A DNA stretch of 49,505 bases from Bacteroidota bacterium (GTDB lineage Bacteria > Bacteroidota > Bacteroidia > Bacteroidales > UBA7960), in NCBI GenBank assembly GCA_007693555.1, contig REDJ01000127.1, forward strand, positions 1 to 49,505, given 5' to 3'. A model generated the notes under the pieces. The model had not been told where the DNA came from. It saw only the letters and a program-made list of their open reading frames with translations, and did no database searches. Numbering within the stretch: position 1 is the stretch's first letter; the number at the start of each line of letters is the position of its first letter. The position numbers and the translations under genes are program-made. This document shows positions 1 to 49,505 of the stretch, one piece after another.

Positions 1-807
1 CCTAACCTTATGCTTGAGGTGGGTCGATTGCGTGAGGTTTCCTTCCGCGCTGCAGGTGGAGGAACAGGTAAATCTGCTGATATTGATGATTTTGATAAAG
101 CCGAAATCCCTTATAAACAGCTGGTTGTATGGGACCCCTCTGAGTTAGAGATTGTTGGAGGCTATAGATTTATTTTTGGCCATGAAGTAATAATTGATGA
201 ACAAGGTGTGCCTGAACTAGCCACATCCGGTTTAATGAATTATTCACAAAAGTTTATACAAGAGTATTTACCTTATACTATTGAGCTGGGACGTTCCTTT
301 GTACAACCCGATTACCAGCCATCACGCGAAAGCAGAAAAGGGTTATTTTCTCTTGACAATTTATGGGATGGCTTGGGGGCATTGGTAGTAAACCACCCTG
401 AGATAAAATACTTTTTTGGCAAAGTTACAATGTACGAGCATTTTAACCCCAAAGCCAGAGACTTGATATTGTTTTTTATGCATAAATTCTTTCCTGATAA
501 GGAAAAACTGGTGTATCCAAAAGAACCCTTAGGGTATAAAACTGATGTTAGTGGCTTTGATGATTTATTTATCAGTCATTCTTTCGAGGGGAATTATAAG
601 ATTCTTTTGAAAAATGTAAGAGAATTGGGAGAGAATGTCCCCCCCCTTGTTAGTTCTTACATGAGCCTCAGTCCTTCGATGAAAACATTCGGAACTGCCT
701 GGAATGAAGAATTCGGTGGTGTTGAAGAAACAGGTATTCAGATTACTATTGCCGATATTTACGAAAATAAAAAACACAGGCATATAAGTACTTATATCAA
801 AGAATGA
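1..807 (+). CDS. GNAT-like N-acyltransferase (OlsB/GlsB, 'hemolysin'-like), 5' truncated
   Basis: The frame is open to the left window edge and 268 residues are visible. The ATG at base 10 is internal, because the coding pattern continues upstream and relatives are about 320 residues long. The segment LREVSFRAAGGGTGKSADID near the start resembles the acyl-ACP-dependent N-acyltransferases that make ornithine or glycine lipids in Bacteroidota (OlsB/GlsB group, often annotated as hemolysin). Such enzymes N-acylate an amino acid with a 3-hydroxy fatty acid at the inner membrane. The substrate cannot be told from sequence. A run of eight C bases at 639-646 sits inside the frame (codons for Val-Pro-Pro-Leu). 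The family call is fairly secure; ornithine versus glycine lipid is inference. Confidence 0.75.
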   Translation, partial: PNLMLEVGRLREVSFRAAGGGTGKSADIDDFDKAEIPYKQLVVWDPSELEIVGGYRFIFGHEVIIDEQGVPELATSGLMNYSQKFIQEYLPYTIELGRSFVQPDYQPSRESRKGLFSLDNLWDGLGALVVNHPEIKYFFGKVTMYEHFNPKARDLILFFMHKFFPDKEKLVYPKEPLGYKTDVSGFDDLFISHSFEGNYKILLKNVRELGENVPPLVSSYMSLSPSMKTFGTAWNEEFGGVEETGIQITIADIYENKKHRHISTYIKE

Positions 808-889
808 TTTAACATCTGGTAATTCCTAAACCAAATACCTGTCTTCATTTCTTTTTCTTACATGATTGTAGGTTCAATATTGTTTTATT

Positions 890-1492
890 ATGATAATAAA
901 AAAAGCCGAATTCATAAAAAGCGCGAGCCATTATAAAGATTGCCCTCCGCCAAATAAACCCGAATACGCCTTTTTGGGTCGTTCAAATGTGGGTAAATCT
1001 TCGCTTATCAATATGCTTACCGGTTATAATAAACTTGCAAAAATTTCCTCCACCCCCGGTAAAACCCAGCTAATTAATCATTTTCTAATTAATGACTCGT
1101 GGTATCTGGCAGATTTACCGGGTTTTGGATTTGCTAAGGTTTCAAAGAAACTCCGGGCGAACTGGGAAAAAATGATTCAGAATTATTTATTGCATCGTGA
1201 AAACCTTGTGTGCACGTTTTTGCTGGTTGACAGCAGACATGAACCCCAGAAAAATGATTTGCAAAATATGGAATGGTTTGGCACCAAGGGCTTACCTTTT
1301 GTAGTAGTGTTTACTAAATCTGACAAACTAGGCACCTCTTCACTCCAAGCCAACCTGGCAAGTTATAAAAAAATCCTTTCACAATCGTGGGAACCATTGC
1401 CAGAGATATTTCTTACTTCGGCTGAAAAAGCTACAGGCAGGGATGAAATCCTTGGTTTTATTGACAAGTACAACAAGGAATTTGAGGCTTAA
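890..1492 (+). CDS. engB: Ribosome biogenesis GTP-binding protein EngB (YihA/YsxC)
   Basis: A 200-residue Era-like GTPase of the TrmE-Era-EngA-EngB superfamily, needed for late assembly of the 50S subunit. The G motifs are in order: G1 GRSNVGKSS (about 30-38), a threonine-containing switch with SSTPGKT (about 54-59), G3 DLPGFGFAKV (75-84), G4 TKSD (142-145) and G5 TSAEK near residue 177. The length is normal for the family and nothing is missing. The gene stands alone on the plus strand and converges with gldB, with 36 bp between the stop codons. In other Bacteroidota engB is also found close to gldB and nadE, as here. Confidence 0.96.
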   Translation: MIIKKAEFIKSASHYKDCPPPNKPEYAFLGRSNVGKSSLINMLTGYNKLAKISSTPGKTQLINHFLINDSWYLADLPGFGFAKVSKKLRANWEKMIQNYLLHRENLVCTFLLVDSRHEPQKNDLQNMEWFGTKGLPFVVVFTKSDKLGTSSLQANLASYKKILSQSWEPLPEIFLTSAEKATGRDEILGFIDKYNKEFEA

Positions 1493-1528
1493 AAAAAACC
1501 TCAAACAAGAATAAAAATGAATATTTTC

Positions 1529-2542
1529 TTAACGTGGCCGGTACCTCGATGCATTTAAAATTTCACGAGCATTTTTTTCAAGCATCAACTCCTGCAGGGT
1601 TACATCAGGATTTCTGCGCATGTACTCTCTTACAATCTGCCAGCCATTATAAACTCCCATTCGGGGAGCAGAGCCCCTGGAAAAAGGAGCTGTGAATGGG
1701 GCTGCTCCGGTGAATTTCTGAATCAATTGCCTGTCAGTTGAATACAACATCTCATTATCAAGGTAGAAAGCCCATGCGAAGCCCTGGTTCCTTTCTGCCC
1801 AGGCAATCTGGTCTGTGGTATAGGAGATTTTCAGTGAGTCGGCTGTCTGAGGAAGCATACAATCCAGAAAATACAACATTTTACCTTCATAAACCATAAA
1901 ATCAAGCAATGTTTCTGGTATTTCTCTTCTGTGTCGGATAAACTCCTCGCCCATGGTTCGCATTACTTCCACAACTGCACCCTCAGTGATAAAACGATTT
2001 CTCTTAAATGCCGGAACCCCTGTCCTTTCGTAATTGGGGTAATTTCTTCCCAAAAACATATCAAGACCTATGATGATATTGTTTTCAAAATATTTTACCG
2101 GAAGTTCAAAGTCAATTCCGGAAATATAAGAATAAAATACCGGGATTTCTTTTTCGGGAAAATGATAAACATAATAGCGGAATGCTCTTGTAAGTTCTGT
2201 TTCAAGTTGACTGACATCTTCCCATATTTCCCATGTATCCTGCCAAATCTCACGAATAAACGGGTCCGTAATATAATCATACAATTGGGCCTGACCTGCT
2301 TCAGTATCCAGAGCATCGCCCAGAAAGAGAGAAAAGTCCTCAATATAGGGGTCAATATCCTGCCTGATGTTAAAAGGATTTAGATTAAACAAAACTTTTT
2401 CGTATCGCTTAATTTCAATGTCAGAAATTCTTACAGAAGAAATATTGGCCTCCCAGTGCGGTGAGCGGCGGCAACCTGAAAAAAATACCAGCAGGATAAT
2501 AAAAACCGGAATTGTATGTTTAATTATTGTTTTTTTTCGCAT
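1529..2542 (-). CDS. gldB: Gliding-motility lipoprotein GldB-like
   Basis: A lipoprotein of about 337 residues. From the ATG at 2542 the protein starts MRKKT, a positively charged N-terminus followed by a hydrophobic stretch and the lipobox FFSGC; an ATG six codons further upstream would add residues that spoil this, so 2542 is preferred. The body (for example SDIEIKRYEKVLF, and an ISGIDF/GLDMFLGRNYP segment) matches my memory of the GldB family, which is required for gliding and is linked to type IX secretion in Flavobacterium. Its partner gldC, usually adjacent in Flavobacteriia, is absent from this window. The engB-gldB-nadE neighbourhood supports the call. Gliding itself cannot be inferred, since non-gliding Bacteroidota also carry gldB. 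Confidence 0.82.
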   Translation of the reverse strand: MRKKTIIKHTIPVFIILLVFFSGCRRSPHWEANISSVRISDIEIKRYEKVLFNLNPFNIRQDIDPYIEDFSLFLGDALDTEAGQAQLYDYITDPFIREIWQDTWEIWEDVSQLETELTRAFRYYVYHFPEKEIPVFYSYISGIDFELPVKYFENNIIIGLDMFLGRNYPNYERTGVPAFKRNRFITEGAVVEVMRTMGEEFIRHRREIPETLLDFMVYEGKMLYFLDCMLPQTADSLKISYTTDQIAWAERNQGFAWAFYLDNEMLYSTDRQLIQKFTGAAPFTAPFSRGSAPRMGVYNGWQIVREYMRRNPDVTLQELMLEKNAREILNASRYRPR

Positions 2543-2735
2543 AAGAGAAAAGCAGATCATAGGTTTTGAAAAGTTTATCGCGATTAAAAGAATGTTATTT
2601 TTTGCTTTTTAATTGAGTCATGAACCAAGTCAGATTCTGTTTTGTTTGAATCACTAAGTAAAAAAAGTATTATCAAATGCCTGTAAATATCAATAATTCT
2701 AACTAATATTGCAACCAAATTTAAAACTCAAAAGT

Positions 2736-3434
2736 ATGAAAAAAATTGCATTATCATTTTTCATGTCCCTGGCAGTTATGAGTTTAACTGCACAGTCTTT
2801 AAATGTCCAATCTTTCAGGCTGGGACTTAAAGCATCGCCCTCTATTGCCTGGTTCAGGCCCGACACCGAAGATTATAACTCTGAAGGTGCCAGATTTGGC
2901 TTTTCATACGGTTTGCTTGCTGAGTTCGCATTGGCAGAGAATTACGGATTTGCTACCGGGGTTCACATTAGCTACCTGGGAGGAAAACTCAGTTTCCCTA
3001 TTGAGGAAACTGTAGTTGATGAAGGAATATACAGGCAGCAGGAAAGAATTTACCGCTTGCAAAATGTTGAAATTCCATTTACCTTAAAGATGAAAACCCG
3101 TGAAATAGGCTATAATACTTATTTCGTGAAGTTTGGTTTTGGAGGTTCAATGAATCTGAGAGCAAGAGGTGATGATATATTTTACAGTACTGCAAATGAT
3201 TCAAGCACATCACGCAATGATCTGGATTTTTCAGGTGATATTCCTCTTATGAGGGTATCTATGATACTGGGAGCCGGAACAGAATATTCGCTGGGTGGCA
3301 ATACATCACTGGTAGGTGGTCTGACATTTAATAACGGTTTTACCAATATTTTAAAAGGGAGAAATTCAGCAAATAATAAAAGGCAGTTTGCCCGTTCAAA
3401 CTATCTTGAGTTATCGCTTGGTATATTATTTTAA
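2736..3434 (+). CDS. PorT-like outer-membrane beta-barrel protein
   Basis: About 232 residues. The ATG at 2736 gives MKKIALSFF plus a hydrophobic core ending at TAQS, a clear signal peptide; an upstream TTG in frame is not credible as a start. The mature part has alternating amphipathic strands with repeated glycine and aromatic residues (RLGLKASPSIAWF, FSYGLLAEFAL, YGFATGVHISYLGG) and ends LELSLGILF with a C-terminal aromatic residue, as in outer-membrane barrels. It fits the outer-membrane barrel domain found in PorT and many similar small Bacteroidota proteins. Whether it is the true T9SS PorT cannot be decided; other T9SS genes are not present, though gldB is the neighbouring divergent gene. 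Confidence 0.75.
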   Translation: MKKIALSFFMSLAVMSLTAQSLNVQSFRLGLKASPSIAWFRPDTEDYNSEGARFGFSYGLLAEFALAENYGFATGVHISYLGGKLSFPIEETVVDEGIYRQQERIYRLQNVEIPFTLKMKTREIGYNTYFVKFGFGGSMNLRARGDDIFYSTANDSSTSRNDLDFSGDIPLMRVSMILGAGTEYSLGGNTSLVGGLTFNNGFTNILKGRNSANNKRQFARSNYLELSLGILF

Positions 3435-3455
3435 TCCCATGGATTTCAATCTGAC

Positions 3456-3767
3456 ATGAATCCTTTTGCCAAATATATTGATTGTTTGAATTGCGAAAAT
3501 GAACTTATCAATCTGAGTGAGCTTACTTTTAAAACACCCGACGAGGTAGTGTGCGATTATTGTGGTCAGCGATATCCGGGATTGATTTCAAAAGTTAAGA
3601 AAACCAAGGTTTACATCACTTTTATTTTCGCTCTGCTTGCTATTTTTGTCTGGGCACTAGCTTATACCCTTGCAGGATTTACCGGAGCATTGTTCGCACT
3701 TTTCCCTCTGTTTATTGTTTATTTGTTTGTACTGGGTGTAAGCATTAAAAAAGCTGTGAAGATTTGA
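3456..3767 (+). CDS. Small zinc-ribbon membrane protein, unknown function
   Basis: A 103-residue protein with two CxxC knuckles, CLNC (10-13) and CDYC (33-36), which together look like one zinc ribbon. They are followed by a basic linker and two hydrophobic segments (about 52-73 and 76-94) that should form a membrane hairpin. It starts 21 bp after the preceding barrel gene and is probably cotranscribed with it. I do not recognise a named family. The soluble zinc ribbon would lie at the membrane surface, most simply on the cytoplasmic side because basic residues precede the first helix. Confidence 0.7.
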   Translation: MNPFAKYIDCLNCENELINLSELTFKTPDEVVCDYCGQRYPGLISKVKKTKVYITFIFALLAIFVWALAYTLAGFTGALFALFPLFIVYLFVLGVSIKKAVKI

Positions 3768-3842
3768 GCTTAACAAAAACTTTCACATTAAAACAGTATG
3801 ATTCAAACAACAGGAAAAATCTCAATCAGAAAACTTTAAACC

Positions 3843-5489
3843 ATGCGAATAGCTCTGGCTCAATACAATTATCATATTGGCAACTTTGATTTCAACACAC
3901 AAAAAATCATTGAGGGAATTAAAGATGCTCGTGAAAAGGGTGCAGATCTTGTAGTTTTTGCAGAGCTTTCTGTATGCGGGTATCCTTCAGGAGATTTTCT
4001 TGAATTCAATGATTATATTGAGAAATGCTACAAAGCAATTGATGAAATAGCATCACATTGTATGGGGATAGCAGCCATTGTCGGAGCACCTCACAGAAAC
4101 TCGAATCCGAAAGGAAAACCTCTTTATAATGCTGCATTTTTCCTGCAAGAGGGCCAGATCAGGCAAATTTACCTGAAGGGTTTACTTCCCAACTATGATA
4201 TTTTTGACGAATACCGATACTTTGAATCCGCAACAGAATTTAAATCCCTGGAGTTTAAAGGAAAACGAATAGCTCTAACCATTTGCGAAGACCTCTGGAA
4301 CCTTTACGACAATCCTCTTTATACAATCAATCCTATGGATGAACTGGCAAAAGAGGGTATTGATTTTATGATCAACATTGCAGCATCACCTTTTGCATGG
4401 GATCATGGTGGTGAACGTAAAAATATGCTCAGCCAGAATACCAGGCGTTACAAAATACCAATGTTTTATGTAAACCAGGTGGGTACTCAAACCGAACTGA
4501 TTTTTGACGGCGGGTCAATGGTGATCAATCAACACGGAGAAATAGTTCATGAAATGAAATCATTCTCTGAAGACTTCAGTATTATTTCTTTGGAGGAAGC
4601 TTTCACTAAACGAGGAGATATTCCTTCTTCAGAAATTGATTCAGATAGAAAAGCTACCAATATTTATAGTGCATTGGTTTTAGGCATTCAGGATTATTTC
4701 CGTAAAATGGGTTTTGAAAAAGCGATACTGGGGTTGAGCGGAGGTATTGATTCGGCTGTTACCATGGTTATTGCTGCTGATGCTCTGGGAGCGGAAAATG
4801 TTACAGGTGTTCTCTTGCCCGGCCCATTCAGTTCAGACCACTCGGTTAAAGATGCTGAAGACCTTGCAAAAAACCTGGGCTCGCCTTATCATACTATCAA
4901 CATCAGCGATACCAATTTAGCCTTTGAAAAAAATCTAAAACCGTTTTTCCAGGATTTACCCTTCGACATAACTGAAGAAAATATTCAATCCCGGACACGG
5001 GCAATTTATTTGATGGCTTTATCAAATAAGTTTGGATATATTTTATTAAATACTTCCAATAAAAGCGAAGCAGCCGTAGGTTATGGTACACTTTACGGTG
5101 ATATGTGCGGAGGATTGTCAGTATTGGGTGATGTTTATAAAACAGAGGTTTTCGAACTGGCAAAATACATAAACAAAAACAAGGAGGTAATACCAGCAAA
5201 TACAATCGTTAAACCTCCAAGCGCAGAACTTCGTCCCGATCAAAAAGACTCTGATTCTCTGCCAGAATATGATATTCTTGACAGGGTATTGTTTCAGTAT
5301 ATTGAATGCAGAAAAGGCCCGGATGAACTTATAAAAATGGGATTTGAAAAATCACTTATTGACAGGATATTGAAACTGGTCAATACGAGTGAATATAAAA
5401 GGTATCAGACACCTCCGATACTTAGAGTATCATCAAAGGCCTTCGGAATGGGTCGCAAAATGCCCATTGCAGCAAAATACCTGGGTTAA
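3843..5489 (+). CDS. nadE: Glutamine-dependent NAD+ synthetase
   Basis: A 548-residue two-domain enzyme that converts deamido-NAD to NAD using glutamine and ATP. The N-terminal nitrilase-type glutaminase carries the catalytic triad Glu41 (VVFAELS), Lys112 (YLKGLLPNYDIFDE) and Cys148 (ALTICEDLW). The C-terminal synthetase has the PP-loop SGGIDS at 299-304, and TSNKSE and GDVYKTEVF segments typical of the NAD synthetase active site. Length and architecture are those of the bacterial two-domain form. Proximity of nadE to gldB and engB is common in Bacteroidota. The stop lies 12 bp from that of the convergent barrel gene, inside a palindrome GGGTTAACCC (5483-5492). Confidence 0.97.
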   Translation: MRIALAQYNYHIGNFDFNTQKIIEGIKDAREKGADLVVFAELSVCGYPSGDFLEFNDYIEKCYKAIDEIASHCMGIAAIVGAPHRNSNPKGKPLYNAAFFLQEGQIRQIYLKGLLPNYDIFDEYRYFESATEFKSLEFKGKRIALTICEDLWNLYDNPLYTINPMDELAKEGIDFMINIAASPFAWDHGGERKNMLSQNTRRYKIPMFYVNQVGTQTELIFDGGSMVINQHGEIVHEMKSFSEDFSIISLEEAFTKRGDIPSSEIDSDRKATNIYSALVLGIQDYFRKMGFEKAILGLSGGIDSAVTMVIAADALGAENVTGVLLPGPFSSDHSVKDAEDLAKNLGSPYHTINISDTNLAFEKNLKPFFQDLPFDITEENIQSRTRAIYLMALSNKFGYILLNTSNKSEAAVGYGTLYGDMCGGLSVLGDVYKTEVFELAKYINKNKEVIPANTIVKPPSAELRPDQKDSDSLPEYDILDRVLFQYIECRKGPDELIKMGFEKSLIDRILKLVNTSEYKRYQTPPILRVSSKAFGMGRKMPIAAKYLG

Positions 5490-5501
5490 CCCGGTTTACT
5501 G

Positions 5502-6518
5502 TTAGTTGTGAAATCCCAAACTTACACCCAGGTTTACGCTGGAATATCTTGCCAAAGTTGCATCTGCAAACATACTCAGAAGACCCAGCTTTAAACGGAA
5601 TCCGCCATTCAGACCTACATGCCCACCATTCATGTTAATGTTAACCGGGTTGGTTAAAATTTCACCGGTAGAGCCACCATTAGCGGCCACAGGATAGGTA
5701 CCTGCCATCAATATACCCGTATTGGACGTCATATATCTGAATCCACCGAAAAATGTAATAACCGAAAGCTTTTTCGATATAATAAGATTGGCATTGAAAG
5801 CAGTGGCATTGATTTCCATTTTTTGTTCATCGGTGTCTATCTGGGGATTGTTTCCAGGGTTGTAATCTAATCCATAATCTGCATAAAAACGCGAATAGGC
5901 CAGAATTACTGATAAGTCAAAAGGTAAAAGTGATATCCCCGGAATATGCTGTTTTATACCATGTTTGATTCCGAATCCTATCATACGGGTGCTGAAATCG
6001 GATACATTAATATCTGGCAAATACCTGAACATTAACTCTGTGTCAAATGAAACACCCAGATTTAATTGCAAAGAAGGAGGTAAAACAGGAAAGAAGTTGA
6101 TACCTGTACCCGGAGGAAGAGCAAATTCTTCTCCGGCAAAGGAAACAAGCGGTCCCGATTCATTGTTACCAAAAACACTTGGTGCCATATCTTCCGAAGG
6201 ATTTACCAGCGACATACCCTCAAAGTCCGATTCCACAAATCTGAACATCCTGGCAGGCTCACTCACAATGGTTACGGGAATACCGATTCGGAAATCAAAT
6301 CTTCCCAAACTGTGTGCCTGGGCTGTATTGTACCAGCCGTTATTCATGTTGTTGCCCAGTGACCGGCCCAATGGACCCAGGTATAAACTACTTAGCCTAC
6401 CTGCGTTATCTGTACCAAACTGTAGAAAATCAGTTGTGCTGTTTTGTGTTTTGGAAACCTGGGGGGAGAAAAAAAGAATAAAAACTGGGAGTGAAAAAGA
6501 TAAAAAAAGTTTTTTCAT
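5502..6518 (-). CDS. Secreted outer-membrane barrel-like protein (DUF6588-like)
   Basis: A 338-residue protein that starts MKKLFLSFSLPVFILFFS, a classic signal peptide, probably cleaved near SKTQN. The mature protein is rich in Gly, Asn, Phe and alternating hydrophobics. Segments such as FGIKHGIKQHIPGISLLPFDLSVILAYSRFY and FFGGFRYMTSNTG read as transmembrane beta strands, and the C-terminus NLGVSLGFHN ends in a beta strand. It resembles a Bacteroidota family annotated DUF6588, of unknown function. An outer-membrane location is inferred. It is monocistronic as far as can be seen, converging on nadE, with about 200 bp of non-coding sequence upstream. Confidence 0.7.
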   Translation of the reverse strand: MKKLFLSFSLPVFILFFSPQVSKTQNSTTDFLQFGTDNAGRLSSLYLGPLGRSLGNNMNNGWYNTAQAHSLGRFDFRIGIPVTIVSEPARMFRFVESDFEGMSLVNPSEDMAPSVFGNNESGPLVSFAGEEFALPPGTGINFFPVLPPSLQLNLGVSFDTELMFRYLPDINVSDFSTRMIGFGIKHGIKQHIPGISLLPFDLSVILAYSRFYADYGLDYNPGNNPQIDTDEQKMEINATAFNANLIISKKLSVITFFGGFRYMTSNTGILMAGTYPVAANGGSTGEILTNPVNINMNGGHVGLNGGFRLKLGLLSMFADATLARYSSVNLGVSLGFHN

Positions 6519-6715
6519 TTTACATGTGGTGTTGGTTTACATCAGGGCTAAAGATAAAGCACTTGTAAACCTGAAACCTAAGAGATCCCCTGAATCACTA
6601 CCCTGTGTTTTCTACCCGTTTTTCAGGATACAAAACCTTAATTGCATTGACAAAAAAACCCGAAACTCAGGTGAGCTTCAGGTTTTAGTCAGAGTTATTC
6701 AATAAGTGATGTATT

Positions 6716-6976
6716 TCAATATACATTCATATTTATTGCCTCAACAGATTTGATTTCCGGAATAGCCTTTTTTACGGCCTGTTCAACACCTTGCTTCAGT
6801 GTCATAGTGCTCATGGGGCAAGTTCCGCAGGCACCCAGTAGTTCAACATTTACTACATAATCATCCGTGAGTTCAACAAAACGAATATTACCGCCATCAG
6901 CCTGAAGATAAGGGCGAATCTGGTCAATTACATTTTCTACTTTTTGAATTAAAACTTCCTTTTGATTGTTTGACAT
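6716..6976 (-). CDS. NFU-type Fe-S cluster scaffold/carrier protein
   Basis: An 86-residue protein consisting of a single NifU C-terminal (NFU) domain. The signature CGTCPMS places the cluster-binding cysteines at 50 and 53, after the typical LQADGGNIRFVEL segment (about 24-36). Such proteins hold a [4Fe-4S] cluster between two subunits and pass it to apo-enzymes. The gene begins 32 bp after the mrp stop codon on the same strand, so the two are probably one operon. This protein supplies the CxxC motif that the adjacent Mrp lacks. Confidence 0.93.
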   Translation of the reverse strand: MSNNQKEVLIQKVENVIDQIRPYLQADGGNIRFVELTDDYVVNVELLGACGTCPMSTMTLKQGVEQAVKKAIPEIKSVEAINMNVY

Positions 6977-7008
6977 AAAAACTAAATTTAAGGATGAATA
7001 AAATTATT

Positions 7009-8100
7009 TTAATTTATAGTTTTTTCTTTTTTACCCTCTGCATTTTCAACGGAAACCTGACTAGCCAGCATTTTGGCTGCCCGTTCAAAATACATTTTTG
7101 ACGGATTATTTCGATCAAGTACAACAGGTAATCCCGAATCGCCTGATTCCATAATACTTTGTATCAAAGGTATCTGTCCCAGAAAGGGAACATCGATTTC
7201 CTCAGCCAGGTCTTTACATCCTTCTTTACCAAAAATGTAGTACCTGTTATCAGGAAGCTCAGCGGGTGTAAACCACGACATATTTTCAATCATACCCAGC
7301 ACTTTAACCTTTATCTGGTTATTTTCAAACATTGAAACTGCCTTACGTGCATCAGCCAGTGCCACTTTCTGAGGTGTACTGATTATTACAGCACCTGTAA
7401 GCGTGAGCAACTGAGCTAAAGACAGGTGAATATCTCCGGTACCGGGGGGCAAATCAATCAGTAAATAATCCAGTTCACCCCAGTTTACATCGGTCAGAAG
7501 TTGTTTCAATGCGCTTGACGCCATAGGACCACGCCATATAAGAGCTTTTGAAGAATCAACAAAAAAGCCGATTGACATTATACCAATACCATGTCGCTCA
7601 AGGGGCAAAACTTTCGTTTTTCCATTTTCCTGAATTGATACGAGTTCTTTATCCGTAGCTCCAAACATCATAGGAACAGATGGCCCGTAAATATCGGCAT
7701 CCAGCAGTCCAACCTTTGCTCCGGTCTGGGCCAAAGATATTGCCAGATTTGCCGCAATTGTAGATTTACCAACCCCACCCTTTCCACTGGCTATAGCAAT
7801 TATATTTTTCACTCCGGGCAACATGGGCTCATCTTCCAAACGCCGGGTTGTTACTTTTGACTCAAATTGAATATCTACGTCTGCATCTTTATGTACATTC
7901 TCTTTGATGCTGCGAATACAGGCCTTGCGCATGCTTTCCTTAAAAGGACATGCTGGTGTTGTAAGAACGATTTTAAAAGAAACCTTAAAGCCATCAACTT
8001 CAAGATCTTTTATCATTCCCAGGCTTACAAGATCCTTTTTTAAATCAGGTTCTATTACCTTGCCTAATGCAAACAACACATTATCAACACTTAAAGCCAT
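7009..8100 (-). CDS. mrp: Mrp/ApbC (NBP35-like) P-loop Fe-S carrier ATPase
   Basis: 363 residues. Residues 1-85 form a MIP18/DUF59 domain with the TTPACPFKE motif. Then comes a deviant Walker A GKGGVGKST (105-113), the LLDADIYGPS switch, and LIDLPPGTGD. In Mrp/NBP35 proteins ATP use drives delivery of Fe-S clusters. The usual cluster-binding CxxC after the ENMSWF motif is absent: the segment reads FTPAELPDNRYYIFG. That form is, to my knowledge, common in Bacteroidota and marks a distinct branch. The gene is followed by nfu in the same direction. A -7 box TATTTTTG lies upstream at 8160-8153. Confidence 0.93.
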   Translation of the reverse strand: MALSVDNVLFALGKVIEPDLKKDLVSLGMIKDLEVDGFKVSFKIVLTTPACPFKESMRKACIRSIKENVHKDADVDIQFESKVTTRRLEDEPMLPGVKNIIAIASGKGGVGKSTIAANLAISLAQTGAKVGLLDADIYGPSVPMMFGATDKELVSIQENGKTKVLPLERHGIGIMSIGFFVDSSKALIWRGPMASSALKQLLTDVNWGELDYLLIDLPPGTGDIHLSLAQLLTLTGAVIISTPQKVALADARKAVSMFENNQIKVKVLGMIENMSWFTPAELPDNRYYIFGKEGCKDLAEEIDVPFLGQIPLIQSIMESGDSGLPVVLDRNNPSKMYFERAAKMLASQVSVENAEGKKEKTIN

Positions 8101-8152
8101 TATCTTTATTTAGATTTAGTTTGCGTAAAAATAAGAAATATTTAAGTTGTGA

Positions 8153-8160
8153 CAAAAATA
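8153..8160 (-). promoter_or_regulatory. -7 box for mrp-nfu
   Basis: Minus-strand TATTTTTG matches TAnnTTTG, 52 bp before the mrp start codon. No -33 element at the right distance was seen. Confidence 0.4.
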
Positions 8161-8183
8161 AACAACAAAGGAGAGAAATTACT

Positions 8184-8513
8184 TTACAGAAGTTCGCGGG
8201 AGGGGTCCCAGAAATGTTTTGAAAAATTCAGGATTATATCATTTCTGACACTGATTCCTTCACTTTCCAATAATTGTTGCATAACATCCGGGCCACCAAA
8301 GTGATGCTTACCTGTAAGCATTCCATTACGATTTACCACCCTATGTGCAGGTATACCGGAATCATAACTATGAGAATGGTTCATTGCCCAACCTACCATA
8401 CGGGCTGAACCTTTGGTCCCAAGATATTGTGCAATGGCTCCATAAGAAGTAACCCGGCCAAATGGGATTTGCTTAACTACGTTGTAAACTTTTTCAAAAA
8501 AGGATTCGGTCAT
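8184..8513 (-). CDS. Alkyltransferase-like protein (ATL), MGMT family lacking the active-site cysteine
   Basis: About 109 residues, a single MGMT-type DNA-binding domain (FGRVTSYGAIAQYLG helix-turn-helix region). The methyl-acceptor motif PCHRV of MGMT is replaced by PAHRVVNRNG, with Ala at the Cys position, so it cannot remove alkyl groups. ATL proteins bind O6-alkylguanine, flip it and hand the lesion to nucleotide excision repair. Two in-frame ATGs exist, 8525 and 8513; MTESFFEKVY at 8513 matches family starts better. It lies about 20 bp or less after trmB, in the same operon. Confidence 0.88.
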   Translation of the reverse strand: MTESFFEKVYNVVKQIPFGRVTSYGAIAQYLGTKGSARMVGWAMNHSHSYDSGIPAHRVVNRNGMLTGKHHFGGPDVMQQLLESEGISVRNDIILNFSKHFWDPSRELL

Positions 8514-8532
8514 CAGAAAAAACAAAGTTGTT

Positions 8533-9210
8533 TCAATCTTTATTCAAAGAAAACTCAAGATAATAAATTTTTTCCCCTTTTTCCAGAAAGATTTTTTCAT
8601 AATAGGTCTGTATGGAATATGCATGTAAATTTTCCAGACCCGGTTCATTGTATAAATCAGTGGTTGAATTTTTCAGGAAATGATTGTTTCTATGAATAAC
8701 TTCAATTGTATAGAAAAAGAAATCTGTGTTATCTGTTTTCAGATAAATGGGTGCATCCGGCTTAAGGAAATTTTTAAAAATATCGAGATAACGTTCGGAG
8801 GTAAATCGTTTTTTTTCTTTGGGCTTGTTGGCTTGTGGTTCGGGAAAAGTTATCCATATACCTGATATCTCATCTTTGCTGAAAAAGCTGGCAAGATGTT
8901 CAGCTTGTATTCTTAAAAATCCAACATTGGTCATAGCCCTTTCCAGTGCCAGTTTTGCACCAGTCCACAATCGATTGCCTTTAATATCAACCCCAATGAA
9001 GTTTTTTTCAGGAAAAAGTTCGGCAAGGCCAATGGTATACTCGCCTTTACCACAACCCAGTTCCAGTATAATAGGGTTTTTATTGTGAAAAAATTTTTCT
9101 CCCCAGCTTCCTTTCAGATGATAATCAAATACAGGGAAACGATATCCGGGTTGAACCACATTAGGAAAGATATTGAGTTCAGCAAATTTTTGATGCTTAT
9201 TCTTAGGCAC
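8533..9210 (-). CDS. trmB: tRNA (guanine-N7)-methyltransferase TrmB
   Basis: 225 residues. It has the SAM-binding motif ILELGCGKGEY (48-58), the acidic GVDIKGNRLW strand, the WITFPEPQANK segment typical of TrmB, and YLKTDN. It methylates G46 in the variable loop of tRNA. The start is a GTG at 9210 (giving PKNKHQKFAE), which aligns with normal family starts; no ATG fits. A good -7 box TAACTTTG is centred only about 7 bp upstream of this GTG, so a transcript from it would be nearly leaderless. The gene can also be read through from the HU/SPOR gene 41 bp upstream. Confidence 0.95.
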   Translation of the reverse strand: MPKNKHQKFAELNIFPNVVQPGYRFPVFDYHLKGSWGEKFFHNKNPIILELGCGKGEYTIGLAELFPEKNFIGVDIKGNRLWTGAKLALERAMTNVGFLRIQAEHLASFFSKDEISGIWITFPEPQANKPKEKKRFTSERYLDIFKNFLKPDAPIYLKTDNTDFFFYTIEVIHRNNHFLKNSTTDLYNEPGLENLHAYSIQTYYEKIFLEKGEKIYYLEFSLNKD

Positions 9211-9212
9211 TT

Positions 9213-9220
9213 CAAAGTTA
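9213..9220 (-). promoter_or_regulatory. -7 box next to the trmB start
   Basis: Minus-strand TAACTTTG lies 2 bp upstream of the GTG start. Transcription would begin at or within a base or two of the start codon, so the message would be leaderless. Confidence 0.35.
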
Positions 9221-9251
9221 AGATTTCAGGATTTAAGAAAACAACATCTTA

Positions 9252-10406
9252 TTATCTGTGAAGAATCCAGGAATCCGGATTTACATCATGTTTTGCTACT
9301 TCGAGCACACGCTCAGCTTCTCTGAGATCGTAATAAAAGCCATATGAGACCCTGTAAAACCCAAGTGGATTAATAGGGAAGACCCGCGCATTAGTTGCTC
9401 CCATCATACGAAGTTCTTCTGCCAGTATTATAGCGCTGTGCTCTTCCTCAAAACTTCCCACGATAACATGATATACCCTTCGTCCAGGTTCGGGGGTTGC
9501 TGGTTGTGCAGGAGTGACAGGTCTTTCAACTACTTCTTCTCTTACAGGTTCTTCCGGTTCGGTTATTTCGGTATCGGCAACCGGAGGAGTAACAGGAGCG
9601 GGAGCTTCAACTCTTTCAGGTTCTGGAGCAACATCTCTTTGACGAAAAACTGATTTTTCACCAAAAATATACTCAAAGTTCAATGCCAGAACAATAATTA
9701 TAATAAGCAAAGGTACAACTGTCAATGCAACCCATTTTACAGCCGGTGGCAAACCACTCTTTTCTCTGCGTCTTTGCTGAGGAGGCTTTTGCGGCGGCGG
9801 CGGTGGCATAACTCTTTCTTCTTTAGGTTTCTGAGGTTCGGAAACGGGGGGTGTTTCTGAAACAGGTTGAGTTACCTGGGGCTCCTCTTCTTTTTCTTCA
9901 ACTTTTTCTTCAGATACCGGTTTGGGAGAAACATCCGCACCGGTTTCTTCAATCACCTTATCAAGCTCCGTTTTGGCCTCCTCTTCAGTTTTCTTAGCAG
10001 GTTCGGTAACCGGAGGCATCCCTGCAGAATCTTCCAGATAGTTGATAGAGGTATCAGGGTCAAAAACCAATTGGCCGGCTTCATTCATTGAAAATTTTCC
10101 AACATTTTCCAATTCAACCTTTTTACCGGATTTCAGCGAATTCAGCATTTCATTTACAAAGTCGGCCAAACGTTCCCTTGCTTCAGAACTGCTAATATTT
10201 TCTTTTTGAGCAATATACTCAATGAGCAATCCGCCACCTGACTTATTGTTTTCATTAAAGGTTATAATCTTGGAGGGTGATTCAACCTTTTTGAGTTCCG
10301 GAACAAATTTCGCAGGTATATATTTTGTGGAAAATTCGCCTATTTCCGGAAGAATAACAAAGTCGTTATCAAACAACAATTCGCTTATGTATTTGCCTAT
10401 TTTCAT
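9252..10406 (-). CDS. CCDC81-type HU domains / transmembrane / SPOR domain protein
   Basis: 384 residues with a clear modular plan. Residues 1-125 are two HU-like domains of the bacterial CCDC81 type (MKIGKYISELLFDNDFVILP at the start, later VELENVGKFSMNEAGQL). A Pro/Glu/Val-rich linker follows, ending in a poly-proline and basic patch. A single membrane helix lies at about 225-247. A second Pro/Glu-rich linker leads to a C-terminal SPOR domain (about 312-384) starting YHVIVGSFEEE. SPOR domains bind glycan strands stripped of stem peptides at division sites. The HU part should be cytoplasmic and SPOR periplasmic, so the protein could link the nucleoid or another cytoplasmic partner to septal wall; that role is inference. 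Confidence 0.88.
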   Translation of the reverse strand: MKIGKYISELLFDNDFVILPEIGEFSTKYIPAKFVPELKKVESPSKIITFNENNKSGGGLLIEYIAQKENISSSEARERLADFVNEMLNSLKSGKKVELENVGKFSMNEAGQLVFDPDTSINYLEDSAGMPPVTEPAKKTEEEAKTELDKVIEETGADVSPKPVSEEKVEEKEEEPQVTQPVSETPPVSEPQKPKEERVMPPPPPQKPPQQRRREKSGLPPAVKWVALTVVPLLIIIIVLALNFEYIFGEKSVFRQRDVAPEPERVEAPAPVTPPVADTEITEPEEPVREEVVERPVTPAQPATPEPGRRVYHVIVGSFEEEHSAIILAEELRMMGATNARVFPINPLGFYRVSYGFYYDLREAERVLEVAKHDVNPDSWILHR

Positions 10407-10726
10407 AAGTTCTAGTTTTTAAGTTAAAAGGCTCAAAGCCTGCTCCCTGTAAGAGAGAGAGCTGCTGGTTTTCTATCTTCAACAGTTTTAATTGCTTAGG
10501 TATACGTAATATATTCAGCTAAGTTATAAAAAAGTACGTAAAATTTTTTCGGTATATATACCAGAAAAGGTTTTATAACTATTTCCGTTTTAATCAGATA
10601 TATTTGTTTTGAGTTATTTGAAGAAATTAAAAAAACCTTTACTGTGAAATGTAATATTGGGAATTTTTATGAATACTCAATTAAATATTCAGGTAGACGC
10701 AATTCTTTTTAGTCTGTAAATTATTG
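10407..10726. other. Non-coding gap without recognised gene
   Basis: This 320-bp AT-rich stretch separates the kinase gene (ending 10727) from the start of the HU/SPOR gene (both minus strand). It contains a palindrome GGTATATATACC near 10551-10562 and a plus-strand TATATTTG at 10599-10606 that looks like a -7 box but has no -33 partner and no downstream plus-strand gene. No RNA gene, terminator or reading frame could be supported. Confidence 0.4.
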
Positions 10727-11344
10727 CTAATCAAAAAGACCGTGAATTTCAGCATCAATTTTTTGAATAACTTCTCCAAGGTCTGAAGGTTTTTCGGAAA
10801 ACTTATTATTATCTACATCAATAATTAAAAGTTTACCAAGATCATACCTTTCTATCCACTCATTGTATCTTTCATTTAGTCTTTTCAGGTAATCGAGGCG
10901 GATGGTGTTTTCGTATTCTCTTCCTCTTTTCTGAATCTGATTGACAAGAGTGGGGACACCGGCCTTGAGGTATATTAGCAAGTCTGGTGGTTGAATAAAA
11001 GAGCTCATCAGATCAAAAAGGCTGGAATAATTTTCAAAATCCCGGGTTGACATAAGGCCCATTGCATGCAGGTTGGGAGCAAAAATATAGGCATCTTCGT
11101 AAATGGTTCTGTCCTGAATGACTGTTTTACCACTCTTACGAATATCAACTATCTGCCGGAATCTGCTGTTCAGAAAGTAAATCTGCAGGTTGAAAGACCA
11201 GCGCTGCATATCCTCATAAAAATTATTGAGATAAGGATTGGTTTCAACATCCTCATAATGAGCTTCCCATCCGTAATGTTTGGATAATAACCCTGCCAGG
11301 GTAGTTTTACCCGAACCTATGTTTCCTGCAATTGCTATGTGCAT
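10727..11344 (-). CDS. Deoxynucleoside kinase (dNK family)
   Basis: 205 residues. The P-loop GNIGSGKT is at residues 7-14, the catalytic Glu is in the EDVETNPYL region, and the family motif appears as QDRTIYEDAYIF, where the DR(T/S) arginine lies over the nucleoside. A lid region follows with REYENTIRLDYLKRLNERYNEW. The family phosphorylates deoxyadenosine, deoxyguanosine, deoxycytidine or thymidine in salvage; specificity cannot be read by eye. It begins 50 bp after the secreted protein gene upstream and may be the third gene of a GH3-led operon. Confidence 0.9.
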   Translation of the reverse strand: MHIAIAGNIGSGKTTLAGLLSKHYGWEAHYEDVETNPYLNNFYEDMQRWSFNLQIYFLNSRFRQIVDIRKSGKTVIQDRTIYEDAYIFAPNLHAMGLMSTRDFENYSSLFDLMSSFIQPPDLLIYLKAGVPTLVNQIQKRGREYENTIRLDYLKRLNERYNEWIERYDLGKLLIIDVDNNKFSEKPSDLGEVIQKIDAEIHGLFD

Positions 11345-11394
11345 AACTCAATACTTATGATGAGCCATGGGCCCAGTTAAATAAAGTTGGAAAA

Positions 11395-12213
11395 TTAATA
11401 GAAATTTCCGGTGTAATGAAATTTTTTTAAAGAAACTTCTGTTTGTAAGAAGATATAATTGTCTTTGATAAAAAATGAACTTACATCTGTTTCCGGAAGC
11501 AAAAATACATTTTCCTCATGAAGAAAAAAATCATAAACTTTAAGCCTGCCATTCTCCAGATAAAAAATGGAATTGCCAATTATTTGAAAATTGTCGGTTT
11601 GTATCTCAGGAATATGAAATAAAAAGTTGGCATGATGGTCAAAAACCCACATCCCGTTAGCTGAAACAAATAATTTGTTCCCGCTCTCAGTAAGCCTGTT
11701 TAAAATGCCCATTTCAGGATGTTCAAGTATCAGTTGAGAGCTTTTAATCTCACTTAGCCCCCTGTTATTAAACCGAACCAATCGAAATGAACCTGCAAAA
11801 TATGCCCAGAAACCATTTTGCAAAGCATAAGTGACTTTTTGTGGCACATCCCCAGGCCACAGTTCGGAACCTGAAAAAAAGTTTTTTTCAGCCAGGTTAC
11901 GGTCAAGAATGACTACATGACCGAAATCACCAAAAAAAACAAGGATATTCAAAGGGTCGGTCACATCAGCATAGGTTACCGGACCAAATGACCTTCTGCT
12001 GTATGATAGTTTTTCATTTTCAGAAACATGCTTAATAAGTATGCCGCTTTCAATGCTGTAAATATTATCAAGCCTGTCAATTCCGATAAATCCACTGATG
12101 TTTTTATATTCATTAACCCGAATAAATTCGCCACCGGAAAATGCATCCAGGTTAATACTTACTATAAATAAAAGGAGAAAGAGAAGCTTCACAAATTGAA
12201 AATTAAGACACAA
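11395..12213 (-). CDS. Secreted protein with repeated beta strands, unknown function
   Basis: 272 residues. The N-terminus is hydrophobic (VKLLFLLLFIVSINLDAFS), a signal peptide probably cleaved after AFS. The rest has short repeated strands of the kind seen in beta-propellers (FIGIDRLDNIYSI, NILVFFGDFGHVVILDRNL, NKLFVSANGMWVFD, GNSIFYLENGRLKVYD). I do not recognise the family, but many Bacteroidota genomes carry similar proteins. Its start overlaps the end of the GH3 gene by 11 bp, so the two are probably translationally coupled. The product is likely periplasmic or surface-attached. Confidence 0.72.
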   Translation of the reverse strand: MCLNFQFVKLLFLLLFIVSINLDAFSGGEFIRVNEYKNISGFIGIDRLDNIYSIESGILIKHVSENEKLSYSRRSFGPVTYADVTDPLNILVFFGDFGHVVILDRNLAEKNFFSGSELWPGDVPQKVTYALQNGFWAYFAGSFRLVRFNNRGLSEIKSSQLILEHPEMGILNRLTESGNKLFVSANGMWVFDHHANFLFHIPEIQTDNFQIIGNSIFYLENGRLKVYDFFLHEENVFLLPETDVSSFFIKDNYIFLQTEVSLKKFHYTGNFY

Positions 12214-13717
12214 ATTTCAGTATTTCATCAACATACTTGCGATTGTTATACAATCTTGGAACCTTGTTTTGCCCACCAATTTTCCCTTTCGATTTCAACC
12301 ATTTGAAAAAGGTATCTTTGGGCAATGACGTAACTTTAACTCTTTTAAGTAAAATATCTGCTGTTCTTTTGGCTTCATAATCAGAATTGATATCCTGAAG
12401 TGTTTTATCCAGCACCTTTTCAAATTTATCCAGATCATCCGGTTCTTTTTCAAATTCAATCAGGTACTCATGAGAAGCTGAATTATTGTCTTCCAGAAAT
12501 ACCGGGGCAGCAGTATATTCACTGACGGTGGCGCCGGTTTCTTCACATGCTGCATCAAGGGCTTTTTCTGCATTATCTACTATAACTTCCTCTCCGAAAG
12601 CATTGATGAAGTTTTTTGTCCGGCCTGAAATCTGAATACGATAAGGGTTGGTGTTGGTAAATTGAATAGTATCGCCTATTAAATAACGCCACAAGCCCGC
12701 ATTGGTGGAAATTATAAGTGCATAATTGGTGTCTGTTTCAACCTGGTCAATGGTTAGTGCTCTCGGATTGTCACTTTCCAATTCATCAAGTGGAATAAAT
12801 TCGTAAAAAATGCCATAATCAAGCATGAGAAGCATTTCGGTTGAATGGGCCTGATCCTGGATTCCAAAGAAACCTTCAGATGCATTATATGTCTCCATGT
12901 ACCACATCTGATCAGAAGGGATCAGTTTTTTAAATTGCTCACGGTAAGGAGCAAAACTTACTCCTCCATGTATAAAAAGCTCAAGATTGGGCCATACCTC
13001 CAGGATGTTCTTTCTTCCTGTCATTTCCAGGATTTTTTTCAGCAGCATCAGATTCCATGAAGGCACACCACTAAGATTAGTAACATTCTCAGGAATGGTA
13101 GCATTTGCAATCTTATCAAGTTTTTCTTCCCAGTTATCCATAAGGGCAATAGAGATATCCGGTGTACGAAGCAACTGAGCCCAGAAAGGAAAATTTTGAA
13201 CAAGAATCGCAGAAATGTCTCCGAAGTATGCATTGCTGTTAAACTCACTAACACTATGACTTCCACCCATTACCAGCCCCTTGCCTGAAAATATTTCTGT
13301 CTCAGGACGATTGTTGCAGTAAATGCTTAGCATATCCTTTCCCCCTTTGAAATGACAGTCTTCAAGAGCCTCGTTACTTACCGGAATAAATTTACTTTTG
13401 TCGCTGGTTGTACCGCTTGATTTGGCAAACCATTTTATCTCGGCTGGCCACAAAAGATAGTTTTCTCCTTTCCTTAATCTTTCAATATAAGGTTTAACAT
13501 CTTCATAATCCTGAACAGGTATCCTTTCCTGGTAAGTTTTTATGTCTTTTATGGAAGCATAATCATACTTTTTTCCCCACTCTGTATTCCGTGCTTTGTT
13601 CAATAATTCAAAGAGCAGGTCATGCTGAGCCTGGTGAGGATTCTCTTTAAAATATTCAATCTGTGAAACCCTTTGTTTCAAAAACCACGAAATAACAGTA
13701 TTGAGGATAGCTGACAT
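12203..13717 (-). CDS. GH3-family acyl-adenylating enzyme
   Basis: A 504-residue protein of the GH3 auxin-responsive promoter family, which belongs to the ANL (acyl-CoA synthetase/adenylation) superfamily. Visible motifs are SSGTTSDKSKFIPVS (phosphate-binding loop), YNASEGFFGIQ (adenine-binding) and LWRYLIGDTIQF with the conserved Asp that contacts ribose. Plant members join amino acids to acyl acids. The bacterial substrate is unknown; a role in acyl-amino-acid formation is inference. An 18-bp perfect palindrome lies between its promoter -7 box and the start codon, suggesting specific regulation. It leads a likely operon with the secreted protein and deoxynucleoside kinase. Confidence 0.9.
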   Translation of the reverse strand: MSAILNTVISWFLKQRVSQIEYFKENPHQAQHDLLFELLNKARNTEWGKKYDYASIKDIKTYQERIPVQDYEDVKPYIERLRKGENYLLWPAEIKWFAKSSGTTSDKSKFIPVSNEALEDCHFKGGKDMLSIYCNNRPETEIFSGKGLVMGGSHSVSEFNSNAYFGDISAILVQNFPFWAQLLRTPDISIALMDNWEEKLDKIANATIPENVTNLSGVPSWNLMLLKKILEMTGRKNILEVWPNLELFIHGGVSFAPYREQFKKLIPSDQMWYMETYNASEGFFGIQDQAHSTEMLLMLDYGIFYEFIPLDELESDNPRALTIDQVETDTNYALIISTNAGLWRYLIGDTIQFTNTNPYRIQISGRTKNFINAFGEEVIVDNAEKALDAACEETGATVSEYTAAPVFLEDNNSASHEYLIEFEKEPDDLDKFEKVLDKTLQDINSDYEAKRTADILLKRVKVTSLPKDTFFKWLKSKGKIGGQNKVPRLYNNRKYVDEILKFVS

Positions 13718-13732
13718 AAATTTTTATTTTTA

Positions 13733-13750
13733 ATTGCAAACATTTGCAAT
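13733..13750. promoter_or_regulatory. 18-bp palindrome upstream of GH3 gene (possible operator)
   Basis: The arms ATTGCAAA (13733-13740) and TTTGCAAT (13743-13750) are exact inverse copies separated by CA. The site begins 16 bp upstream of the GH3 start codon and ends 6 bp short of the proposed -7 box, so it spans the expected transcription start. That is a natural position for a repressor. No regulator is identified. Confidence 0.55.
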
Positions 13751-13755
13751 GAATG

Positions 13756-13786
13756 CAAAATTAACTAATATGAATTGTTCATGAAA
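13756..13786 (-). promoter_or_regulatory. Promoter of GH3 gene
   Basis: On the minus strand the -7 box is TAATTTTG (13763-13756), matching the Bacteroidota TAnnTTTG. A TTTC lies 19 bp upstream (13786-13783) as a weak -33 element. Predicted transcription begins near 13749, inside the palindrome. Confidence 0.5.
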
Positions 13787-13888
13787 TAAAATTTAAAAAC
13801 TTTGGCAATTATTTTCACATATACCAAATGGTCTTTAAAATTAAAGAACCAGAGTTAAAATTGTTTTCAAGAACTTAAAAAAAAGTAA

Positions 13889-13896
13889 TAGGTTTG
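13889..13896 (+). promoter_or_regulatory. -7 box for ispE
   Basis: TAGGTTTG matches TAnnTTTG and lies 17 bp before the ispE start codon, so the leader would be only about 10 nt long. No clear -33 element was seen. Confidence 0.4.
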
Positions 13897-13913
13897 TAAA
13901 AAAAAGCTGGTTA

Positions 13914-14735
13914 ATGATAGTTTACCCCCACAGCAAGATTAATCTTGGTTTGCATATAACACAAAAAAGGGAAGATGGATTTCATGACCTGGAGACATTT
14001 TTTTATCCGATATCATTAAGAGATGCATTGGAAATTATACCCGCACCGGATGGTAAAACGGAATTTTTTTTGAGCGGAGAAGAAATTCCCGGCCCTTCTG
14101 ATAAAAATTTATGTATTAAAGCATGGCAGATTTTACAAAAAACCCATGCCATTCCACCGGTAAAAATCCATTTACATAAAGTGATCCCAACAGGTGCAGG
14201 ACTGGGTGGGGGTAGTTCGGATGCTGCATTTACATTGAAAACGCTGAATGAGTTGTTCGATAAAAAGATTTCAAGGGAAAAACTTAAACAATATGCCAGT
14301 GAACTGGGAAGCGATTGCAGTTTTTTTTTGAAAGATTCGCCTGCCTATGCCACTGGAAGGGGTGAAATCCTTACACCTTACCCCCTTTCATTAAATGGAT
14401 TTTACCTTTTGCTGGTTATACCGGATATCCATATCAGCACAGCTGAAGCCTATGCAGGTATTTCACCGGCAAAACCGGAAATACCTCTTAAAGAGATCCT
14501 AGCATACCCCCTTGAAAAATGGAGTATAAATCTCAAAAATGACTTTGAGAAAAATATTTTCAACAAGTATCCGGAAATTAAAAAGATAAAAACAGAGCTC
14601 TATAATATGGGTGCAATATACGCAAGCATGAGTGGCAGCGGAGCGTCGGTATTTGGGATTTTCAATCAAAAACCCAAGGATGATGATAAAAAATTGTTTG
14701 AAAACCATTTTTTGTGGGAAGAAATTTTAAGGTGA
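13914..14735 (+). CDS. ispE: 4-diphosphocytidyl-2-C-methyl-D-erythritol kinase
   Basis: 273 residues, a GHMP kinase of the MEP isoprenoid pathway that phosphorylates CDP-ME. The N-terminus MIVYPHSKINLGLHI has the conserved Lys/Asn of the substrate pocket. The phosphate loop is PTGAGLGGGSSDAA (92-105), the catalytic Asp lies in ELGSDCSFFL, and the third GHMP motif is MSGSGASVFGIF near the C-terminus. It shows that the organism makes isoprenoids by the MEP route. The gene is alone on the plus strand; an S9 peptidase gene follows after 119 bp. Confidence 0.96.
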   Translation: MIVYPHSKINLGLHITQKREDGFHDLETFFYPISLRDALEIIPAPDGKTEFFLSGEEIPGPSDKNLCIKAWQILQKTHAIPPVKIHLHKVIPTGAGLGGGSSDAAFTLKTLNELFDKKISREKLKQYASELGSDCSFFLKDSPAYATGRGEILTPYPLSLNGFYLLLVIPDIHISTAEAYAGISPAKPEIPLKEILAYPLEKWSINLKNDFEKNIFNKYPEIKKIKTELYNMGAIYASMSGSGASVFGIFNQKPKDDDKKLFENHFLWEEILR

Positions 14736-14854
14736 GGATTTAACAAAAAAGTCAGGTTGCAATTTATGGTTTCAAATGAGCCCTGAGAATTAATTCTTTA
14801 AGTAAACCATATTAAAAATCATCCCAAAAACAGAAACTAAAAAAACATGAAAAG

Positions 14855-16900
14855 ATGAAAAAACAAATGATTAAAGCTTTAACGCTAATGGTATTGTTGT
14901 TTTTACCCCTGGCGCTGGTAAAAGCCCAAAACACACTTACACCGCAAAATCTTTTTGATATCAAAACTGTAGTGGAGGTATCTGTTTCACCTGACAAAAA
15001 CTATATCGCATATGCACTTATGGTACCCCGGCCCTTTACTGATAATGCCGGTGGCGACTACCGTGAATTGCATGTGTACGATGTGCAAAATCAGCAATCC
15101 ATTCCATTCATTACAGGAAAAAGAAGTGTTTTTTCGTTGGGATGGACCCCCGATGGTAAGGCAATAACATTTCGTGCCAATTTTCCCGATATACAGGGAG
15201 TACAGGTTTATGCAATCAACCTGAAAGGAGGCGAAGCCTATCCTTTAACCAGACATGCTGCCGGCATCAACTCGTATGAATTCATTGATGAAAATACATT
15301 GGCAATGGTTTCCATATCATCCGAAAACCCTGAAAAGACCAGGCTGCGAAATAAAGGGTTCAATATTGATGTTTTTGAAGAAGAATACCGCCATCTTAAT
15401 CTTTACCGTTATGATCTGACTACCCATCAGACAAGGCAACTCACAGATGGTGTAACAGTTTTTGACTTTACACTCAGCCCCGATAAAAAACTTGCTGCAG
15501 CAGCCATTGCTCCCCGAAACCTTGTTGACGATTCCTTTATGTTCAAGCGTATCTACACTGTAGATATGGAAACCGGTGAAATGAAACTTCTTGTCAACAA
15601 TCCCGGAAAACTGGGCAAAATGGTTTGGAGCCCTGATGGCAGCAAACTGGCTTTTCAATCAGCATCCAAACTGGAAGATGCTGTTATTGGGAGCCTGTTT
15701 GTTGCCGATGTTCCCAACAATAAAACTTTCGAAGAGCTCCGAAATTATGTTGAAGGTATGGAGCTTAGTGTAATTGACATTGACTGGAAAGATAACCGGA
15801 CACTTCTTTATGCTGCCGAGGAAGGTGTTGATATAGTGTTTAGCGAGCACCGCCTTGATCGTCCTGTACGTGAAATTCTCATTCAACCTGCCCAGATTGT
15901 ATTTAACCGTTTTCATCATATAGATGGTAAGGTAGCCATGGCCGGAAACACCTGGCAACACCCATCTGAATTGTATACATTCGACATCAGAAGAAAGCAA
16001 CTTACCCGTCGTACGCGCCATAATCCATGGTTGTCAGAAATAAGGTTAAGCCACCAGCGCAAACTGGTTTACGATGCCCGTGATGGAAAAGACATACAAG
16101 GTGTTCTGCTTTACCCACTGAATTATGAAGAAGGGAAAAGGTATCCTCTCATTGTTTACATTCATGGAGGACCCGAAGCAGCAGTAAAAAACGGGTGGAG
16201 CACATTTTACTCCATGTGGGGACAAATTGCCACTGCACATGATTTCTTTGTTTTTATGCCAAATTACCGGGCCAGCTCCGGGCGGGGTGTGGATTTTACA
16301 ATGGTAGGTTACGGTGACCTGGTAGGTGTAGAATACGATGATGTTATTGACGGAATTGACCATCTGATTGAAATTGGTTATGTTGATAAAGACCGCGTGG
16401 GTATGGGAGGGGGTTCATATGGTGGATATTTTTCAGCATGGTCGGCAACAAGGCACACGGATCGTTTTGCTGCCAGCGTAGTTTTCGTGGGCATTGCCAA
16501 TCAGATATCCAAGAGAAAAACTACAGATATTCCCTGGGAAGACTATTATGTTCACTGGGGCTACTGGACACACGAAAACTGGCAGGATGTTTACAGCAGG
16601 AGCCCGTTAAAATATGCTCACCAGAGTAAAACTCCAACCCTTGTTTTACATGGAACAGAAGATCCCAGAGTACCTCCATCACAGGGACTGGAGTTGTACC
16701 GTGCACTTAAACTCCACGGAAAAGCCCCTGTCAGGCTAATATGGTACAACGGTGAAGGTCATGGAAACAGACTCAATGTGCATCGTCTTGATTATATTGT
16801 CAGAACAATGGACTGGTTTGATTATTACCTGAGATCGGATAAACCCAAAGATAAAATGCCGGCTAAGTACCCTGATTATGGTGTATTTGAACAGGATTGA
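14855..16900 (+). CDS. Secreted S9-family serine peptidase (prolyl oligopeptidase/acylaminoacyl peptidase type)
   Basis: 681 residues. A signal peptide (about 1-25, ending VKAQ) directs export. Residues about 30-410 form a WD40-like beta-propeller with repeats such as GWTPDGKAITF and VWSPDGSKLAF. The C-terminal alpha/beta-hydrolase has the triad Ser521 (GGGSYGGYF), Asp603 (GTEDPRVP) and His636 (GEGHGN), and a VYIHGGPE oxyanion loop. Such enzymes cleave short peptides in the periplasm. The next gene is an AbgT-type transporter; peptide processing followed by uptake is an inference from adjacency only. Confidence 0.93.
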   Translation: MKKQMIKALTLMVLLFLPLALVKAQNTLTPQNLFDIKTVVEVSVSPDKNYIAYALMVPRPFTDNAGGDYRELHVYDVQNQQSIPFITGKRSVFSLGWTPDGKAITFRANFPDIQGVQVYAINLKGGEAYPLTRHAAGINSYEFIDENTLAMVSISSENPEKTRLRNKGFNIDVFEEEYRHLNLYRYDLTTHQTRQLTDGVTVFDFTLSPDKKLAAAAIAPRNLVDDSFMFKRIYTVDMETGEMKLLVNNPGKLGKMVWSPDGSKLAFQSASKLEDAVIGSLFVADVPNNKTFEELRNYVEGMELSVIDIDWKDNRTLLYAAEEGVDIVFSEHRLDRPVREILIQPAQIVFNRFHHIDGKVAMAGNTWQHPSELYTFDIRRKQLTRRTRHNPWLSEIRLSHQRKLVYDARDGKDIQGVLLYPLNYEEGKRYPLIVYIHGGPEAAVKNGWSTFYSMWGQIATAHDFFVFMPNYRASSGRGVDFTMVGYGDLVGVEYDDVIDGIDHLIEIGYVDKDRVGMGGGSYGGYFSAWSATRHTDRFAASVVFVGIANQISKRKTTDIPWEDYYVHWGYWTHENWQDVYSRSPLKYAHQSKTPTLVLHGTEDPRVPPSQGLELYRALKLHGKAPVRLIWYNGEGHGNRLNVHRLDYIVRTMDWFDYYLRSDKPKDKMPAKYPDYGVFEQD

Positions 16901-16931
16901 GAAGTTTATAGGTTAATGCGTTGATAATTTT

Positions 16932-16964
16932 ATTCCGGGTACGACTTCTCTTTGTGCCCGGAAT
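16932..16964 (+). terminator. Hairpin after S9 peptidase gene (terminator without U-run)
   Basis: The arms ATTCCGGG (16932-16939) and CCCGGAAT (16957-16964) pair exactly, 31 bp after the stop codon, with a 17-nt loop. No T-run follows, so it may be a weak terminator or a 3' stabiliser. Confidence 0.45.
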
Positions 16965-16981
16965 AGTTACATCAAAAATCA

Positions 16982-16989
16982 TATCTTTG
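16982..16989 (+). promoter_or_regulatory. -7 box for AbgT-type transporter gene
   Basis: TATCTTTG matches TAnnTTTG and would start transcription near 16996, giving a leader of about 65 nt that contains the TTAAGTA/TACTTAA hairpin. No TTTG at proper distance was found upstream. Confidence 0.4.
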
Positions 16990-17016
16990 TCGCTGTTTTT
17001 GAGCTCACAAAAAAGG

Positions 17017-17036
17017 TTAAGTACCACAATACTTAA
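17017..17036. promoter_or_regulatory. Inverted repeat in the leader of the AbgT-type gene
   Basis: TTAAGTA (17017-17023) and TACTTAA (17030-17036) are exact inverse copies with a 6-nt spacer. They lie 24 bp upstream of the start codon, within the predicted 5' leader. It could be an operator or an RNA hairpin near the ribosome entry site. Confidence 0.5.
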
Positions 17037-17060
17037 TCAACTAAATCAAATAAAAAAAAA

Positions 17061-18608
17061 ATGGGAAATTCTTCGAGTGAATTAAATAAAAAACCCAAAG
17101 GTATTTTTGCAAAAACGCTTGATTTCATTGAAATCGTTGGCAACAAGTTACCTCATCCGGCTACTATTTTCGGAGGTCTGGCATTAATTGTGATTCTGCT
17201 ATCATGGCTCACATATGCTTTAGGCACATCCGCTGTGAACCCGGCCGATGGAAGCCTGGTAACTGTAAATAACCTGGTCAGTGCAGATGGAATCAGATGG
17301 ATGTATACCAATATCCTTGATAATTTTTTAAGATTCCCTCCACTGGGTTATGTGCTTGTTGTAATGGTTGGAATTGGATTGGCTGAAGGAACCGGTTTAT
17401 TTTCTGTTATGATTCGTGCGCTGGTTTTGAGTGCTCCCAAAAAATTCATAACCATGGCCGTTGTTCTTGCCGGAATTGTATCAGGTTTGGCCGTAGAAGC
17501 AGGTTATGTTATTCTGATTCCCCTGGGAGCCATGATATTTCACGCTCTGGGCCGGCATCCCATGGCCGGGCTTGCAGCTGCATTTTGTGGTGTTAGCGGG
17601 GGTTTCGGGGCAAACTTTTTCATCGGCTCCATCGACCCTATTCTGGCCGGTATATCTACATCGGCAGCACAAATTATCGACCCTGCTATGGTTGTAAACC
17701 CTGCTGTAAACTACTATTTTATGATTGCCTCAAGTTTTGTGGTATTGTTTGTAGGTACATGGGTAACCGAAAGGGTTGTGGAACCCCGGCTTGGAAAATA
17801 TGAGGGCAATGCCGAACGATTTGAAATAGTTCAACTTACACCTGAAGAAAGAAAAGGTCTGCGCTGGGCAGGAATTACCGTTTTGGTTTTTATTATAGCA
17901 ATGGCATTTACAGTAATCCCTGAAAATGGTCTGCTAAGAAACCCTGAAACCGGCTCGGTATTGCATTCGCCGTTCTTTACAGGTATAATAATAGGTATTT
18001 TGTTGTTGTTCCTTCTGCCTGCACTTGTTTACGGTATAATTGTAGGCACCGTCAAAAACGACAAGGATATGATGAAACATATCATCAAATCCATGAGCGG
18101 TATGGGAGGATATATTGTACTTGTATTTTTTGCTGCCCAGTTTGTTTATTTTTTCAATTACTCCAATCTGGGCCTGATTATAGCCATAAAGGGTGCTTCC
18201 GGGCTTACAGAAATTGGATTTACAGGGCCGGTATTGATTGCAGCCTTTGTACTTCTTGCGGCCTTTATTAATCTTTTTATGGGAAGTGCTTCGGCAAAAT
18301 GGGCCATTATTGCACCTGTATTTATCCCCATGCTTATGCTGCTTGAAAACGGCTACCATCCGGGCATCACACAGGCTGCATTTCGTATCGGTGATTCATT
18401 AACCAACCTGGTTACACCTATGATGAGCTATTTTGCCCTCATTGTAACATTTGCTGAAAAATATGACGAACGTTATGGTATCGGAACCATCATCTCCACC
18501 ATGCTTCCTTACACCATCTTTCTTTCCATTGTTTGGATAGCATTGCTAATGGGATGGATATGGCTGGGTATACCACTGGGACCTGACGGGCCGATTTATC
18601 TGAACTAA
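17061..18608 (+). CDS. AbgT-family transporter
   Basis: 515 residues with about eleven to thirteen hydrophobic segments. The early motif NKLPHPATIFGGLALIVI and later GSASAKWAIIAPVFIPM and GDSLTNLVTPMMSYFALI are typical of AbgT proteins, which include the E. coli p-aminobenzoyl-glutamate importer and MtrF/YdaH-type exporters of sulfonamides. Direction and substrate here are unknown. The gene is preceded by its own -7 box and a leader hairpin, and is followed by a strong bidirectional terminator. Location is the inner membrane. Confidence 0.92.
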   Translation: MGNSSSELNKKPKGIFAKTLDFIEIVGNKLPHPATIFGGLALIVILLSWLTYALGTSAVNPADGSLVTVNNLVSADGIRWMYTNILDNFLRFPPLGYVLVVMVGIGLAEGTGLFSVMIRALVLSAPKKFITMAVVLAGIVSGLAVEAGYVILIPLGAMIFHALGRHPMAGLAAAFCGVSGGFGANFFIGSIDPILAGISTSAAQIIDPAMVVNPAVNYYFMIASSFVVLFVGTWVTERVVEPRLGKYEGNAERFEIVQLTPEERKGLRWAGITVLVFIIAMAFTVIPENGLLRNPETGSVLHSPFFTGIIIGILLLFLLPALVYGIIVGTVKNDKDMMKHIIKSMSGMGGYIVLVFFAAQFVYFFNYSNLGLIIAIKGASGLTEIGFTGPVLIAAFVLLAAFINLFMGSASAKWAIIAPVFIPMLMLLENGYHPGITQAAFRIGDSLTNLVTPMMSYFALIVTFAEKYDERYGIGTIISTMLPYTIFLSIVWIALLMGWIWLGIPLGPDGPIYLN

Positions 18609-18610
18609 AA

Positions 18611-18646
18611 AAAACCGGGATGCTTTTTAAAACATCCCGGTTTTTT
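18611..18646. terminator. Bidirectional intrinsic terminator
   Basis: AAAACCGGGATG (18611-18622) pairs with CATCCCGGTTTT (18633-18644). It is flanked by an A-run on the left and a T-run on the right, so it can end transcripts from both the AbgT gene (plus) and the T9SS cargo gene (minus), which converge here. Confidence 0.9.
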
Positions 18647-18658
18647 AAAAAATAAAGA

Positions 18659-21600
18659 TTATTGTATGATCAGTTTGCTATAACCTGCGTTTTCTCCATC
18701 ATCGATTTTTAAAATATAAATTCCTGGTTCAAACTTTCTGACATCAATTTGCAATTCCTGATTTACCAACTTGAATCCGGCAACTAATTTGCCCTGGGTA
18801 CTAAACACAGAAACAATTGCGGGTTTATCATTTGATTTTCTTACATTTAGAATTTCAGTTACAGGATTGGGATAAACTTCAAAACCTTTTATCGTGATAT
18901 CATTTACCCATGTTTGATCAATTGTATATTCAAATACAGAAACGTCACTATATAGATCATCTTTCCAGGCTACAGCCCTGATAGTAAGATCTTCGTTCAC
19001 GACTACCGGTTCTTCATAGAGGGTACTTTCGGTGTCAGGTTCATCACCATTTAATGTATAAAATATCAATGCATCCTCTGTATCGGTTAAAAGTTGCACT
19101 TCGGTGCCCATCTCCACCATACCTGAAGGTGGAATTGCATAGGGAGCTTCTACAACGTCAATTACCTTATCTCTGATTTCAATATCATCAAGCCTTACGA
19201 TATACTGGGCTACAGGAGTGTTATGATGCCTGAATGCGATATAAATATCCTGTCCGGCAAATTGAGTCATATCAAAAACCCTTTCAGACCATGCAGTATC
19301 TTTTGGTTGCAAGGTTTCTTCCCACAAAACTTCCTCAAACTGGTCTATACGGTTGGTAGTTGCGGAAACATAAACGGTATAAAAGTCAGCATGATAAACC
19401 GGATCACCTGCAGCCACAAAAAATGAAAACTCCTGATTTTCGCCAACTGATATTTTTGAAGTTACCAGCCAGTTATCAGGGTTAAGGTTACCTACATAGG
19501 GATCAAAAGAAAAAGAAACAGCACTAAAAGTCCCGGTGTGTGCCGGAATAGCATGATTCCAGGCACGCATCCAGGTAAGCTGATCTCCATTCATATCATG
19601 AGCCATCCAGCCATGTGGGGGCACAAGGCTATCTTCGAATCCTTCAAACGTAAATGGGGGAACAAACTCTGATACTCCAAGGAGTTCAATTTCAGCCTCG
19701 CCACCATTACTTTCAATGGTAAAGGTTGGCATGAAATCACCAACTTCAAAGGGTTCAAAAGCAAAAGTAAATACATACTCTTCTCCAAATGCAAGAGAAA
19801 TATCTTCAGCAACTAAAGTCGTGGTAAACCAATCATCACTGAAATATGCCTGGCTTACGGTAAGTATATCAGCTCCAAGGTTGCGGATACGAAACTCTGG
19901 TGAAGTTTTCCATGTATTGTTGGCAATACTCCCGGCATCCCAGTTATCGTTACTGAGCCAGATTAAAGGTTCGGTGGCAGCTCCCTGCACCAGAATATCA
20001 TCAATTCCCACAGCGCGGGCAAAATTGGGGTTGGCATTGGTAGAATGTCTGAAACGTATGTAAATCTCTTCTCCAACAAAGGCAGAAAGATCAATACCGG
20101 CAGGCATATATTCCTGCATAATTGCCGGTGCGCTAAATATACCTTTTACCTCCCAGCTCTGACCATGGTCTGCAGTTAATTCCACGTAAAGAGTATCATG
20201 ACCGATTATCTTTTCGCCGATATCCTTATTAAAAACGTTTCCGTTTTTCCAGTAAAATGTCATTGCCATGTCATCCAGCTCGGGTAGTTGCAACGGAGGG
20301 GTAATCAGGATAGCATCCACAGGATGGTTAAATGGTGCCCTGGCGGCAAATTCTCCTGTATTGGCATCAGTTGTTGTAAGCCAGAAGCCGTCCTGGTTAA
20401 TCCAACCTGCAGGTGGAACGGCACCATTATCGTTTTCAAATCCTTCCTCAAAGGGAAATTCCACAACCGGCTCATAGGCAACAGTTTGAAAACTCCAAAC
20501 GGGGCTATCTTCAGCATCACCATGTTCATTATAGGGAACAATCTGCCAGAAATACTCTGTATCATTATTCAATACGGGAGTTTTAAAAGAGCGATTGGTT
20601 CCTACATCCTGTCCATTAACCAAATTGGTCGGTGGATCATCTGTGCCCAAATAAACCTTATACCCCTGGGCGAGGGCTGATGGATTCCACTCCAGAACTT
20701 GCGTAATGAAACCATTTGTCAATCCATCGTAAGGTAAAGGATTTGTTGAAGGATTAGGGGGTGTTTCCAACTGAATAGGCGGTGCAATTATATAGTCGAG
20801 GTAAATAACGGGTGTGCCGGAAAACCCAATATAACCGGCCCCCTGATAATCATTGAGATCAATAATGTACCGTTTAAATGACCTGGTAAGGCTCATAGTA
20901 TCAATTACAGTCCAGGTCTCCTGGTCGGTTGAATGGCTCACTATTAACTCTCCTTCCTGAAATTCAGAGGAATAAAAAATCAATTCATCACCTTGCTGGA
21001 TATTAAGTTTTGGGGTTACCAGGTAACCAAAGGTGCTGGTGCTGCCCAAGGTTGCATTGCCTCCGCCCATAAAACCACCAAAACCCCTGCGGGTCCATGA
21101 GTTGGGGTCAACACTCCATTGCTCCGGCGGGAAAGTTGTTTCCTGGAAAGTTTCAATAATCGCCATTTCATTCACAGCAAAGGCCTCCACATAGATATAA
21201 ACCGGATTTAAAGATGTGTTGGATTGTAAAGCAACAAACCCGTTGAAAGCACCTACCTGCTGAGGTAAAAACCGGATATCTACCAGTTGACTCTGTCCGG
21301 GAGCAATGGTACCGGAAAAATTGCTGGTGAAAGGCAGTCCTTCGCTATCGAGTCCGGAAATCACCAGTTCTTCGGTACCGGTATTGTAAACATTAACATT
21401 CAACGATTTTTCTTCATTCTCCCGAATATAGAGAAAGTACAATTGTGATGGCTGAATGCTTATGGCCGGACCATCAGGAATTTCTTCAAACCAAAGACGG
21501 ACATTTGGACGATAGTTTAGCATTTGATAATTGGAAGGTGGATTAAACGGATCAAATGGAGGTGATATATCCTTGGTTGCCAGTACACTTTTATTGTCAT

Positions 21601-22075
21601 CCACAGCAGTTGAATAAAAATAAGAATTGAAGCGAAAGCCCGGAGAATCCTCAGTCATGGCAATCAGAAGGTTATCTTCATTATTGTATTCAAAGGGGAA
21701 TGACAGGCCAATCTCTGCCCATCCTTCCTGATTCATAACCGGATATGGACCCTCATAAACCAATGTAAGTCCTTCGGTAATAAATCCGGTAAGTGTTTCC
21801 TGCTCGGTATGGGCCATATAAACCCGCACCATATCTTCTACCTTGCGACCTCCCTGATAGTAAAACGCAATACGATGAATGCGCTGATCCTCAATGTTAA
21901 GTTCTTCCTGCAGAAAAATGGTCTGGGAATAACTATAACTTATAAAAGGCTTGATCGGTAAGCCCTGATCTTCTTCACCATCACCAATTTCGATGTCAGG
22001 AGCCTGGGCAGACAAAGTAAGATTTGCAAGGATAAATCCTATTGTCAATAAAATTGCCGGGTAAATCTTTTTCAT
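18659..22075 (-). CDS. Large secreted multidomain protein with T9SS type A sorting domain
   Basis: 1138 residues. A signal peptide occupies 1-24 (ending LSAQ). Two HYDIN/ASPM-like immunoglobulin segments can be seen, one about 205-300 (NVYNTGTEELVISGL) and one about 705-800. Three cleaved-adhesin or choice-of-anchor-J jelly-roll units follow lines such as ETFQETTFPPEQWSV, EGFENDNGAVPPAGWINQDG and FEGFEDSLVPPHGWMAHDM. A fibronectin III-like unit lies at about 440-535 and a chitobiase C-terminal-like unit at about 990-1065. The C-terminus (YPNPVTEILNV to GIYILKI) is a type IX sorting signal, so it is exported and attached to the surface or released. No peptidase or glycosidase domain is visible, which suggests an adhesin-like role. 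Confidence 0.9.
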   Translation of the reverse strand: MKKIYPAILLTIGFILANLTLSAQAPDIEIGDGEEDQGLPIKPFISYSYSQTIFLQEELNIEDQRIHRIAFYYQGGRKVEDMVRVYMAHTEQETLTGFITEGLTLVYEGPYPVMNQEGWAEIGLSFPFEYNNEDNLLIAMTEDSPGFRFNSYFYSTAVDDNKSVLATKDISPPFDPFNPPSNYQMLNYRPNVRLWFEEIPDGPAISIQPSQLYFLYIRENEEKSLNVNVYNTGTEELVISGLDSEGLPFTSNFSGTIAPGQSQLVDIRFLPQQVGAFNGFVALQSNTSLNPVYIYVEAFAVNEMAIIETFQETTFPPEQWSVDPNSWTRRGFGGFMGGGNATLGSTSTFGYLVTPKLNIQQGDELIFYSSEFQEGELIVSHSTDQETWTVIDTMSLTRSFKRYIIDLNDYQGAGYIGFSGTPVIYLDYIIAPPIQLETPPNPSTNPLPYDGLTNGFITQVLEWNPSALAQGYKVYLGTDDPPTNLVNGQDVGTNRSFKTPVLNNDTEYFWQIVPYNEHGDAEDSPVWSFQTVAYEPVVEFPFEEGFENDNGAVPPAGWINQDGFWLTTTDANTGEFAARAPFNHPVDAILITPPLQLPELDDMAMTFYWKNGNVFNKDIGEKIIGHDTLYVELTADHGQSWEVKGIFSAPAIMQEYMPAGIDLSAFVGEEIYIRFRHSTNANPNFARAVGIDDILVQGAATEPLIWLSNDNWDAGSIANNTWKTSPEFRIRNLGADILTVSQAYFSDDWFTTTLVAEDISLAFGEEYVFTFAFEPFEVGDFMPTFTIESNGGEAEIELLGVSEFVPPFTFEGFEDSLVPPHGWMAHDMNGDQLTWMRAWNHAIPAHTGTFSAVSFSFDPYVGNLNPDNWLVTSKISVGENQEFSFFVAAGDPVYHADFYTVYVSATTNRIDQFEEVLWEETLQPKDTAWSERVFDMTQFAGQDIYIAFRHHNTPVAQYIVRLDDIEIRDKVIDVVEAPYAIPPSGMVEMGTEVQLLTDTEDALIFYTLNGDEPDTESTLYEEPVVVNEDLTIRAVAWKDDLYSDVSVFEYTIDQTWVNDITIKGFEVYPNPVTEILNVRKSNDKPAIVSVFSTQGKLVAGFKLVNQELQIDVRKFEPGIYILKIDDGENAGYSKLIIQ

Positions 22076-22143
22076 TTTGAAATGTCTTAGTTATTGAATA
22101 ATATGTAGTTATATTGATGATTATATATTATCTACCTGCGCTT

Positions 22144-22199
22144 CTTCTGTCTTCCGTCTTCCGTCTTCCGTCTTCCGTCTTCGGTCTTCTGTCTTCTTT
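22144..22199 (-). repeat. 7-bp tandem array downstream of argS
   Basis: Eight contiguous 7-bp units, written on the plus strand CTTCTGT, CTTCCGT four times, CTTCGGT, CTTCTGT and CTTCTTT. In the sense of argS transcription the core unit is ACGGAAG. It starts 20 bp after the argS stop codon and ends about 70 bp before the T9SS cargo start codon. Confidence 0.9.
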
Positions 22200-22219
22200 C
22201 CAGGAACCTGTTTAGCAAT

Positions 22220-24016
22220 CTACATCCTTTCGGGCACCTCAATTCCCAGCATATCCATGGCTGTCTTGATTACCTTGGATGTGAGTCCGGATAGCTTCAA
22301 TCTGAAAAGCGAAATATTTTCATCGGGCTCATTCAGTACTGAGTAATCGTGGTAAAACTGGTTAAATTCCTTTGCCAGTTCGTAAACATAATTAGCAATG
22401 AGTGCAGGGCTCATATCAGCAGCGGCATCCTGAACTATCTGCGGAAAATTGTAAAGCGAACGGATCAGGTTTTTTTCCTTAATATTGATGACCACTTTTA
22501 AAGGGTCAAAATTTTTATCTGCTATACCTTTTTCCTCAGCTTTACGTATAATGGAACGAATACGGGCATGGGTATATTGAATGAATGGGCCCGTATTTCC
22601 ATTAAAATCAATAGATTCCTCAGGATTGAAGAGCATGTTTTTTTTGGGGTCAACTTTTAAAATAAAGTACTTAAGGGCACCCATACCTATAATGTGAAAC
22701 AGGTTTTCTTTTTCCTCTTCTGAAAATCCTTCAATCTTACCCAGCTCTTCAGTTGTTTTTCGGGCAGTTTTATACATTTCATCCATCAGATCATCGGCAT
22801 CTACAACAGTACCTTCACGCGATTTCATTTTACCCTGGGGCAGTTCAACCATACCGTATGACAAATGATGCAGATGATCAGTATAAGGCTTTTCAAGCTT
22901 TTTCAGCGCTTTTTTCAATACTTCAAAATGATAATTTTGTTCATTCCCTACCACATAGATCATTTTTCCGGGATTATAATCATCAAATCTTAACTGTGCT
23001 GTTCCAATATCCTGAGTTATGTAAACAGAAGTACCATCGGCCCGGAGAAGTAATTTTTCATCGAGACCTTCATTTGTAAGGTCAGCCCAGACTGAACCGT
23101 CTTCTTTTTTGAAAAATGCAGATTTTTCAAGTCCATCCAATACAATTTTCTTACCCATTAAATAGGTATCTGATTCGTAATAGATTTTATCGAAACTCAC
23201 ACCTAAACGTTGGTAAGTTGAATCAAAGCCCCTGTAAACCCATCCGTTCATTGTTTTCCAGATTTTGAATACATCAGGATCGCGGGCTTCCCATTTGCGT
23301 AATAATTCGCGGGCTTCCTGCATGAGCGGTGCATTATTGCGTGCATTCTCATCGTCATAATTGTGAGTTTCTTTCAAGGCCTGAGCCTCTTTTCGCAGGG
23401 CCGTTTCAAACAGCACGTAATAATCGCCCACAAGTTTATCACCTTTTTTCTTACTTGACTCCGGCGTTTCACCATTGCCCCATTTCATCCAGGCCAGCAT
23501 TGATTTACAAATATGAATACCCCGGTCATTTACAAGGTTAACCTTATAGGTTTTCTTTCCTGAAGCCTCAAGAATCTGTGCAAGGGAATAACCGAGCAGA
23601 TTGTTACGTATATGACCCAGATGAAGCGGTTTATTGGTATTGGGTGAAGAATATTCAACGACAACCGGTTCAGATTCATCCGGCAATGTTGTACCATAAT
23701 TATTTTCTTCCGAGGCCTTTTGGAGAAAAGTCATCCAGTATTGATGATGTAAAGTAAAATTTAAAAATCCTTTCAGTACCTGAAAAGAATCTATTTCTTT
23801 CATGTGCTTTTTCAGATACTCTCCAATGAGTTGGGCTGTTTCTTCAGGTGATTTCTTCGTCAGTTTCACAAAAGAGAAAACCACCAGAGTAAAATCACCT
23901 TCAATATCCTTGCGGGTATTTTGTAAAGCAATCGAGGAAGAATCAATCTCCTGACCGAACAGTTCAGTTATTGCTTTCTGCACCTGAATGACTATTTTAT
24001 CTTCAATTTTGCTCAT
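22220..24016 (-). CDS. argS: Arginyl-tRNA synthetase
   Basis: 598 residues, class I synthetase. The N-terminal Add1-like domain (1-110) includes GDFTLVVFSFVKL. The HIGH motif appears as HLGH at 132-135, after EYSSPNTNKPL, and the KMSKS equivalent as GKMKSREG in the second half. The C-terminal anticodon-binding domain (DALR type) begins near residue 480 and has the usual VYELAKEFNQFYHDYSV segment. Length and motifs are complete. The start codon lies just downstream of a TAATTTTG -7 box (24046-24039). A 7-bp repeat array follows the stop. Confidence 0.97.
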   Translation of the reverse strand: MSKIEDKIVIQVQKAITELFGQEIDSSSIALQNTRKDIEGDFTLVVFSFVKLTKKSPEETAQLIGEYLKKHMKEIDSFQVLKGFLNFTLHHQYWMTFLQKASEENNYGTTLPDESEPVVVEYSSPNTNKPLHLGHIRNNLLGYSLAQILEASGKKTYKVNLVNDRGIHICKSMLAWMKWGNGETPESSKKKGDKLVGDYYVLFETALRKEAQALKETHNYDDENARNNAPLMQEARELLRKWEARDPDVFKIWKTMNGWVYRGFDSTYQRLGVSFDKIYYESDTYLMGKKIVLDGLEKSAFFKKEDGSVWADLTNEGLDEKLLLRADGTSVYITQDIGTAQLRFDDYNPGKMIYVVGNEQNYHFEVLKKALKKLEKPYTDHLHHLSYGMVELPQGKMKSREGTVVDADDLMDEMYKTARKTTEELGKIEGFSEEEKENLFHIIGMGALKYFILKVDPKKNMLFNPEESIDFNGNTGPFIQYTHARIRSIIRKAEEKGIADKNFDPLKVVINIKEKNLIRSLYNFPQIVQDAAADMSPALIANYVYELAKEFNQFYHDYSVLNEPDENISLFRLKLSGLTSKVIKTAMDMLGIEVPERM

Positions 24017-24038
24017 CTTTTCAATATTTAACAGGTTG

Positions 24039-24046
24039 CAAAATTA
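24039..24046 (-). promoter_or_regulatory. -7 box for argS
   Basis: Minus-strand TAATTTTG matches TAnnTTTG; transcription should begin about 16 bp upstream of the argS start codon. No -33 element is evident. Confidence 0.4.
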
Positions 24047-24162
24047 CTCCTTTTTTCGGGTTTGTATTCAGGCTTTAGTTTCAGACACAGGTTAATTTCT
24101 AGCTGTTAATTACAATTGGAAAAAAATTCCTTCCACTGACAGAATTTTTTGTAAAAATTATG

Positions 24163-24170
24163 TAGGTTTG
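24163..24170 (+). promoter_or_regulatory. -7 box for the cyclic-2,3-diphosphoglycerate synthetase-like gene
   Basis: TAGGTTTG matches TAnnTTTG and lies 64 bp before the start codon, giving a leader of about 57 nt. No convincing -33 element was seen. Confidence 0.4.
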
Positions 24171-24233
24171 TGAGATTTTTCTAAAAGCAATTTTCAATAA
24201 TCAAAATAAATCTAATCCTAAATATCAAAACAC

Positions 24234-25589
24234 ATGAGCAAAAAGAAGAACGTAATTATTATCGGTGCTGCCGGAAGAGACTTTCACAACTTTAACACTT
24301 ACTACAGAAAAAATGACAACTATAATGTGCTAGCTTTTACAGCTGCCCAGATTCCCGACATTGATGGCAGAAAATATCCTGCCGAGTTAGCCGGGGAACT
24401 TTATCCCCAGGGAATTCCTATTTATACACAGGATGAACTACCCCACCTTATCAAAAAACTGGATGTGGATGTTTGTGCATTCTCATACAGTGATGTATCT
24501 TACCAGGAAGTAATGGCAGTCGGCTCTATTGTAAATGCAAATGGAGCCGATTTTTTACTTATAGGCCCCAAGGAAACAATGTTAAAAAGCTCCAAACCGG
24601 TAATTGCAGTAGGAGCTGTTCGTACCGGTTGCGGGAAAAGCCAGACATCCAGAAGGCTTGTTGAAGCACTTATGTCACACGGCATGAAGGTAGTTGCCGT
24701 AAGACATCCAATGCCCTATGGCGACCTGGTTGCACAAAAAGTACAACGCTTTGCTACCCTGGATGACTTGAAAAAGCACAATTGTACTATCGAAGAAATG
24801 GAAGAATATGAACCGCATGTGGTAAGGGGTAATGTTATTTATGCCGGTGTTGACTACGAAGCCATTCTTCGTGAGGCAGAAAAGGAAGCTGATGTGATCC
24901 TTTGGGATGGCGGAAATAATGACTTTCCTTTTTTCAAACCGGACCTGATGGTAACGGTTGTGGACCCGCACCGACCCGGTCATGAACTTAACTATTATCC
25001 TGGAGAAACTACCCTCCGACTTGCGGATATTGTGGTGATCAACAAAATGGACAGCTCAGCACCCGAAAATATCCAGATTGTGCGAGAGAACATTATAAAA
25101 GTGAATCCAAAAGCAGTTGTAGTGGATGGAGCCTCACCCCTTACAGTAAGTGATCCATCACTCATTAAAGGGAAAAGAGTTCTTGTAGTAGAAGACGGAC
25201 CAACCCTTACACACGGGCATATGAAGATCGGTGCAGGTACAGTGGCAGCCAAAAAATTTGGCGCCGCCGAATTGGTTGACCCCAGACCTTTTATTGTGGG
25301 CCGCCTGAAAGAAACCTTCGAGATTTATCCTGAAATAGGAACACTTTTACCTGCAATGGGCTATGGTGCTCAGCAAATTGCTGACCTGGAAAAAACCATA
25401 AACAATACAGACTGTGATGCTGTAGTCATAGCAACTCCCATTGATTTACAGAGAATTGTAAAAATTAACAAACCTACAGTAAAAGTTGACTATGAGTTGC
25501 AGGAAATTGGCAAACCTGTTCTTTGCGATCTGGTTTGTGACTTTCTGAAATCAAAAAATCTCATCAGAAAAGATTGTGGATGCAAATAA
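24234..25589 (+). CDS. Cyclic 2,3-diphosphoglycerate synthetase-like P-loop GTPase
   Basis: 451 residues. The N-terminal 120 residues form a nucleotide-binding Rossmann-like unit (VIIIGAAGRDFHNFNTYYR). The P-loop is GAVRTGCGKSQTSR (about 127-140), followed by LWDGGNNDFPFF and the INKMD specificity motif (about 267-271). The family (COG2403) includes archaeal cyclic 2,3-diphosphoglycerate synthetase, but most bacterial members are of unknown role and are called predicted GTPases. The C-terminal end has a CGC motif. It is monocistronic, between a -7 box and a strong terminator. The family is certain, the reaction is not. Confidence 0.85.
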   Translation: MSKKKNVIIIGAAGRDFHNFNTYYRKNDNYNVLAFTAAQIPDIDGRKYPAELAGELYPQGIPIYTQDELPHLIKKLDVDVCAFSYSDVSYQEVMAVGSIVNANGADFLLIGPKETMLKSSKPVIAVGAVRTGCGKSQTSRRLVEALMSHGMKVVAVRHPMPYGDLVAQKVQRFATLDDLKKHNCTIEEMEEYEPHVVRGNVIYAGVDYEAILREAEKEADVILWDGGNNDFPFFKPDLMVTVVDPHRPGHELNYYPGETTLRLADIVVINKMDSSAPENIQIVRENIIKVNPKAVVVDGASPLTVSDPSLIKGKRVLVVEDGPTLTHGHMKIGAGTVAAKKFGAAELVDPRPFIVGRLKETFEIYPEIGTLLPAMGYGAQQIADLEKTINNTDCDAVVIATPIDLQRIVKINKPTVKVDYELQEIGKPVLCDLVCDFLKSKNLIRKDCGCK

Positions 25590-25596
25590 CCATTGA

Positions 25597-25626
25597 AAAA
25601 GCGGCTTTATTGGCCGCTTTTTTTTT
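25597..25626 (+). terminator. Intrinsic terminator after the GTPase gene
   Basis: AAAAGCGGC (25597-25605) pairs with GCCGCTTTT (25613-25621), with a 7-nt loop and a following T-run to 25626. Confidence 0.92.
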
Positions 25627-25686
25627 GAATATTAATTTCGTTAAACCTTTCATATCAACATAATTATCACTTATAAACAAAAAACT

Positions 25687-26595
25687 ATGAAGAACAAAAG
25701 CCTGGTATCCATTAACGATTATTCAAAAGAAGAACAACTACGGGTACTGGAAGTAGCTCGCGAATTTGAAGCCAATCCGGTGCAAACAATTCTGAAAGAT
25801 CATGTTATTGCCTCATTATTTTTTGAACCATCCACCCGCACACGCCTGAGTTTTGAAAGCGCCATAAATCGCCTGGGTGGAAAAATTGTAGGGTTTTCTG
25901 AAGCTTCTAACACCAGTGTAAAAAAGGGTGAATCTCTCAGAGATACCATTCTTACAATTGCCAATTACTCCGACCTGATCGTTATGCGTAATCCTGTTGA
26001 GGGAAGTGCACGATTTGCATCGGAAATATCTCCCGTGCCTATAATAAATGCGGGCGACGGGTCAAACCAGCATCCAACCCAGACTCTTCTGGACCTTTAC
26101 AGTATCATTAAAACCCAGGGAACGCTTGATAATTTGCATGTTGCCTTTGTGGGAGATTTGAAATATGGCCGCACTGTACATTCTCTTGTTATTGCATTGT
26201 GCAATTACAACACCACTTTTCACCTGGTATCGCCTGTGGAACTCAAGCTACCCAGCTCGGTGAAGATGCATATCAAAGAGAAAAATCTCGCCTACCACCA
26301 GTACACCCAGTTGGATGAGGTAATCCCCAATGTGGATACCCTTTACATGACCCGTATCCAGAAAGAGCGTTTTTCTGATCCACTGGAATTTGAGCGCATC
26401 AAAAACTCATATAATCTTCACAAGGATATGCTTCATACGACCAAAGAAAATTTCAGAATATTGCATCCTATGCCGAGGGTCAATGAAATCCATATCAATG
26501 TGGACCCCGACCCACGGGCATACTACTTCCAGCAGGCTCTCAACGGAGTGTATGTGAGGCAGGCGTTGCTGGCGATAATGCTGGGAATGAGGTAA
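25687..26595 (+). CDS. pyrB: Aspartate carbamoyltransferase catalytic subunit
   Basis: 302 residues. The carbamoyl-phosphate loop FFEPSTRTRLSFE spans about 46-58, the Lys loop is present as SVKKGES, and HPTQTLLDLY and HPMPRVNEI are the other active-site segments. It catalyses the committed step of pyrimidine synthesis. The regulatory subunit gene pyrI follows on the same strand, but 157 bp away, and that gap is filled with 7-bp repeat arrays. A possible promoter element TAATTTCG (25633-25640) is upstream. Pyrimidine control through the PyrI subunit is expected. Confidence 0.97.
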   Translation: MKNKSLVSINDYSKEEQLRVLEVAREFEANPVQTILKDHVIASLFFEPSTRTRLSFESAINRLGGKIVGFSEASNTSVKKGESLRDTILTIANYSDLIVMRNPVEGSARFASEISPVPIINAGDGSNQHPTQTLLDLYSIIKTQGTLDNLHVAFVGDLKYGRTVHSLVIALCNYNTTFHLVSPVELKLPSSVKMHIKEKNLAYHQYTQLDEVIPNVDTLYMTRIQKERFSDPLEFERIKNSYNLHKDMLHTTKENFRILHPMPRVNEIHINVDPDPRAYYFQQALNGVYVRQALLAIMLGMR

Positions 26596-26601
26596 AATGA
26601 C

Positions 26602-26671
26602 AGAGAATGGAAAACGGAGAACGGAGAACGGAGAAAGAAATCCGAAATCATAAATCACGAATCCCAAATCA
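26602..26671 (+). repeat. 7-bp tandem arrays downstream of pyrB
   Basis: Two motif families run head to tail in steps of seven. From 26602 to 26636 the units are AGAGAAT, GGAAAAC, GGAGAAC twice and GGAGAAA. From 26637 to 26671 they are GAAATCC, GAAATCA, TAAATCA, CGAATCC and CAAATCA. The array begins 7 bp after the pyrB stop codon. Confidence 0.85.
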
Positions 26672-26717
26672 AAAAACTCCGCGTCCATTGAGCCTTCGCG
26701 TCTCCGCAGTAAAATTA

Positions 26718-26745
26718 TAAATCATAAATCAACAATCAAAAATAA
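26718..26745 (+). repeat. Short 7-bp array just upstream of pyrI
   Basis: TAAATCA twice, then ACAATCA and AAAATAA, ending 8 bp before the pyrI start codon. It repeats the TAAATCA unit of the array after pyrB. The 46 bp between the two arrays are more GC-rich and contain CTCCGC and CGCGTC each twice. Confidence 0.7.
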
Positions 26746-26752
26746 CTTTCCG

Positions 26753-27214
26753 ATGAACGAAAAAGTAAAAGAACTAAAAGTATCAGCCATTGAAAATGGT
26801 ACTGTTATAGACCACATACCCGCAAGTGCAGTATTCCAGGTAATTAAAATGCTGAAGCTTGATGAATTTGACCAAATGGTATTATTTGGCACCAACCTGG
26901 AAAGCAAAAAATACGGAAGTAAGGGAATTATAAAGGTAAGTAACAAGTTTTTCAAACCGGAAGAACTGAATAAAATTTCACTGGTTGCTCCTCATGCAAG
27001 TGTAATTGAGATAAAAGATTACCAGGTTGTGAAGAAAACAATTGTGGAAATTCCAGACAATATAACAGCCATAGTGAAGTGTTTTAATCCCAATTGTATC
27101 ACCAATATTGAAGTTATTACTACCCGATTCGATGTGGTTGATAAAGAAGAAATCAGGCTGAAGTGCAGGTATTGCGAAAAAATTACGGTGAAAAACAACA
27201 TGGTTTTTAAGTAA
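26753..27214 (+). CDS. pyrI: Aspartate carbamoyltransferase regulatory subunit
   Basis: 153 residues. The N-terminal nucleotide-binding domain contains LKVSAIENGTVIDHIP (8-23). The C-terminal zinc domain has the four cysteines at 110, 115, 138 and 141 (spacing CxxxxC and CxxC), as in E. coli PyrI, where zinc is needed for contact with PyrB. It binds CTP and ATP allosterically. It would be transcribed with pyrB, unless transcription begins within the repeat-rich gap that separates them. Confidence 0.96.
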   Translation: MNEKVKELKVSAIENGTVIDHIPASAVFQVIKMLKLDEFDQMVLFGTNLESKKYGSKGIIKVSNKFFKPEELNKISLVAPHASVIEIKDYQVVKKTIVEIPDNITAIVKCFNPNCITNIEVITTRFDVVDKEEIRLKCRYCEKITVKNNMVFK

Positions 27215-27293
27215 GATTTCCTGCCATAATATCACATAAAAAAAAATGTGCCGGGATTGATATTGTAATTGATGAATTTTTTTAACTGTATCA

Positions 27294-27326
27294 TTGTATA
27301 CACCCCTGAAAAGTGTTTTATCTTTG
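27294..27326 (+). promoter_or_regulatory. Promoter for the metalloprotease/TolB-like gene
   Basis: TATCTTTG (27319-27326) is a good -7 box and a TTG at 27294-27296 lies 22 bp upstream. Transcription from about 27333 would exclude the ATG at 27313 and fits the ATG at 27355. Confidence 0.5.
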
Positions 27327-27354
27327 CTTTGATAACAAACCCGGAAACAAACCT

Positions 27355-30246
27355 ATGGATATAAAACTTTTGTTCAGACTAATATTTTTTTGCTTCATTT
27401 TCCTCCAAGGCACTCAAACATATGCCCAGTTCTACTCAGCCGGACAGGATCCTGCCAGTATCCGGTGGAAACAGATCAATACGGAAAATTTCCAGGTAAT
27501 TTTTCCGGATAATTATGAAGAACAGGCCAGGTACATTGCAGATATCCTTGAGCATTCCTATGAATATGCAACAAAAAGTCTGAACCATAATCCGCGCAAG
27601 GTTTCGGTAATAGTGCATAACCAGACAGTTATATCCAATGGTTTTGTTTCATGGGCACCCCGACGCATTGAACTGTATACAAATCCACCAGCCAATAACG
27701 ACACCCATGACTGGATGGAACGACTTGTATTGCACGAATTTCGTCATGTAGTACAGATTGACAAACTCAATCAGGGGCTTACACGGATTCTGGGATATAT
27801 TGTTGGCGAACAGGCTGTTGGTGCCGTGCTGGGACTTTTTGTACCTATGTGGTTCCTGGAAGGTGATGCAGTGGCTATGGAAACAGCTTTTACATTTGGC
27901 GGACGTGGCAGATTGCCACAGTTTGAGCAAGGATTAAGAGCCCAGATATTGACCCGTGGCAAGTATTCTTTTGATAAAGCTTATTTTGGTTCATATAAAG
28001 ACCATGTACCCAATTTTTATGAACTGGGCTATCAACTGGTAAGTATGGCCCGTATTGAAAAAGGAGCCAATGTGTGGAGCGGAGTTATTGACAATGTGGC
28101 ATTCATGCCCATTTCACCTATTCCCTTCTCAAGAGGCATGGAAAGAGAAACAGGACGCAACAAAGACCAACATTATAAACACACTTTTACAGTTCTGGAT
28201 TCGCTTTGGCGAAACCAAAAGGATCAACATGAATATACACATGGTGAAATAATCAGCAGAGAAAACAAACTCTTTACCCAGTATACACAGGCATTTTTTG
28301 TTAATGATAGCACTGTAATTGCCCTGAAAACAGGACTAAAGGACATACCCCAAATTGTTAAGATCTCTTCAGATGGCATAGAAGAAAGGCTGTTTGCTCC
28401 CGGCTGGTACTTTCCCAATGCCTTTGATTATGCTGCCGGCAGGCTTGTATGGAACGAGCAACGGCCCGATCCCCGCTGGGAACATCGCAACTGGTCAGAA
28501 ATCATGATTTATGACATAGAGACAAATAAGAGAATTCGTCTGACCAGAAAAGGTCGCTTCTTTGCCCCCGCCCTTTCCTATGATGGAACGCGCATCGCTG
28601 CAGTGGAAACCACCGAAACGAGCCAATATGCAATGGTGATTCTGGACTCAGAAACAGCTGAAGAGTTATTCCGGTTCAGCTATGAAAGTAATGATTTTAT
28701 TATGGAGCCGGCATGGCACCCCAATGGTGAAAAGATCGCCATAATTGCAGTGGATGCAAGGGGAAAACGCATTGACATCATTGACATCCGCAATCAAAAC
28801 CACAGAACCATTTTACCGGCTTCCCATACGGAGATTTCCTCTCCCCGCTTTATGGGTGATGACATTATTTTTACAGGAACTTGGTCCGGAATCAACGGTA
28901 TTTACCGGTTGAAGCCCGACTCAACTGAACCACAAAAAATCATCTCTCCGGTATTCGGTGCCGATTTTGCAGCAGCTTCTGATAGTTATATTATTTGGTC
29001 GGATTACAGTGCTGATGGATACCGGCTGATGAAAAAACCTATTGACCAACTGGAACCAATTTCAATTGACAAGATTGAGGACCATTCACCAAAGTTTCAC
29101 CAAATCCTTGCCCAACAAGAGGAAACAGTGATAACTAAGGAGAATATTACCCGCAGGGAGCACGAAATAAAACCTTACAGCAGATTGCGAAACCTTTTTC
29201 ACCTGCACAGCTGGGCACCGGCCTATATTGATGGGGCCAGTCAGGAAGCCGGAATAGGTGCATCCATGCTGTTTCAAAACAAACTCAGCACATCTTTTGC
29301 CACAGTTGGCTACCTTTGGGATGTTGATGAACAGACAGGAAAATTCAGTACTGTATTTTCTTACCAGGGTTGGTATCCTGTGATTGATTTGATTGCTGAA
29401 TCGGGACACAGGAGATTATATTACCAGGATGGAGAAAATATCAATAACATTCTTTGGACTGAAAACCAGTTTTTGCTTGCTCTTTCAATTCCTTTTCGTT
29501 TTCAGCGCAACGATAAATTCTATGGTTTAATCCCCATGATAAGCGGGGGGCTGAACCAGGCACTTCGTAACCGGCACACGCCTGATACACTCTTCCTTGA
29601 TAACAACAGATATTTTGCTTTGCAGGACAACCAGGTTTACAGCCATACCTGGCGTATTACGGGTTACCGCCAGAAACGCAGTGTAGCAAGGGATATTTTC
29701 CCGCGATTTGGTCAGATCATAGATTTACAATACAGGCATTCACCATTTCAGGAATTTGGAATGGGGAGTATTTTTGCAGCCAGGGGAATTTTTTATTTCC
29801 CCGGTTTTATCAGGCACCAGGGATTCAGGTTCAGTGCAGGACACCAGGAGAAGCGGCAGAATGAACCCCAACCCAACGTAATTAATTATTCTTACGGTAA
29901 CATCTTGCCATTTCCAAGAGGGACACTATCGCGCGAGCTCAAATCTCTAAGTACTTTTACATTTGATTATGCTTTCCCAATGCTATATCCTGATATGAGC
30001 ATCCGTGCTGTCATTTACCTGATGCGTTTGCGCGGATATGTATTTTCTGATATTGCACGTGCCACTACATTTCCTGATCCTGAAAACAACAGGCAGGAAA
30101 CATATAATCTGAGGTCATCAGGTTTCGGAATTGTGGGTGACATGCATCTTTTCCGATTTATAGCGCCAATTTCACTGGGAGTGCAGGTTGCATTTCCGGA
30201 AAACGAAGACTTAAACCTTCAGTTGATTCTGGGAGTGAGGTTTTAA
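27355..30246 (+). CDS. Secreted MA-clan metalloprotease-like / TolB-type propeller / outer-membrane barrel protein
   Basis: 963 residues from the ATG at 27355, which begins MDIKLLFRLIFFCFIFL, a good signal peptide ending YAQF; an ATG 42 bp upstream would translate the promoter. A gluzincin-type core follows, HEFRH at about 127-131 and WFLEGDAVAMET about 50 residues later, matching HExxH plus EGxA. Residues of about 320-600 carry TolB-like WD40 repeats (SYDGTRIAAVE, AWHPNGEKIAIIAVD). The last 300 residues look like beta strands ending LILGVRF, an outer-membrane barrel. Many Bacteroidota have such proteins, usually annotated as TolB-like. Substrate and activity are unknown. Confidence 0.8.
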   Translation: MDIKLLFRLIFFCFIFLQGTQTYAQFYSAGQDPASIRWKQINTENFQVIFPDNYEEQARYIADILEHSYEYATKSLNHNPRKVSVIVHNQTVISNGFVSWAPRRIELYTNPPANNDTHDWMERLVLHEFRHVVQIDKLNQGLTRILGYIVGEQAVGAVLGLFVPMWFLEGDAVAMETAFTFGGRGRLPQFEQGLRAQILTRGKYSFDKAYFGSYKDHVPNFYELGYQLVSMARIEKGANVWSGVIDNVAFMPISPIPFSRGMERETGRNKDQHYKHTFTVLDSLWRNQKDQHEYTHGEIISRENKLFTQYTQAFFVNDSTVIALKTGLKDIPQIVKISSDGIEERLFAPGWYFPNAFDYAAGRLVWNEQRPDPRWEHRNWSEIMIYDIETNKRIRLTRKGRFFAPALSYDGTRIAAVETTETSQYAMVILDSETAEELFRFSYESNDFIMEPAWHPNGEKIAIIAVDARGKRIDIIDIRNQNHRTILPASHTEISSPRFMGDDIIFTGTWSGINGIYRLKPDSTEPQKIISPVFGADFAAASDSYIIWSDYSADGYRLMKKPIDQLEPISIDKIEDHSPKFHQILAQQEETVITKENITRREHEIKPYSRLRNLFHLHSWAPAYIDGASQEAGIGASMLFQNKLSTSFATVGYLWDVDEQTGKFSTVFSYQGWYPVIDLIAESGHRRLYYQDGENINNILWTENQFLLALSIPFRFQRNDKFYGLIPMISGGLNQALRNRHTPDTLFLDNNRYFALQDNQVYSHTWRITGYRQKRSVARDIFPRFGQIIDLQYRHSPFQEFGMGSIFAARGIFYFPGFIRHQGFRFSAGHQEKRQNEPQPNVINYSYGNILPFPRGTLSRELKSLSTFTFDYAFPMLYPDMSIRAVIYLMRLRGYVFSDIARATTFPDPENNRQETYNLRSSGFGIVGDMHLFRFIAPISLGVQVAFPENEDLNLQLILGVRF

Positions 30247-30248
30247 AG

Positions 30249-30304
30249 ATGTCAAATGTTTGATGTCAAATGTTTGATGTCGAATGTATGATGTCGAATG
30301 TATT
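30249..30304 (+). repeat. 7-bp tandem array after the TolB-like gene
   Basis: Eight 7-bp units all begin ATGT: ATGTCAA, ATGTTTG, ATGTCAA, ATGTTTG, ATGTCGA, ATGTATG, ATGTCGA, ATGTATT. It starts 3 bp after the stop codon. The pattern is also a 14-bp repeat of paired units. Confidence 0.9.
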
Positions 30305-30387
30305 GAAAGTAGGTTTGGGGAATAACTTCATATTGCTAATAAGACTGCTTATAATGCCTAAGAAGAGTTTTAATCCTGAGACTTCCA

Positions 30388-30462
30388 ACATTTGACATAC
30401 GATCCCGTATAGGCGTGATTTCAAGCCTATGGCTTTCAACATGATACATCTGACATTTGACA
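30388..30462 (-). repeat. Inverted copies of the ATGTCAA repeat downstream of wecA
   Basis: On the minus strand, right after the wecA stop codon, come TCAAATG, TCAGATG and TATCATG (30460-30440). A further inverse copy, plus-strand ACATTTGACAT, lies at 30388-30398. Between them ATAGGC (30409-30414) and GCCTAT (30425-30430) form a hairpin. The array mirrors the one after the convergent gene. Confidence 0.7.
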
Positions 30463-31539
30463 TTAAATCTTCTCCTTTTCCTTGTTCATATTGGCAATCA
30501 TAAATAACACAGTTAACAGCCCAACAAAATATCCTCCATATAAGAAATTATGCCACATCTTCCATGTTGAAATGAAATTGGTAAGGAATAGAGTTAGCAT
30601 AATTGATACTACTGACAGGCCGACAAATACCCACCCTACCTGCCTGTCATTTAATCCGAGGTAAGAAAGATGGTGTGTTGTATGGTCCTTACCACCCACA
30701 AAGGGCGAACTGCCTCGCAAAATACGTTTGAAGGAAACCGTTGTAGTGTCAATGATGGGGAGAGCGAACAAGGTGATAACAGCGAAAAACCGCATCAATG
30801 CCGGAACATCTGTTTGAAAAGACATTCCATTCCATAAACAATTGATACCAAAAGCGGCAAGCAATATGCCCAAAAACTGACTTCCGGTATCACCCATAAA
30901 CATACGCGAAGGATGCCAGTTAAAATGCAAAAAGCCAATCAGAGATGCTATAGTGGCCAGCACAATTATGAACAAAGGGTTTTCAAATCCTCCACCCAAA
31001 AACATTCCAAGTAGAATAGCAACCAATATCCCTAAAGAAACAACAGCTGTAATGCCATCCATATTGTCAAGCATATTTATACTGTTCATCATTCCAACAA
31101 CCCAAAACAGTGTCAACGCATAGTTAAATAAATTACTGTCAAAAAGCTGAATATAAGAACCTGTGATTATTAAAATTACGCCACAAATCATTTGTGTAAA
31201 AACCTTAATTAATGGCCGGGTATTGTAAGCATCATCAAAGAGCCCCAGAAGAAACCCCACAGTTACAGCTAAGAGAATACCGAGCGTCCTCAGGTTAAAG
31301 AAATTTCCATCATCTGCAAACAGAAAAGACACAAAAATCAAGGAAAACAAGAAAATAATAAAAAAGGAAATACCCCCCAGCGATGGCTTTGAAGTTCCAC
31401 TCCAGCGGATAATGGTTTCGCTTGTGTTTCTTATTCCAAGTGTTTTTGCAAACTTCAGCAAAAAGCTGTTGATAATGAGCGAAAAAGCCAGACATGCTAT
31501 AAAAAATAATCCATATATTAATACCGGATTTTCTGGCAT
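30463..31539 (-). CDS. wecA: Undecaprenyl-phosphate sugar-1-phosphate transferase (WecA/TagO type, GT4-like membrane family)
   Basis: 358 residues with about ten membrane helices. It has the family signatures LFDDAYNTRPLIK (Asp-Asp pair near 101), NMLDNMDGITA and the HFNWHPSRMFMGDTGSQFLG loop. These polyprenyl-phosphate N-acetylhexosamine-1-phosphate transferases start O-antigen, teichoic acid or capsule chains by putting a sugar phosphate on undecaprenyl phosphate at the inner membrane. It is the last gene of the polysaccharide block. The sugar is not known, so the symbol is by homology only. Confidence 0.88.
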   Translation of the reverse strand: MPENPVLIYGLFFIACLAFSLIINSFLLKFAKTLGIRNTSETIIRWSGTSKPSLGGISFFIIFLFSLIFVSFLFADDGNFFNLRTLGILLAVTVGFLLGLFDDAYNTRPLIKVFTQMICGVILIITGSYIQLFDSNLFNYALTLFWVVGMMNSINMLDNMDGITAVVSLGILVAILLGMFLGGGFENPLFIIVLATIASLIGFLHFNWHPSRMFMGDTGSQFLGILLAAFGINCLWNGMSFQTDVPALMRFFAVITLFALPIIDTTTVSFKRILRGSSPFVGGKDHTTHHLSYLGLNDRQVGWVFVGLSVVSIMLTLFLTNFISTWKMWHNFLYGGYFVGLLTVLFMIANMNKEKEKI

Positions 31540-31576
31540 CAGATAAAGTTTTTAATTCAGATTATTGGTTTTATTC

Positions 31577-32119
31577 TTAAAAAGGACTGTTAAAATTGCG
31601 GAATGACCCTGCTGATTTATCTTTTTCCGAAACAATAGGATCAGATATCCCCCAATCAATGGCCAGATCAGGATCATTCCAGGCAAGTGCCATTTCAGAT
31701 TTGCGATTATATAATTGCGTGCATTTGTATGAAAAAATGGTGTTGTCCTTAAGGGTCAGAAATCCATGTGCAAATCCGGGCGGTATCCACAGCAGTTTTT
31801 TTTCTTCTGCTGAAAGAACTACCTTGTAATTTTTCCCAAATGTAGATTCGTTTTTTCTAAGATCAACCACAACATCAAGTGCTGAACCTCTAATAACACG
31901 CACCAACTTGCCCTGCTCCCAAGGTGGAAGCTGAAAGTGCAATCCTCTTAAAACATTTGCACCCGACATGGATTCGTTATCCTGAACAAAGTCAAGCTCC
32001 AATCCATACCTGGTAAAACGTTCTTTGTTCCATGACTCAAAGAAATAGCCTCTTGCATCTGCAAAAACATCGGGCTCAATCAAATATAAACCCCTGAACC
32101 CTGTTTCATTAACTTTCAT
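31577..32119 (-). CDS. rfbC: dTDP-4-dehydrorhamnose 3,5-epimerase
   Basis: 180 residues, the cupin fold of RmlC. The catalytic His61 is in LRGLHFQ, and the GFAHGFLTL, YKCTQLYNRKSE and WNDPDLAIDWG segments are typical. It makes dTDP-4-keto-L-rhamnose from the 4-keto-6-deoxy-glucose form. The other rhamnose genes rfbA, rfbB and rfbD are not in this window, so the pathway must be completed elsewhere. It lies between the wzc-like and wecA-like genes, so rhamnose or a related deoxysugar is probably in the polymer. Confidence 0.94.
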   Translation of the reverse strand: MKVNETGFRGLYLIEPDVFADARGYFFESWNKERFTRYGLELDFVQDNESMSGANVLRGLHFQLPPWEQGKLVRVIRGSALDVVVDLRKNESTFGKNYKVVLSAEEKKLLWIPPGFAHGFLTLKDNTIFSYKCTQLYNRKSEMALAWNDPDLAIDWGISDPIVSEKDKSAGSFRNFNSPF

Positions 32120-32210
32120 CAGTTCAATTAAAGATTTTAACCGGTAAGATTAATTTGCATGCATAAATTGTATTTTGAGCTTAAAAAGCATTATACATGC
32201 TTGTTTCATA

Positions 32211-34637
32211 TTATTTTCTAAATTTTATCAACCTCCACCAAAAGCTCTTTCGTTCCGTTGAATGCGGATCATCATAATAACCCAATTCTTCACCATGCTT
32301 CCCATAAAAATAGCCATATGAATATCCTTTCTCGTAACCATAGCTTGAATATTCACGATCTACCGCATTCAATACAACAGAAAGTCTTGAAACCTTGTTT
32401 TCTGTCATAAGTCTGTTGATATTCTGAATAAACATTCGCTTTGAGTAATTGGCCTTCAAAATGTAAACAGGATAATCAGCCATCAGAATACTTTTCATCC
32501 CATCGGTTACAATACCTACAGGAGGATTATCTACAATTACATAATCATATTTACTTTTCAGGTATTGGATTAACTCATCCATTTCTGCCTTAAGTATTAG
32601 TTCGGATGGATTGGGTGGAGGCGGTCCTGCGGTAATAAAATCAAGATTCTTTACTTTAGAAGGTTGAATACAATCCTCAATTTCATCAATTTTGGAAAGT
32701 ATTGTGCTCACACCTTTCACATTCTCCACGTTGAACCCCTTATGTATCTTGGGCATACGCATATCCAGATCAATTACCACAACCTTTTTATCGCTGAATG
32801 CAAGAATACCTGCAAGGTTCATTGCAAAAAATGTTTTTCCTTCACCTGATATGGTTGAGGTTACGGCAACCAGTTTTGAACCAGGAGTATTATCAATAAA
32901 CTGCAGATTGGTTCTAATGGCCCTTAAAGCCTCCGCAATCAAAGATTTAGGTTTCTTAAGTACAAGCAATTGATTGGGAGGTATGTCGCTTTTGTACCTG
33001 GGCAAAACACCAATTACAGGAGCATGGGTGTATTTCAGCAAGTCATGCAGAGAGGGAATCTCATTATAAAAAAGATATTTCAGAAGAAACACACCCAACC
33101 CCAGCACAATTGCAGCTAATAAACTACTAACATAAACCATCCTGGGAATCGGGGAAATGGGTCTGCCTGGTGTGCGTGACCTTTCCAGAATAACACTTTC
33201 CGAAACATATCCAGCTTTACTGATAGAGTATTCTGCTTTTTTCTCAACCAATTGATTATAAAACCTCTCATTTATTGAGTAAACACGCTGAAGCATACTA
33301 TATTCAACCAAACTGTACTGTCCGGTCTGATTCAGAAAATAACTCTCATAATCAACTATTTTTCCCCTTAGCTCATTTATACGATTCTGCAGATTTGCCT
33401 TGAGAGTAGATATGCTCTCTGCAAGAATTCTTTTCTGAATTTCAATCTGGTAATTCAGAGCTTCAATCTGCCTGCTCTCGGCTGTCACCTCATACAGCAA
33501 TCTTTCTCTATCAAGTAGCTGATCCTGCAATGTTCTGAGCATTCCTGAAATATTTCCCCTGAATTCGCTTCCAGAGAGTATAGCAATGAGTCGGAAAATA
33601 TCAGCTTCATCTTCAAATTGAAGACTCTTTTCTATCTCAGAAAAAATACTTTTTTCTAGCTGCAGCATAACAATCTGATTCTCAAAATCTGCTATTCTTG
33701 TTTGAAGCATGGGTAGCGGTGTAATAGTTACATCATCAATGCCATGTTCTTTTCTGAAATTTTCCAACTCAATTTCTGCAGTGGTCAGGGTACTTCCCAA
33801 CAAACTCAACTGCTGATCTATAAAAGCGAGTATATTATTGGCGCTTTCCGTTTTCTTTTCCAGATCATACATACCAAACTCCTCGGCAATGATATTAACG
33901 ATATCCGAAGCTTTGGCAGCATTGGTTCCCTGGTAATTTATCTGAATGGTTTTGGCTGCCGGATTCAGTACATTTATCTTTATATCACGACTATAGACAG
34001 AGGCAAGAGTTTCCGGATTGTTTAACACGAAGAAGAAATGATTGCGGCTGAACAGGCTTTGTTCTTCCCTAATCATATTAAAATTATGGACATTTATAAT
34101 GATATCCATCTCAGGTAAAGAGTTGGGCCCATTCACATGTATTTCATACTTTTTGGATTGGCCCCTGTGGGTAAAGGAAATGATAATATTCTCCTGGCTG
34201 ACAAAATCCAGGTAAACCGGAATTCCATAGATTGAGGGGTCTTTAACTATAATATCAACCGTAAAAGGTGAATTACGGTAAAGTTCATGATTCAGAACAC
34301 GCCCTTTAGAAAAATAGGATACATCCAGGGGTAGCCTTGACAATGCTCTTTGCAGAAAAACATCTGAGCGCATAAGTTCTAGTTGCCGGGCAATATCTTC
34401 TTCATAAATACCGGCAGTAGGCAAAATCCTTGTAGCCTGAAACTGTCCTTCCATTTGTATTATTGCCGAAGTCTGGAAAACAGGTGGAGTGTATCGCAGG
34501 TATATCCATGCACCTGCAACTGCTATTAATATAAAAATGATGGGAAAAAGAATATTCTTTTTGGCGATATAAAGAAATAGCTTTATATCGATCTCATCGT
34601 TAATAGTTGATATTTTTTTCAAAGAAGGGTTGGTCAT
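32211..34637 (-). CDS. Polysaccharide copolymerase / tyrosine autokinase (Wzz-Wzc type)
   Basis: About 808 residues. Membrane helices lie near 24-46 and 500-520, enclosing a periplasmic Wzz-like domain with coiled-coil stretches. The cytoplasmic BY-kinase has Walker A (ISGEGKTF, about 600), Walker A' (VVVIDLDMRMP) and Walker B (YDYVIVDNPP). The tail is crowded with tyrosines (about ten in 30 residues, for example YGYEKGYSYGYFYG), the autophosphorylation cluster. The ATG at 34637 avoids overlap with the export-lipoprotein gene; an ATG at 34664 would overlap it. It sets chain length and couples polymerisation to export. Confidence 0.92.
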   Translation of the reverse strand: MTNPSLKKISTINDEIDIKLFLYIAKKNILFPIIFILIAVAGAWIYLRYTPPVFQTSAIIQMEGQFQATRILPTAGIYEEDIARQLELMRSDVFLQRALSRLPLDVSYFSKGRVLNHELYRNSPFTVDIIVKDPSIYGIPVYLDFVSQENIIISFTHRGQSKKYEIHVNGPNSLPEMDIIINVHNFNMIREEQSLFSRNHFFFVLNNPETLASVYSRDIKINVLNPAAKTIQINYQGTNAAKASDIVNIIAEEFGMYDLEKKTESANNILAFIDQQLSLLGSTLTTAEIELENFRKEHGIDDVTITPLPMLQTRIADFENQIVMLQLEKSIFSEIEKSLQFEDEADIFRLIAILSGSEFRGNISGMLRTLQDQLLDRERLLYEVTAESRQIEALNYQIEIQKRILAESISTLKANLQNRINELRGKIVDYESYFLNQTGQYSLVEYSMLQRVYSINERFYNQLVEKKAEYSISKAGYVSESVILERSRTPGRPISPIPRMVYVSSLLAAIVLGLGVFLLKYLFYNEIPSLHDLLKYTHAPVIGVLPRYKSDIPPNQLLVLKKPKSLIAEALRAIRTNLQFIDNTPGSKLVAVTSTISGEGKTFFAMNLAGILAFSDKKVVVIDLDMRMPKIHKGFNVENVKGVSTILSKIDEIEDCIQPSKVKNLDFITAGPPPPNPSELILKAEMDELIQYLKSKYDYVIVDNPPVGIVTDGMKSILMADYPVYILKANYSKRMFIQNINRLMTENKVSRLSVVLNAVDREYSSYGYEKGYSYGYFYGKHGEELGYYDDPHSTERKSFWWRLIKFRK

Positions 34638-34641
34638 CCTT

Positions 34642-35406
34642 TCATTTAAAGAGTGAATACACAATTAGAGCTGTTGATAGCAAGGTAAGATATGGGCCAA
34701 TATTTTCCAGAATTCTTTGGGGCACTCTTTCTCTTGGTTCCACATAAATAATATCATTGGCCTGAAGCACAACGTCGGCGTTTCTTACTCCATCCAGTGT
34801 AGAGAGGTCAATGAGAAAAACCTGCGGATCGCGCAAATCTCCCCTGATTACTTTTACCCGCCTTGCTCTACCATCGGCAATGCCACCTGCCATGGCCAGG
34901 GCTTCAAAAAGATTGGTGTTGGTATTTTCCAGGTAAACTACTTTTGATGTTCCTCCCCTGCCGCCCGGAAAAACTATTACCCTGTTATTTGTTACCCTCA
35001 ATTGCACGAAAGGGCGGTTATAATATACCGAATACTTTTCTTCGAGAAATTTTTCTGCCTCCCGCAGGGTCATTCCCTTGAGTTTGACCCTGCCCAGAAC
35101 TGGCAGTTTAACGAAACCATCAAACTCTATATTGTAAATATGGTCTCCTCTTAAAAATTGTTGGGAAATGGGAGTTATAGGGTCTATAAGTTTTTCACCA
35201 TCGTTGGTAAACAATCTGAAGTACAATTCATCATTAGGGGCAAGGCGATATTCTTCCTGTATCCTGGCTTCATCTACAGAAGCAAATTCAAAATCCCCTG
35301 GTGTACGTAACATGCGTTCAGGATTGAGTACCTGGCATGAACTGAAAACAAGTAAAATGAGAAGAATTATCCCGGTATTTTTATGATTGCTTATTACGGT
35401 TGGCAT
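34642..35406 (-). CDS. Polysaccharide export lipoprotein (Wza-like)
   Basis: About 254 residues from the ATG at 35406. A lipoprotein signal ends LLVFSSC. The body has the polysaccharide export domain (YRLAPNDELYFRLF) and an SLBB-like segment (GFVKLPVLGRVKLKGMTLREAEKFL, then NLFEALAMAGGIADGRARRVKVIRG). The C-terminus has a hydrophobic helix (ILENIGPYLTLLSTALIVYSLF) that may cross the outer membrane, as the Wza helix does. An in-frame ATG at 35418 is 12 bp upstream, but it would sit almost on the predicted transcription start. The gene is followed closely by the tyrosine kinase gene. Confidence 0.9.
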   Translation of the reverse strand: MPTVISNHKNTGIILLILLVFSSCQVLNPERMLRTPGDFEFASVDEARIQEEYRLAPNDELYFRLFTNDGEKLIDPITPISQQFLRGDHIYNIEFDGFVKLPVLGRVKLKGMTLREAEKFLEEKYSVYYNRPFVQLRVTNNRVIVFPGGRGGTSKVVYLENTNTNLFEALAMAGGIADGRARRVKVIRGDLRDPQVFLIDLSTLDGVRNADVVLQANDIIYVEPRERVPQRILENIGPYLTLLSTALIVYSLFK

Positions 35407-35425
35407 CTGTATTGGCATTTGCCTG

Positions 35426-35459
35426 CAAAATTAACAAAAGCTTTGATTAAAAGCCGAAA
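35426..35459 (-). promoter_or_regulatory. Promoter for the export/kinase genes
   Basis: Minus-strand TAATTTTG (35433-35426) fits TAnnTTTG; a TTTC lies 22 bp upstream (35459-35456). Transcription from about 35420 leaves a leader of about 14 nt before the ATG at 35406. Confidence 0.4.
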
Positions 35460-35537
35460 ATTCGTGGCATTTAACATGCAAACGTATTGCAAGAAAGTAT
35501 GGGTCTGCAGCTTTATAATATTCTTTGAAATAGTTTG

Positions 35538-36770
35538 TCAGCAAATTACAGGCTGTAGCTGTAAATCAGGAATATGAGAACTTTTTTCCCTTAATAAACC
35601 TTTATAAAGTTGTTCTGTATCACTTATCAATCTTGAGAAATGAAATTTTTCTCCAACCTGAGTCCATCCCCTGGAAGAAAATTCAGCTCTCAAATTATCG
35701 TTTTCAACCAGGGTGAGAATTTTTTCTGTGAAATCTATTACATCTCCTTTTTCTGCAAGAAATGCAGTTTGATTGGGAACAACTACATTTTCAATTCCAC
35801 CAACACGAGTTGTTACAACAGGAGTGCCTGATGCCTGTGCCTCAATCAAACTTACAGGTGTTCCTTCATTGAGAGATGTAAGGGCTACGATATCCAAACC
35901 TGCATTAACATAGTCCATTTCTGTTAACCAACTTGTAAATGTTAATGTAGCCGGGTGATATTCTCCAACACCGTTTACAAAATCAATTCCCAGGTTTATG
36001 GCTTTTTCTTTTATCAATTCACGCGATTCTCCATCTCCAATTATAAAAGCACGGATTTTTCGGGAAGTTTTTTTCCTTAGAACATCAATTGCTTCCAGAA
36101 ACATTGAATGGTTTTTTATGGGTACGAGGCGACCAATAATTCCAATGGCTATTTCATCATCAGCTATTTTATAGCGTTGTCTGAAAAGCATCCTTTTTTC
36201 TCCCCTGTTTTCTGCGAATCTTTCAAGATCAAATCCCAAGGGAATCACGCTGATTTTTTCTTCAGAACAAATATTGTATTTAAGGCTCAGGTCATATTTT
36301 TGACTTTCACTGATGGCAATAATTTTACTGGTTTGTCTGGCAAGGATTTGCTCTACTTTTTTGTAAAATTTAGTTTTCAATGGGTTAAAATAAGAATCAA
36401 AAACATGACCGTGAAAAGTATGAACTGTTATTGGAACATTCATACTGATAGCGGCATGCCTGCCAAGGGCTCCCGCCTTTGAAGCATGCGTGTGTACAAT
36501 ATGGGGCCGGAATTGCCTGATTATTTTTTTTATTTCCTGAAAGGCACGAAAATCTTGAACAGGTGAGATCTCCCTTCGCATGGAGGGAATAATATAAGGT
36601 TCTACTCCCAGCTGTTTTACTATATATTCAGAATTCTTTTCGCTTGAATCATTTGGCCCGCCCACCAACAGGGTTTCAAAATCGCTGCTCAGGTATTTGG
36701 TAAGATAGGCTGCATTGTATGTGGGTCCACCCAGATTAAAACGATTGAGGATGCGTAAAATTCTTGGCAT
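35538..36770 (-). CDS. Glycosyltransferase family 4 (GT-B)
   Basis: 410 residues. The N-terminal half has a glycine-rich loop (RFNLGGPTYNAAYL) and HTHASKAGALGR and HTFHGHVF acceptor-side segments. The C-terminal half has the nucleotide-sugar site with GRLVPIKNHSMFLEA and EGTPVSLIEAQASGTPVV, the E-x7-E motif of retaining GT-B enzymes. It transfers a sugar to a growing lipid-linked chain on the cytoplasmic side. Its place upstream of the export genes puts it in the polysaccharide block. Donor and acceptor are unknown. Confidence 0.9.
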   Translation of the reverse strand: MPRILRILNRFNLGGPTYNAAYLTKYLSSDFETLLVGGPNDSSEKNSEYIVKQLGVEPYIIPSMRREISPVQDFRAFQEIKKIIRQFRPHIVHTHASKAGALGRHAAISMNVPITVHTFHGHVFDSYFNPLKTKFYKKVEQILARQTSKIIAISESQKYDLSLKYNICSEEKISVIPLGFDLERFAENRGEKRMLFRQRYKIADDEIAIGIIGRLVPIKNHSMFLEAIDVLRKKTSRKIRAFIIGDGESRELIKEKAINLGIDFVNGVGEYHPATLTFTSWLTEMDYVNAGLDIVALTSLNEGTPVSLIEAQASGTPVVTTRVGGIENVVVPNQTAFLAEKGDVIDFTEKILTLVENDNLRAEFSSRGWTQVGEKFHFSRLISDTEQLYKGLLREKSSHIPDLQLQPVIC

Positions 36771-36855
36771 TTCGGAAGCTAACTTGTTTATTTTGCAGAA
36801 ATTTTGGGCAATATTACAAAAAAAGTGTTAATTGAATATTACGTGAAATACCTGT

Positions 36856-38745
36856 TTATGCATGATATTTTTCAAACCAATGTTGAAAAACTATTATAGC
36901 CCATATCTGTGCATGGATTTCTGTGGGATTTGGAGAGAAAAGTTGTTTCTTAAGTTTGTTAATAACTTTTGGATTAAAGATTCCCTGTTCCTTTATAAAA
37001 TCATCATTTAACCATTTTTTTTGAATACTTCCACTCAATTCTTTACGAAACCAGGATAAAAGTGGGACTTCGAATCCTTGCTTTGGCCTGTTATGCAATT
37101 CTAACGGCAGGATTTGCCTGAAAGTATCTGTTAAAATCCGCTTCCTTTGATTGTTGTTTATTTTATAATCTGCGGGTAAAGAAAACAGCAGATTAACCAC
37201 TTCATGGTCCAGAAACGGAACTCTTACTTCCAGCGAATTGGCCATTGACATCATATCTACCTTGGTAAGCATGTCATTGGCAAGAACCAGATTCATATCA
37301 TTTCGCAGAACATCGTTAAAGTCATTGTCGCCTGAAATTGAAGAAGTCAGAAAATCTTTTCTGGTGTAATAATCCTTTTCATCAGGATTATGAATAAGCA
37401 AATCTGCAGGATACTTTTCATCGGTATATGCCGCCCATCTCCAGTATCTTTGTTTAGGAGGTAAACTCATCCCCTCCCCAAAACGATGAAACTGCCTGAA
37501 TTTGTTACCCAGATGTGTATGTCTTGATTTGGGCAGAATTGAAAAAACAGGATGCAGGTATTTTAAGATATTTGCACTCAATCCACCCTGTCTGGCCCGC
37601 CATTCAGCCATATGTTTGTTATATCCTGCAAGCATTTCATCGGCTCCATCACCTGATAATGCAACTGTTACACGACTTTTTGTTTCACGACTGAGAATAT
37701 ATACTGCCAGTGCCGATGAATCAGCAAAAGGTTCATCAATATAATCCAGCACATCATACAAGCAATCAAGTAAATCATTTGTGTCGAGCAGAAATTCTGT
37801 ATGATCTGTTTTGTGCAATTTTGCAACACTGCGGGCATAGCGGGTTTCATCAAACATAGGCTGATCGCGGAATCCTATTGAGAATGTTTTGAGTTGATTG
37901 ACATGCCTGGCAGCAAGAGCCGTAATAATACTGCTGTCAATCCCACCACTCAGAAATGCTCCCAAAGGAACATCGGAAACCAATCGTTTTACAACAGCAT
38001 TTTCCAGTTTCTCAAATAGCAACTTCCCTGCCTCATCATATGAAATTTCTTTATATTCAGCCAGCGGTGAACCGGGGATTTGGTAATATTGCTGAATTTC
38101 CTGAGCTCCATTCTTTAGGAGAATGAAATGCCCCGGCATCAGTTTTAAAACGTCCTGATAAATACTCCAGGGGCCCGGAGTGTAGTTCAATTGGAAATAG
38201 ATGTGCAGAGAAGAATAATCGAGGTTTTTCGGAATTCCAAGTTTAAGTAAGGCTTTCATTTCTGAGGCAAACAGGAACTTTTGACCATCGGTATAGTACA
38301 AGAGAGGCTTTATACCAAAACGATCGCGGGCCAGTAAAAGGCTGTTTTCCCGTTTGTTGAAAAAGGCAAAGGAAAAAAATCCCTGCAGTTCATTGATTCC
38401 TTCTGCACCCTTATTAATGAGCCAATAAAGCAAAACCTCCGTATCACTTTGGGTTCTGAAGCCTACTCCGGAAGACAAAAGTTGCTGGCGTAACTGCCTG
38501 TAATTAAAAATTTCTCCATTGAAAACTATGGCATACTCCTGTGTTTCATCCCAGAAGGGCTGATTGGCAGCCTCCGTAGGATCAATAATAGAAAGGCGTG
38601 TATGACCCAATGCCACATGCCCTTTGCAAAAGTGAGCCTGAACTTCAGGTCCCCGTTTTTTAAGTGTTTCCAGCGCAGCATCCAAAACGGGAGCGGGTTG
38701 CTCCAACGGCCCGTAAAAAGAATAAATACCGCAAATACCGCACAT
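36856..38745 (-). CDS. asnB: Glutamine-hydrolysing asparagine synthetase-like amidotransferase (AsnB/AsnH type)
   Basis: 629 residues. The Ntn glutaminase begins MCGICG with nucleophile Cys2. It includes GHTRLSIIDP and the FNGEIFNYRQLR loop. The synthetase domain has the PP-loop FLSGGIDSS (about 261-269) and DGADEMLAGYNKH. AsnB-like proteins within polysaccharide loci often amidate sugar carboxyl groups (WbpS type) rather than make free asparagine. It is the first gene of the co-oriented block. Both roles remain possible. Confidence 0.92.
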   Translation of the reverse strand: MCGICGIYSFYGPLEQPAPVLDAALETLKKRGPEVQAHFCKGHVALGHTRLSIIDPTEAANQPFWDETQEYAIVFNGEIFNYRQLRQQLLSSGVGFRTQSDTEVLLYWLINKGAEGINELQGFFSFAFFNKRENSLLLARDRFGIKPLLYYTDGQKFLFASEMKALLKLGIPKNLDYSSLHIYFQLNYTPGPWSIYQDVLKLMPGHFILLKNGAQEIQQYYQIPGSPLAEYKEISYDEAGKLLFEKLENAVVKRLVSDVPLGAFLSGGIDSSIITALAARHVNQLKTFSIGFRDQPMFDETRYARSVAKLHKTDHTEFLLDTNDLLDCLYDVLDYIDEPFADSSALAVYILSRETKSRVTVALSGDGADEMLAGYNKHMAEWRARQGGLSANILKYLHPVFSILPKSRHTHLGNKFRQFHRFGEGMSLPPKQRYWRWAAYTDEKYPADLLIHNPDEKDYYTRKDFLTSSISGDNDFNDVLRNDMNLVLANDMLTKVDMMSMANSLEVRVPFLDHEVVNLLFSLPADYKINNNQRKRILTDTFRQILPLELHNRPKQGFEVPLLSWFRKELSGSIQKKWLNDDFIKEQGIFNPKVINKLKKQLFSPNPTEIHAQIWAIIVFQHWFEKYHA

Positions 38746-38986
38746 AGGGAAAGGTTGAAAAGTTTATGGGTTGATAGGTTTAAGAGTTGAGAGTGTGACA
38801 GATTTAGGATTTTTGATTTTTTTAAGCTTTGCTGTGGGCATCCTGCAATCCATTGAAATAAAAATCATTTAGATATTTATGGATTGCTAACACCAGAAGT
38901 GCCGGAAATTTTAACAGCTACTATTTCCGCGTATGCCCATCTAACCCTAAACCCATCAACCCATCAACCTATAAACCTATAAACTC
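38746..38986. repeat. Intergenic region with nested inverted repeats and octamer arrays
   Basis: Plus-strand octamers AAGGTTGA, AAAGTTTA, TGGGTTGA, TAGGTTTA, AGAGTTGA run 38751-38790. The minus strand just after the lpdA stop reads GAG then TTTATAGG twice, TTGATGGG twice and TTTAGGG (38986-38945), an imperfect inverse copy. Inside them lie GGGCAT (38836-38841)/ATGCCC (38933-38938), GCAATCCA (38845-38852)/TGGATTGC (38880-38887) and CGGAAAT (38903-38909)/ATTTCCG (38923-38929). It holds no gene. A REP- or MITE-like element or an RNA structure is possible. Confidence 0.7.
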
Positions 38987-40378
38987 TTACAAATGAATAA
39001 CTTCGCCATAAGCAGCCGCAGCAGCTTCCATAATGGCTTCGCTCATGGTGGGGTGCGGATGTACTGCCTTTATAATTTCATGCCCCGTTGTTTCCAGCTT
39101 ACGTGCAACTACGGCTTCGGCAATCATTTCGGTAACATTTGCACCAATCATGTGCACACCCAGCAGCTCACCATATTTTGCATCAAATATTACCTTAACA
39201 AAGCCATCTTTGCTACCGGCAGCACTTGCCTTACCGGAGGCAGAAAACGGAAATTTTCCAACCTTGATTTCATATCCGGCTTCTTTTGCAGCCTTTTCGG
39301 TATAACCGACTGAAGCAACTTCAGGACTGCAATAAGTACACCCGGGAATATTGTTATAATTGATGGGCTCGGGGTTATGACCGGCAATTTTTTCCACACA
39401 TAAAATCCCTTCGGCTGAAGCTACATGTGCAAGTGCCTGACCGGACACCACATCACCGATTGCATAATAACCCTCAACATTGGTGCGGTAAAACTCATCT
39501 ACCTTTATTTTGTCTTTTTCTACCGTAATACCGGCTTCTGCAAGACCTATCCCCTCAATATTTGAGCTAATACCAACTGCTGACAGTACAATATCTGCTT
39601 CAATGGTTTCCTCTCCTTTGGAGGTCTTGATTTTAACCTTGCATTTTTTTCCACGGGTATCCACTTCCTCAACTGTAGCATTTGTCATTATCTTCATCCC
39701 GGCTTTTTTGAAGGATCTTTCCAGTTGTTTGGATACATCCTCATCTTCTACCGGCACAATATTGGGCATAACTTCAACCAGTGTAACTTTGGTTCCAATG
39801 GCATTATAAAAGTAGGCAAACTCTGAGCCTATTGCACCTGAACCGACCACCACCATGCTTTCAGGCTGCTTTTCAAGCACCATGGCTTTGCGATATCCAA
39901 TGATTTTTTTGCTGTCCTGTTTCAGATTGGGCAGTTCGCGAGAGCGGGCCCCTGTGGCAATAATAATATGATTTGCAGAATACTCCTTTGATTTGCCATC
40001 TTCCGCTTTAACCTCAACTTTCTTGCCTGGCAGGACTTTCCCAAAACCTTCCAGCACATCAATTTTGTTTTTTTTGAACAGAAACTGAATTCCTTTGCTC
40101 ATTCCTGCGGCCACATCCCGGCTGCGTTTTACCATTGCGGAGAAATCGGCTTTGGGTTCAGTATCGATGGATATGCCATAATCCTTTGCATGCTTAAGAT
40201 ACTCAAAAACGTTGGCACTTTTGAGAAGGGCTTTTGTGGGGATACAACCCCAGTTCAGACAAACTCCACCCAATTCAGCTTTTTCCACAACCGCTACTTT
40301 CATTCCAAGCTGTGATGCACGTATGGCCGCAACATAACCTCCCGGCCCGCTTCCTACAACAATTAAATCATAATTCAT
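38987..40378 (-). CDS. lpdA: Dihydrolipoyl dehydrogenase
   Basis: 463 residues from the ATG at 40378 (MNYDLIVVGSGPGGY). An ATG eight codons upstream is less likely because the FAD-binding strand starts at MNYD. Redox cysteines are Cys40 and Cys45 (GGVCLNWGCIPTK), the NAD site is VVGSGAIGSEFAYF, and the C-terminal active His is in HPHPTMSEA. It reoxidises lipoamide in 2-oxoacid dehydrogenase or glycine cleavage complexes. No complex genes are next to it. It follows GGGPS by 58 bp. Octamer repeats begin directly after its stop codon. Confidence 0.95.
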   Translation of the reverse strand: MNYDLIVVGSGPGGYVAAIRASQLGMKVAVVEKAELGGVCLNWGCIPTKALLKSANVFEYLKHAKDYGISIDTEPKADFSAMVKRSRDVAAGMSKGIQFLFKKNKIDVLEGFGKVLPGKKVEVKAEDGKSKEYSANHIIIATGARSRELPNLKQDSKKIIGYRKAMVLEKQPESMVVVGSGAIGSEFAYFYNAIGTKVTLVEVMPNIVPVEDEDVSKQLERSFKKAGMKIMTNATVEEVDTRGKKCKVKIKTSKGEETIEADIVLSAVGISSNIEGIGLAEAGITVEKDKIKVDEFYRTNVEGYYAIGDVVSGQALAHVASAEGILCVEKIAGHNPEPINYNNIPGCTYCSPEVASVGYTEKAAKEAGYEIKVGKFPFSASGKASAAGSKDGFVKVIFDAKYGELLGVHMIGANVTEMIAEAVVARKLETTGHEIIKAVHPHPTMSEAIMEAAAAAYGEVIHL

Positions 40379-40436
40379 ATCTGCACTTGATTTTAAATTC
40401 ATAATGGATTAATATGCTAAATTATAAATTTTTCAC

Positions 40437-41210
40437 TTATGACTGATACCTGACATGAGTGGTTTCGTTCAGTCTGTCGCGGGTTTTACAAAGTTCTGCG
40501 ATAAATGAAGGCTCAGACTCGGTGGCATTGCCTACCACAACAATGTCAGCTCCGGCTACCCAGCTTTTTGCAGCATCAATGGCTGTGCGTATTCCTCCAC
40601 CTACAATAAGAGGTATCCGGATTGATGCTTTCACACGTTTTATCATTTTGGGTGATACAGGTATAGATGCACCGCTACCTGCATCCATGTAAATAAGCTT
40701 GAGACCCAGCATTTCACCTGCCATAGCAGTACAGGATGCAATGTCGGGTTTGTCAAAAGGGATAGGTGTTGTATTACTCATATATACTACCGAAGTAACC
40801 CTGCCACTTTCCACGAGCATATAGCCTGTGGGAAGAATTTCAAGACCGGATTTTTTTAAAACAGGCGCAGCAATGACATGATTGCCTATCAGCAGTTCAG
40901 GGTTGCGTCCTGATATGAGACTTAAAAGGAGGATTGCATCAGCTCCGGCATGCACCTGAAGCGGATTTCCGGGAAAAATAATTACCGGGATATGAACAGT
41001 TTCCTTTAAAATCTGGATGCATGTACTCATGAAATCGCAGGTGATCAGGCTTCCTCCTGTAAAAATATAATCCACACGATAGTGGTTGACAAGTTCAGCA
41101 ATCCTTATCACTCCTTCTTCGTCTACTTTATCAGGGTCAATCAAAATGGCAAGTTGCCGAAAATTGTTCGTTGAGGAATGTTTTATCTTCTGGTAAAGGA
41201 TATCTTGCAT
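40437..41210 (-). CDS. Geranylgeranylglyceryl/heptaprenylglyceryl phosphate synthase-like (group II GGGPS)
   Basis: 257 residues from the ATG at 41210. An ATG at 41234 would lie on top of the -7 box. It is a TIM barrel with the family segments LAILIDPDK, YIFTGGSL, IPVIIFPGNP, YMDAGSGAS and VGGGIRTAIDAAKSW, then AGADIVVVGNAT at the glycerol-1-phosphate end. These enzymes make ether bonds between polyprenyl chains and sn-glycerol-1-phosphate. They are best known for archaeal lipids, and group II also occurs in Bacteroidota. The chain length used and the product's purpose in bacteria are not settled. It follows the PPTase gene, an arrangement I recall from Flavobacteriia. Confidence 0.9.
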   Translation of the reverse strand: MQDILYQKIKHSSTNNFRQLAILIDPDKVDEEGVIRIAELVNHYRVDYIFTGGSLITCDFMSTCIQILKETVHIPVIIFPGNPLQVHAGADAILLLSLISGRNPELLIGNHVIAAPVLKKSGLEILPTGYMLVESGRVTSVVYMSNTTPIPFDKPDIASCTAMAGEMLGLKLIYMDAGSGASIPVSPKMIKRVKASIRIPLIVGGGIRTAIDAAKSWVAGADIVVVGNATESEPSFIAELCKTRDRLNETTHVRYQS

Positions 41211-41231
41211 GAAGTTCGGGACATTTTTTTG

Positions 41232-41239
41232 CAAAGGTA
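41232..41239 (-). promoter_or_regulatory. -7 box for GGGPS gene
   Basis: Minus-strand TACCTTTG matches TAnnTTTG; transcription should begin near 41226, which fits the ATG at 41210 and rules out the one at 41234. It lies in the 44-bp gap after the PPTase gene. Confidence 0.45.
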
Positions 41240-41254
41240 AGAAATCAGGTGATT

Positions 41255-41893
41255 TTATTTATCCAGTGCATAAGCCAGTATATAATCATCAAGCATTTGA
41301 TATTCAACCGGATAAATTTTTTCATCATAATCGGTTTTTATGGTCCCGTATATTAACCCTTGCTCCTGCACATCAAAGGGTTCTATGTAAATATGCTCTC
41401 TGAAAAGTATATCTCTTTTGCCGTGTAACTTATAAAGCGTTTCCTTTGCTGCCCAAATTATATATAGTTGTTCTATTGAAAGACCTTTTCCGTTCTCAAA
41501 CATTTCTGACTCGTTAAGAAACTTATGCTCAATTCTTTTGATTTTTTCCTCCATTCTTTCAATATCAATACCTACAGTGTATTTTGGGCTGGCAATCAAT
41601 GCGGAGTATTTGCCGGAGTGCGATACTGATATATGTCTGACGCCGTTGTTCAGATATGGTTTTCCGTATTCATCATAACATATTGCACTTAACTCATGAT
41701 CCCGAACCAGATATGGGAGTATCATCCTGTAAGCAAGCCAGTGCTGTTTACGGGTGGGGGTTTTCAGTGAGGAAAAGATTTTTTCTTCATCCTCAGAGAG
41801 CTTAATTCTTGCGTACATATCATCTACGCTTTCGTTAATCTCCCAAATGCCGATTGCGGCATCCTGAACAAATTTTTTTAAAAACAGACTCAT
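41255..41893 (-). CDS. 4'-phosphopantetheinyl transferase (Sfp type)
   Basis: 212 residues from the ATG at 41893 (MSLFLKKFVQDAAIGIWEI); a more distant ATG at 41971 would add 26 residues without family similarity. Motifs are ISVSHSGKYSAL, VGIDIE (Mg2+ site, Asp110) and WAAKETLYK (147-155). It converts apo acyl- or peptidyl-carrier proteins to the holo form using CoA. The Sfp-type differs from AcpS and may serve the main fatty acid synthase or a secondary pathway. No carrier protein gene is in the window. It is probably in an operon with GGGPS. Confidence 0.92.
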   Translation of the reverse strand: MSLFLKKFVQDAAIGIWEINESVDDMYARIKLSEDEEKIFSSLKTPTRKQHWLAYRMILPYLVRDHELSAICYDEYGKPYLNNGVRHISVSHSGKYSALIASPKYTVGIDIERMEEKIKRIEHKFLNESEMFENGKGLSIEQLYIIWAAKETLYKLHGKRDILFREHIYIEPFDVQEQGLIYGTIKTDYDEKIYPVEYQMLDDYILAYALDK

Positions 41894-42024
41894 AATGTGC
41901 TTTTCAGGTTTGTTAAGCTTTTGCAGTAAAAAACCGCAATTATTCACCGGAAAATTCTTTTCCGGTATCAACCCGATTGAACCTCTTTGTTATGAATTTG
42001 TATTATAATAGCTTGTCAGGCATA

Positions 42025-42055
42025 TTTCACTTTAGTATTTAAAGTGTTAACTTTG
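42025..42055 (+). promoter_or_regulatory. Promoter of ahcY
   Basis: TAACTTTG (42048-42055) is a perfect -7 box, with TTTC (42025-42028) 19 bp upstream as the -33 element. Transcription from about 42062 gives a leader of 25 nt. Confidence 0.6.
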
Positions 42056-42086
42056 CAAAATTAAAAATTTTAAATTACAAAACAGA

Positions 42087-43508
42087 ATGGAAAAAGTTTT
42101 AACAGATACACAACTTCCCTATAAGATAGCAGATATTTCTCTTGCTGAGTTTGGACGCAAGGAGATTGAGATTGCAGAAAAGGAAATGCCCGGTTTGATG
42201 GCTTTACGCGAAAAATACAGCGGGGTGAAGCCTTTGAAAGATGTAAGAATAATGGGTTCTCTCCACATGACTGTTCAAACTGCAGTATTGATAGAAACCC
42301 TGGTTGAACTTGGTGCCAATGTGCGTTGGGCCAGTTGCAATATTTTTTCTACCCAGGATCATGCCGCAGCGGCCATTGCCAAAAGAGGCATTCCGGTATT
42401 TGCATGGAAAGGTGAAACACTTGAAGAGTACTGGTGGTGCACCGAACAGGCACTTACCTTTCCCGATGATAAGGGACCACAGCTCATAGTAGATGATGGT
42501 GGTGATGCTACCCTTCTTATTCATCTGGGCTATAAAGCTGAAGAAAATCCATCAACCCTTGATAAACAAGCATCCAGCCGCGAGGAAGCTGAAATTCTGA
42601 AACTTTTAAAAAATACTCTGGAGAAAAATAATCAGAAATGGCAGCGCATGGTCAAAGCATGGAAAGGGGTATCTGAAGAGACCACAACCGGAGTTCATCG
42701 GCTCTATCAGATGCTGGAAAAAGGAGAATTACTTGTTCCTGCAATCAATGTGAATGACTCTGTTACCAAATCTAAATTCGACAATCTTTATGGTTGCCGA
42801 GAATCACTGGCCGATGGGATTAAAAGAGCCACAGATGTTATGATTGCCGGCAAGGTGGTAGTGGTTTGTGGATATGGAGATGTGGGTAAAGGATGCGCCC
42901 ATAGCATGCGCGGATATGGAGCAAGGGTAATTGTAACTGAAATTGACCCCATTTGCGCTTTGCAGGCTGCAATGGAAGGTTTTGAAGTAAAAACCGTGGA
43001 AGATGCCCTGGATGAAGGAAACATTTTTGTTACCGCAACCGGCAACAAAGATGTTATCACTGTGGAACACATGAAAAAAATGAAAGACCAGGCGATTGTA
43101 TGCAATATAGGCCATTTCGATAATGAAATACAGGTTGATAAACTTGATGAAACTCCTGGTATTCAAAAAGTAAATATCAAACCACAGGTTGACAAGTATG
43201 TGTTTCCTGATGGTCATGAAATATTCCTTCTGGCTGAAGGCCGCCTCGTAAATCTTGGTTGTGCCACCGGACATCCCTCATTTGTAATGAGTAATTCTTT
43301 CACCAACCAGGTGGTTGCCCAAATGGAACTTTGGAAAAATGATTATGAAATCGGAGTATATCGTCTGCCAAAACATCTGGATGAAGAAGTAGCCAGGTTG
43401 CACCTTGAAAAAATCGGAGTAAAGCTCACCAAACTTACACCTGAGCAGGCCGATTATATCGGGGTAAAAGAATACGGGCCTTACAAGCCTGAACATTACC
43501 GTTATTAA
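42087..43508 (+). CDS. ahcY: Adenosylhomocysteinase
   Basis: 473 residues. It splits S-adenosylhomocysteine into adenosine and homocysteine, relieving product inhibition of methyltransferases. Visible are [23 protein letters not shown] (substrate side), [15 protein letters not shown], the NAD-binding [11 protein letters not shown] (about 260-270) and the C-terminal [11 protein letters not shown] that reaches into the neighbouring subunit. Length is normal for bacteria. Its own promoter and a strong terminator show that it is monocistronic. A 7-bp repeat array begins directly at the stop codon. Confidence 0.98.
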
Positions 43509-43550
43509 GAGTTTAGAGTTTAGAGTTTAGAGTTTAAAGTTTAGGGTTGA
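43509..43550 (+). repeat. 7-bp tandem array directly after ahcY
   Basis: GAGTTTA four times, then AAGTTTA and GGGTTGA, beginning at the first base after the TAA stop. The junction TAAGAGTTTA is identical to the junction after lpdA. Confidence 0.9.
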
Positions 43551-43577
43551 AAGTAAGATTATCTTAAACTTTTTATA

Positions 43578-43613
43578 AAACCCGGGAGTTTTAAAACTGC
43601 CCGGGTTTTTTTA
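43578..43613 (+). terminator. Intrinsic terminator after ahcY
   Basis: AAACCCGGG (43578-43586) pairs with CCCGGGTTT (43600-43608), with an inner AGTTTT/AAAACT extension and a T-run after it. Confidence 0.93.
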
Positions 43614-43790
43614 TTTTAAAAGTTCAATTTCTTAATTAGTGTCTGCCCGAAAACTATTCAATTTGAAATGTGCTTGATAAGAACGCGTCAAGTGCAGGGC
43701 AGTAGATGACTGAAAAACAAGAGCTTACATTTTACAAATAACTGGTTTGAAGACAAGCTCAACACGGCAATTGGCGTTTTTTTGCAAGCA

Positions 43791-44225
43791 CTAATTGCTT
43801 ACTAGCAGATATGGGTAATTAAAGGAAGTTCTGTAAGCCCTGATAGGATGTTTTGCAGGACCGGAAACGGGTGAACCATCAAGCAGAAGAAAAACGGATT
43901 CGCATTCAGGGCCAAATGCAAGCGGAGGATTTTCAACGCTCACCCTGCATTGCGAATAAGGATGAACAGGACAACCACGATCAAAGGCAGTGAATTCAAA
44001 TTCAGAAACACGATAAATGATAATACCCCTGAATCCACCTGTGTAATATGCCCAACCACCTATACTATTAAGTTCAATGTTCTGGGTTGACTCAACATTT
44101 ATTATAAAATCAACCTGTACATAAGGCACAGGATGCCTGTCCTCTCTTTCACAGGATAGAAAAACTGCAAAAAAAAGAAATATCAAGAAAACTTTGAAAT
44201 GTCTTTCAAGTGAAAATATTTTCAT
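43791..44225 (-). CDS. Lipoprotein with a degenerate Rieske-like domain
   Basis: 144 residues. A lipoprotein signal ends AVFLSC (Cys25). The rest resembles a Rieske fold found in small Bacteroidota lipoproteins: IIIYRVSEFEFTAFDRGCPVHP, then a GPECESVFLLLDGSPVSGPAKHPIRAY segment. Normal Rieske proteins have CxH and CxxH; here the first is CPVH (85-88), and the second has Cys108 without the following His. A [2Fe-2S] cluster is therefore doubtful. The promoter is shared, back to back, with the divergent lipoprotein gene. The function is unknown. Confidence 0.7.
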   Translation of the reverse strand: MKIFSLERHFKVFLIFLFFAVFLSCEREDRHPVPYVQVDFIINVESTQNIELNSIGGWAYYTGGFRGIIIYRVSEFEFTAFDRGCPVHPYSQCRVSVENPPLAFGPECESVFLLLDGSPVSGPAKHPIRAYRTSFNYPYLLVSN

Positions 44226-44246
44226 GAGGTTTTCGTTTCAAGGTAA

Positions 44247-44274
44247 CAAAGTTATACTGTTTTTTCTAACTTTG
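44247..44274. promoter_or_regulatory. Symmetrical divergent promoter pair
   Basis: The minus-strand -7 box TAACTTTG (44254-44247) and the plus-strand -7 box TAACTTTG (44267-44274) form a perfect 8-bp inverted repeat with a 12-bp spacer. Predicted starts are about 44240 (minus) and 44281 (plus). Each -33 region must overlap the other's -7 box. Confidence 0.65.
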
Positions 44275-44307
44275 TTTGCGTGTAAATTATTGTATAAACA
44301 TTTCAAT

Positions 44308-44613
44308 ATGTTTAACAAATCGTTTCGATATTATTTATTGCTTTTTTTACTTGTTTTTTTACCCCTTACCTCCTGCGGGCCTAAATATAAAGCTGCAAAA
44401 AGTCAGCGTCAAATGGAGAAACGCACGGAGCAAAGAAGAAAAGAAGGAGAGCGGGCATTGAACCAGGGCCGTGCAAGGCATGTGCAAATGCAGAGCCCCG
44501 AAACACGGCAGCGGATGAAGGAAACCCGTAAAAAAAGCGACAGATTACTAAACAATAAAAAGAGAAAGCCGTTCTACGTTCGTTGGTATAACTCAATCAG
44601 AGGCAGAAGGTAG
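44308..44613 (+). CDS. Small highly basic lipoprotein, unknown function
   Basis: 101 residues from the ATG at 44308. Upstream in-frame ATGs fall on or before the predicted promoter, so they are excluded. The signal ends LPLTSC (Cys23) after a long hydrophobic run. The mature part is strongly basic and helical, rich in Arg, Lys and Gln (SQRQMEKRTEQRRKEGERAL), ending RWYNSIRGRR. Such proteins could bind peptidoglycan, nucleic acid or acidic polysaccharide, but that is speculation. It lies 27 bp upstream of the poly-Q membrane protein gene. Confidence 0.65.
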   Translation: MFNKSFRYYLLLFLLVFLPLTSCGPKYKAAKSQRQMEKRTEQRRKEGERALNQGRARHVQMQSPETRQRMKETRKKSDRLLNNKKRKPFYVRWYNSIRGRR

Positions 44614-44640
44614 CATGCAAAACTCAGAACAACTTTAATT

Positions 44641-45243
44641 ATGGAAGAATTTATTTATATTTTTTTGGCAATCATCTGGCTGGTAATCAGCATCCTGGGG
44701 AGTAGAAAGAAGAAGCAACAACAGCAACAGCAACAGCAACAGAAACCAAAACCACAGGAATATCAGGAGAGGAAAAGTGCAGAAGCCCAATACGAGACTC
44801 CGGCACAGCCACAGAGACAGAAGGAAAAAGAAAGTGGTAAAAATCTGGAAGATTTACTTGAAGAATTCTTTGGTGAGTCAGAACCCGGTCCAAAACCGGT
44901 TGAGCAGAAAGCACCTGCCCCAAGTTATACCAGGGAAAGAACCTTTAAAGATGATGCAAAACCCGAAAGAAGGTTCAATGAAGATATTGAGGAAAAACAA
45001 ATTGAGAAGTTTGAAGGAACAGATGCAATTACCGAAGATTATGAATTTTCAGCCGAAGGCAATGTAGAAACCATTGAAGACCTTATCAAATCCTACGACA
45101 AGAAATATCAAAAAACTGAGGAGGAAGACAAAAAGCTCTTTGTTGTTGATTTGGATGAAGAAGAAAGTTTAACGGATGACTGGGTATTTGACGGTAAACA
45201 GGCCATTATTTACAGCGAAATTATCAGGAGAAAATATTTTTAA
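44641..45243 (+). CDS. Membrane-anchored low-complexity protein, poly-Q near N-terminus
   Basis: 200 residues. A membrane helix at about 3-20 is followed by a basic stretch RKKK and nine glutamines (26-34). A long charged low-complexity region (Glu, Lys, Pro) carries motifs KNLEDLLEEFFG and NVETIEDLIKSYDKKY. The C-terminus FDGKQAIIYSEIIRRKYF is conserved in many Bacteroidota proteins of this kind, in my recollection. The function is unknown. The poly-Q tract is coded by alternating CAA and CAG (44715-44741), a 6-bp repeat that could change length without losing frame. Confidence 0.72.
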   Translation: MEEFIYIFLAIIWLVISILGSRKKKQQQQQQQQQKPKPQEYQERKSAEAQYETPAQPQRQKEKESGKNLEDLLEEFFGESEPGPKPVEQKAPAPSYTRERTFKDDAKPERRFNEDIEEKQIEKFEGTDAITEDYEFSAEGNVETIEDLIKSYDKKYQKTEEEDKKLFVVDLDEEESLTDDWVFDGKQAIIYSEIIRRKYF

Positions 45244-45259
45244 TAATTTGCCTTTTTTT

Positions 45260-45290
45260 ATTGATAATTAGGAAATAATACTTACATTTG
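45260..45290 (+). promoter_or_regulatory. Promoter of candidate small RNA
   Basis: TTG at 45261-45263 lies 19 bp before the -7 box TACATTTG (45283-45290), the normal Bacteroidota spacing. Transcription should start near 45294-45297. Confidence 0.6.
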
Positions 45291-45293
45291 CCT

Positions 45294-45440
45294 ATGCAAA
45301 CGGGATAACCTGTTTGCTTTTCTGTTATAATAACATCTTATCTCCGGGCAGATTAAACTGCACGGAAAAAAATAAAGAATAAACCGAATAAGGGTTGTCA
45401 GTTATGTTATCAGTTTTGCATGCTGACAACTATTTTTTTT
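45294..45440 (+). ncRNA. Candidate small non-coding RNA
   Basis: From the predicted start, the transcript opens with a 9-bp hairpin (arms GCAAACGGG 45296-45304 and CCTGTTTGC 45309-45317). A second hairpin is TGTTA/TAACA (45323-45327/45331-45335). A third is CCG-G-GCAG (45344-45351) with CTGC-A-CGG (45358-45365). It ends with GTTGTCAG (45394-45401)/CTGACAAC (45423-45430) and eight T residues. ATGCAAA at 45294-45300 can also pair with TTTGCAT (45415-45421) in the terminator loop, an alternative fold. No reading frame of note fits. I do not recognise it as 6S, tmRNA or SRP RNA. It might also be a leader of the genes downstream. Confidence 0.5.
45394..45440 (+). terminator. Intrinsic terminator of candidate small RNA
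   Basis: The 8-bp stem GTTGTCAG/CTGACAAC with a 21-nt loop is followed by TATTTTTTTT. Confidence 0.75.
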
Positions 45441-45473
45441 ATACTTTTTGCTTTAGGTATTTGAGAAACCAAT

Positions 45474-45713
45474 ATGTTTACAATATTCAATACATATAAA
45501 TTATATTCGGATATCCGTGTAATGAAGGAAGTGTATTTTCTTTCGTATGTATTGGCATGTTTATGTCAGATTTTCTTGCTGCCATGGCACATATTCTATC
45601 CGGTTAAAGTCCTCCCTTCTGATGAATTCGTCCGGTTTAAACCGGATAAGCTACCACAACCGGAAGGAAGTTCAAAGGGGACAAAAATCTTAATCAGTTT
45701 TATTAAAGTTTAA
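45474..45713 (+). CDS. Doubtful small open frame, hypothetical protein
   Basis: 79 residues, beginning MFTIFNTYKLYSDIRVMKEV, with a hydrophobic middle (FLSYVLACLCQIFLLPWHIF) that could be a membrane helix and a basic, proline-containing end. I recognise no family. It follows the small-RNA terminator by 33 bp and has no clear promoter; greA starts 91 bp later. It may be a real short membrane protein or chance. The rest of the 45244-45804 gap is covered by the RNA candidate and holds nothing else that I can name. Confidence 0.25.
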   Translation: MFTIFNTYKLYSDIRVMKEVYFLSYVLACLCQIFLLPWHIFYPVKVLPSDEFVRFKPDKLPQPEGSSKGTKILISFIKV

Positions 45714-45804
45714 AAATCACAGTTTTTTCATACCCCTGAATTACAACATTGATATTCTGAAGAAAGGAATACAGGGAAATGTTAAACCATAATACCATTT
45801 AGTC

Positions 45805-46278
45805 ATGAATGAGGTTAAATATTTTACACAGGAAGGTCTTGAAAAGCTCAAACAAGAGCTTGAGCATCTGAAATCTGTTGAAAGACCAGTCATATCCCAG
45901 CAAATTGCAGATGCAAGGGAAAAAGGCGATTTATCAGAAAATGCCGAATATGATGCTGCAAAAAATGCTCAGGGTATGCTTGAACTCAAAATTTCAAAAC
46001 TTGAGGACACCCTCAGCAATGCACGGGTTATTGACGAATCACAACTTGATGTGAACAAAGTTTCCATTTTGTCAAAAGTCAAACTTAAAAACCTCAAAAA
46101 CAATGCAACCATGACCTATACTCTTGTACCGGAAAATGAGGCTGATATCAAATCAGGAAGAATTTCAGTAAATAGCCCAATTGCCAAGGGGCTACTTGGT
46201 AAAAAAATTGGTGAAAAAGCTGATATTCAGGTTCCCGCCGGGCTTATGTCTTTCGAAGTTCTTGAAGTAAGCAGATAA
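45805..46278 (+). CDS. greA: Transcription elongation factor GreA
   Basis: 157 residues. The N-terminal coiled coil holds the acidic tip in EKGDLSENAEYDAAKNAQ (about 41-58), where Asp and Glu coordinate the metal in the RNA polymerase secondary channel. The C-terminal FKBP-like domain has TYTLVPENEADIKSGRISVNSPIAKGLLGKKIGE. It rescues backtracked polymerase by stimulating transcript cleavage. The length is standard. No clear -7 box was seen. A strong terminator follows, so the transcript ends before the HIT gene. Confidence 0.97.
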   Translation: MNEVKYFTQEGLEKLKQELEHLKSVERPVISQQIADAREKGDLSENAEYDAAKNAQGMLELKISKLEDTLSNARVIDESQLDVNKVSILSKVKLKNLKNNATMTYTLVPENEADIKSGRISVNSPIAKGLLGKKIGEKADIQVPAGLMSFEVLEVSR

Positions 46279-46297
46279 TTCATAATATTTTCAGGGC

Positions 46298-46336
46298 AAA
46301 GCCGGGTAAAATCAAAAATTTTCCCGGCTTTTTTTT
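46298..46336 (+). terminator. Intrinsic terminator after greA
   Basis: AAAGCCGGG (46298-46306) pairs with CCCGGCTTT (46323-46331) and is followed by more T residues. Confidence 0.92.
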
Positions 46337-46370
46337 ATTTTTATCATTCAAAACCTAAATCTCACTCATT

Positions 46371-46766
46371 ATGCCTTCTATTTTTTCCAAAATCGTTTCG
46401 GGTGAAATACCCTCCTATAAAGTTGCAGAAGATGATCGCTTTCTGGCTTTTCTTGACATAAACCCCCTTGCCAAAGGCCATACACTTGTCATCCCTAAAA
46501 AAGAAACAGATTATATTTTTGATATTGAGGATGATGAGTATAAAGAGCTTTTTCTTTTTGCAAAAAAAGTTGCAAAATCAATCGGCAAGTGTATCCAGTG
46601 CGAGAGAGTAGGTGTTGCTGTAATAGGACTTGAAGTGGCTCATGCACACATTCATTTAATACCTATAAATGGAATCTATGATATTGATTTCAGCAAGCCA
46701 AAGCTCAAGCTCAGCCAGGAAGAATTTCAAATGATTGCACAACGTATTGCATCCAAGATAGAATAA
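46371..46766 (+). CDS. HIT-family (HinT-like) nucleotide hydrolase
   Basis: 131 residues. The histidine triad HAHIHL gives His91, His93 and His95, preceded by the LAKGHTLVIPKKE segment with the further conserved His37. HinT proteins hydrolyse adenosine 5'-phosphoramidates and aminoacyl-AMP. In this branch the catalytic triad is complete. It converges with ruvC, with one base between the stop codons; an AT-rich hairpin AGAATAA/TTATTCT (46760-46766/46776-46782) overlaps both stops. Confidence 0.94.
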   Translation: MPSIFSKIVSGEIPSYKVAEDDRFLAFLDINPLAKGHTLVIPKKETDYIFDIEDDEYKELFLFAKKVAKSIGKCIQCERVGVAVIGLEVAHAHIHLIPINGIYDIDFSKPKLKLSQEEFQMIAQRIASKIE

Positions 46767-46767
46767 A

Positions 46768-47337
46768 CTATTTTTTTATTCTGCCGGGATTTTTTGAAAT
46801 AAATGCCTGCCATCCGCTATAGGAATCGCCCGAATCGGAATTTTGACCCCTTTGAAAGTGATGGCACACGGCAACAGCAAGCGCATCGGTAATGTCAAAG
46901 TATTCAGGTATTTGCTTTATGGTGAGTAATCCTGCAAGCATACCGGCTACTTGTTCTTTTGATGCGCCGCCCTTACCCGTTATAGATTGTTTGATTTTAC
47001 GGGGGGAGTATTCAAATACCGGAATATCCCGATATAAAGCAGCTGCAATAGCAACTCCCTGTGCCCGGCCCAACTTGAGCATACTTTGAATATTCTTACC
47101 ATAAAACTGGCTTTCTATAGCCAGCTCATCCGGGTGATACTGGTCAATGAACCGGAGAGTAGTTTCAAAAATTTTTTTAAGCTTAAGCTGATGATCGGAC
47201 ATCTTATTGAGCCTGAGAACATCCATGGCAATGATGTCAATTTTATTACCTTTGACCTCAATGATTCCCAGCCCCATGTTATTGGTACCCGGGTCAATAC
47301 CCAGTATAATTTTTTCCACTTCTGCAGTTTTAGGCAA
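46768..47337 (-). CDS. ruvC: Crossover junction endodeoxyribonuclease RuvC
   Basis: 189 residues, RNase H-like fold. The acidic catalytic residues are Asp15 (ILGIDPGTNNMG), Glu75 (LAIESQFYG), Asp148 and Asp151 (YFDITDALAVAVCHH). It resolves Holliday junctions after RuvAB migration. RuvA and RuvB genes are not nearby. The GKGGASKEQV segment is the conserved basic region. A -7 box TACTTTTG lies at 47375-47368. The neighbour on the other side of the promoter is a divergent glycosyltransferase gene. Confidence 0.97.
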   Translation of the reverse strand: MPKTAEVEKIILGIDPGTNNMGLGIIEVKGNKIDIIAMDVLRLNKMSDHQLKLKKIFETTLRFIDQYHPDELAIESQFYGKNIQSMLKLGRAQGVAIAAALYRDIPVFEYSPRKIKQSITGKGGASKEQVAGMLAGLLTIKQIPEYFDITDALAVAVCHHFQRGQNSDSGDSYSGWQAFISKNPGRIKK

Positions 47338-47367
47338 CTTGAAGAATTATGATGATTGCTTTTCTGA

Positions 47368-47375
47368 CAAAAGTA
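47368..47375 (-). promoter_or_regulatory. -7 box for ruvC
   Basis: Minus-strand TACTTTTG matches TAnnTTTG, 31 bp before the start codon. The same box precedes the MerR gene. No -33 element was found. Confidence 0.45.
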
Positions 47376-47471
47376 CATAAAAAACAAGTCCTTACTTTAT
47401 GGCTTTAACAAGGTGTAAAATAATGTTCAGTTCGGTTTTTATAACTAATGTGTTTTGAAAAACATGATTAA

Positions 47472-48602
47472 ATGACACTGGTAACAAGCATAATCATAAT
47501 ATCCGGTTTATTTCTTATCATTTATTGTATCATTATCATCGGCTTTACTGCAGGTTGGTTCAGGAAAGTAAAGAATGAAAATAAAGACCTGGTAAATATT
47601 CCTTTTCTTTCGGTGATTGTTGCTTTTCGCAACGAAGAAGCCAATCTCGGCAATCTGATTTCACATCTCAAAGCACAGGATTATCCTTCTAATAAGCATG
47701 AAATTATTTTCTCCGATGATTTTTCTCAGGACTCAAGTATTGAGATAATTGAAAAAGAAATTCAGGGCTCAGAATATTTTCGTTTGATTAAACCTGGCAA
47801 TGGAGATAAACCAGGGAAAAAAGCTGCACTTCTAAGAGCAATGAATATGACACGTGGCGAAATCATTATTACAACGGATGCGGATTGTTTTATGGGAAAG
47901 CATTGGTTGCAAACTATTGCCAGGGAGTTTCAAAACAATGAGATAAAACTGATTCTAGGTCCGGTGGATATTATAGCAAATGAAACTGTTTTTAGTCATT
48001 TCCAGTCTCTTGAGTTTATGAGCCTCACAGGTTCCGCTGCCGGTTCAGCAAAGATAGGCAAACCCGTTCTGGCCAATGCAGCAAATCTGGCATTCAGAAA
48101 AAATGCTTTTGAGGAGATAAAAAGTAAAATTGACGGAGTTCATTTGTCATCGGGTGATGATATATTTCTTTTGCATGCCATAAAAAAGGAATTTCCAAAG
48201 GGAGTAAAGTTTCTGATGAAAAAGGAAGCTGTAGTGTATACCCATCCCTTGAAATCCATAGGAGAGTTTTACCGGCAAAGGATGCGTTGGTCGGCTAAGG
48301 CAACCTCATTTAAAGACCTGTTTACTTTGATTACCGGTGCAGTTGTGGCAGGATTGAATATTTTCCTGGTAGCAGGCTTTTTTATGGCATTTTTTTTTCC
48401 TGCCATAACTCAACCTTTGCTACTTATATGGATTGCAAAAGTTTTGATTGATTTGCCCCTAATTACCGGTGTTGCAATTTTCTTGAAAAAAGTCAGGCTG
48501 CTCGGGCTCTATATCCCCTTGCAATTGATTTACCCTTTTTATGTGAGCTCAACACTCTTACTGGCAGCCCTCATAAAATCGTCATGGAAAAACAGGAAGT
48601 AA
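47472..48602 (+). CDS. Membrane glycosyltransferase family 2 protein
   Basis: 376 residues. One membrane helix at the N-terminus (about 3-28) is followed by the GT-A domain with VIVAFRNEEANL, EIIFSDDFSQD, TTDADC (DxD-type) and the QRMRW motif typical of processive or membrane GT2 enzymes. Two or three helices close the C-terminus (about 285-372). It probably extends a membrane-associated glycan from the cytoplasmic face. It is not in the main polysaccharide block, and no other sugar gene is close. The product is unknown. Confidence 0.9.
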   Translation: MTLVTSIIIISGLFLIIYCIIIIGFTAGWFRKVKNENKDLVNIPFLSVIVAFRNEEANLGNLISHLKAQDYPSNKHEIIFSDDFSQDSSIEIIEKEIQGSEYFRLIKPGNGDKPGKKAALLRAMNMTRGEIIITTDADCFMGKHWLQTIAREFQNNEIKLILGPVDIIANETVFSHFQSLEFMSLTGSAAGSAKIGKPVLANAANLAFRKNAFEEIKSKIDGVHLSSGDDIFLLHAIKKEFPKGVKFLMKKEAVVYTHPLKSIGEFYRQRMRWSAKATSFKDLFTLITGAVVAGLNIFLVAGFFMAFFFPAITQPLLLIWIAKVLIDLPLITGVAIFLKKVRLLGLYIPLQLIYPFYVSSTLLLAALIKSSWKNRK

Positions 48603-48618
48603 AGCAAAGGTGATTGTT

Positions 48619-48960
48619 TCAGTTACCCAGCTCTTTTTTCACGTCCAGTAAAAATTTTTCAATTTTGTTGAGAGACTTAACAATTTCGTATTCTTTCAAT
48701 GTATCCTCAGGATTTTTACGAAGTTTTTCACTTGCGCCCTTCAGGGTATAACCTCTTTCTTTCACCAGGTTGTAAATCAGGTGAAAGTTATCCACATCTT
48801 TCTGTGTGAAAAGCCGGTTGCCTTTTTTATTTTTTTTGGGTTGAATGATGTCAAATTCCTTTTCCCAAAAGCGTATCAGCGATGTGTTCACATCAAACAT
48901 CGCTGCCACCTCACCAATGGTGTAATATATCCTTGCAATACTATCTTCTTTTTCGCCCAT
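48619..48960 (-). CDS. MerR-family transcriptional regulator
   Basis: 113 residues. The winged helix-turn-helix opens with YYTIGEVAAMFDVNTSLIRFWEKEF and continues through GNRLFTQKDVDNFHLIYNLVKERGYTLKGA. A short helical tail (LNKIEKFLLDVKKEL) likely makes the dimer. There is no effector-binding domain or cysteine cluster, so it belongs to the small MerR regulators common in Bacteroidota. The target is unknown. It has the best promoter of the window, on the minus strand at 49034-49003. Confidence 0.92.
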   Translation of the reverse strand: MGEKEDSIARIYYTIGEVAAMFDVNTSLIRFWEKEFDIIQPKKNKKGNRLFTQKDVDNFHLIYNLVKERGYTLKGASEKLRKNPEDTLKEYEIVKSLNKIEKFLLDVKKELGN

Positions 48961-49002
48961 GCCGTTTTTGATTTACCCCTGAACCATAAATTATTTCTTC
49001 CC

Positions 49003-49034
49003 CAAAAGTAAAAAAGAAAAAACCTTCTATCAAA
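49003..49034 (-). promoter_or_regulatory. Full-consensus promoter of MerR gene
   Basis: Minus-strand TTTG (49034-49031) is followed after 20 bp by TACTTTTG (49010-49003). Both parts match the Bacteroidota consensus. Transcription should begin near 48996, 36 bp before the start codon. Confidence 0.7.
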
Positions 49035-49190
49035 CAAATTTTGCTTTCGATTTTATTTTTCCGGGAGTATAAATATTAATTTCGCTCAGCCGGGCCTAAG
49101 TGCTCATTTAGCAGAAACGCAAACAACGCATAACGCTAAAAAATAAAGCTTTTTTTCTTTTCATTGAACACTTTTAACTGATGGTTATTT
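49035..49190. other. Non-coding stretch upstream of the toxin-antitoxin pair
   Basis: The whole gap between MerR and antitoxin genes is about 300 bp. Apart from the two promoters it holds a TAATTTCG near 49077-49084 and a run of A/T around 49140-49160. I see no gene, RNA or clear repeat. Confidence 0.4.
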
Positions 49191-49220
49191 TTTGGTTTGC
49201 CGTATAATTTTGTATTTTTG
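49191..49220 (+). promoter_or_regulatory. Promoter of toxin-antitoxin pair
   Basis: TTTG (49191-49194) and TATTTTTG (49213-49220) are 18 bp apart. The predicted start near 49227 gives a leader of about 38 nt before the antitoxin ATG. Confidence 0.5.
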
Positions 49221-49264
49221 ATTAACGTAAGTGCTTAATAATTGAAACAAAAACTTGAACGAAA

Positions 49265-49495
49265 ATGAACATACAATATATATCTGATGGTTCCGGTCAA
49301 ACAACAGGTGTCTTTATCCCAATTAAAGAGTGGAACCAACTCAAAAGTAAGTATAAAGGTATTGAGCAAGAAGAAACTGAAATTCCCGAATGGCACAAAA
49401 AAATCGTAAGACAACGTCTTGAAGATTACGAACAAAATCCGGGATCTGCCATAGATTTTGATTCAGCTATGGATGATATAGAAAAAGAATTGTAA
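49265..49495 (+). CDS. Antitoxin-like protein of a RelE/ParE-type module
   Basis: 76 residues, beginning MNIQYISDGSGQTTGVFIPI, then EWNQLKSKYKGIE and an acidic end MDDIEKEL. I recall this pattern from small Bacteroidota proteins that precede RelE/ParE family toxins. The stop codon overlaps the ATG of the next frame by one base (TAATG), the tight coupling usual in such modules. The DNA-binding part is not recognised by motif; the C-terminal PEWHKKIVRQRLEDYEQNP helix could bind the toxin. It has its own promoter. Confidence 0.7.
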   Translation: MNIQYISDGSGQTTGVFIPIKEWNQLKSKYKGIEQEETEIPEWHKKIVRQRLEDYEQNPGSAIDFDSAMDDIEKEL

Positions 49496-49505
49496 TGTAT
49501 AAATC
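49495..49505 (+). CDS. Start of RelE/ParE-like toxin gene, cut off by window end
   Basis: ATG at 49495 overlaps the antitoxin stop by one base and begins Met-Tyr-Lys, as in plasmid stabilisation toxins of this group. Only three codons are visible, so the call rests on gene order. Confidence 0.4.

Follow-up and report, generated by a model that had tools for sequence, protein, structure and literature searches.

Seven- and eight-base-pair tandem arrays at stop codons in a Bacteroidota genome: placement, strand rule and possible origin

The window, a stretch of 49,505 nucleotides from a member of the Bacteroidota, carries short tandem arrays beside genes that profile matches above curated cut-offs identify as argS, pyrB, lpdA, ahcY and an asparagine synthase (asnB), and matches below those cut-offs as wecA-like and TolB-like. 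Arrays in the window were called with Tandem Repeats Finder, while a separate second caller supplied distances and intergenic counts. The argS array (22143..22197, minus strand) comprises 7.7 copies of a GGAAGAC-type 7-mer, sense to its gene and 22 bp from the stop codon. Behind pyrB, a GGAGAAC-type 7-bp array in the sense orientation (26609..26635, plus strand; listed by Tandem Repeats Finder as 26603-26635 and found by both callers) starts 13 bp from the stop. It is followed by a second, imperfect array of GAAATCC-type 7-mers (26637..26670, plus strand; Tandem Repeats Finder) and, 9 bp 5′ of the start of the next gene, which by eye appears pyrI-like, by an AAATCAT-type 7-bp array on the minus strand (26711..26743). 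Between these last two lies a CTCCGCG...CTTCGCGTCTCCGCAG core (26670..26716, no strand assigned). The TolB-like gene is followed, 1 bp after its stop, by a GATGTCAAATGTTT array that combines two 7-mers into a period of 14 (30248..30306, plus strand); facing it in inverted orientation, where the wecA-like gene stops, is a short CAAATGT array (30446..30464, minus strand; 2.7 copies by Tandem Repeats Finder), which the second caller did not find. A similar inward-facing pair is formed by 8-bp-type units upstream of and antisense to asnB (38753..38790, plus strand; called by Tandem Repeats Finder and below the threshold of the second caller) and the 8-bp lpdA array of GGTTGATG/GGTTTATA units (38936..38984, minus strand), which is sense to lpdA, starts 2 bp past its stop and is reported by Tandem Repeats Finder as 8-mer rows at 38936-38977 and 38943-38984. 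Finally, the GAGTTTA 7-bp array of ahcY (43508..43548, plus strand) begins at the stop itself (distance −1 bp) and ends before a terminator-like hairpin with a T run.

The arrays are real, and the observation that such repeats follow stop codons is confirmed. A sequence-only reading of the window had placed arrays about 0–20 bp past at least six stops; this holds for pyrB, the TolB-like gene, lpdA and ahcY, while argS falls just outside and the wecA-like array is weak. The same reading had held their place to be constant, which the two arrays upstream of starts (26711-26743 and 38753-38790) contradict, even though the excess at stops described below bears out the tendency. A comparison of the window with Rfam gave no match. 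The genome sample was searched for five sequences that flank arrays of the window: three have no second full copy (one has a 26-bp partial match), and two are dispersed, namely the 47-bp core at 26670, with two more matches, and a 165-bp stretch at 43633.

A preference for periods of 7 and 8 bp extends beyond the window. In 1,062 kb of the window's own genome, not selected for repeats, 41 arrays of period 6, 7, 8, 14 or 16 were found, 34 of them intergenic; period 7 dominates with 26 arrays, as in the heptamers of Xanthomonas and Nostoc discussed below, followed by period 8 with nine and period 6 with four, and periods 5, 10, 11, 13 and 20 yielded none in this sample. Order-3 Markov controls for 339 kb gave 0.0 arrays of either leading period, against 11 of period 7 and seven of period 8 observed, a few of the latter being AT-only tracts. 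The excess of exact two-copy runs of period 7 is modest (55 observed, 32.4 expected), and from 2.5 copies upward seven runs were observed where 0.0 were expected. The window, with six intergenic arrays in 49.5 kb by the second caller, exceeds the density of 3.6 period-7 and period-8 arrays per 100 kb in the genome sample, of which it is itself a part.

The arrays also abut stop codons. With genes taken from crude ORF calls and array numbers moderate, a stop is no more than 20 bp away for 25 of 56 intergenic arrays, compared to 10.7 expected, a count reached in none of 2000 shuffles, whereas proximity to starts (11/56) is close to its null of 8.4 (p 0.16). This census, with period 7 leading, period 8 second and a clustering at stops, gives the non-random period and place that the sequence-only reading predicted, and not the spread periods and random positions that it had named as refutation. 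Gaps with more stops hold more arrays: the frequency per gap rises from 0.009 between divergent genes (1/112), a scarcity shared with Xanthomonas and Nostoc, to 0.052 between tandem genes (19/367) and 0.121 between convergent ones (11/91). In convergent gaps, 10 of 15 arrays have a stop at most 20 bp away (null 3.0; none of 5000 shuffles as high); for nine of these 10 the distance is no more than 6 bp, and all 10 have the G-richer strand in the sense orientation. Convergent gaps are where promoters are not expected. A minority of arrays precedes start codons and mostly has the reverse orientation.

That all arrays read with transcription, as had been claimed, is void of content until a strand is chosen; scored by the G-richer strand relative to the nearby gene, the claim becomes testable and is borne out for most arrays, not all. 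Of the 41 arrays no more than 30 bp from a stop, 34 have the G-richer strand in sense, four have it in antisense and three are ties; the breakdown (sense:antisense:tie) is 19:3:1 in the window's own genome (n=23), 8:1:1 in other species of the genus (n=10) and 7:0:1 in three other Bacteroidota families (n=8); three of the 34 are orthologues of window arrays (two of ahcY, one of lpdA). Sequence following stops in general shows almost no G/C skew (G>C 193, C>G 168), so that composition fails to account for this bias. Taken over ORFs of any orientation, the nearer ORF lies on the 5′ side of the G-rich strand in 25 of 30 arrays of the unselected own-genome sample (p 0.0003) and at 31 of 36 own loci overall, the side also seen in Xanthomonas and Nostoc. 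Arrays nearest a start (within 20 bp) are G-antisense by 10 to 0 in the genus, three of the 10 being mutual orthologues at asnB; the start-side rule is weaker in three other families (2:1), and for one motif within 60 bp of starts in named Bacteroidota it is 3:2. Background leaders are themselves skewed (C>G 315, G>C 129). Arrays 61–150 bp from a stop follow no strand rule (5:5), and the stop rule for the GAAGACN motif is 9:2 in named Bacteroidota versus 6:6 in other phyla. Array scores have a median of 20 for outward (n=31) and 16 for inward orientation (n=5; p 0.07). A strand entirely free of C, found in 19 of 34 arrays as opposed to 1.1% of random 40-mers, was dropped as a feature because any 7-bp unit often lacks C or G by chance.

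The units themselves are diverse. Sixty arrays comprise 37 unit types, a good number of which differ from one another by a single base, with several families unrelated, which lends no support to the single repeat-binding protein suggested earlier. Neighbouring units are more alike than distant ones, identity declining from 0.85 between neighbours to 0.66 seven units apart, as slippage predicts. Between two species of the genus, G002 and G004, the ahcY array varies in length by two units plus one base, and its flanks remain alignable. Growth from one array end is not apparent (unit identity 0.90 vs 0.91 at the two ends), nor is a clear ancestral seed in by-eye alignments with array-less species. 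The idea of back-up stop codons was rejected because GGAAGAC, GGAGAAC and GGAGACC units, which contain no stop, share the same orientation. At the orthologous pyrB stop, G009 carries GGGTTTA-type units unrelated to those of the window, and an array behind the gene after pyrB that the window lacks; GGGTTTA-type 7-mers stand upstream of asnB in G002, G004 and G010. Transcription past stops alone cannot be sufficient, since 105 kb of G007 and 59 kb from four other genus members are free of arrays. In the phylum sample, an 8-mer pattern is present in 2 of 296 genomes and a GTCTTCN pattern in six; a backward-read control of the latter matches eight, so the motif is not special.

Cyanobacterial STRR sequences are short tandem heptamers between genes with named, fixed units, and the present arrays resemble them as short tandem heptamers in intergenic DNA, a likeness of description rather than sequence; cyanobacterial-type heptamer repeats were indeed the right comparison. 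The closest layout, in the portions of PMC4692102 drawn on here, is that of the GGGAATC and GGGGA(C/T)T heptamers in Xanthomonas and Nostoc, where it was described for a single G-quadruplex heptamer and left unexplained: they are intergenic and rare between divergent genes, have their nearer ORF on the 5′ side whatever its orientation, and occupy either the coding strand no more than 50 bp from stops or the non-coding strand ahead of starts. In relatives they often stand in the corresponding intergenic gap but vary in length and sequence, and raised genomic stability is reported around them (PMC4692102). The present arrays share the 7-bp period, the intergenic location and the layout relative to ORFs; they differ in host phylum and, where those genomes are described with one G-quadruplex-forming motif type each, in having a wide variety of units, which are 6, 7 or 8 bp long and in several cases free of GG. 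The same source mentions three repeated heptanucleotides in Calothrix and cites a 2007 study in which heptamers were over-represented in general among prokaryotic simple-sequence repeats and slippage was suggested. Given that published excess and its suggested cause, the earlier contention that a single period is not to be expected from ordinary slippage was partly wrong. The present genome shows a heptamer excess too; unlike in the 2007 study as cited, stop-codon abutment and a strand rule are described for the present arrays. TAACTGA direct repeats occur in Beggiatoaceae, Cyanobacteria and five Bacteroidetes, and in the main genome most of them directly precede start codons in forward orientation (PMC4679880, in the part used here). 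They are likewise intergenic heptamer direct repeats with Bacteroidetes among their hosts, but have one fixed unit in place of many, and tandem TAACTGA pairs are absent, on both strands, from 1,125 kb of the own genome, 434 kb of other genus members and 323 kb of other families (1.88 Mb). The arrays belong to a kind of repeat that has been described before and still lacks an explanation, represented here by a variety of motifs. Bacterial heptamer excess was reported earlier with its cause unsettled, and PMC4692102, in the portions used, framed the layout around G-quadruplexes; a strand and stop rule that spans many unit types, some GG-free, loosens that tie.

Our preferred reading, to which we assign a probability of roughly 0.38, is that the arrays are imperfect simple-sequence repeats born of slippage, that is, gain or loss of units during replication or repair, and that their birth or survival is largely confined to transcribed DNA past the stop codon, where ribosomes no longer cover the message. 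In its favour stand the preference for periods of 7 and 8 bp, the abutment of stops, the G-rich sense strand there, the rise in arrays with the number of stops per gap and the likeness of neighbouring units. Past the stop, with the ribosome gone, naked G-rich RNA may re-pair with the C-rich template as an R-loop or, alternatively, the non-template strand may be left single and slip; either would set a sharp 5′ border at the stop and fix the strand. As for the few arrays that precede starts, they would be retained only where the leader RNA stays G-poor. Several findings sit poorly with slippage at stops: the start-side G-antisense arrays (10:0 in the genus), which need a second cause because they misfit an R-loop on the gene's own transcript; the array-free species; the even strand splits of GAAGACN in other phyla and of arrays far from stops; and the raised stability reported around the published repeats. 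Nearly as likely is that slippage occurs anywhere in non-coding DNA and selection alone decides place and strand, arrays being lost from promoter regions and terminators while C-rich post-stop RNA (e.g., by Rho loading) and G-rich leaders are purged. The avoidance of G in leaders, which the start-side arrays of the genus follow, the lack of a strand rule far from stops and the nearly empty divergent gaps all suit such selection; the post-stop background, however, hardly avoids C (193:168), filtering out half of the near-stop arrays should reduce their number where a 2.3-fold excess is seen, and that excess persists in long convergent gaps. The question posed is whether local, strand-biased mutation where translation ends, or RNA-level selection alone, shaped these repeats. 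A bolder and doubtful extension of slippage past stops would make stop codons mutational hot spots, with RNA–DNA re-pairing on a G-rich non-template strand driving 7/8-bp slippage and heptamer arrays the fossil marks of uncoupled transcription, whatever the motif or quadruplex.

Adjoining stops and reading in sense, the arrays might instead be functional 3′ elements that stabilize or end mRNAs, and 8-bp-type units do recur by eye behind lpdA in the window, G002, G004, G009 and G010 (the program detected only G002 and G009). This is unlikely given the differences between the window and G009 at pyrB and its neighbor, the absence of an array in any species seen from most other window-gene stops compared, the lack of an Rfam match, and the hairpin behind the ahcY array, which by eye most array-less species also possess. 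Very improbable is the addition of G-rich 6–8-mers to 3′ ends by a short mobile element or a templated enzyme, such as a reverse transcriptase or telomerase-like end healing. Telomere-like units of 6, 7 and 8 bp (GGTTAA, GGGTTTA and GGGTTGAT) recall such an enzyme, and two healed ends would yield inward-facing pairs like those at TolB/wecA and lpdA/asnB. The likeness of neighbouring units fits local copying and not a fixed template, and a mobile element, which the sequence-only reading had offered, gains from the two recurring flanks and loses from the three of five that are not dispersed; for the arrays as such it finds no support. A reverse transcriptase origin was rejected: RVT_1 matches occur in G000 and G002 and altogether in 4 of 12 genus genomes, and are lacking in the array-bearing G004, G009 and G010, whose assemblies are 88, 90 and 83% complete, so that absence is not certain. 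Least credible is that the arrays are the published heptamers of Xanthomonas and Nostoc, placed by quadruplex formation, despite the matching layout and the GG tracts of many units. Eight of the 34 near-stop sense arrays (one an orthologue of the ahcY array) contain no GG yet obey the rule, so the layout is not a quadruplex property and quadruplexes were rejected as its cause.

The genes followed by arrays show no clear functional theme. A family match was obtained for 18 of 21 (5/5 in the window, one below its curated cut-off, and 13/16 elsewhere) and for 15 of 20 control genes, those scanned out of 30 drawn and with different profile libraries in use. The link to surface or antigen genes that marks phase-variation contingency repeats is not seen: the array neighbours include argS, pyrB, lpdA, ahcY, Tex, PurK and PhoH; also among them are a formyl transferase, some transporters and one kinase.

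In the window, contig C191 of a 4.23-Mb draft genome in 247 contigs, Tandem Repeats Finder recovers the arrays that the sequence-only reading had placed just behind argS, pyrB, the TolB-like gene, lpdA and ahcY, at 22, 13, 1, 2 and -1 bp from the respective stop codons; the one reported behind wecA is present but short, at 2.7 copies. Two arrays not listed as start-side by that reading (26711-26743 and 38753-38790) lie upstream of a start. At 30248-30464 and again at 38753-38984, two arrays of similar units point toward each other across a single gap, one an inverted version of the other, and a CAACAG repeat lies within a coding ORF (44719-44754).

The periods of these arrays depart sharply from chance. 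A 339-kb sample of the same genome, which takes in the window, has 11 imperfect arrays of period 7 and 7 of period 8; order-3 Markov sequences have 0.0 of each. The remaining periods from 5 to 20 contribute a single array at each of 6, 9, 14 and 17. Exact runs of 2.5 copies and more number seven at either period (0.0 expected); at two copies, period 7 is only modestly above chance (55 vs 32.4). A census of 1,062 kb of this genome not selected for repeats, with low-complexity runs taken out, gave 26 arrays of period 7, nine of period 8, four of period 6 and 12 at all other periods together (9, 12, 14 to 19); 34 of the 41 arrays of period 6, 7, 8, 14 or 16 were intergenic. Given this excess of periods 7 and 8 and the mostly intergenic siting, the proposal of a favored 7-bp period and a favored place holds in the own-genome sample, where neither a spread over many periods nor random placement was found. 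Three arrays in sampled loci sit at contig ends or within 90 bp of them (L154 86-113, L155 60-94, L160 1-71); assembly may break at arrays, making the count too low.

The preferred place is the stop codon. Among 56 intergenic arrays with both neighboring genes known, 25 have a stop within 20 bp, compared to 10.7 under random placement inside the same gap (0 of 2000 placements reached 25), while a start within 20 bp was found for 11 vs 8.4 (p 0.16). In the own-genome sample not selected for repeats, 112 divergent, 367 tandem and 91 convergent gaps held 1, 19 and 11 arrays, roughly proportional to their zero, one and two stops. Convergent gaps, in which no promoter is to be expected, contributed 15 arrays from this and other species; 10 have a stop at most 20 bp away (3.0 expected), nine of them at most 6 bp away. 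One such gap, in locus L003, holds the same 27-bp array twice at a spacing of 104 bp (8574-8600 and 8678-8704).

Each array was assigned the strand richer in G. For arrays no more than 30 bp from a stop, the sense:antisense:tie counts of this G strand are 19:3:1 in this genome, 8:1:1 in congeneric species and 7:0:1 across three other families in the phylum. The 34 sense arrays include two at ahcY and one at lpdA that are orthologous to window arrays and not independent. Of the four antisense arrays, three have a start no more than 20 bp away as well, and the remaining one is a tract made up almost wholly of A and T. Where a start is the nearest edge and within 20 bp, the G strand is antisense in 10/10 arrays of the genus, three of them orthologous at asnB, and in 2:1 in the three other families. 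An ORF is nearer on the 5′ side of the G strand in 25 of 30 arrays (median 14 bp vs 124 bp on the 3′ side); that is, the G strand begins close to an ORF edge. The rule fades with distance, reaching 5:5 at 61-150 bp from the stop.

Beyond the genus, GTCTTCN arrays occur in named genomes of many phyla among the matches listed. By crude ORF calls, 80 such loci held 48 intergenic and 36 coding arrays. Among the intergenic ones with a stop no more than 30 bp away, the G strand is sense in 9:2 in Bacteroidota vs 6:6 in other phyla; for Bacteroidota arrays up to 60 bp from a start it points outward in 3:2. The rule may thus not be universal.

Within the genus, arrays occupy orthologous places in genomes G000, G002, G004, G009 and G010; G008 has two period-7 arrays in 60 kb, and none was found in 105 kb of G007 or in 59 kb of G001, G005, G006 and G011. 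Behind lpdA, 8-bp-type units are visible by eye in all five genomes with orthologous arrays, of which the program called the window, G002 and G009. Behind ahcY, four of these genomes carry GTTTAG-type units and G009 GGTTAA, and GGAGAAC behind pyrB in the window corresponds to GGGTTTA-type units in G009. The gene after pyrB is followed by a GGAGACC array in G009 and by none in the window. Between alignable flanks, the arrays behind ahcY in G002 and in G004 differ by two units and one base; both precede a conserved hairpin with a T run. Arrays are thus heritable, yet their length and sometimes their identity change. Leaving aside arrays with equal G and C, 60 arrays comprise 37 unit types, many differing by one base only (GGAAGAC, GGAGAAC, GGAGACC, GGGTTTA, GAGTTTA, GGTTAA and GGGTTGAT among them), and of the 34 arrays with a sense G strand close to a stop, 8 lack GG. 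The GGGTTTA sequence resembles the plant-type telomere repeat; perfect and near-perfect arrays of it occur in bacterial drafts (L144 339-387, L093 924-968).

Units are 85% identical between neighbors and 66% seven units apart, which argues for local copying, and slippage is well supported as the array-making process. We favor slippage in the transcribed, ribosome-free stretch beyond stop codons, perhaps helped by re-pairing of G-rich RNA, while start-side arrays would reflect selection against G in leaders, which are clearly G-poor (G>C 129, C>G 315). Nearly as likely, selection alone would account for both place and strand; however, composition after stops is near balance (G>C 193, C>G 168), and arrays near stops are in excess rather than deficit. 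According to PMC4692102, G4-forming heptamers of two Xanthomonas genomes and Nostoc share the layout seen here, their role is left open, and genomic stability around them is raised; it credits a 2007 study with reporting that heptamers are in excess generally and with suggesting slippage. TAACTGA repeats occur in Bacteroidetes too, as described in PMC4679880; the sequence checked here has none in tandem. The literature searched, which covered few subscription papers, yielded no study of a many-motif, stop-anchored repeat rule.

A templated or mobile origin finds little support, although of five sequences flanking window arrays two are dispersed in their own right. Directly behind the ahcY array, a 165-bp stretch (43633-43797) with diverged copies across the genus has the look of a dispersed element: it recurs at 71-88% identity in at least about 60 places among the matches listed, with four matches, itself included, in sampled loci. 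Recurrent 8-bp-like CGCAAAGA/CGCGGAGA cores lie at 26670-26716 in the window and, in sampled loci, at L010 3176, L013 5044, L060 156, L151 3643, L153 4608 and L158 224; those of L010 and L151 have a 7/8-bp array no more than about 250 bp away.
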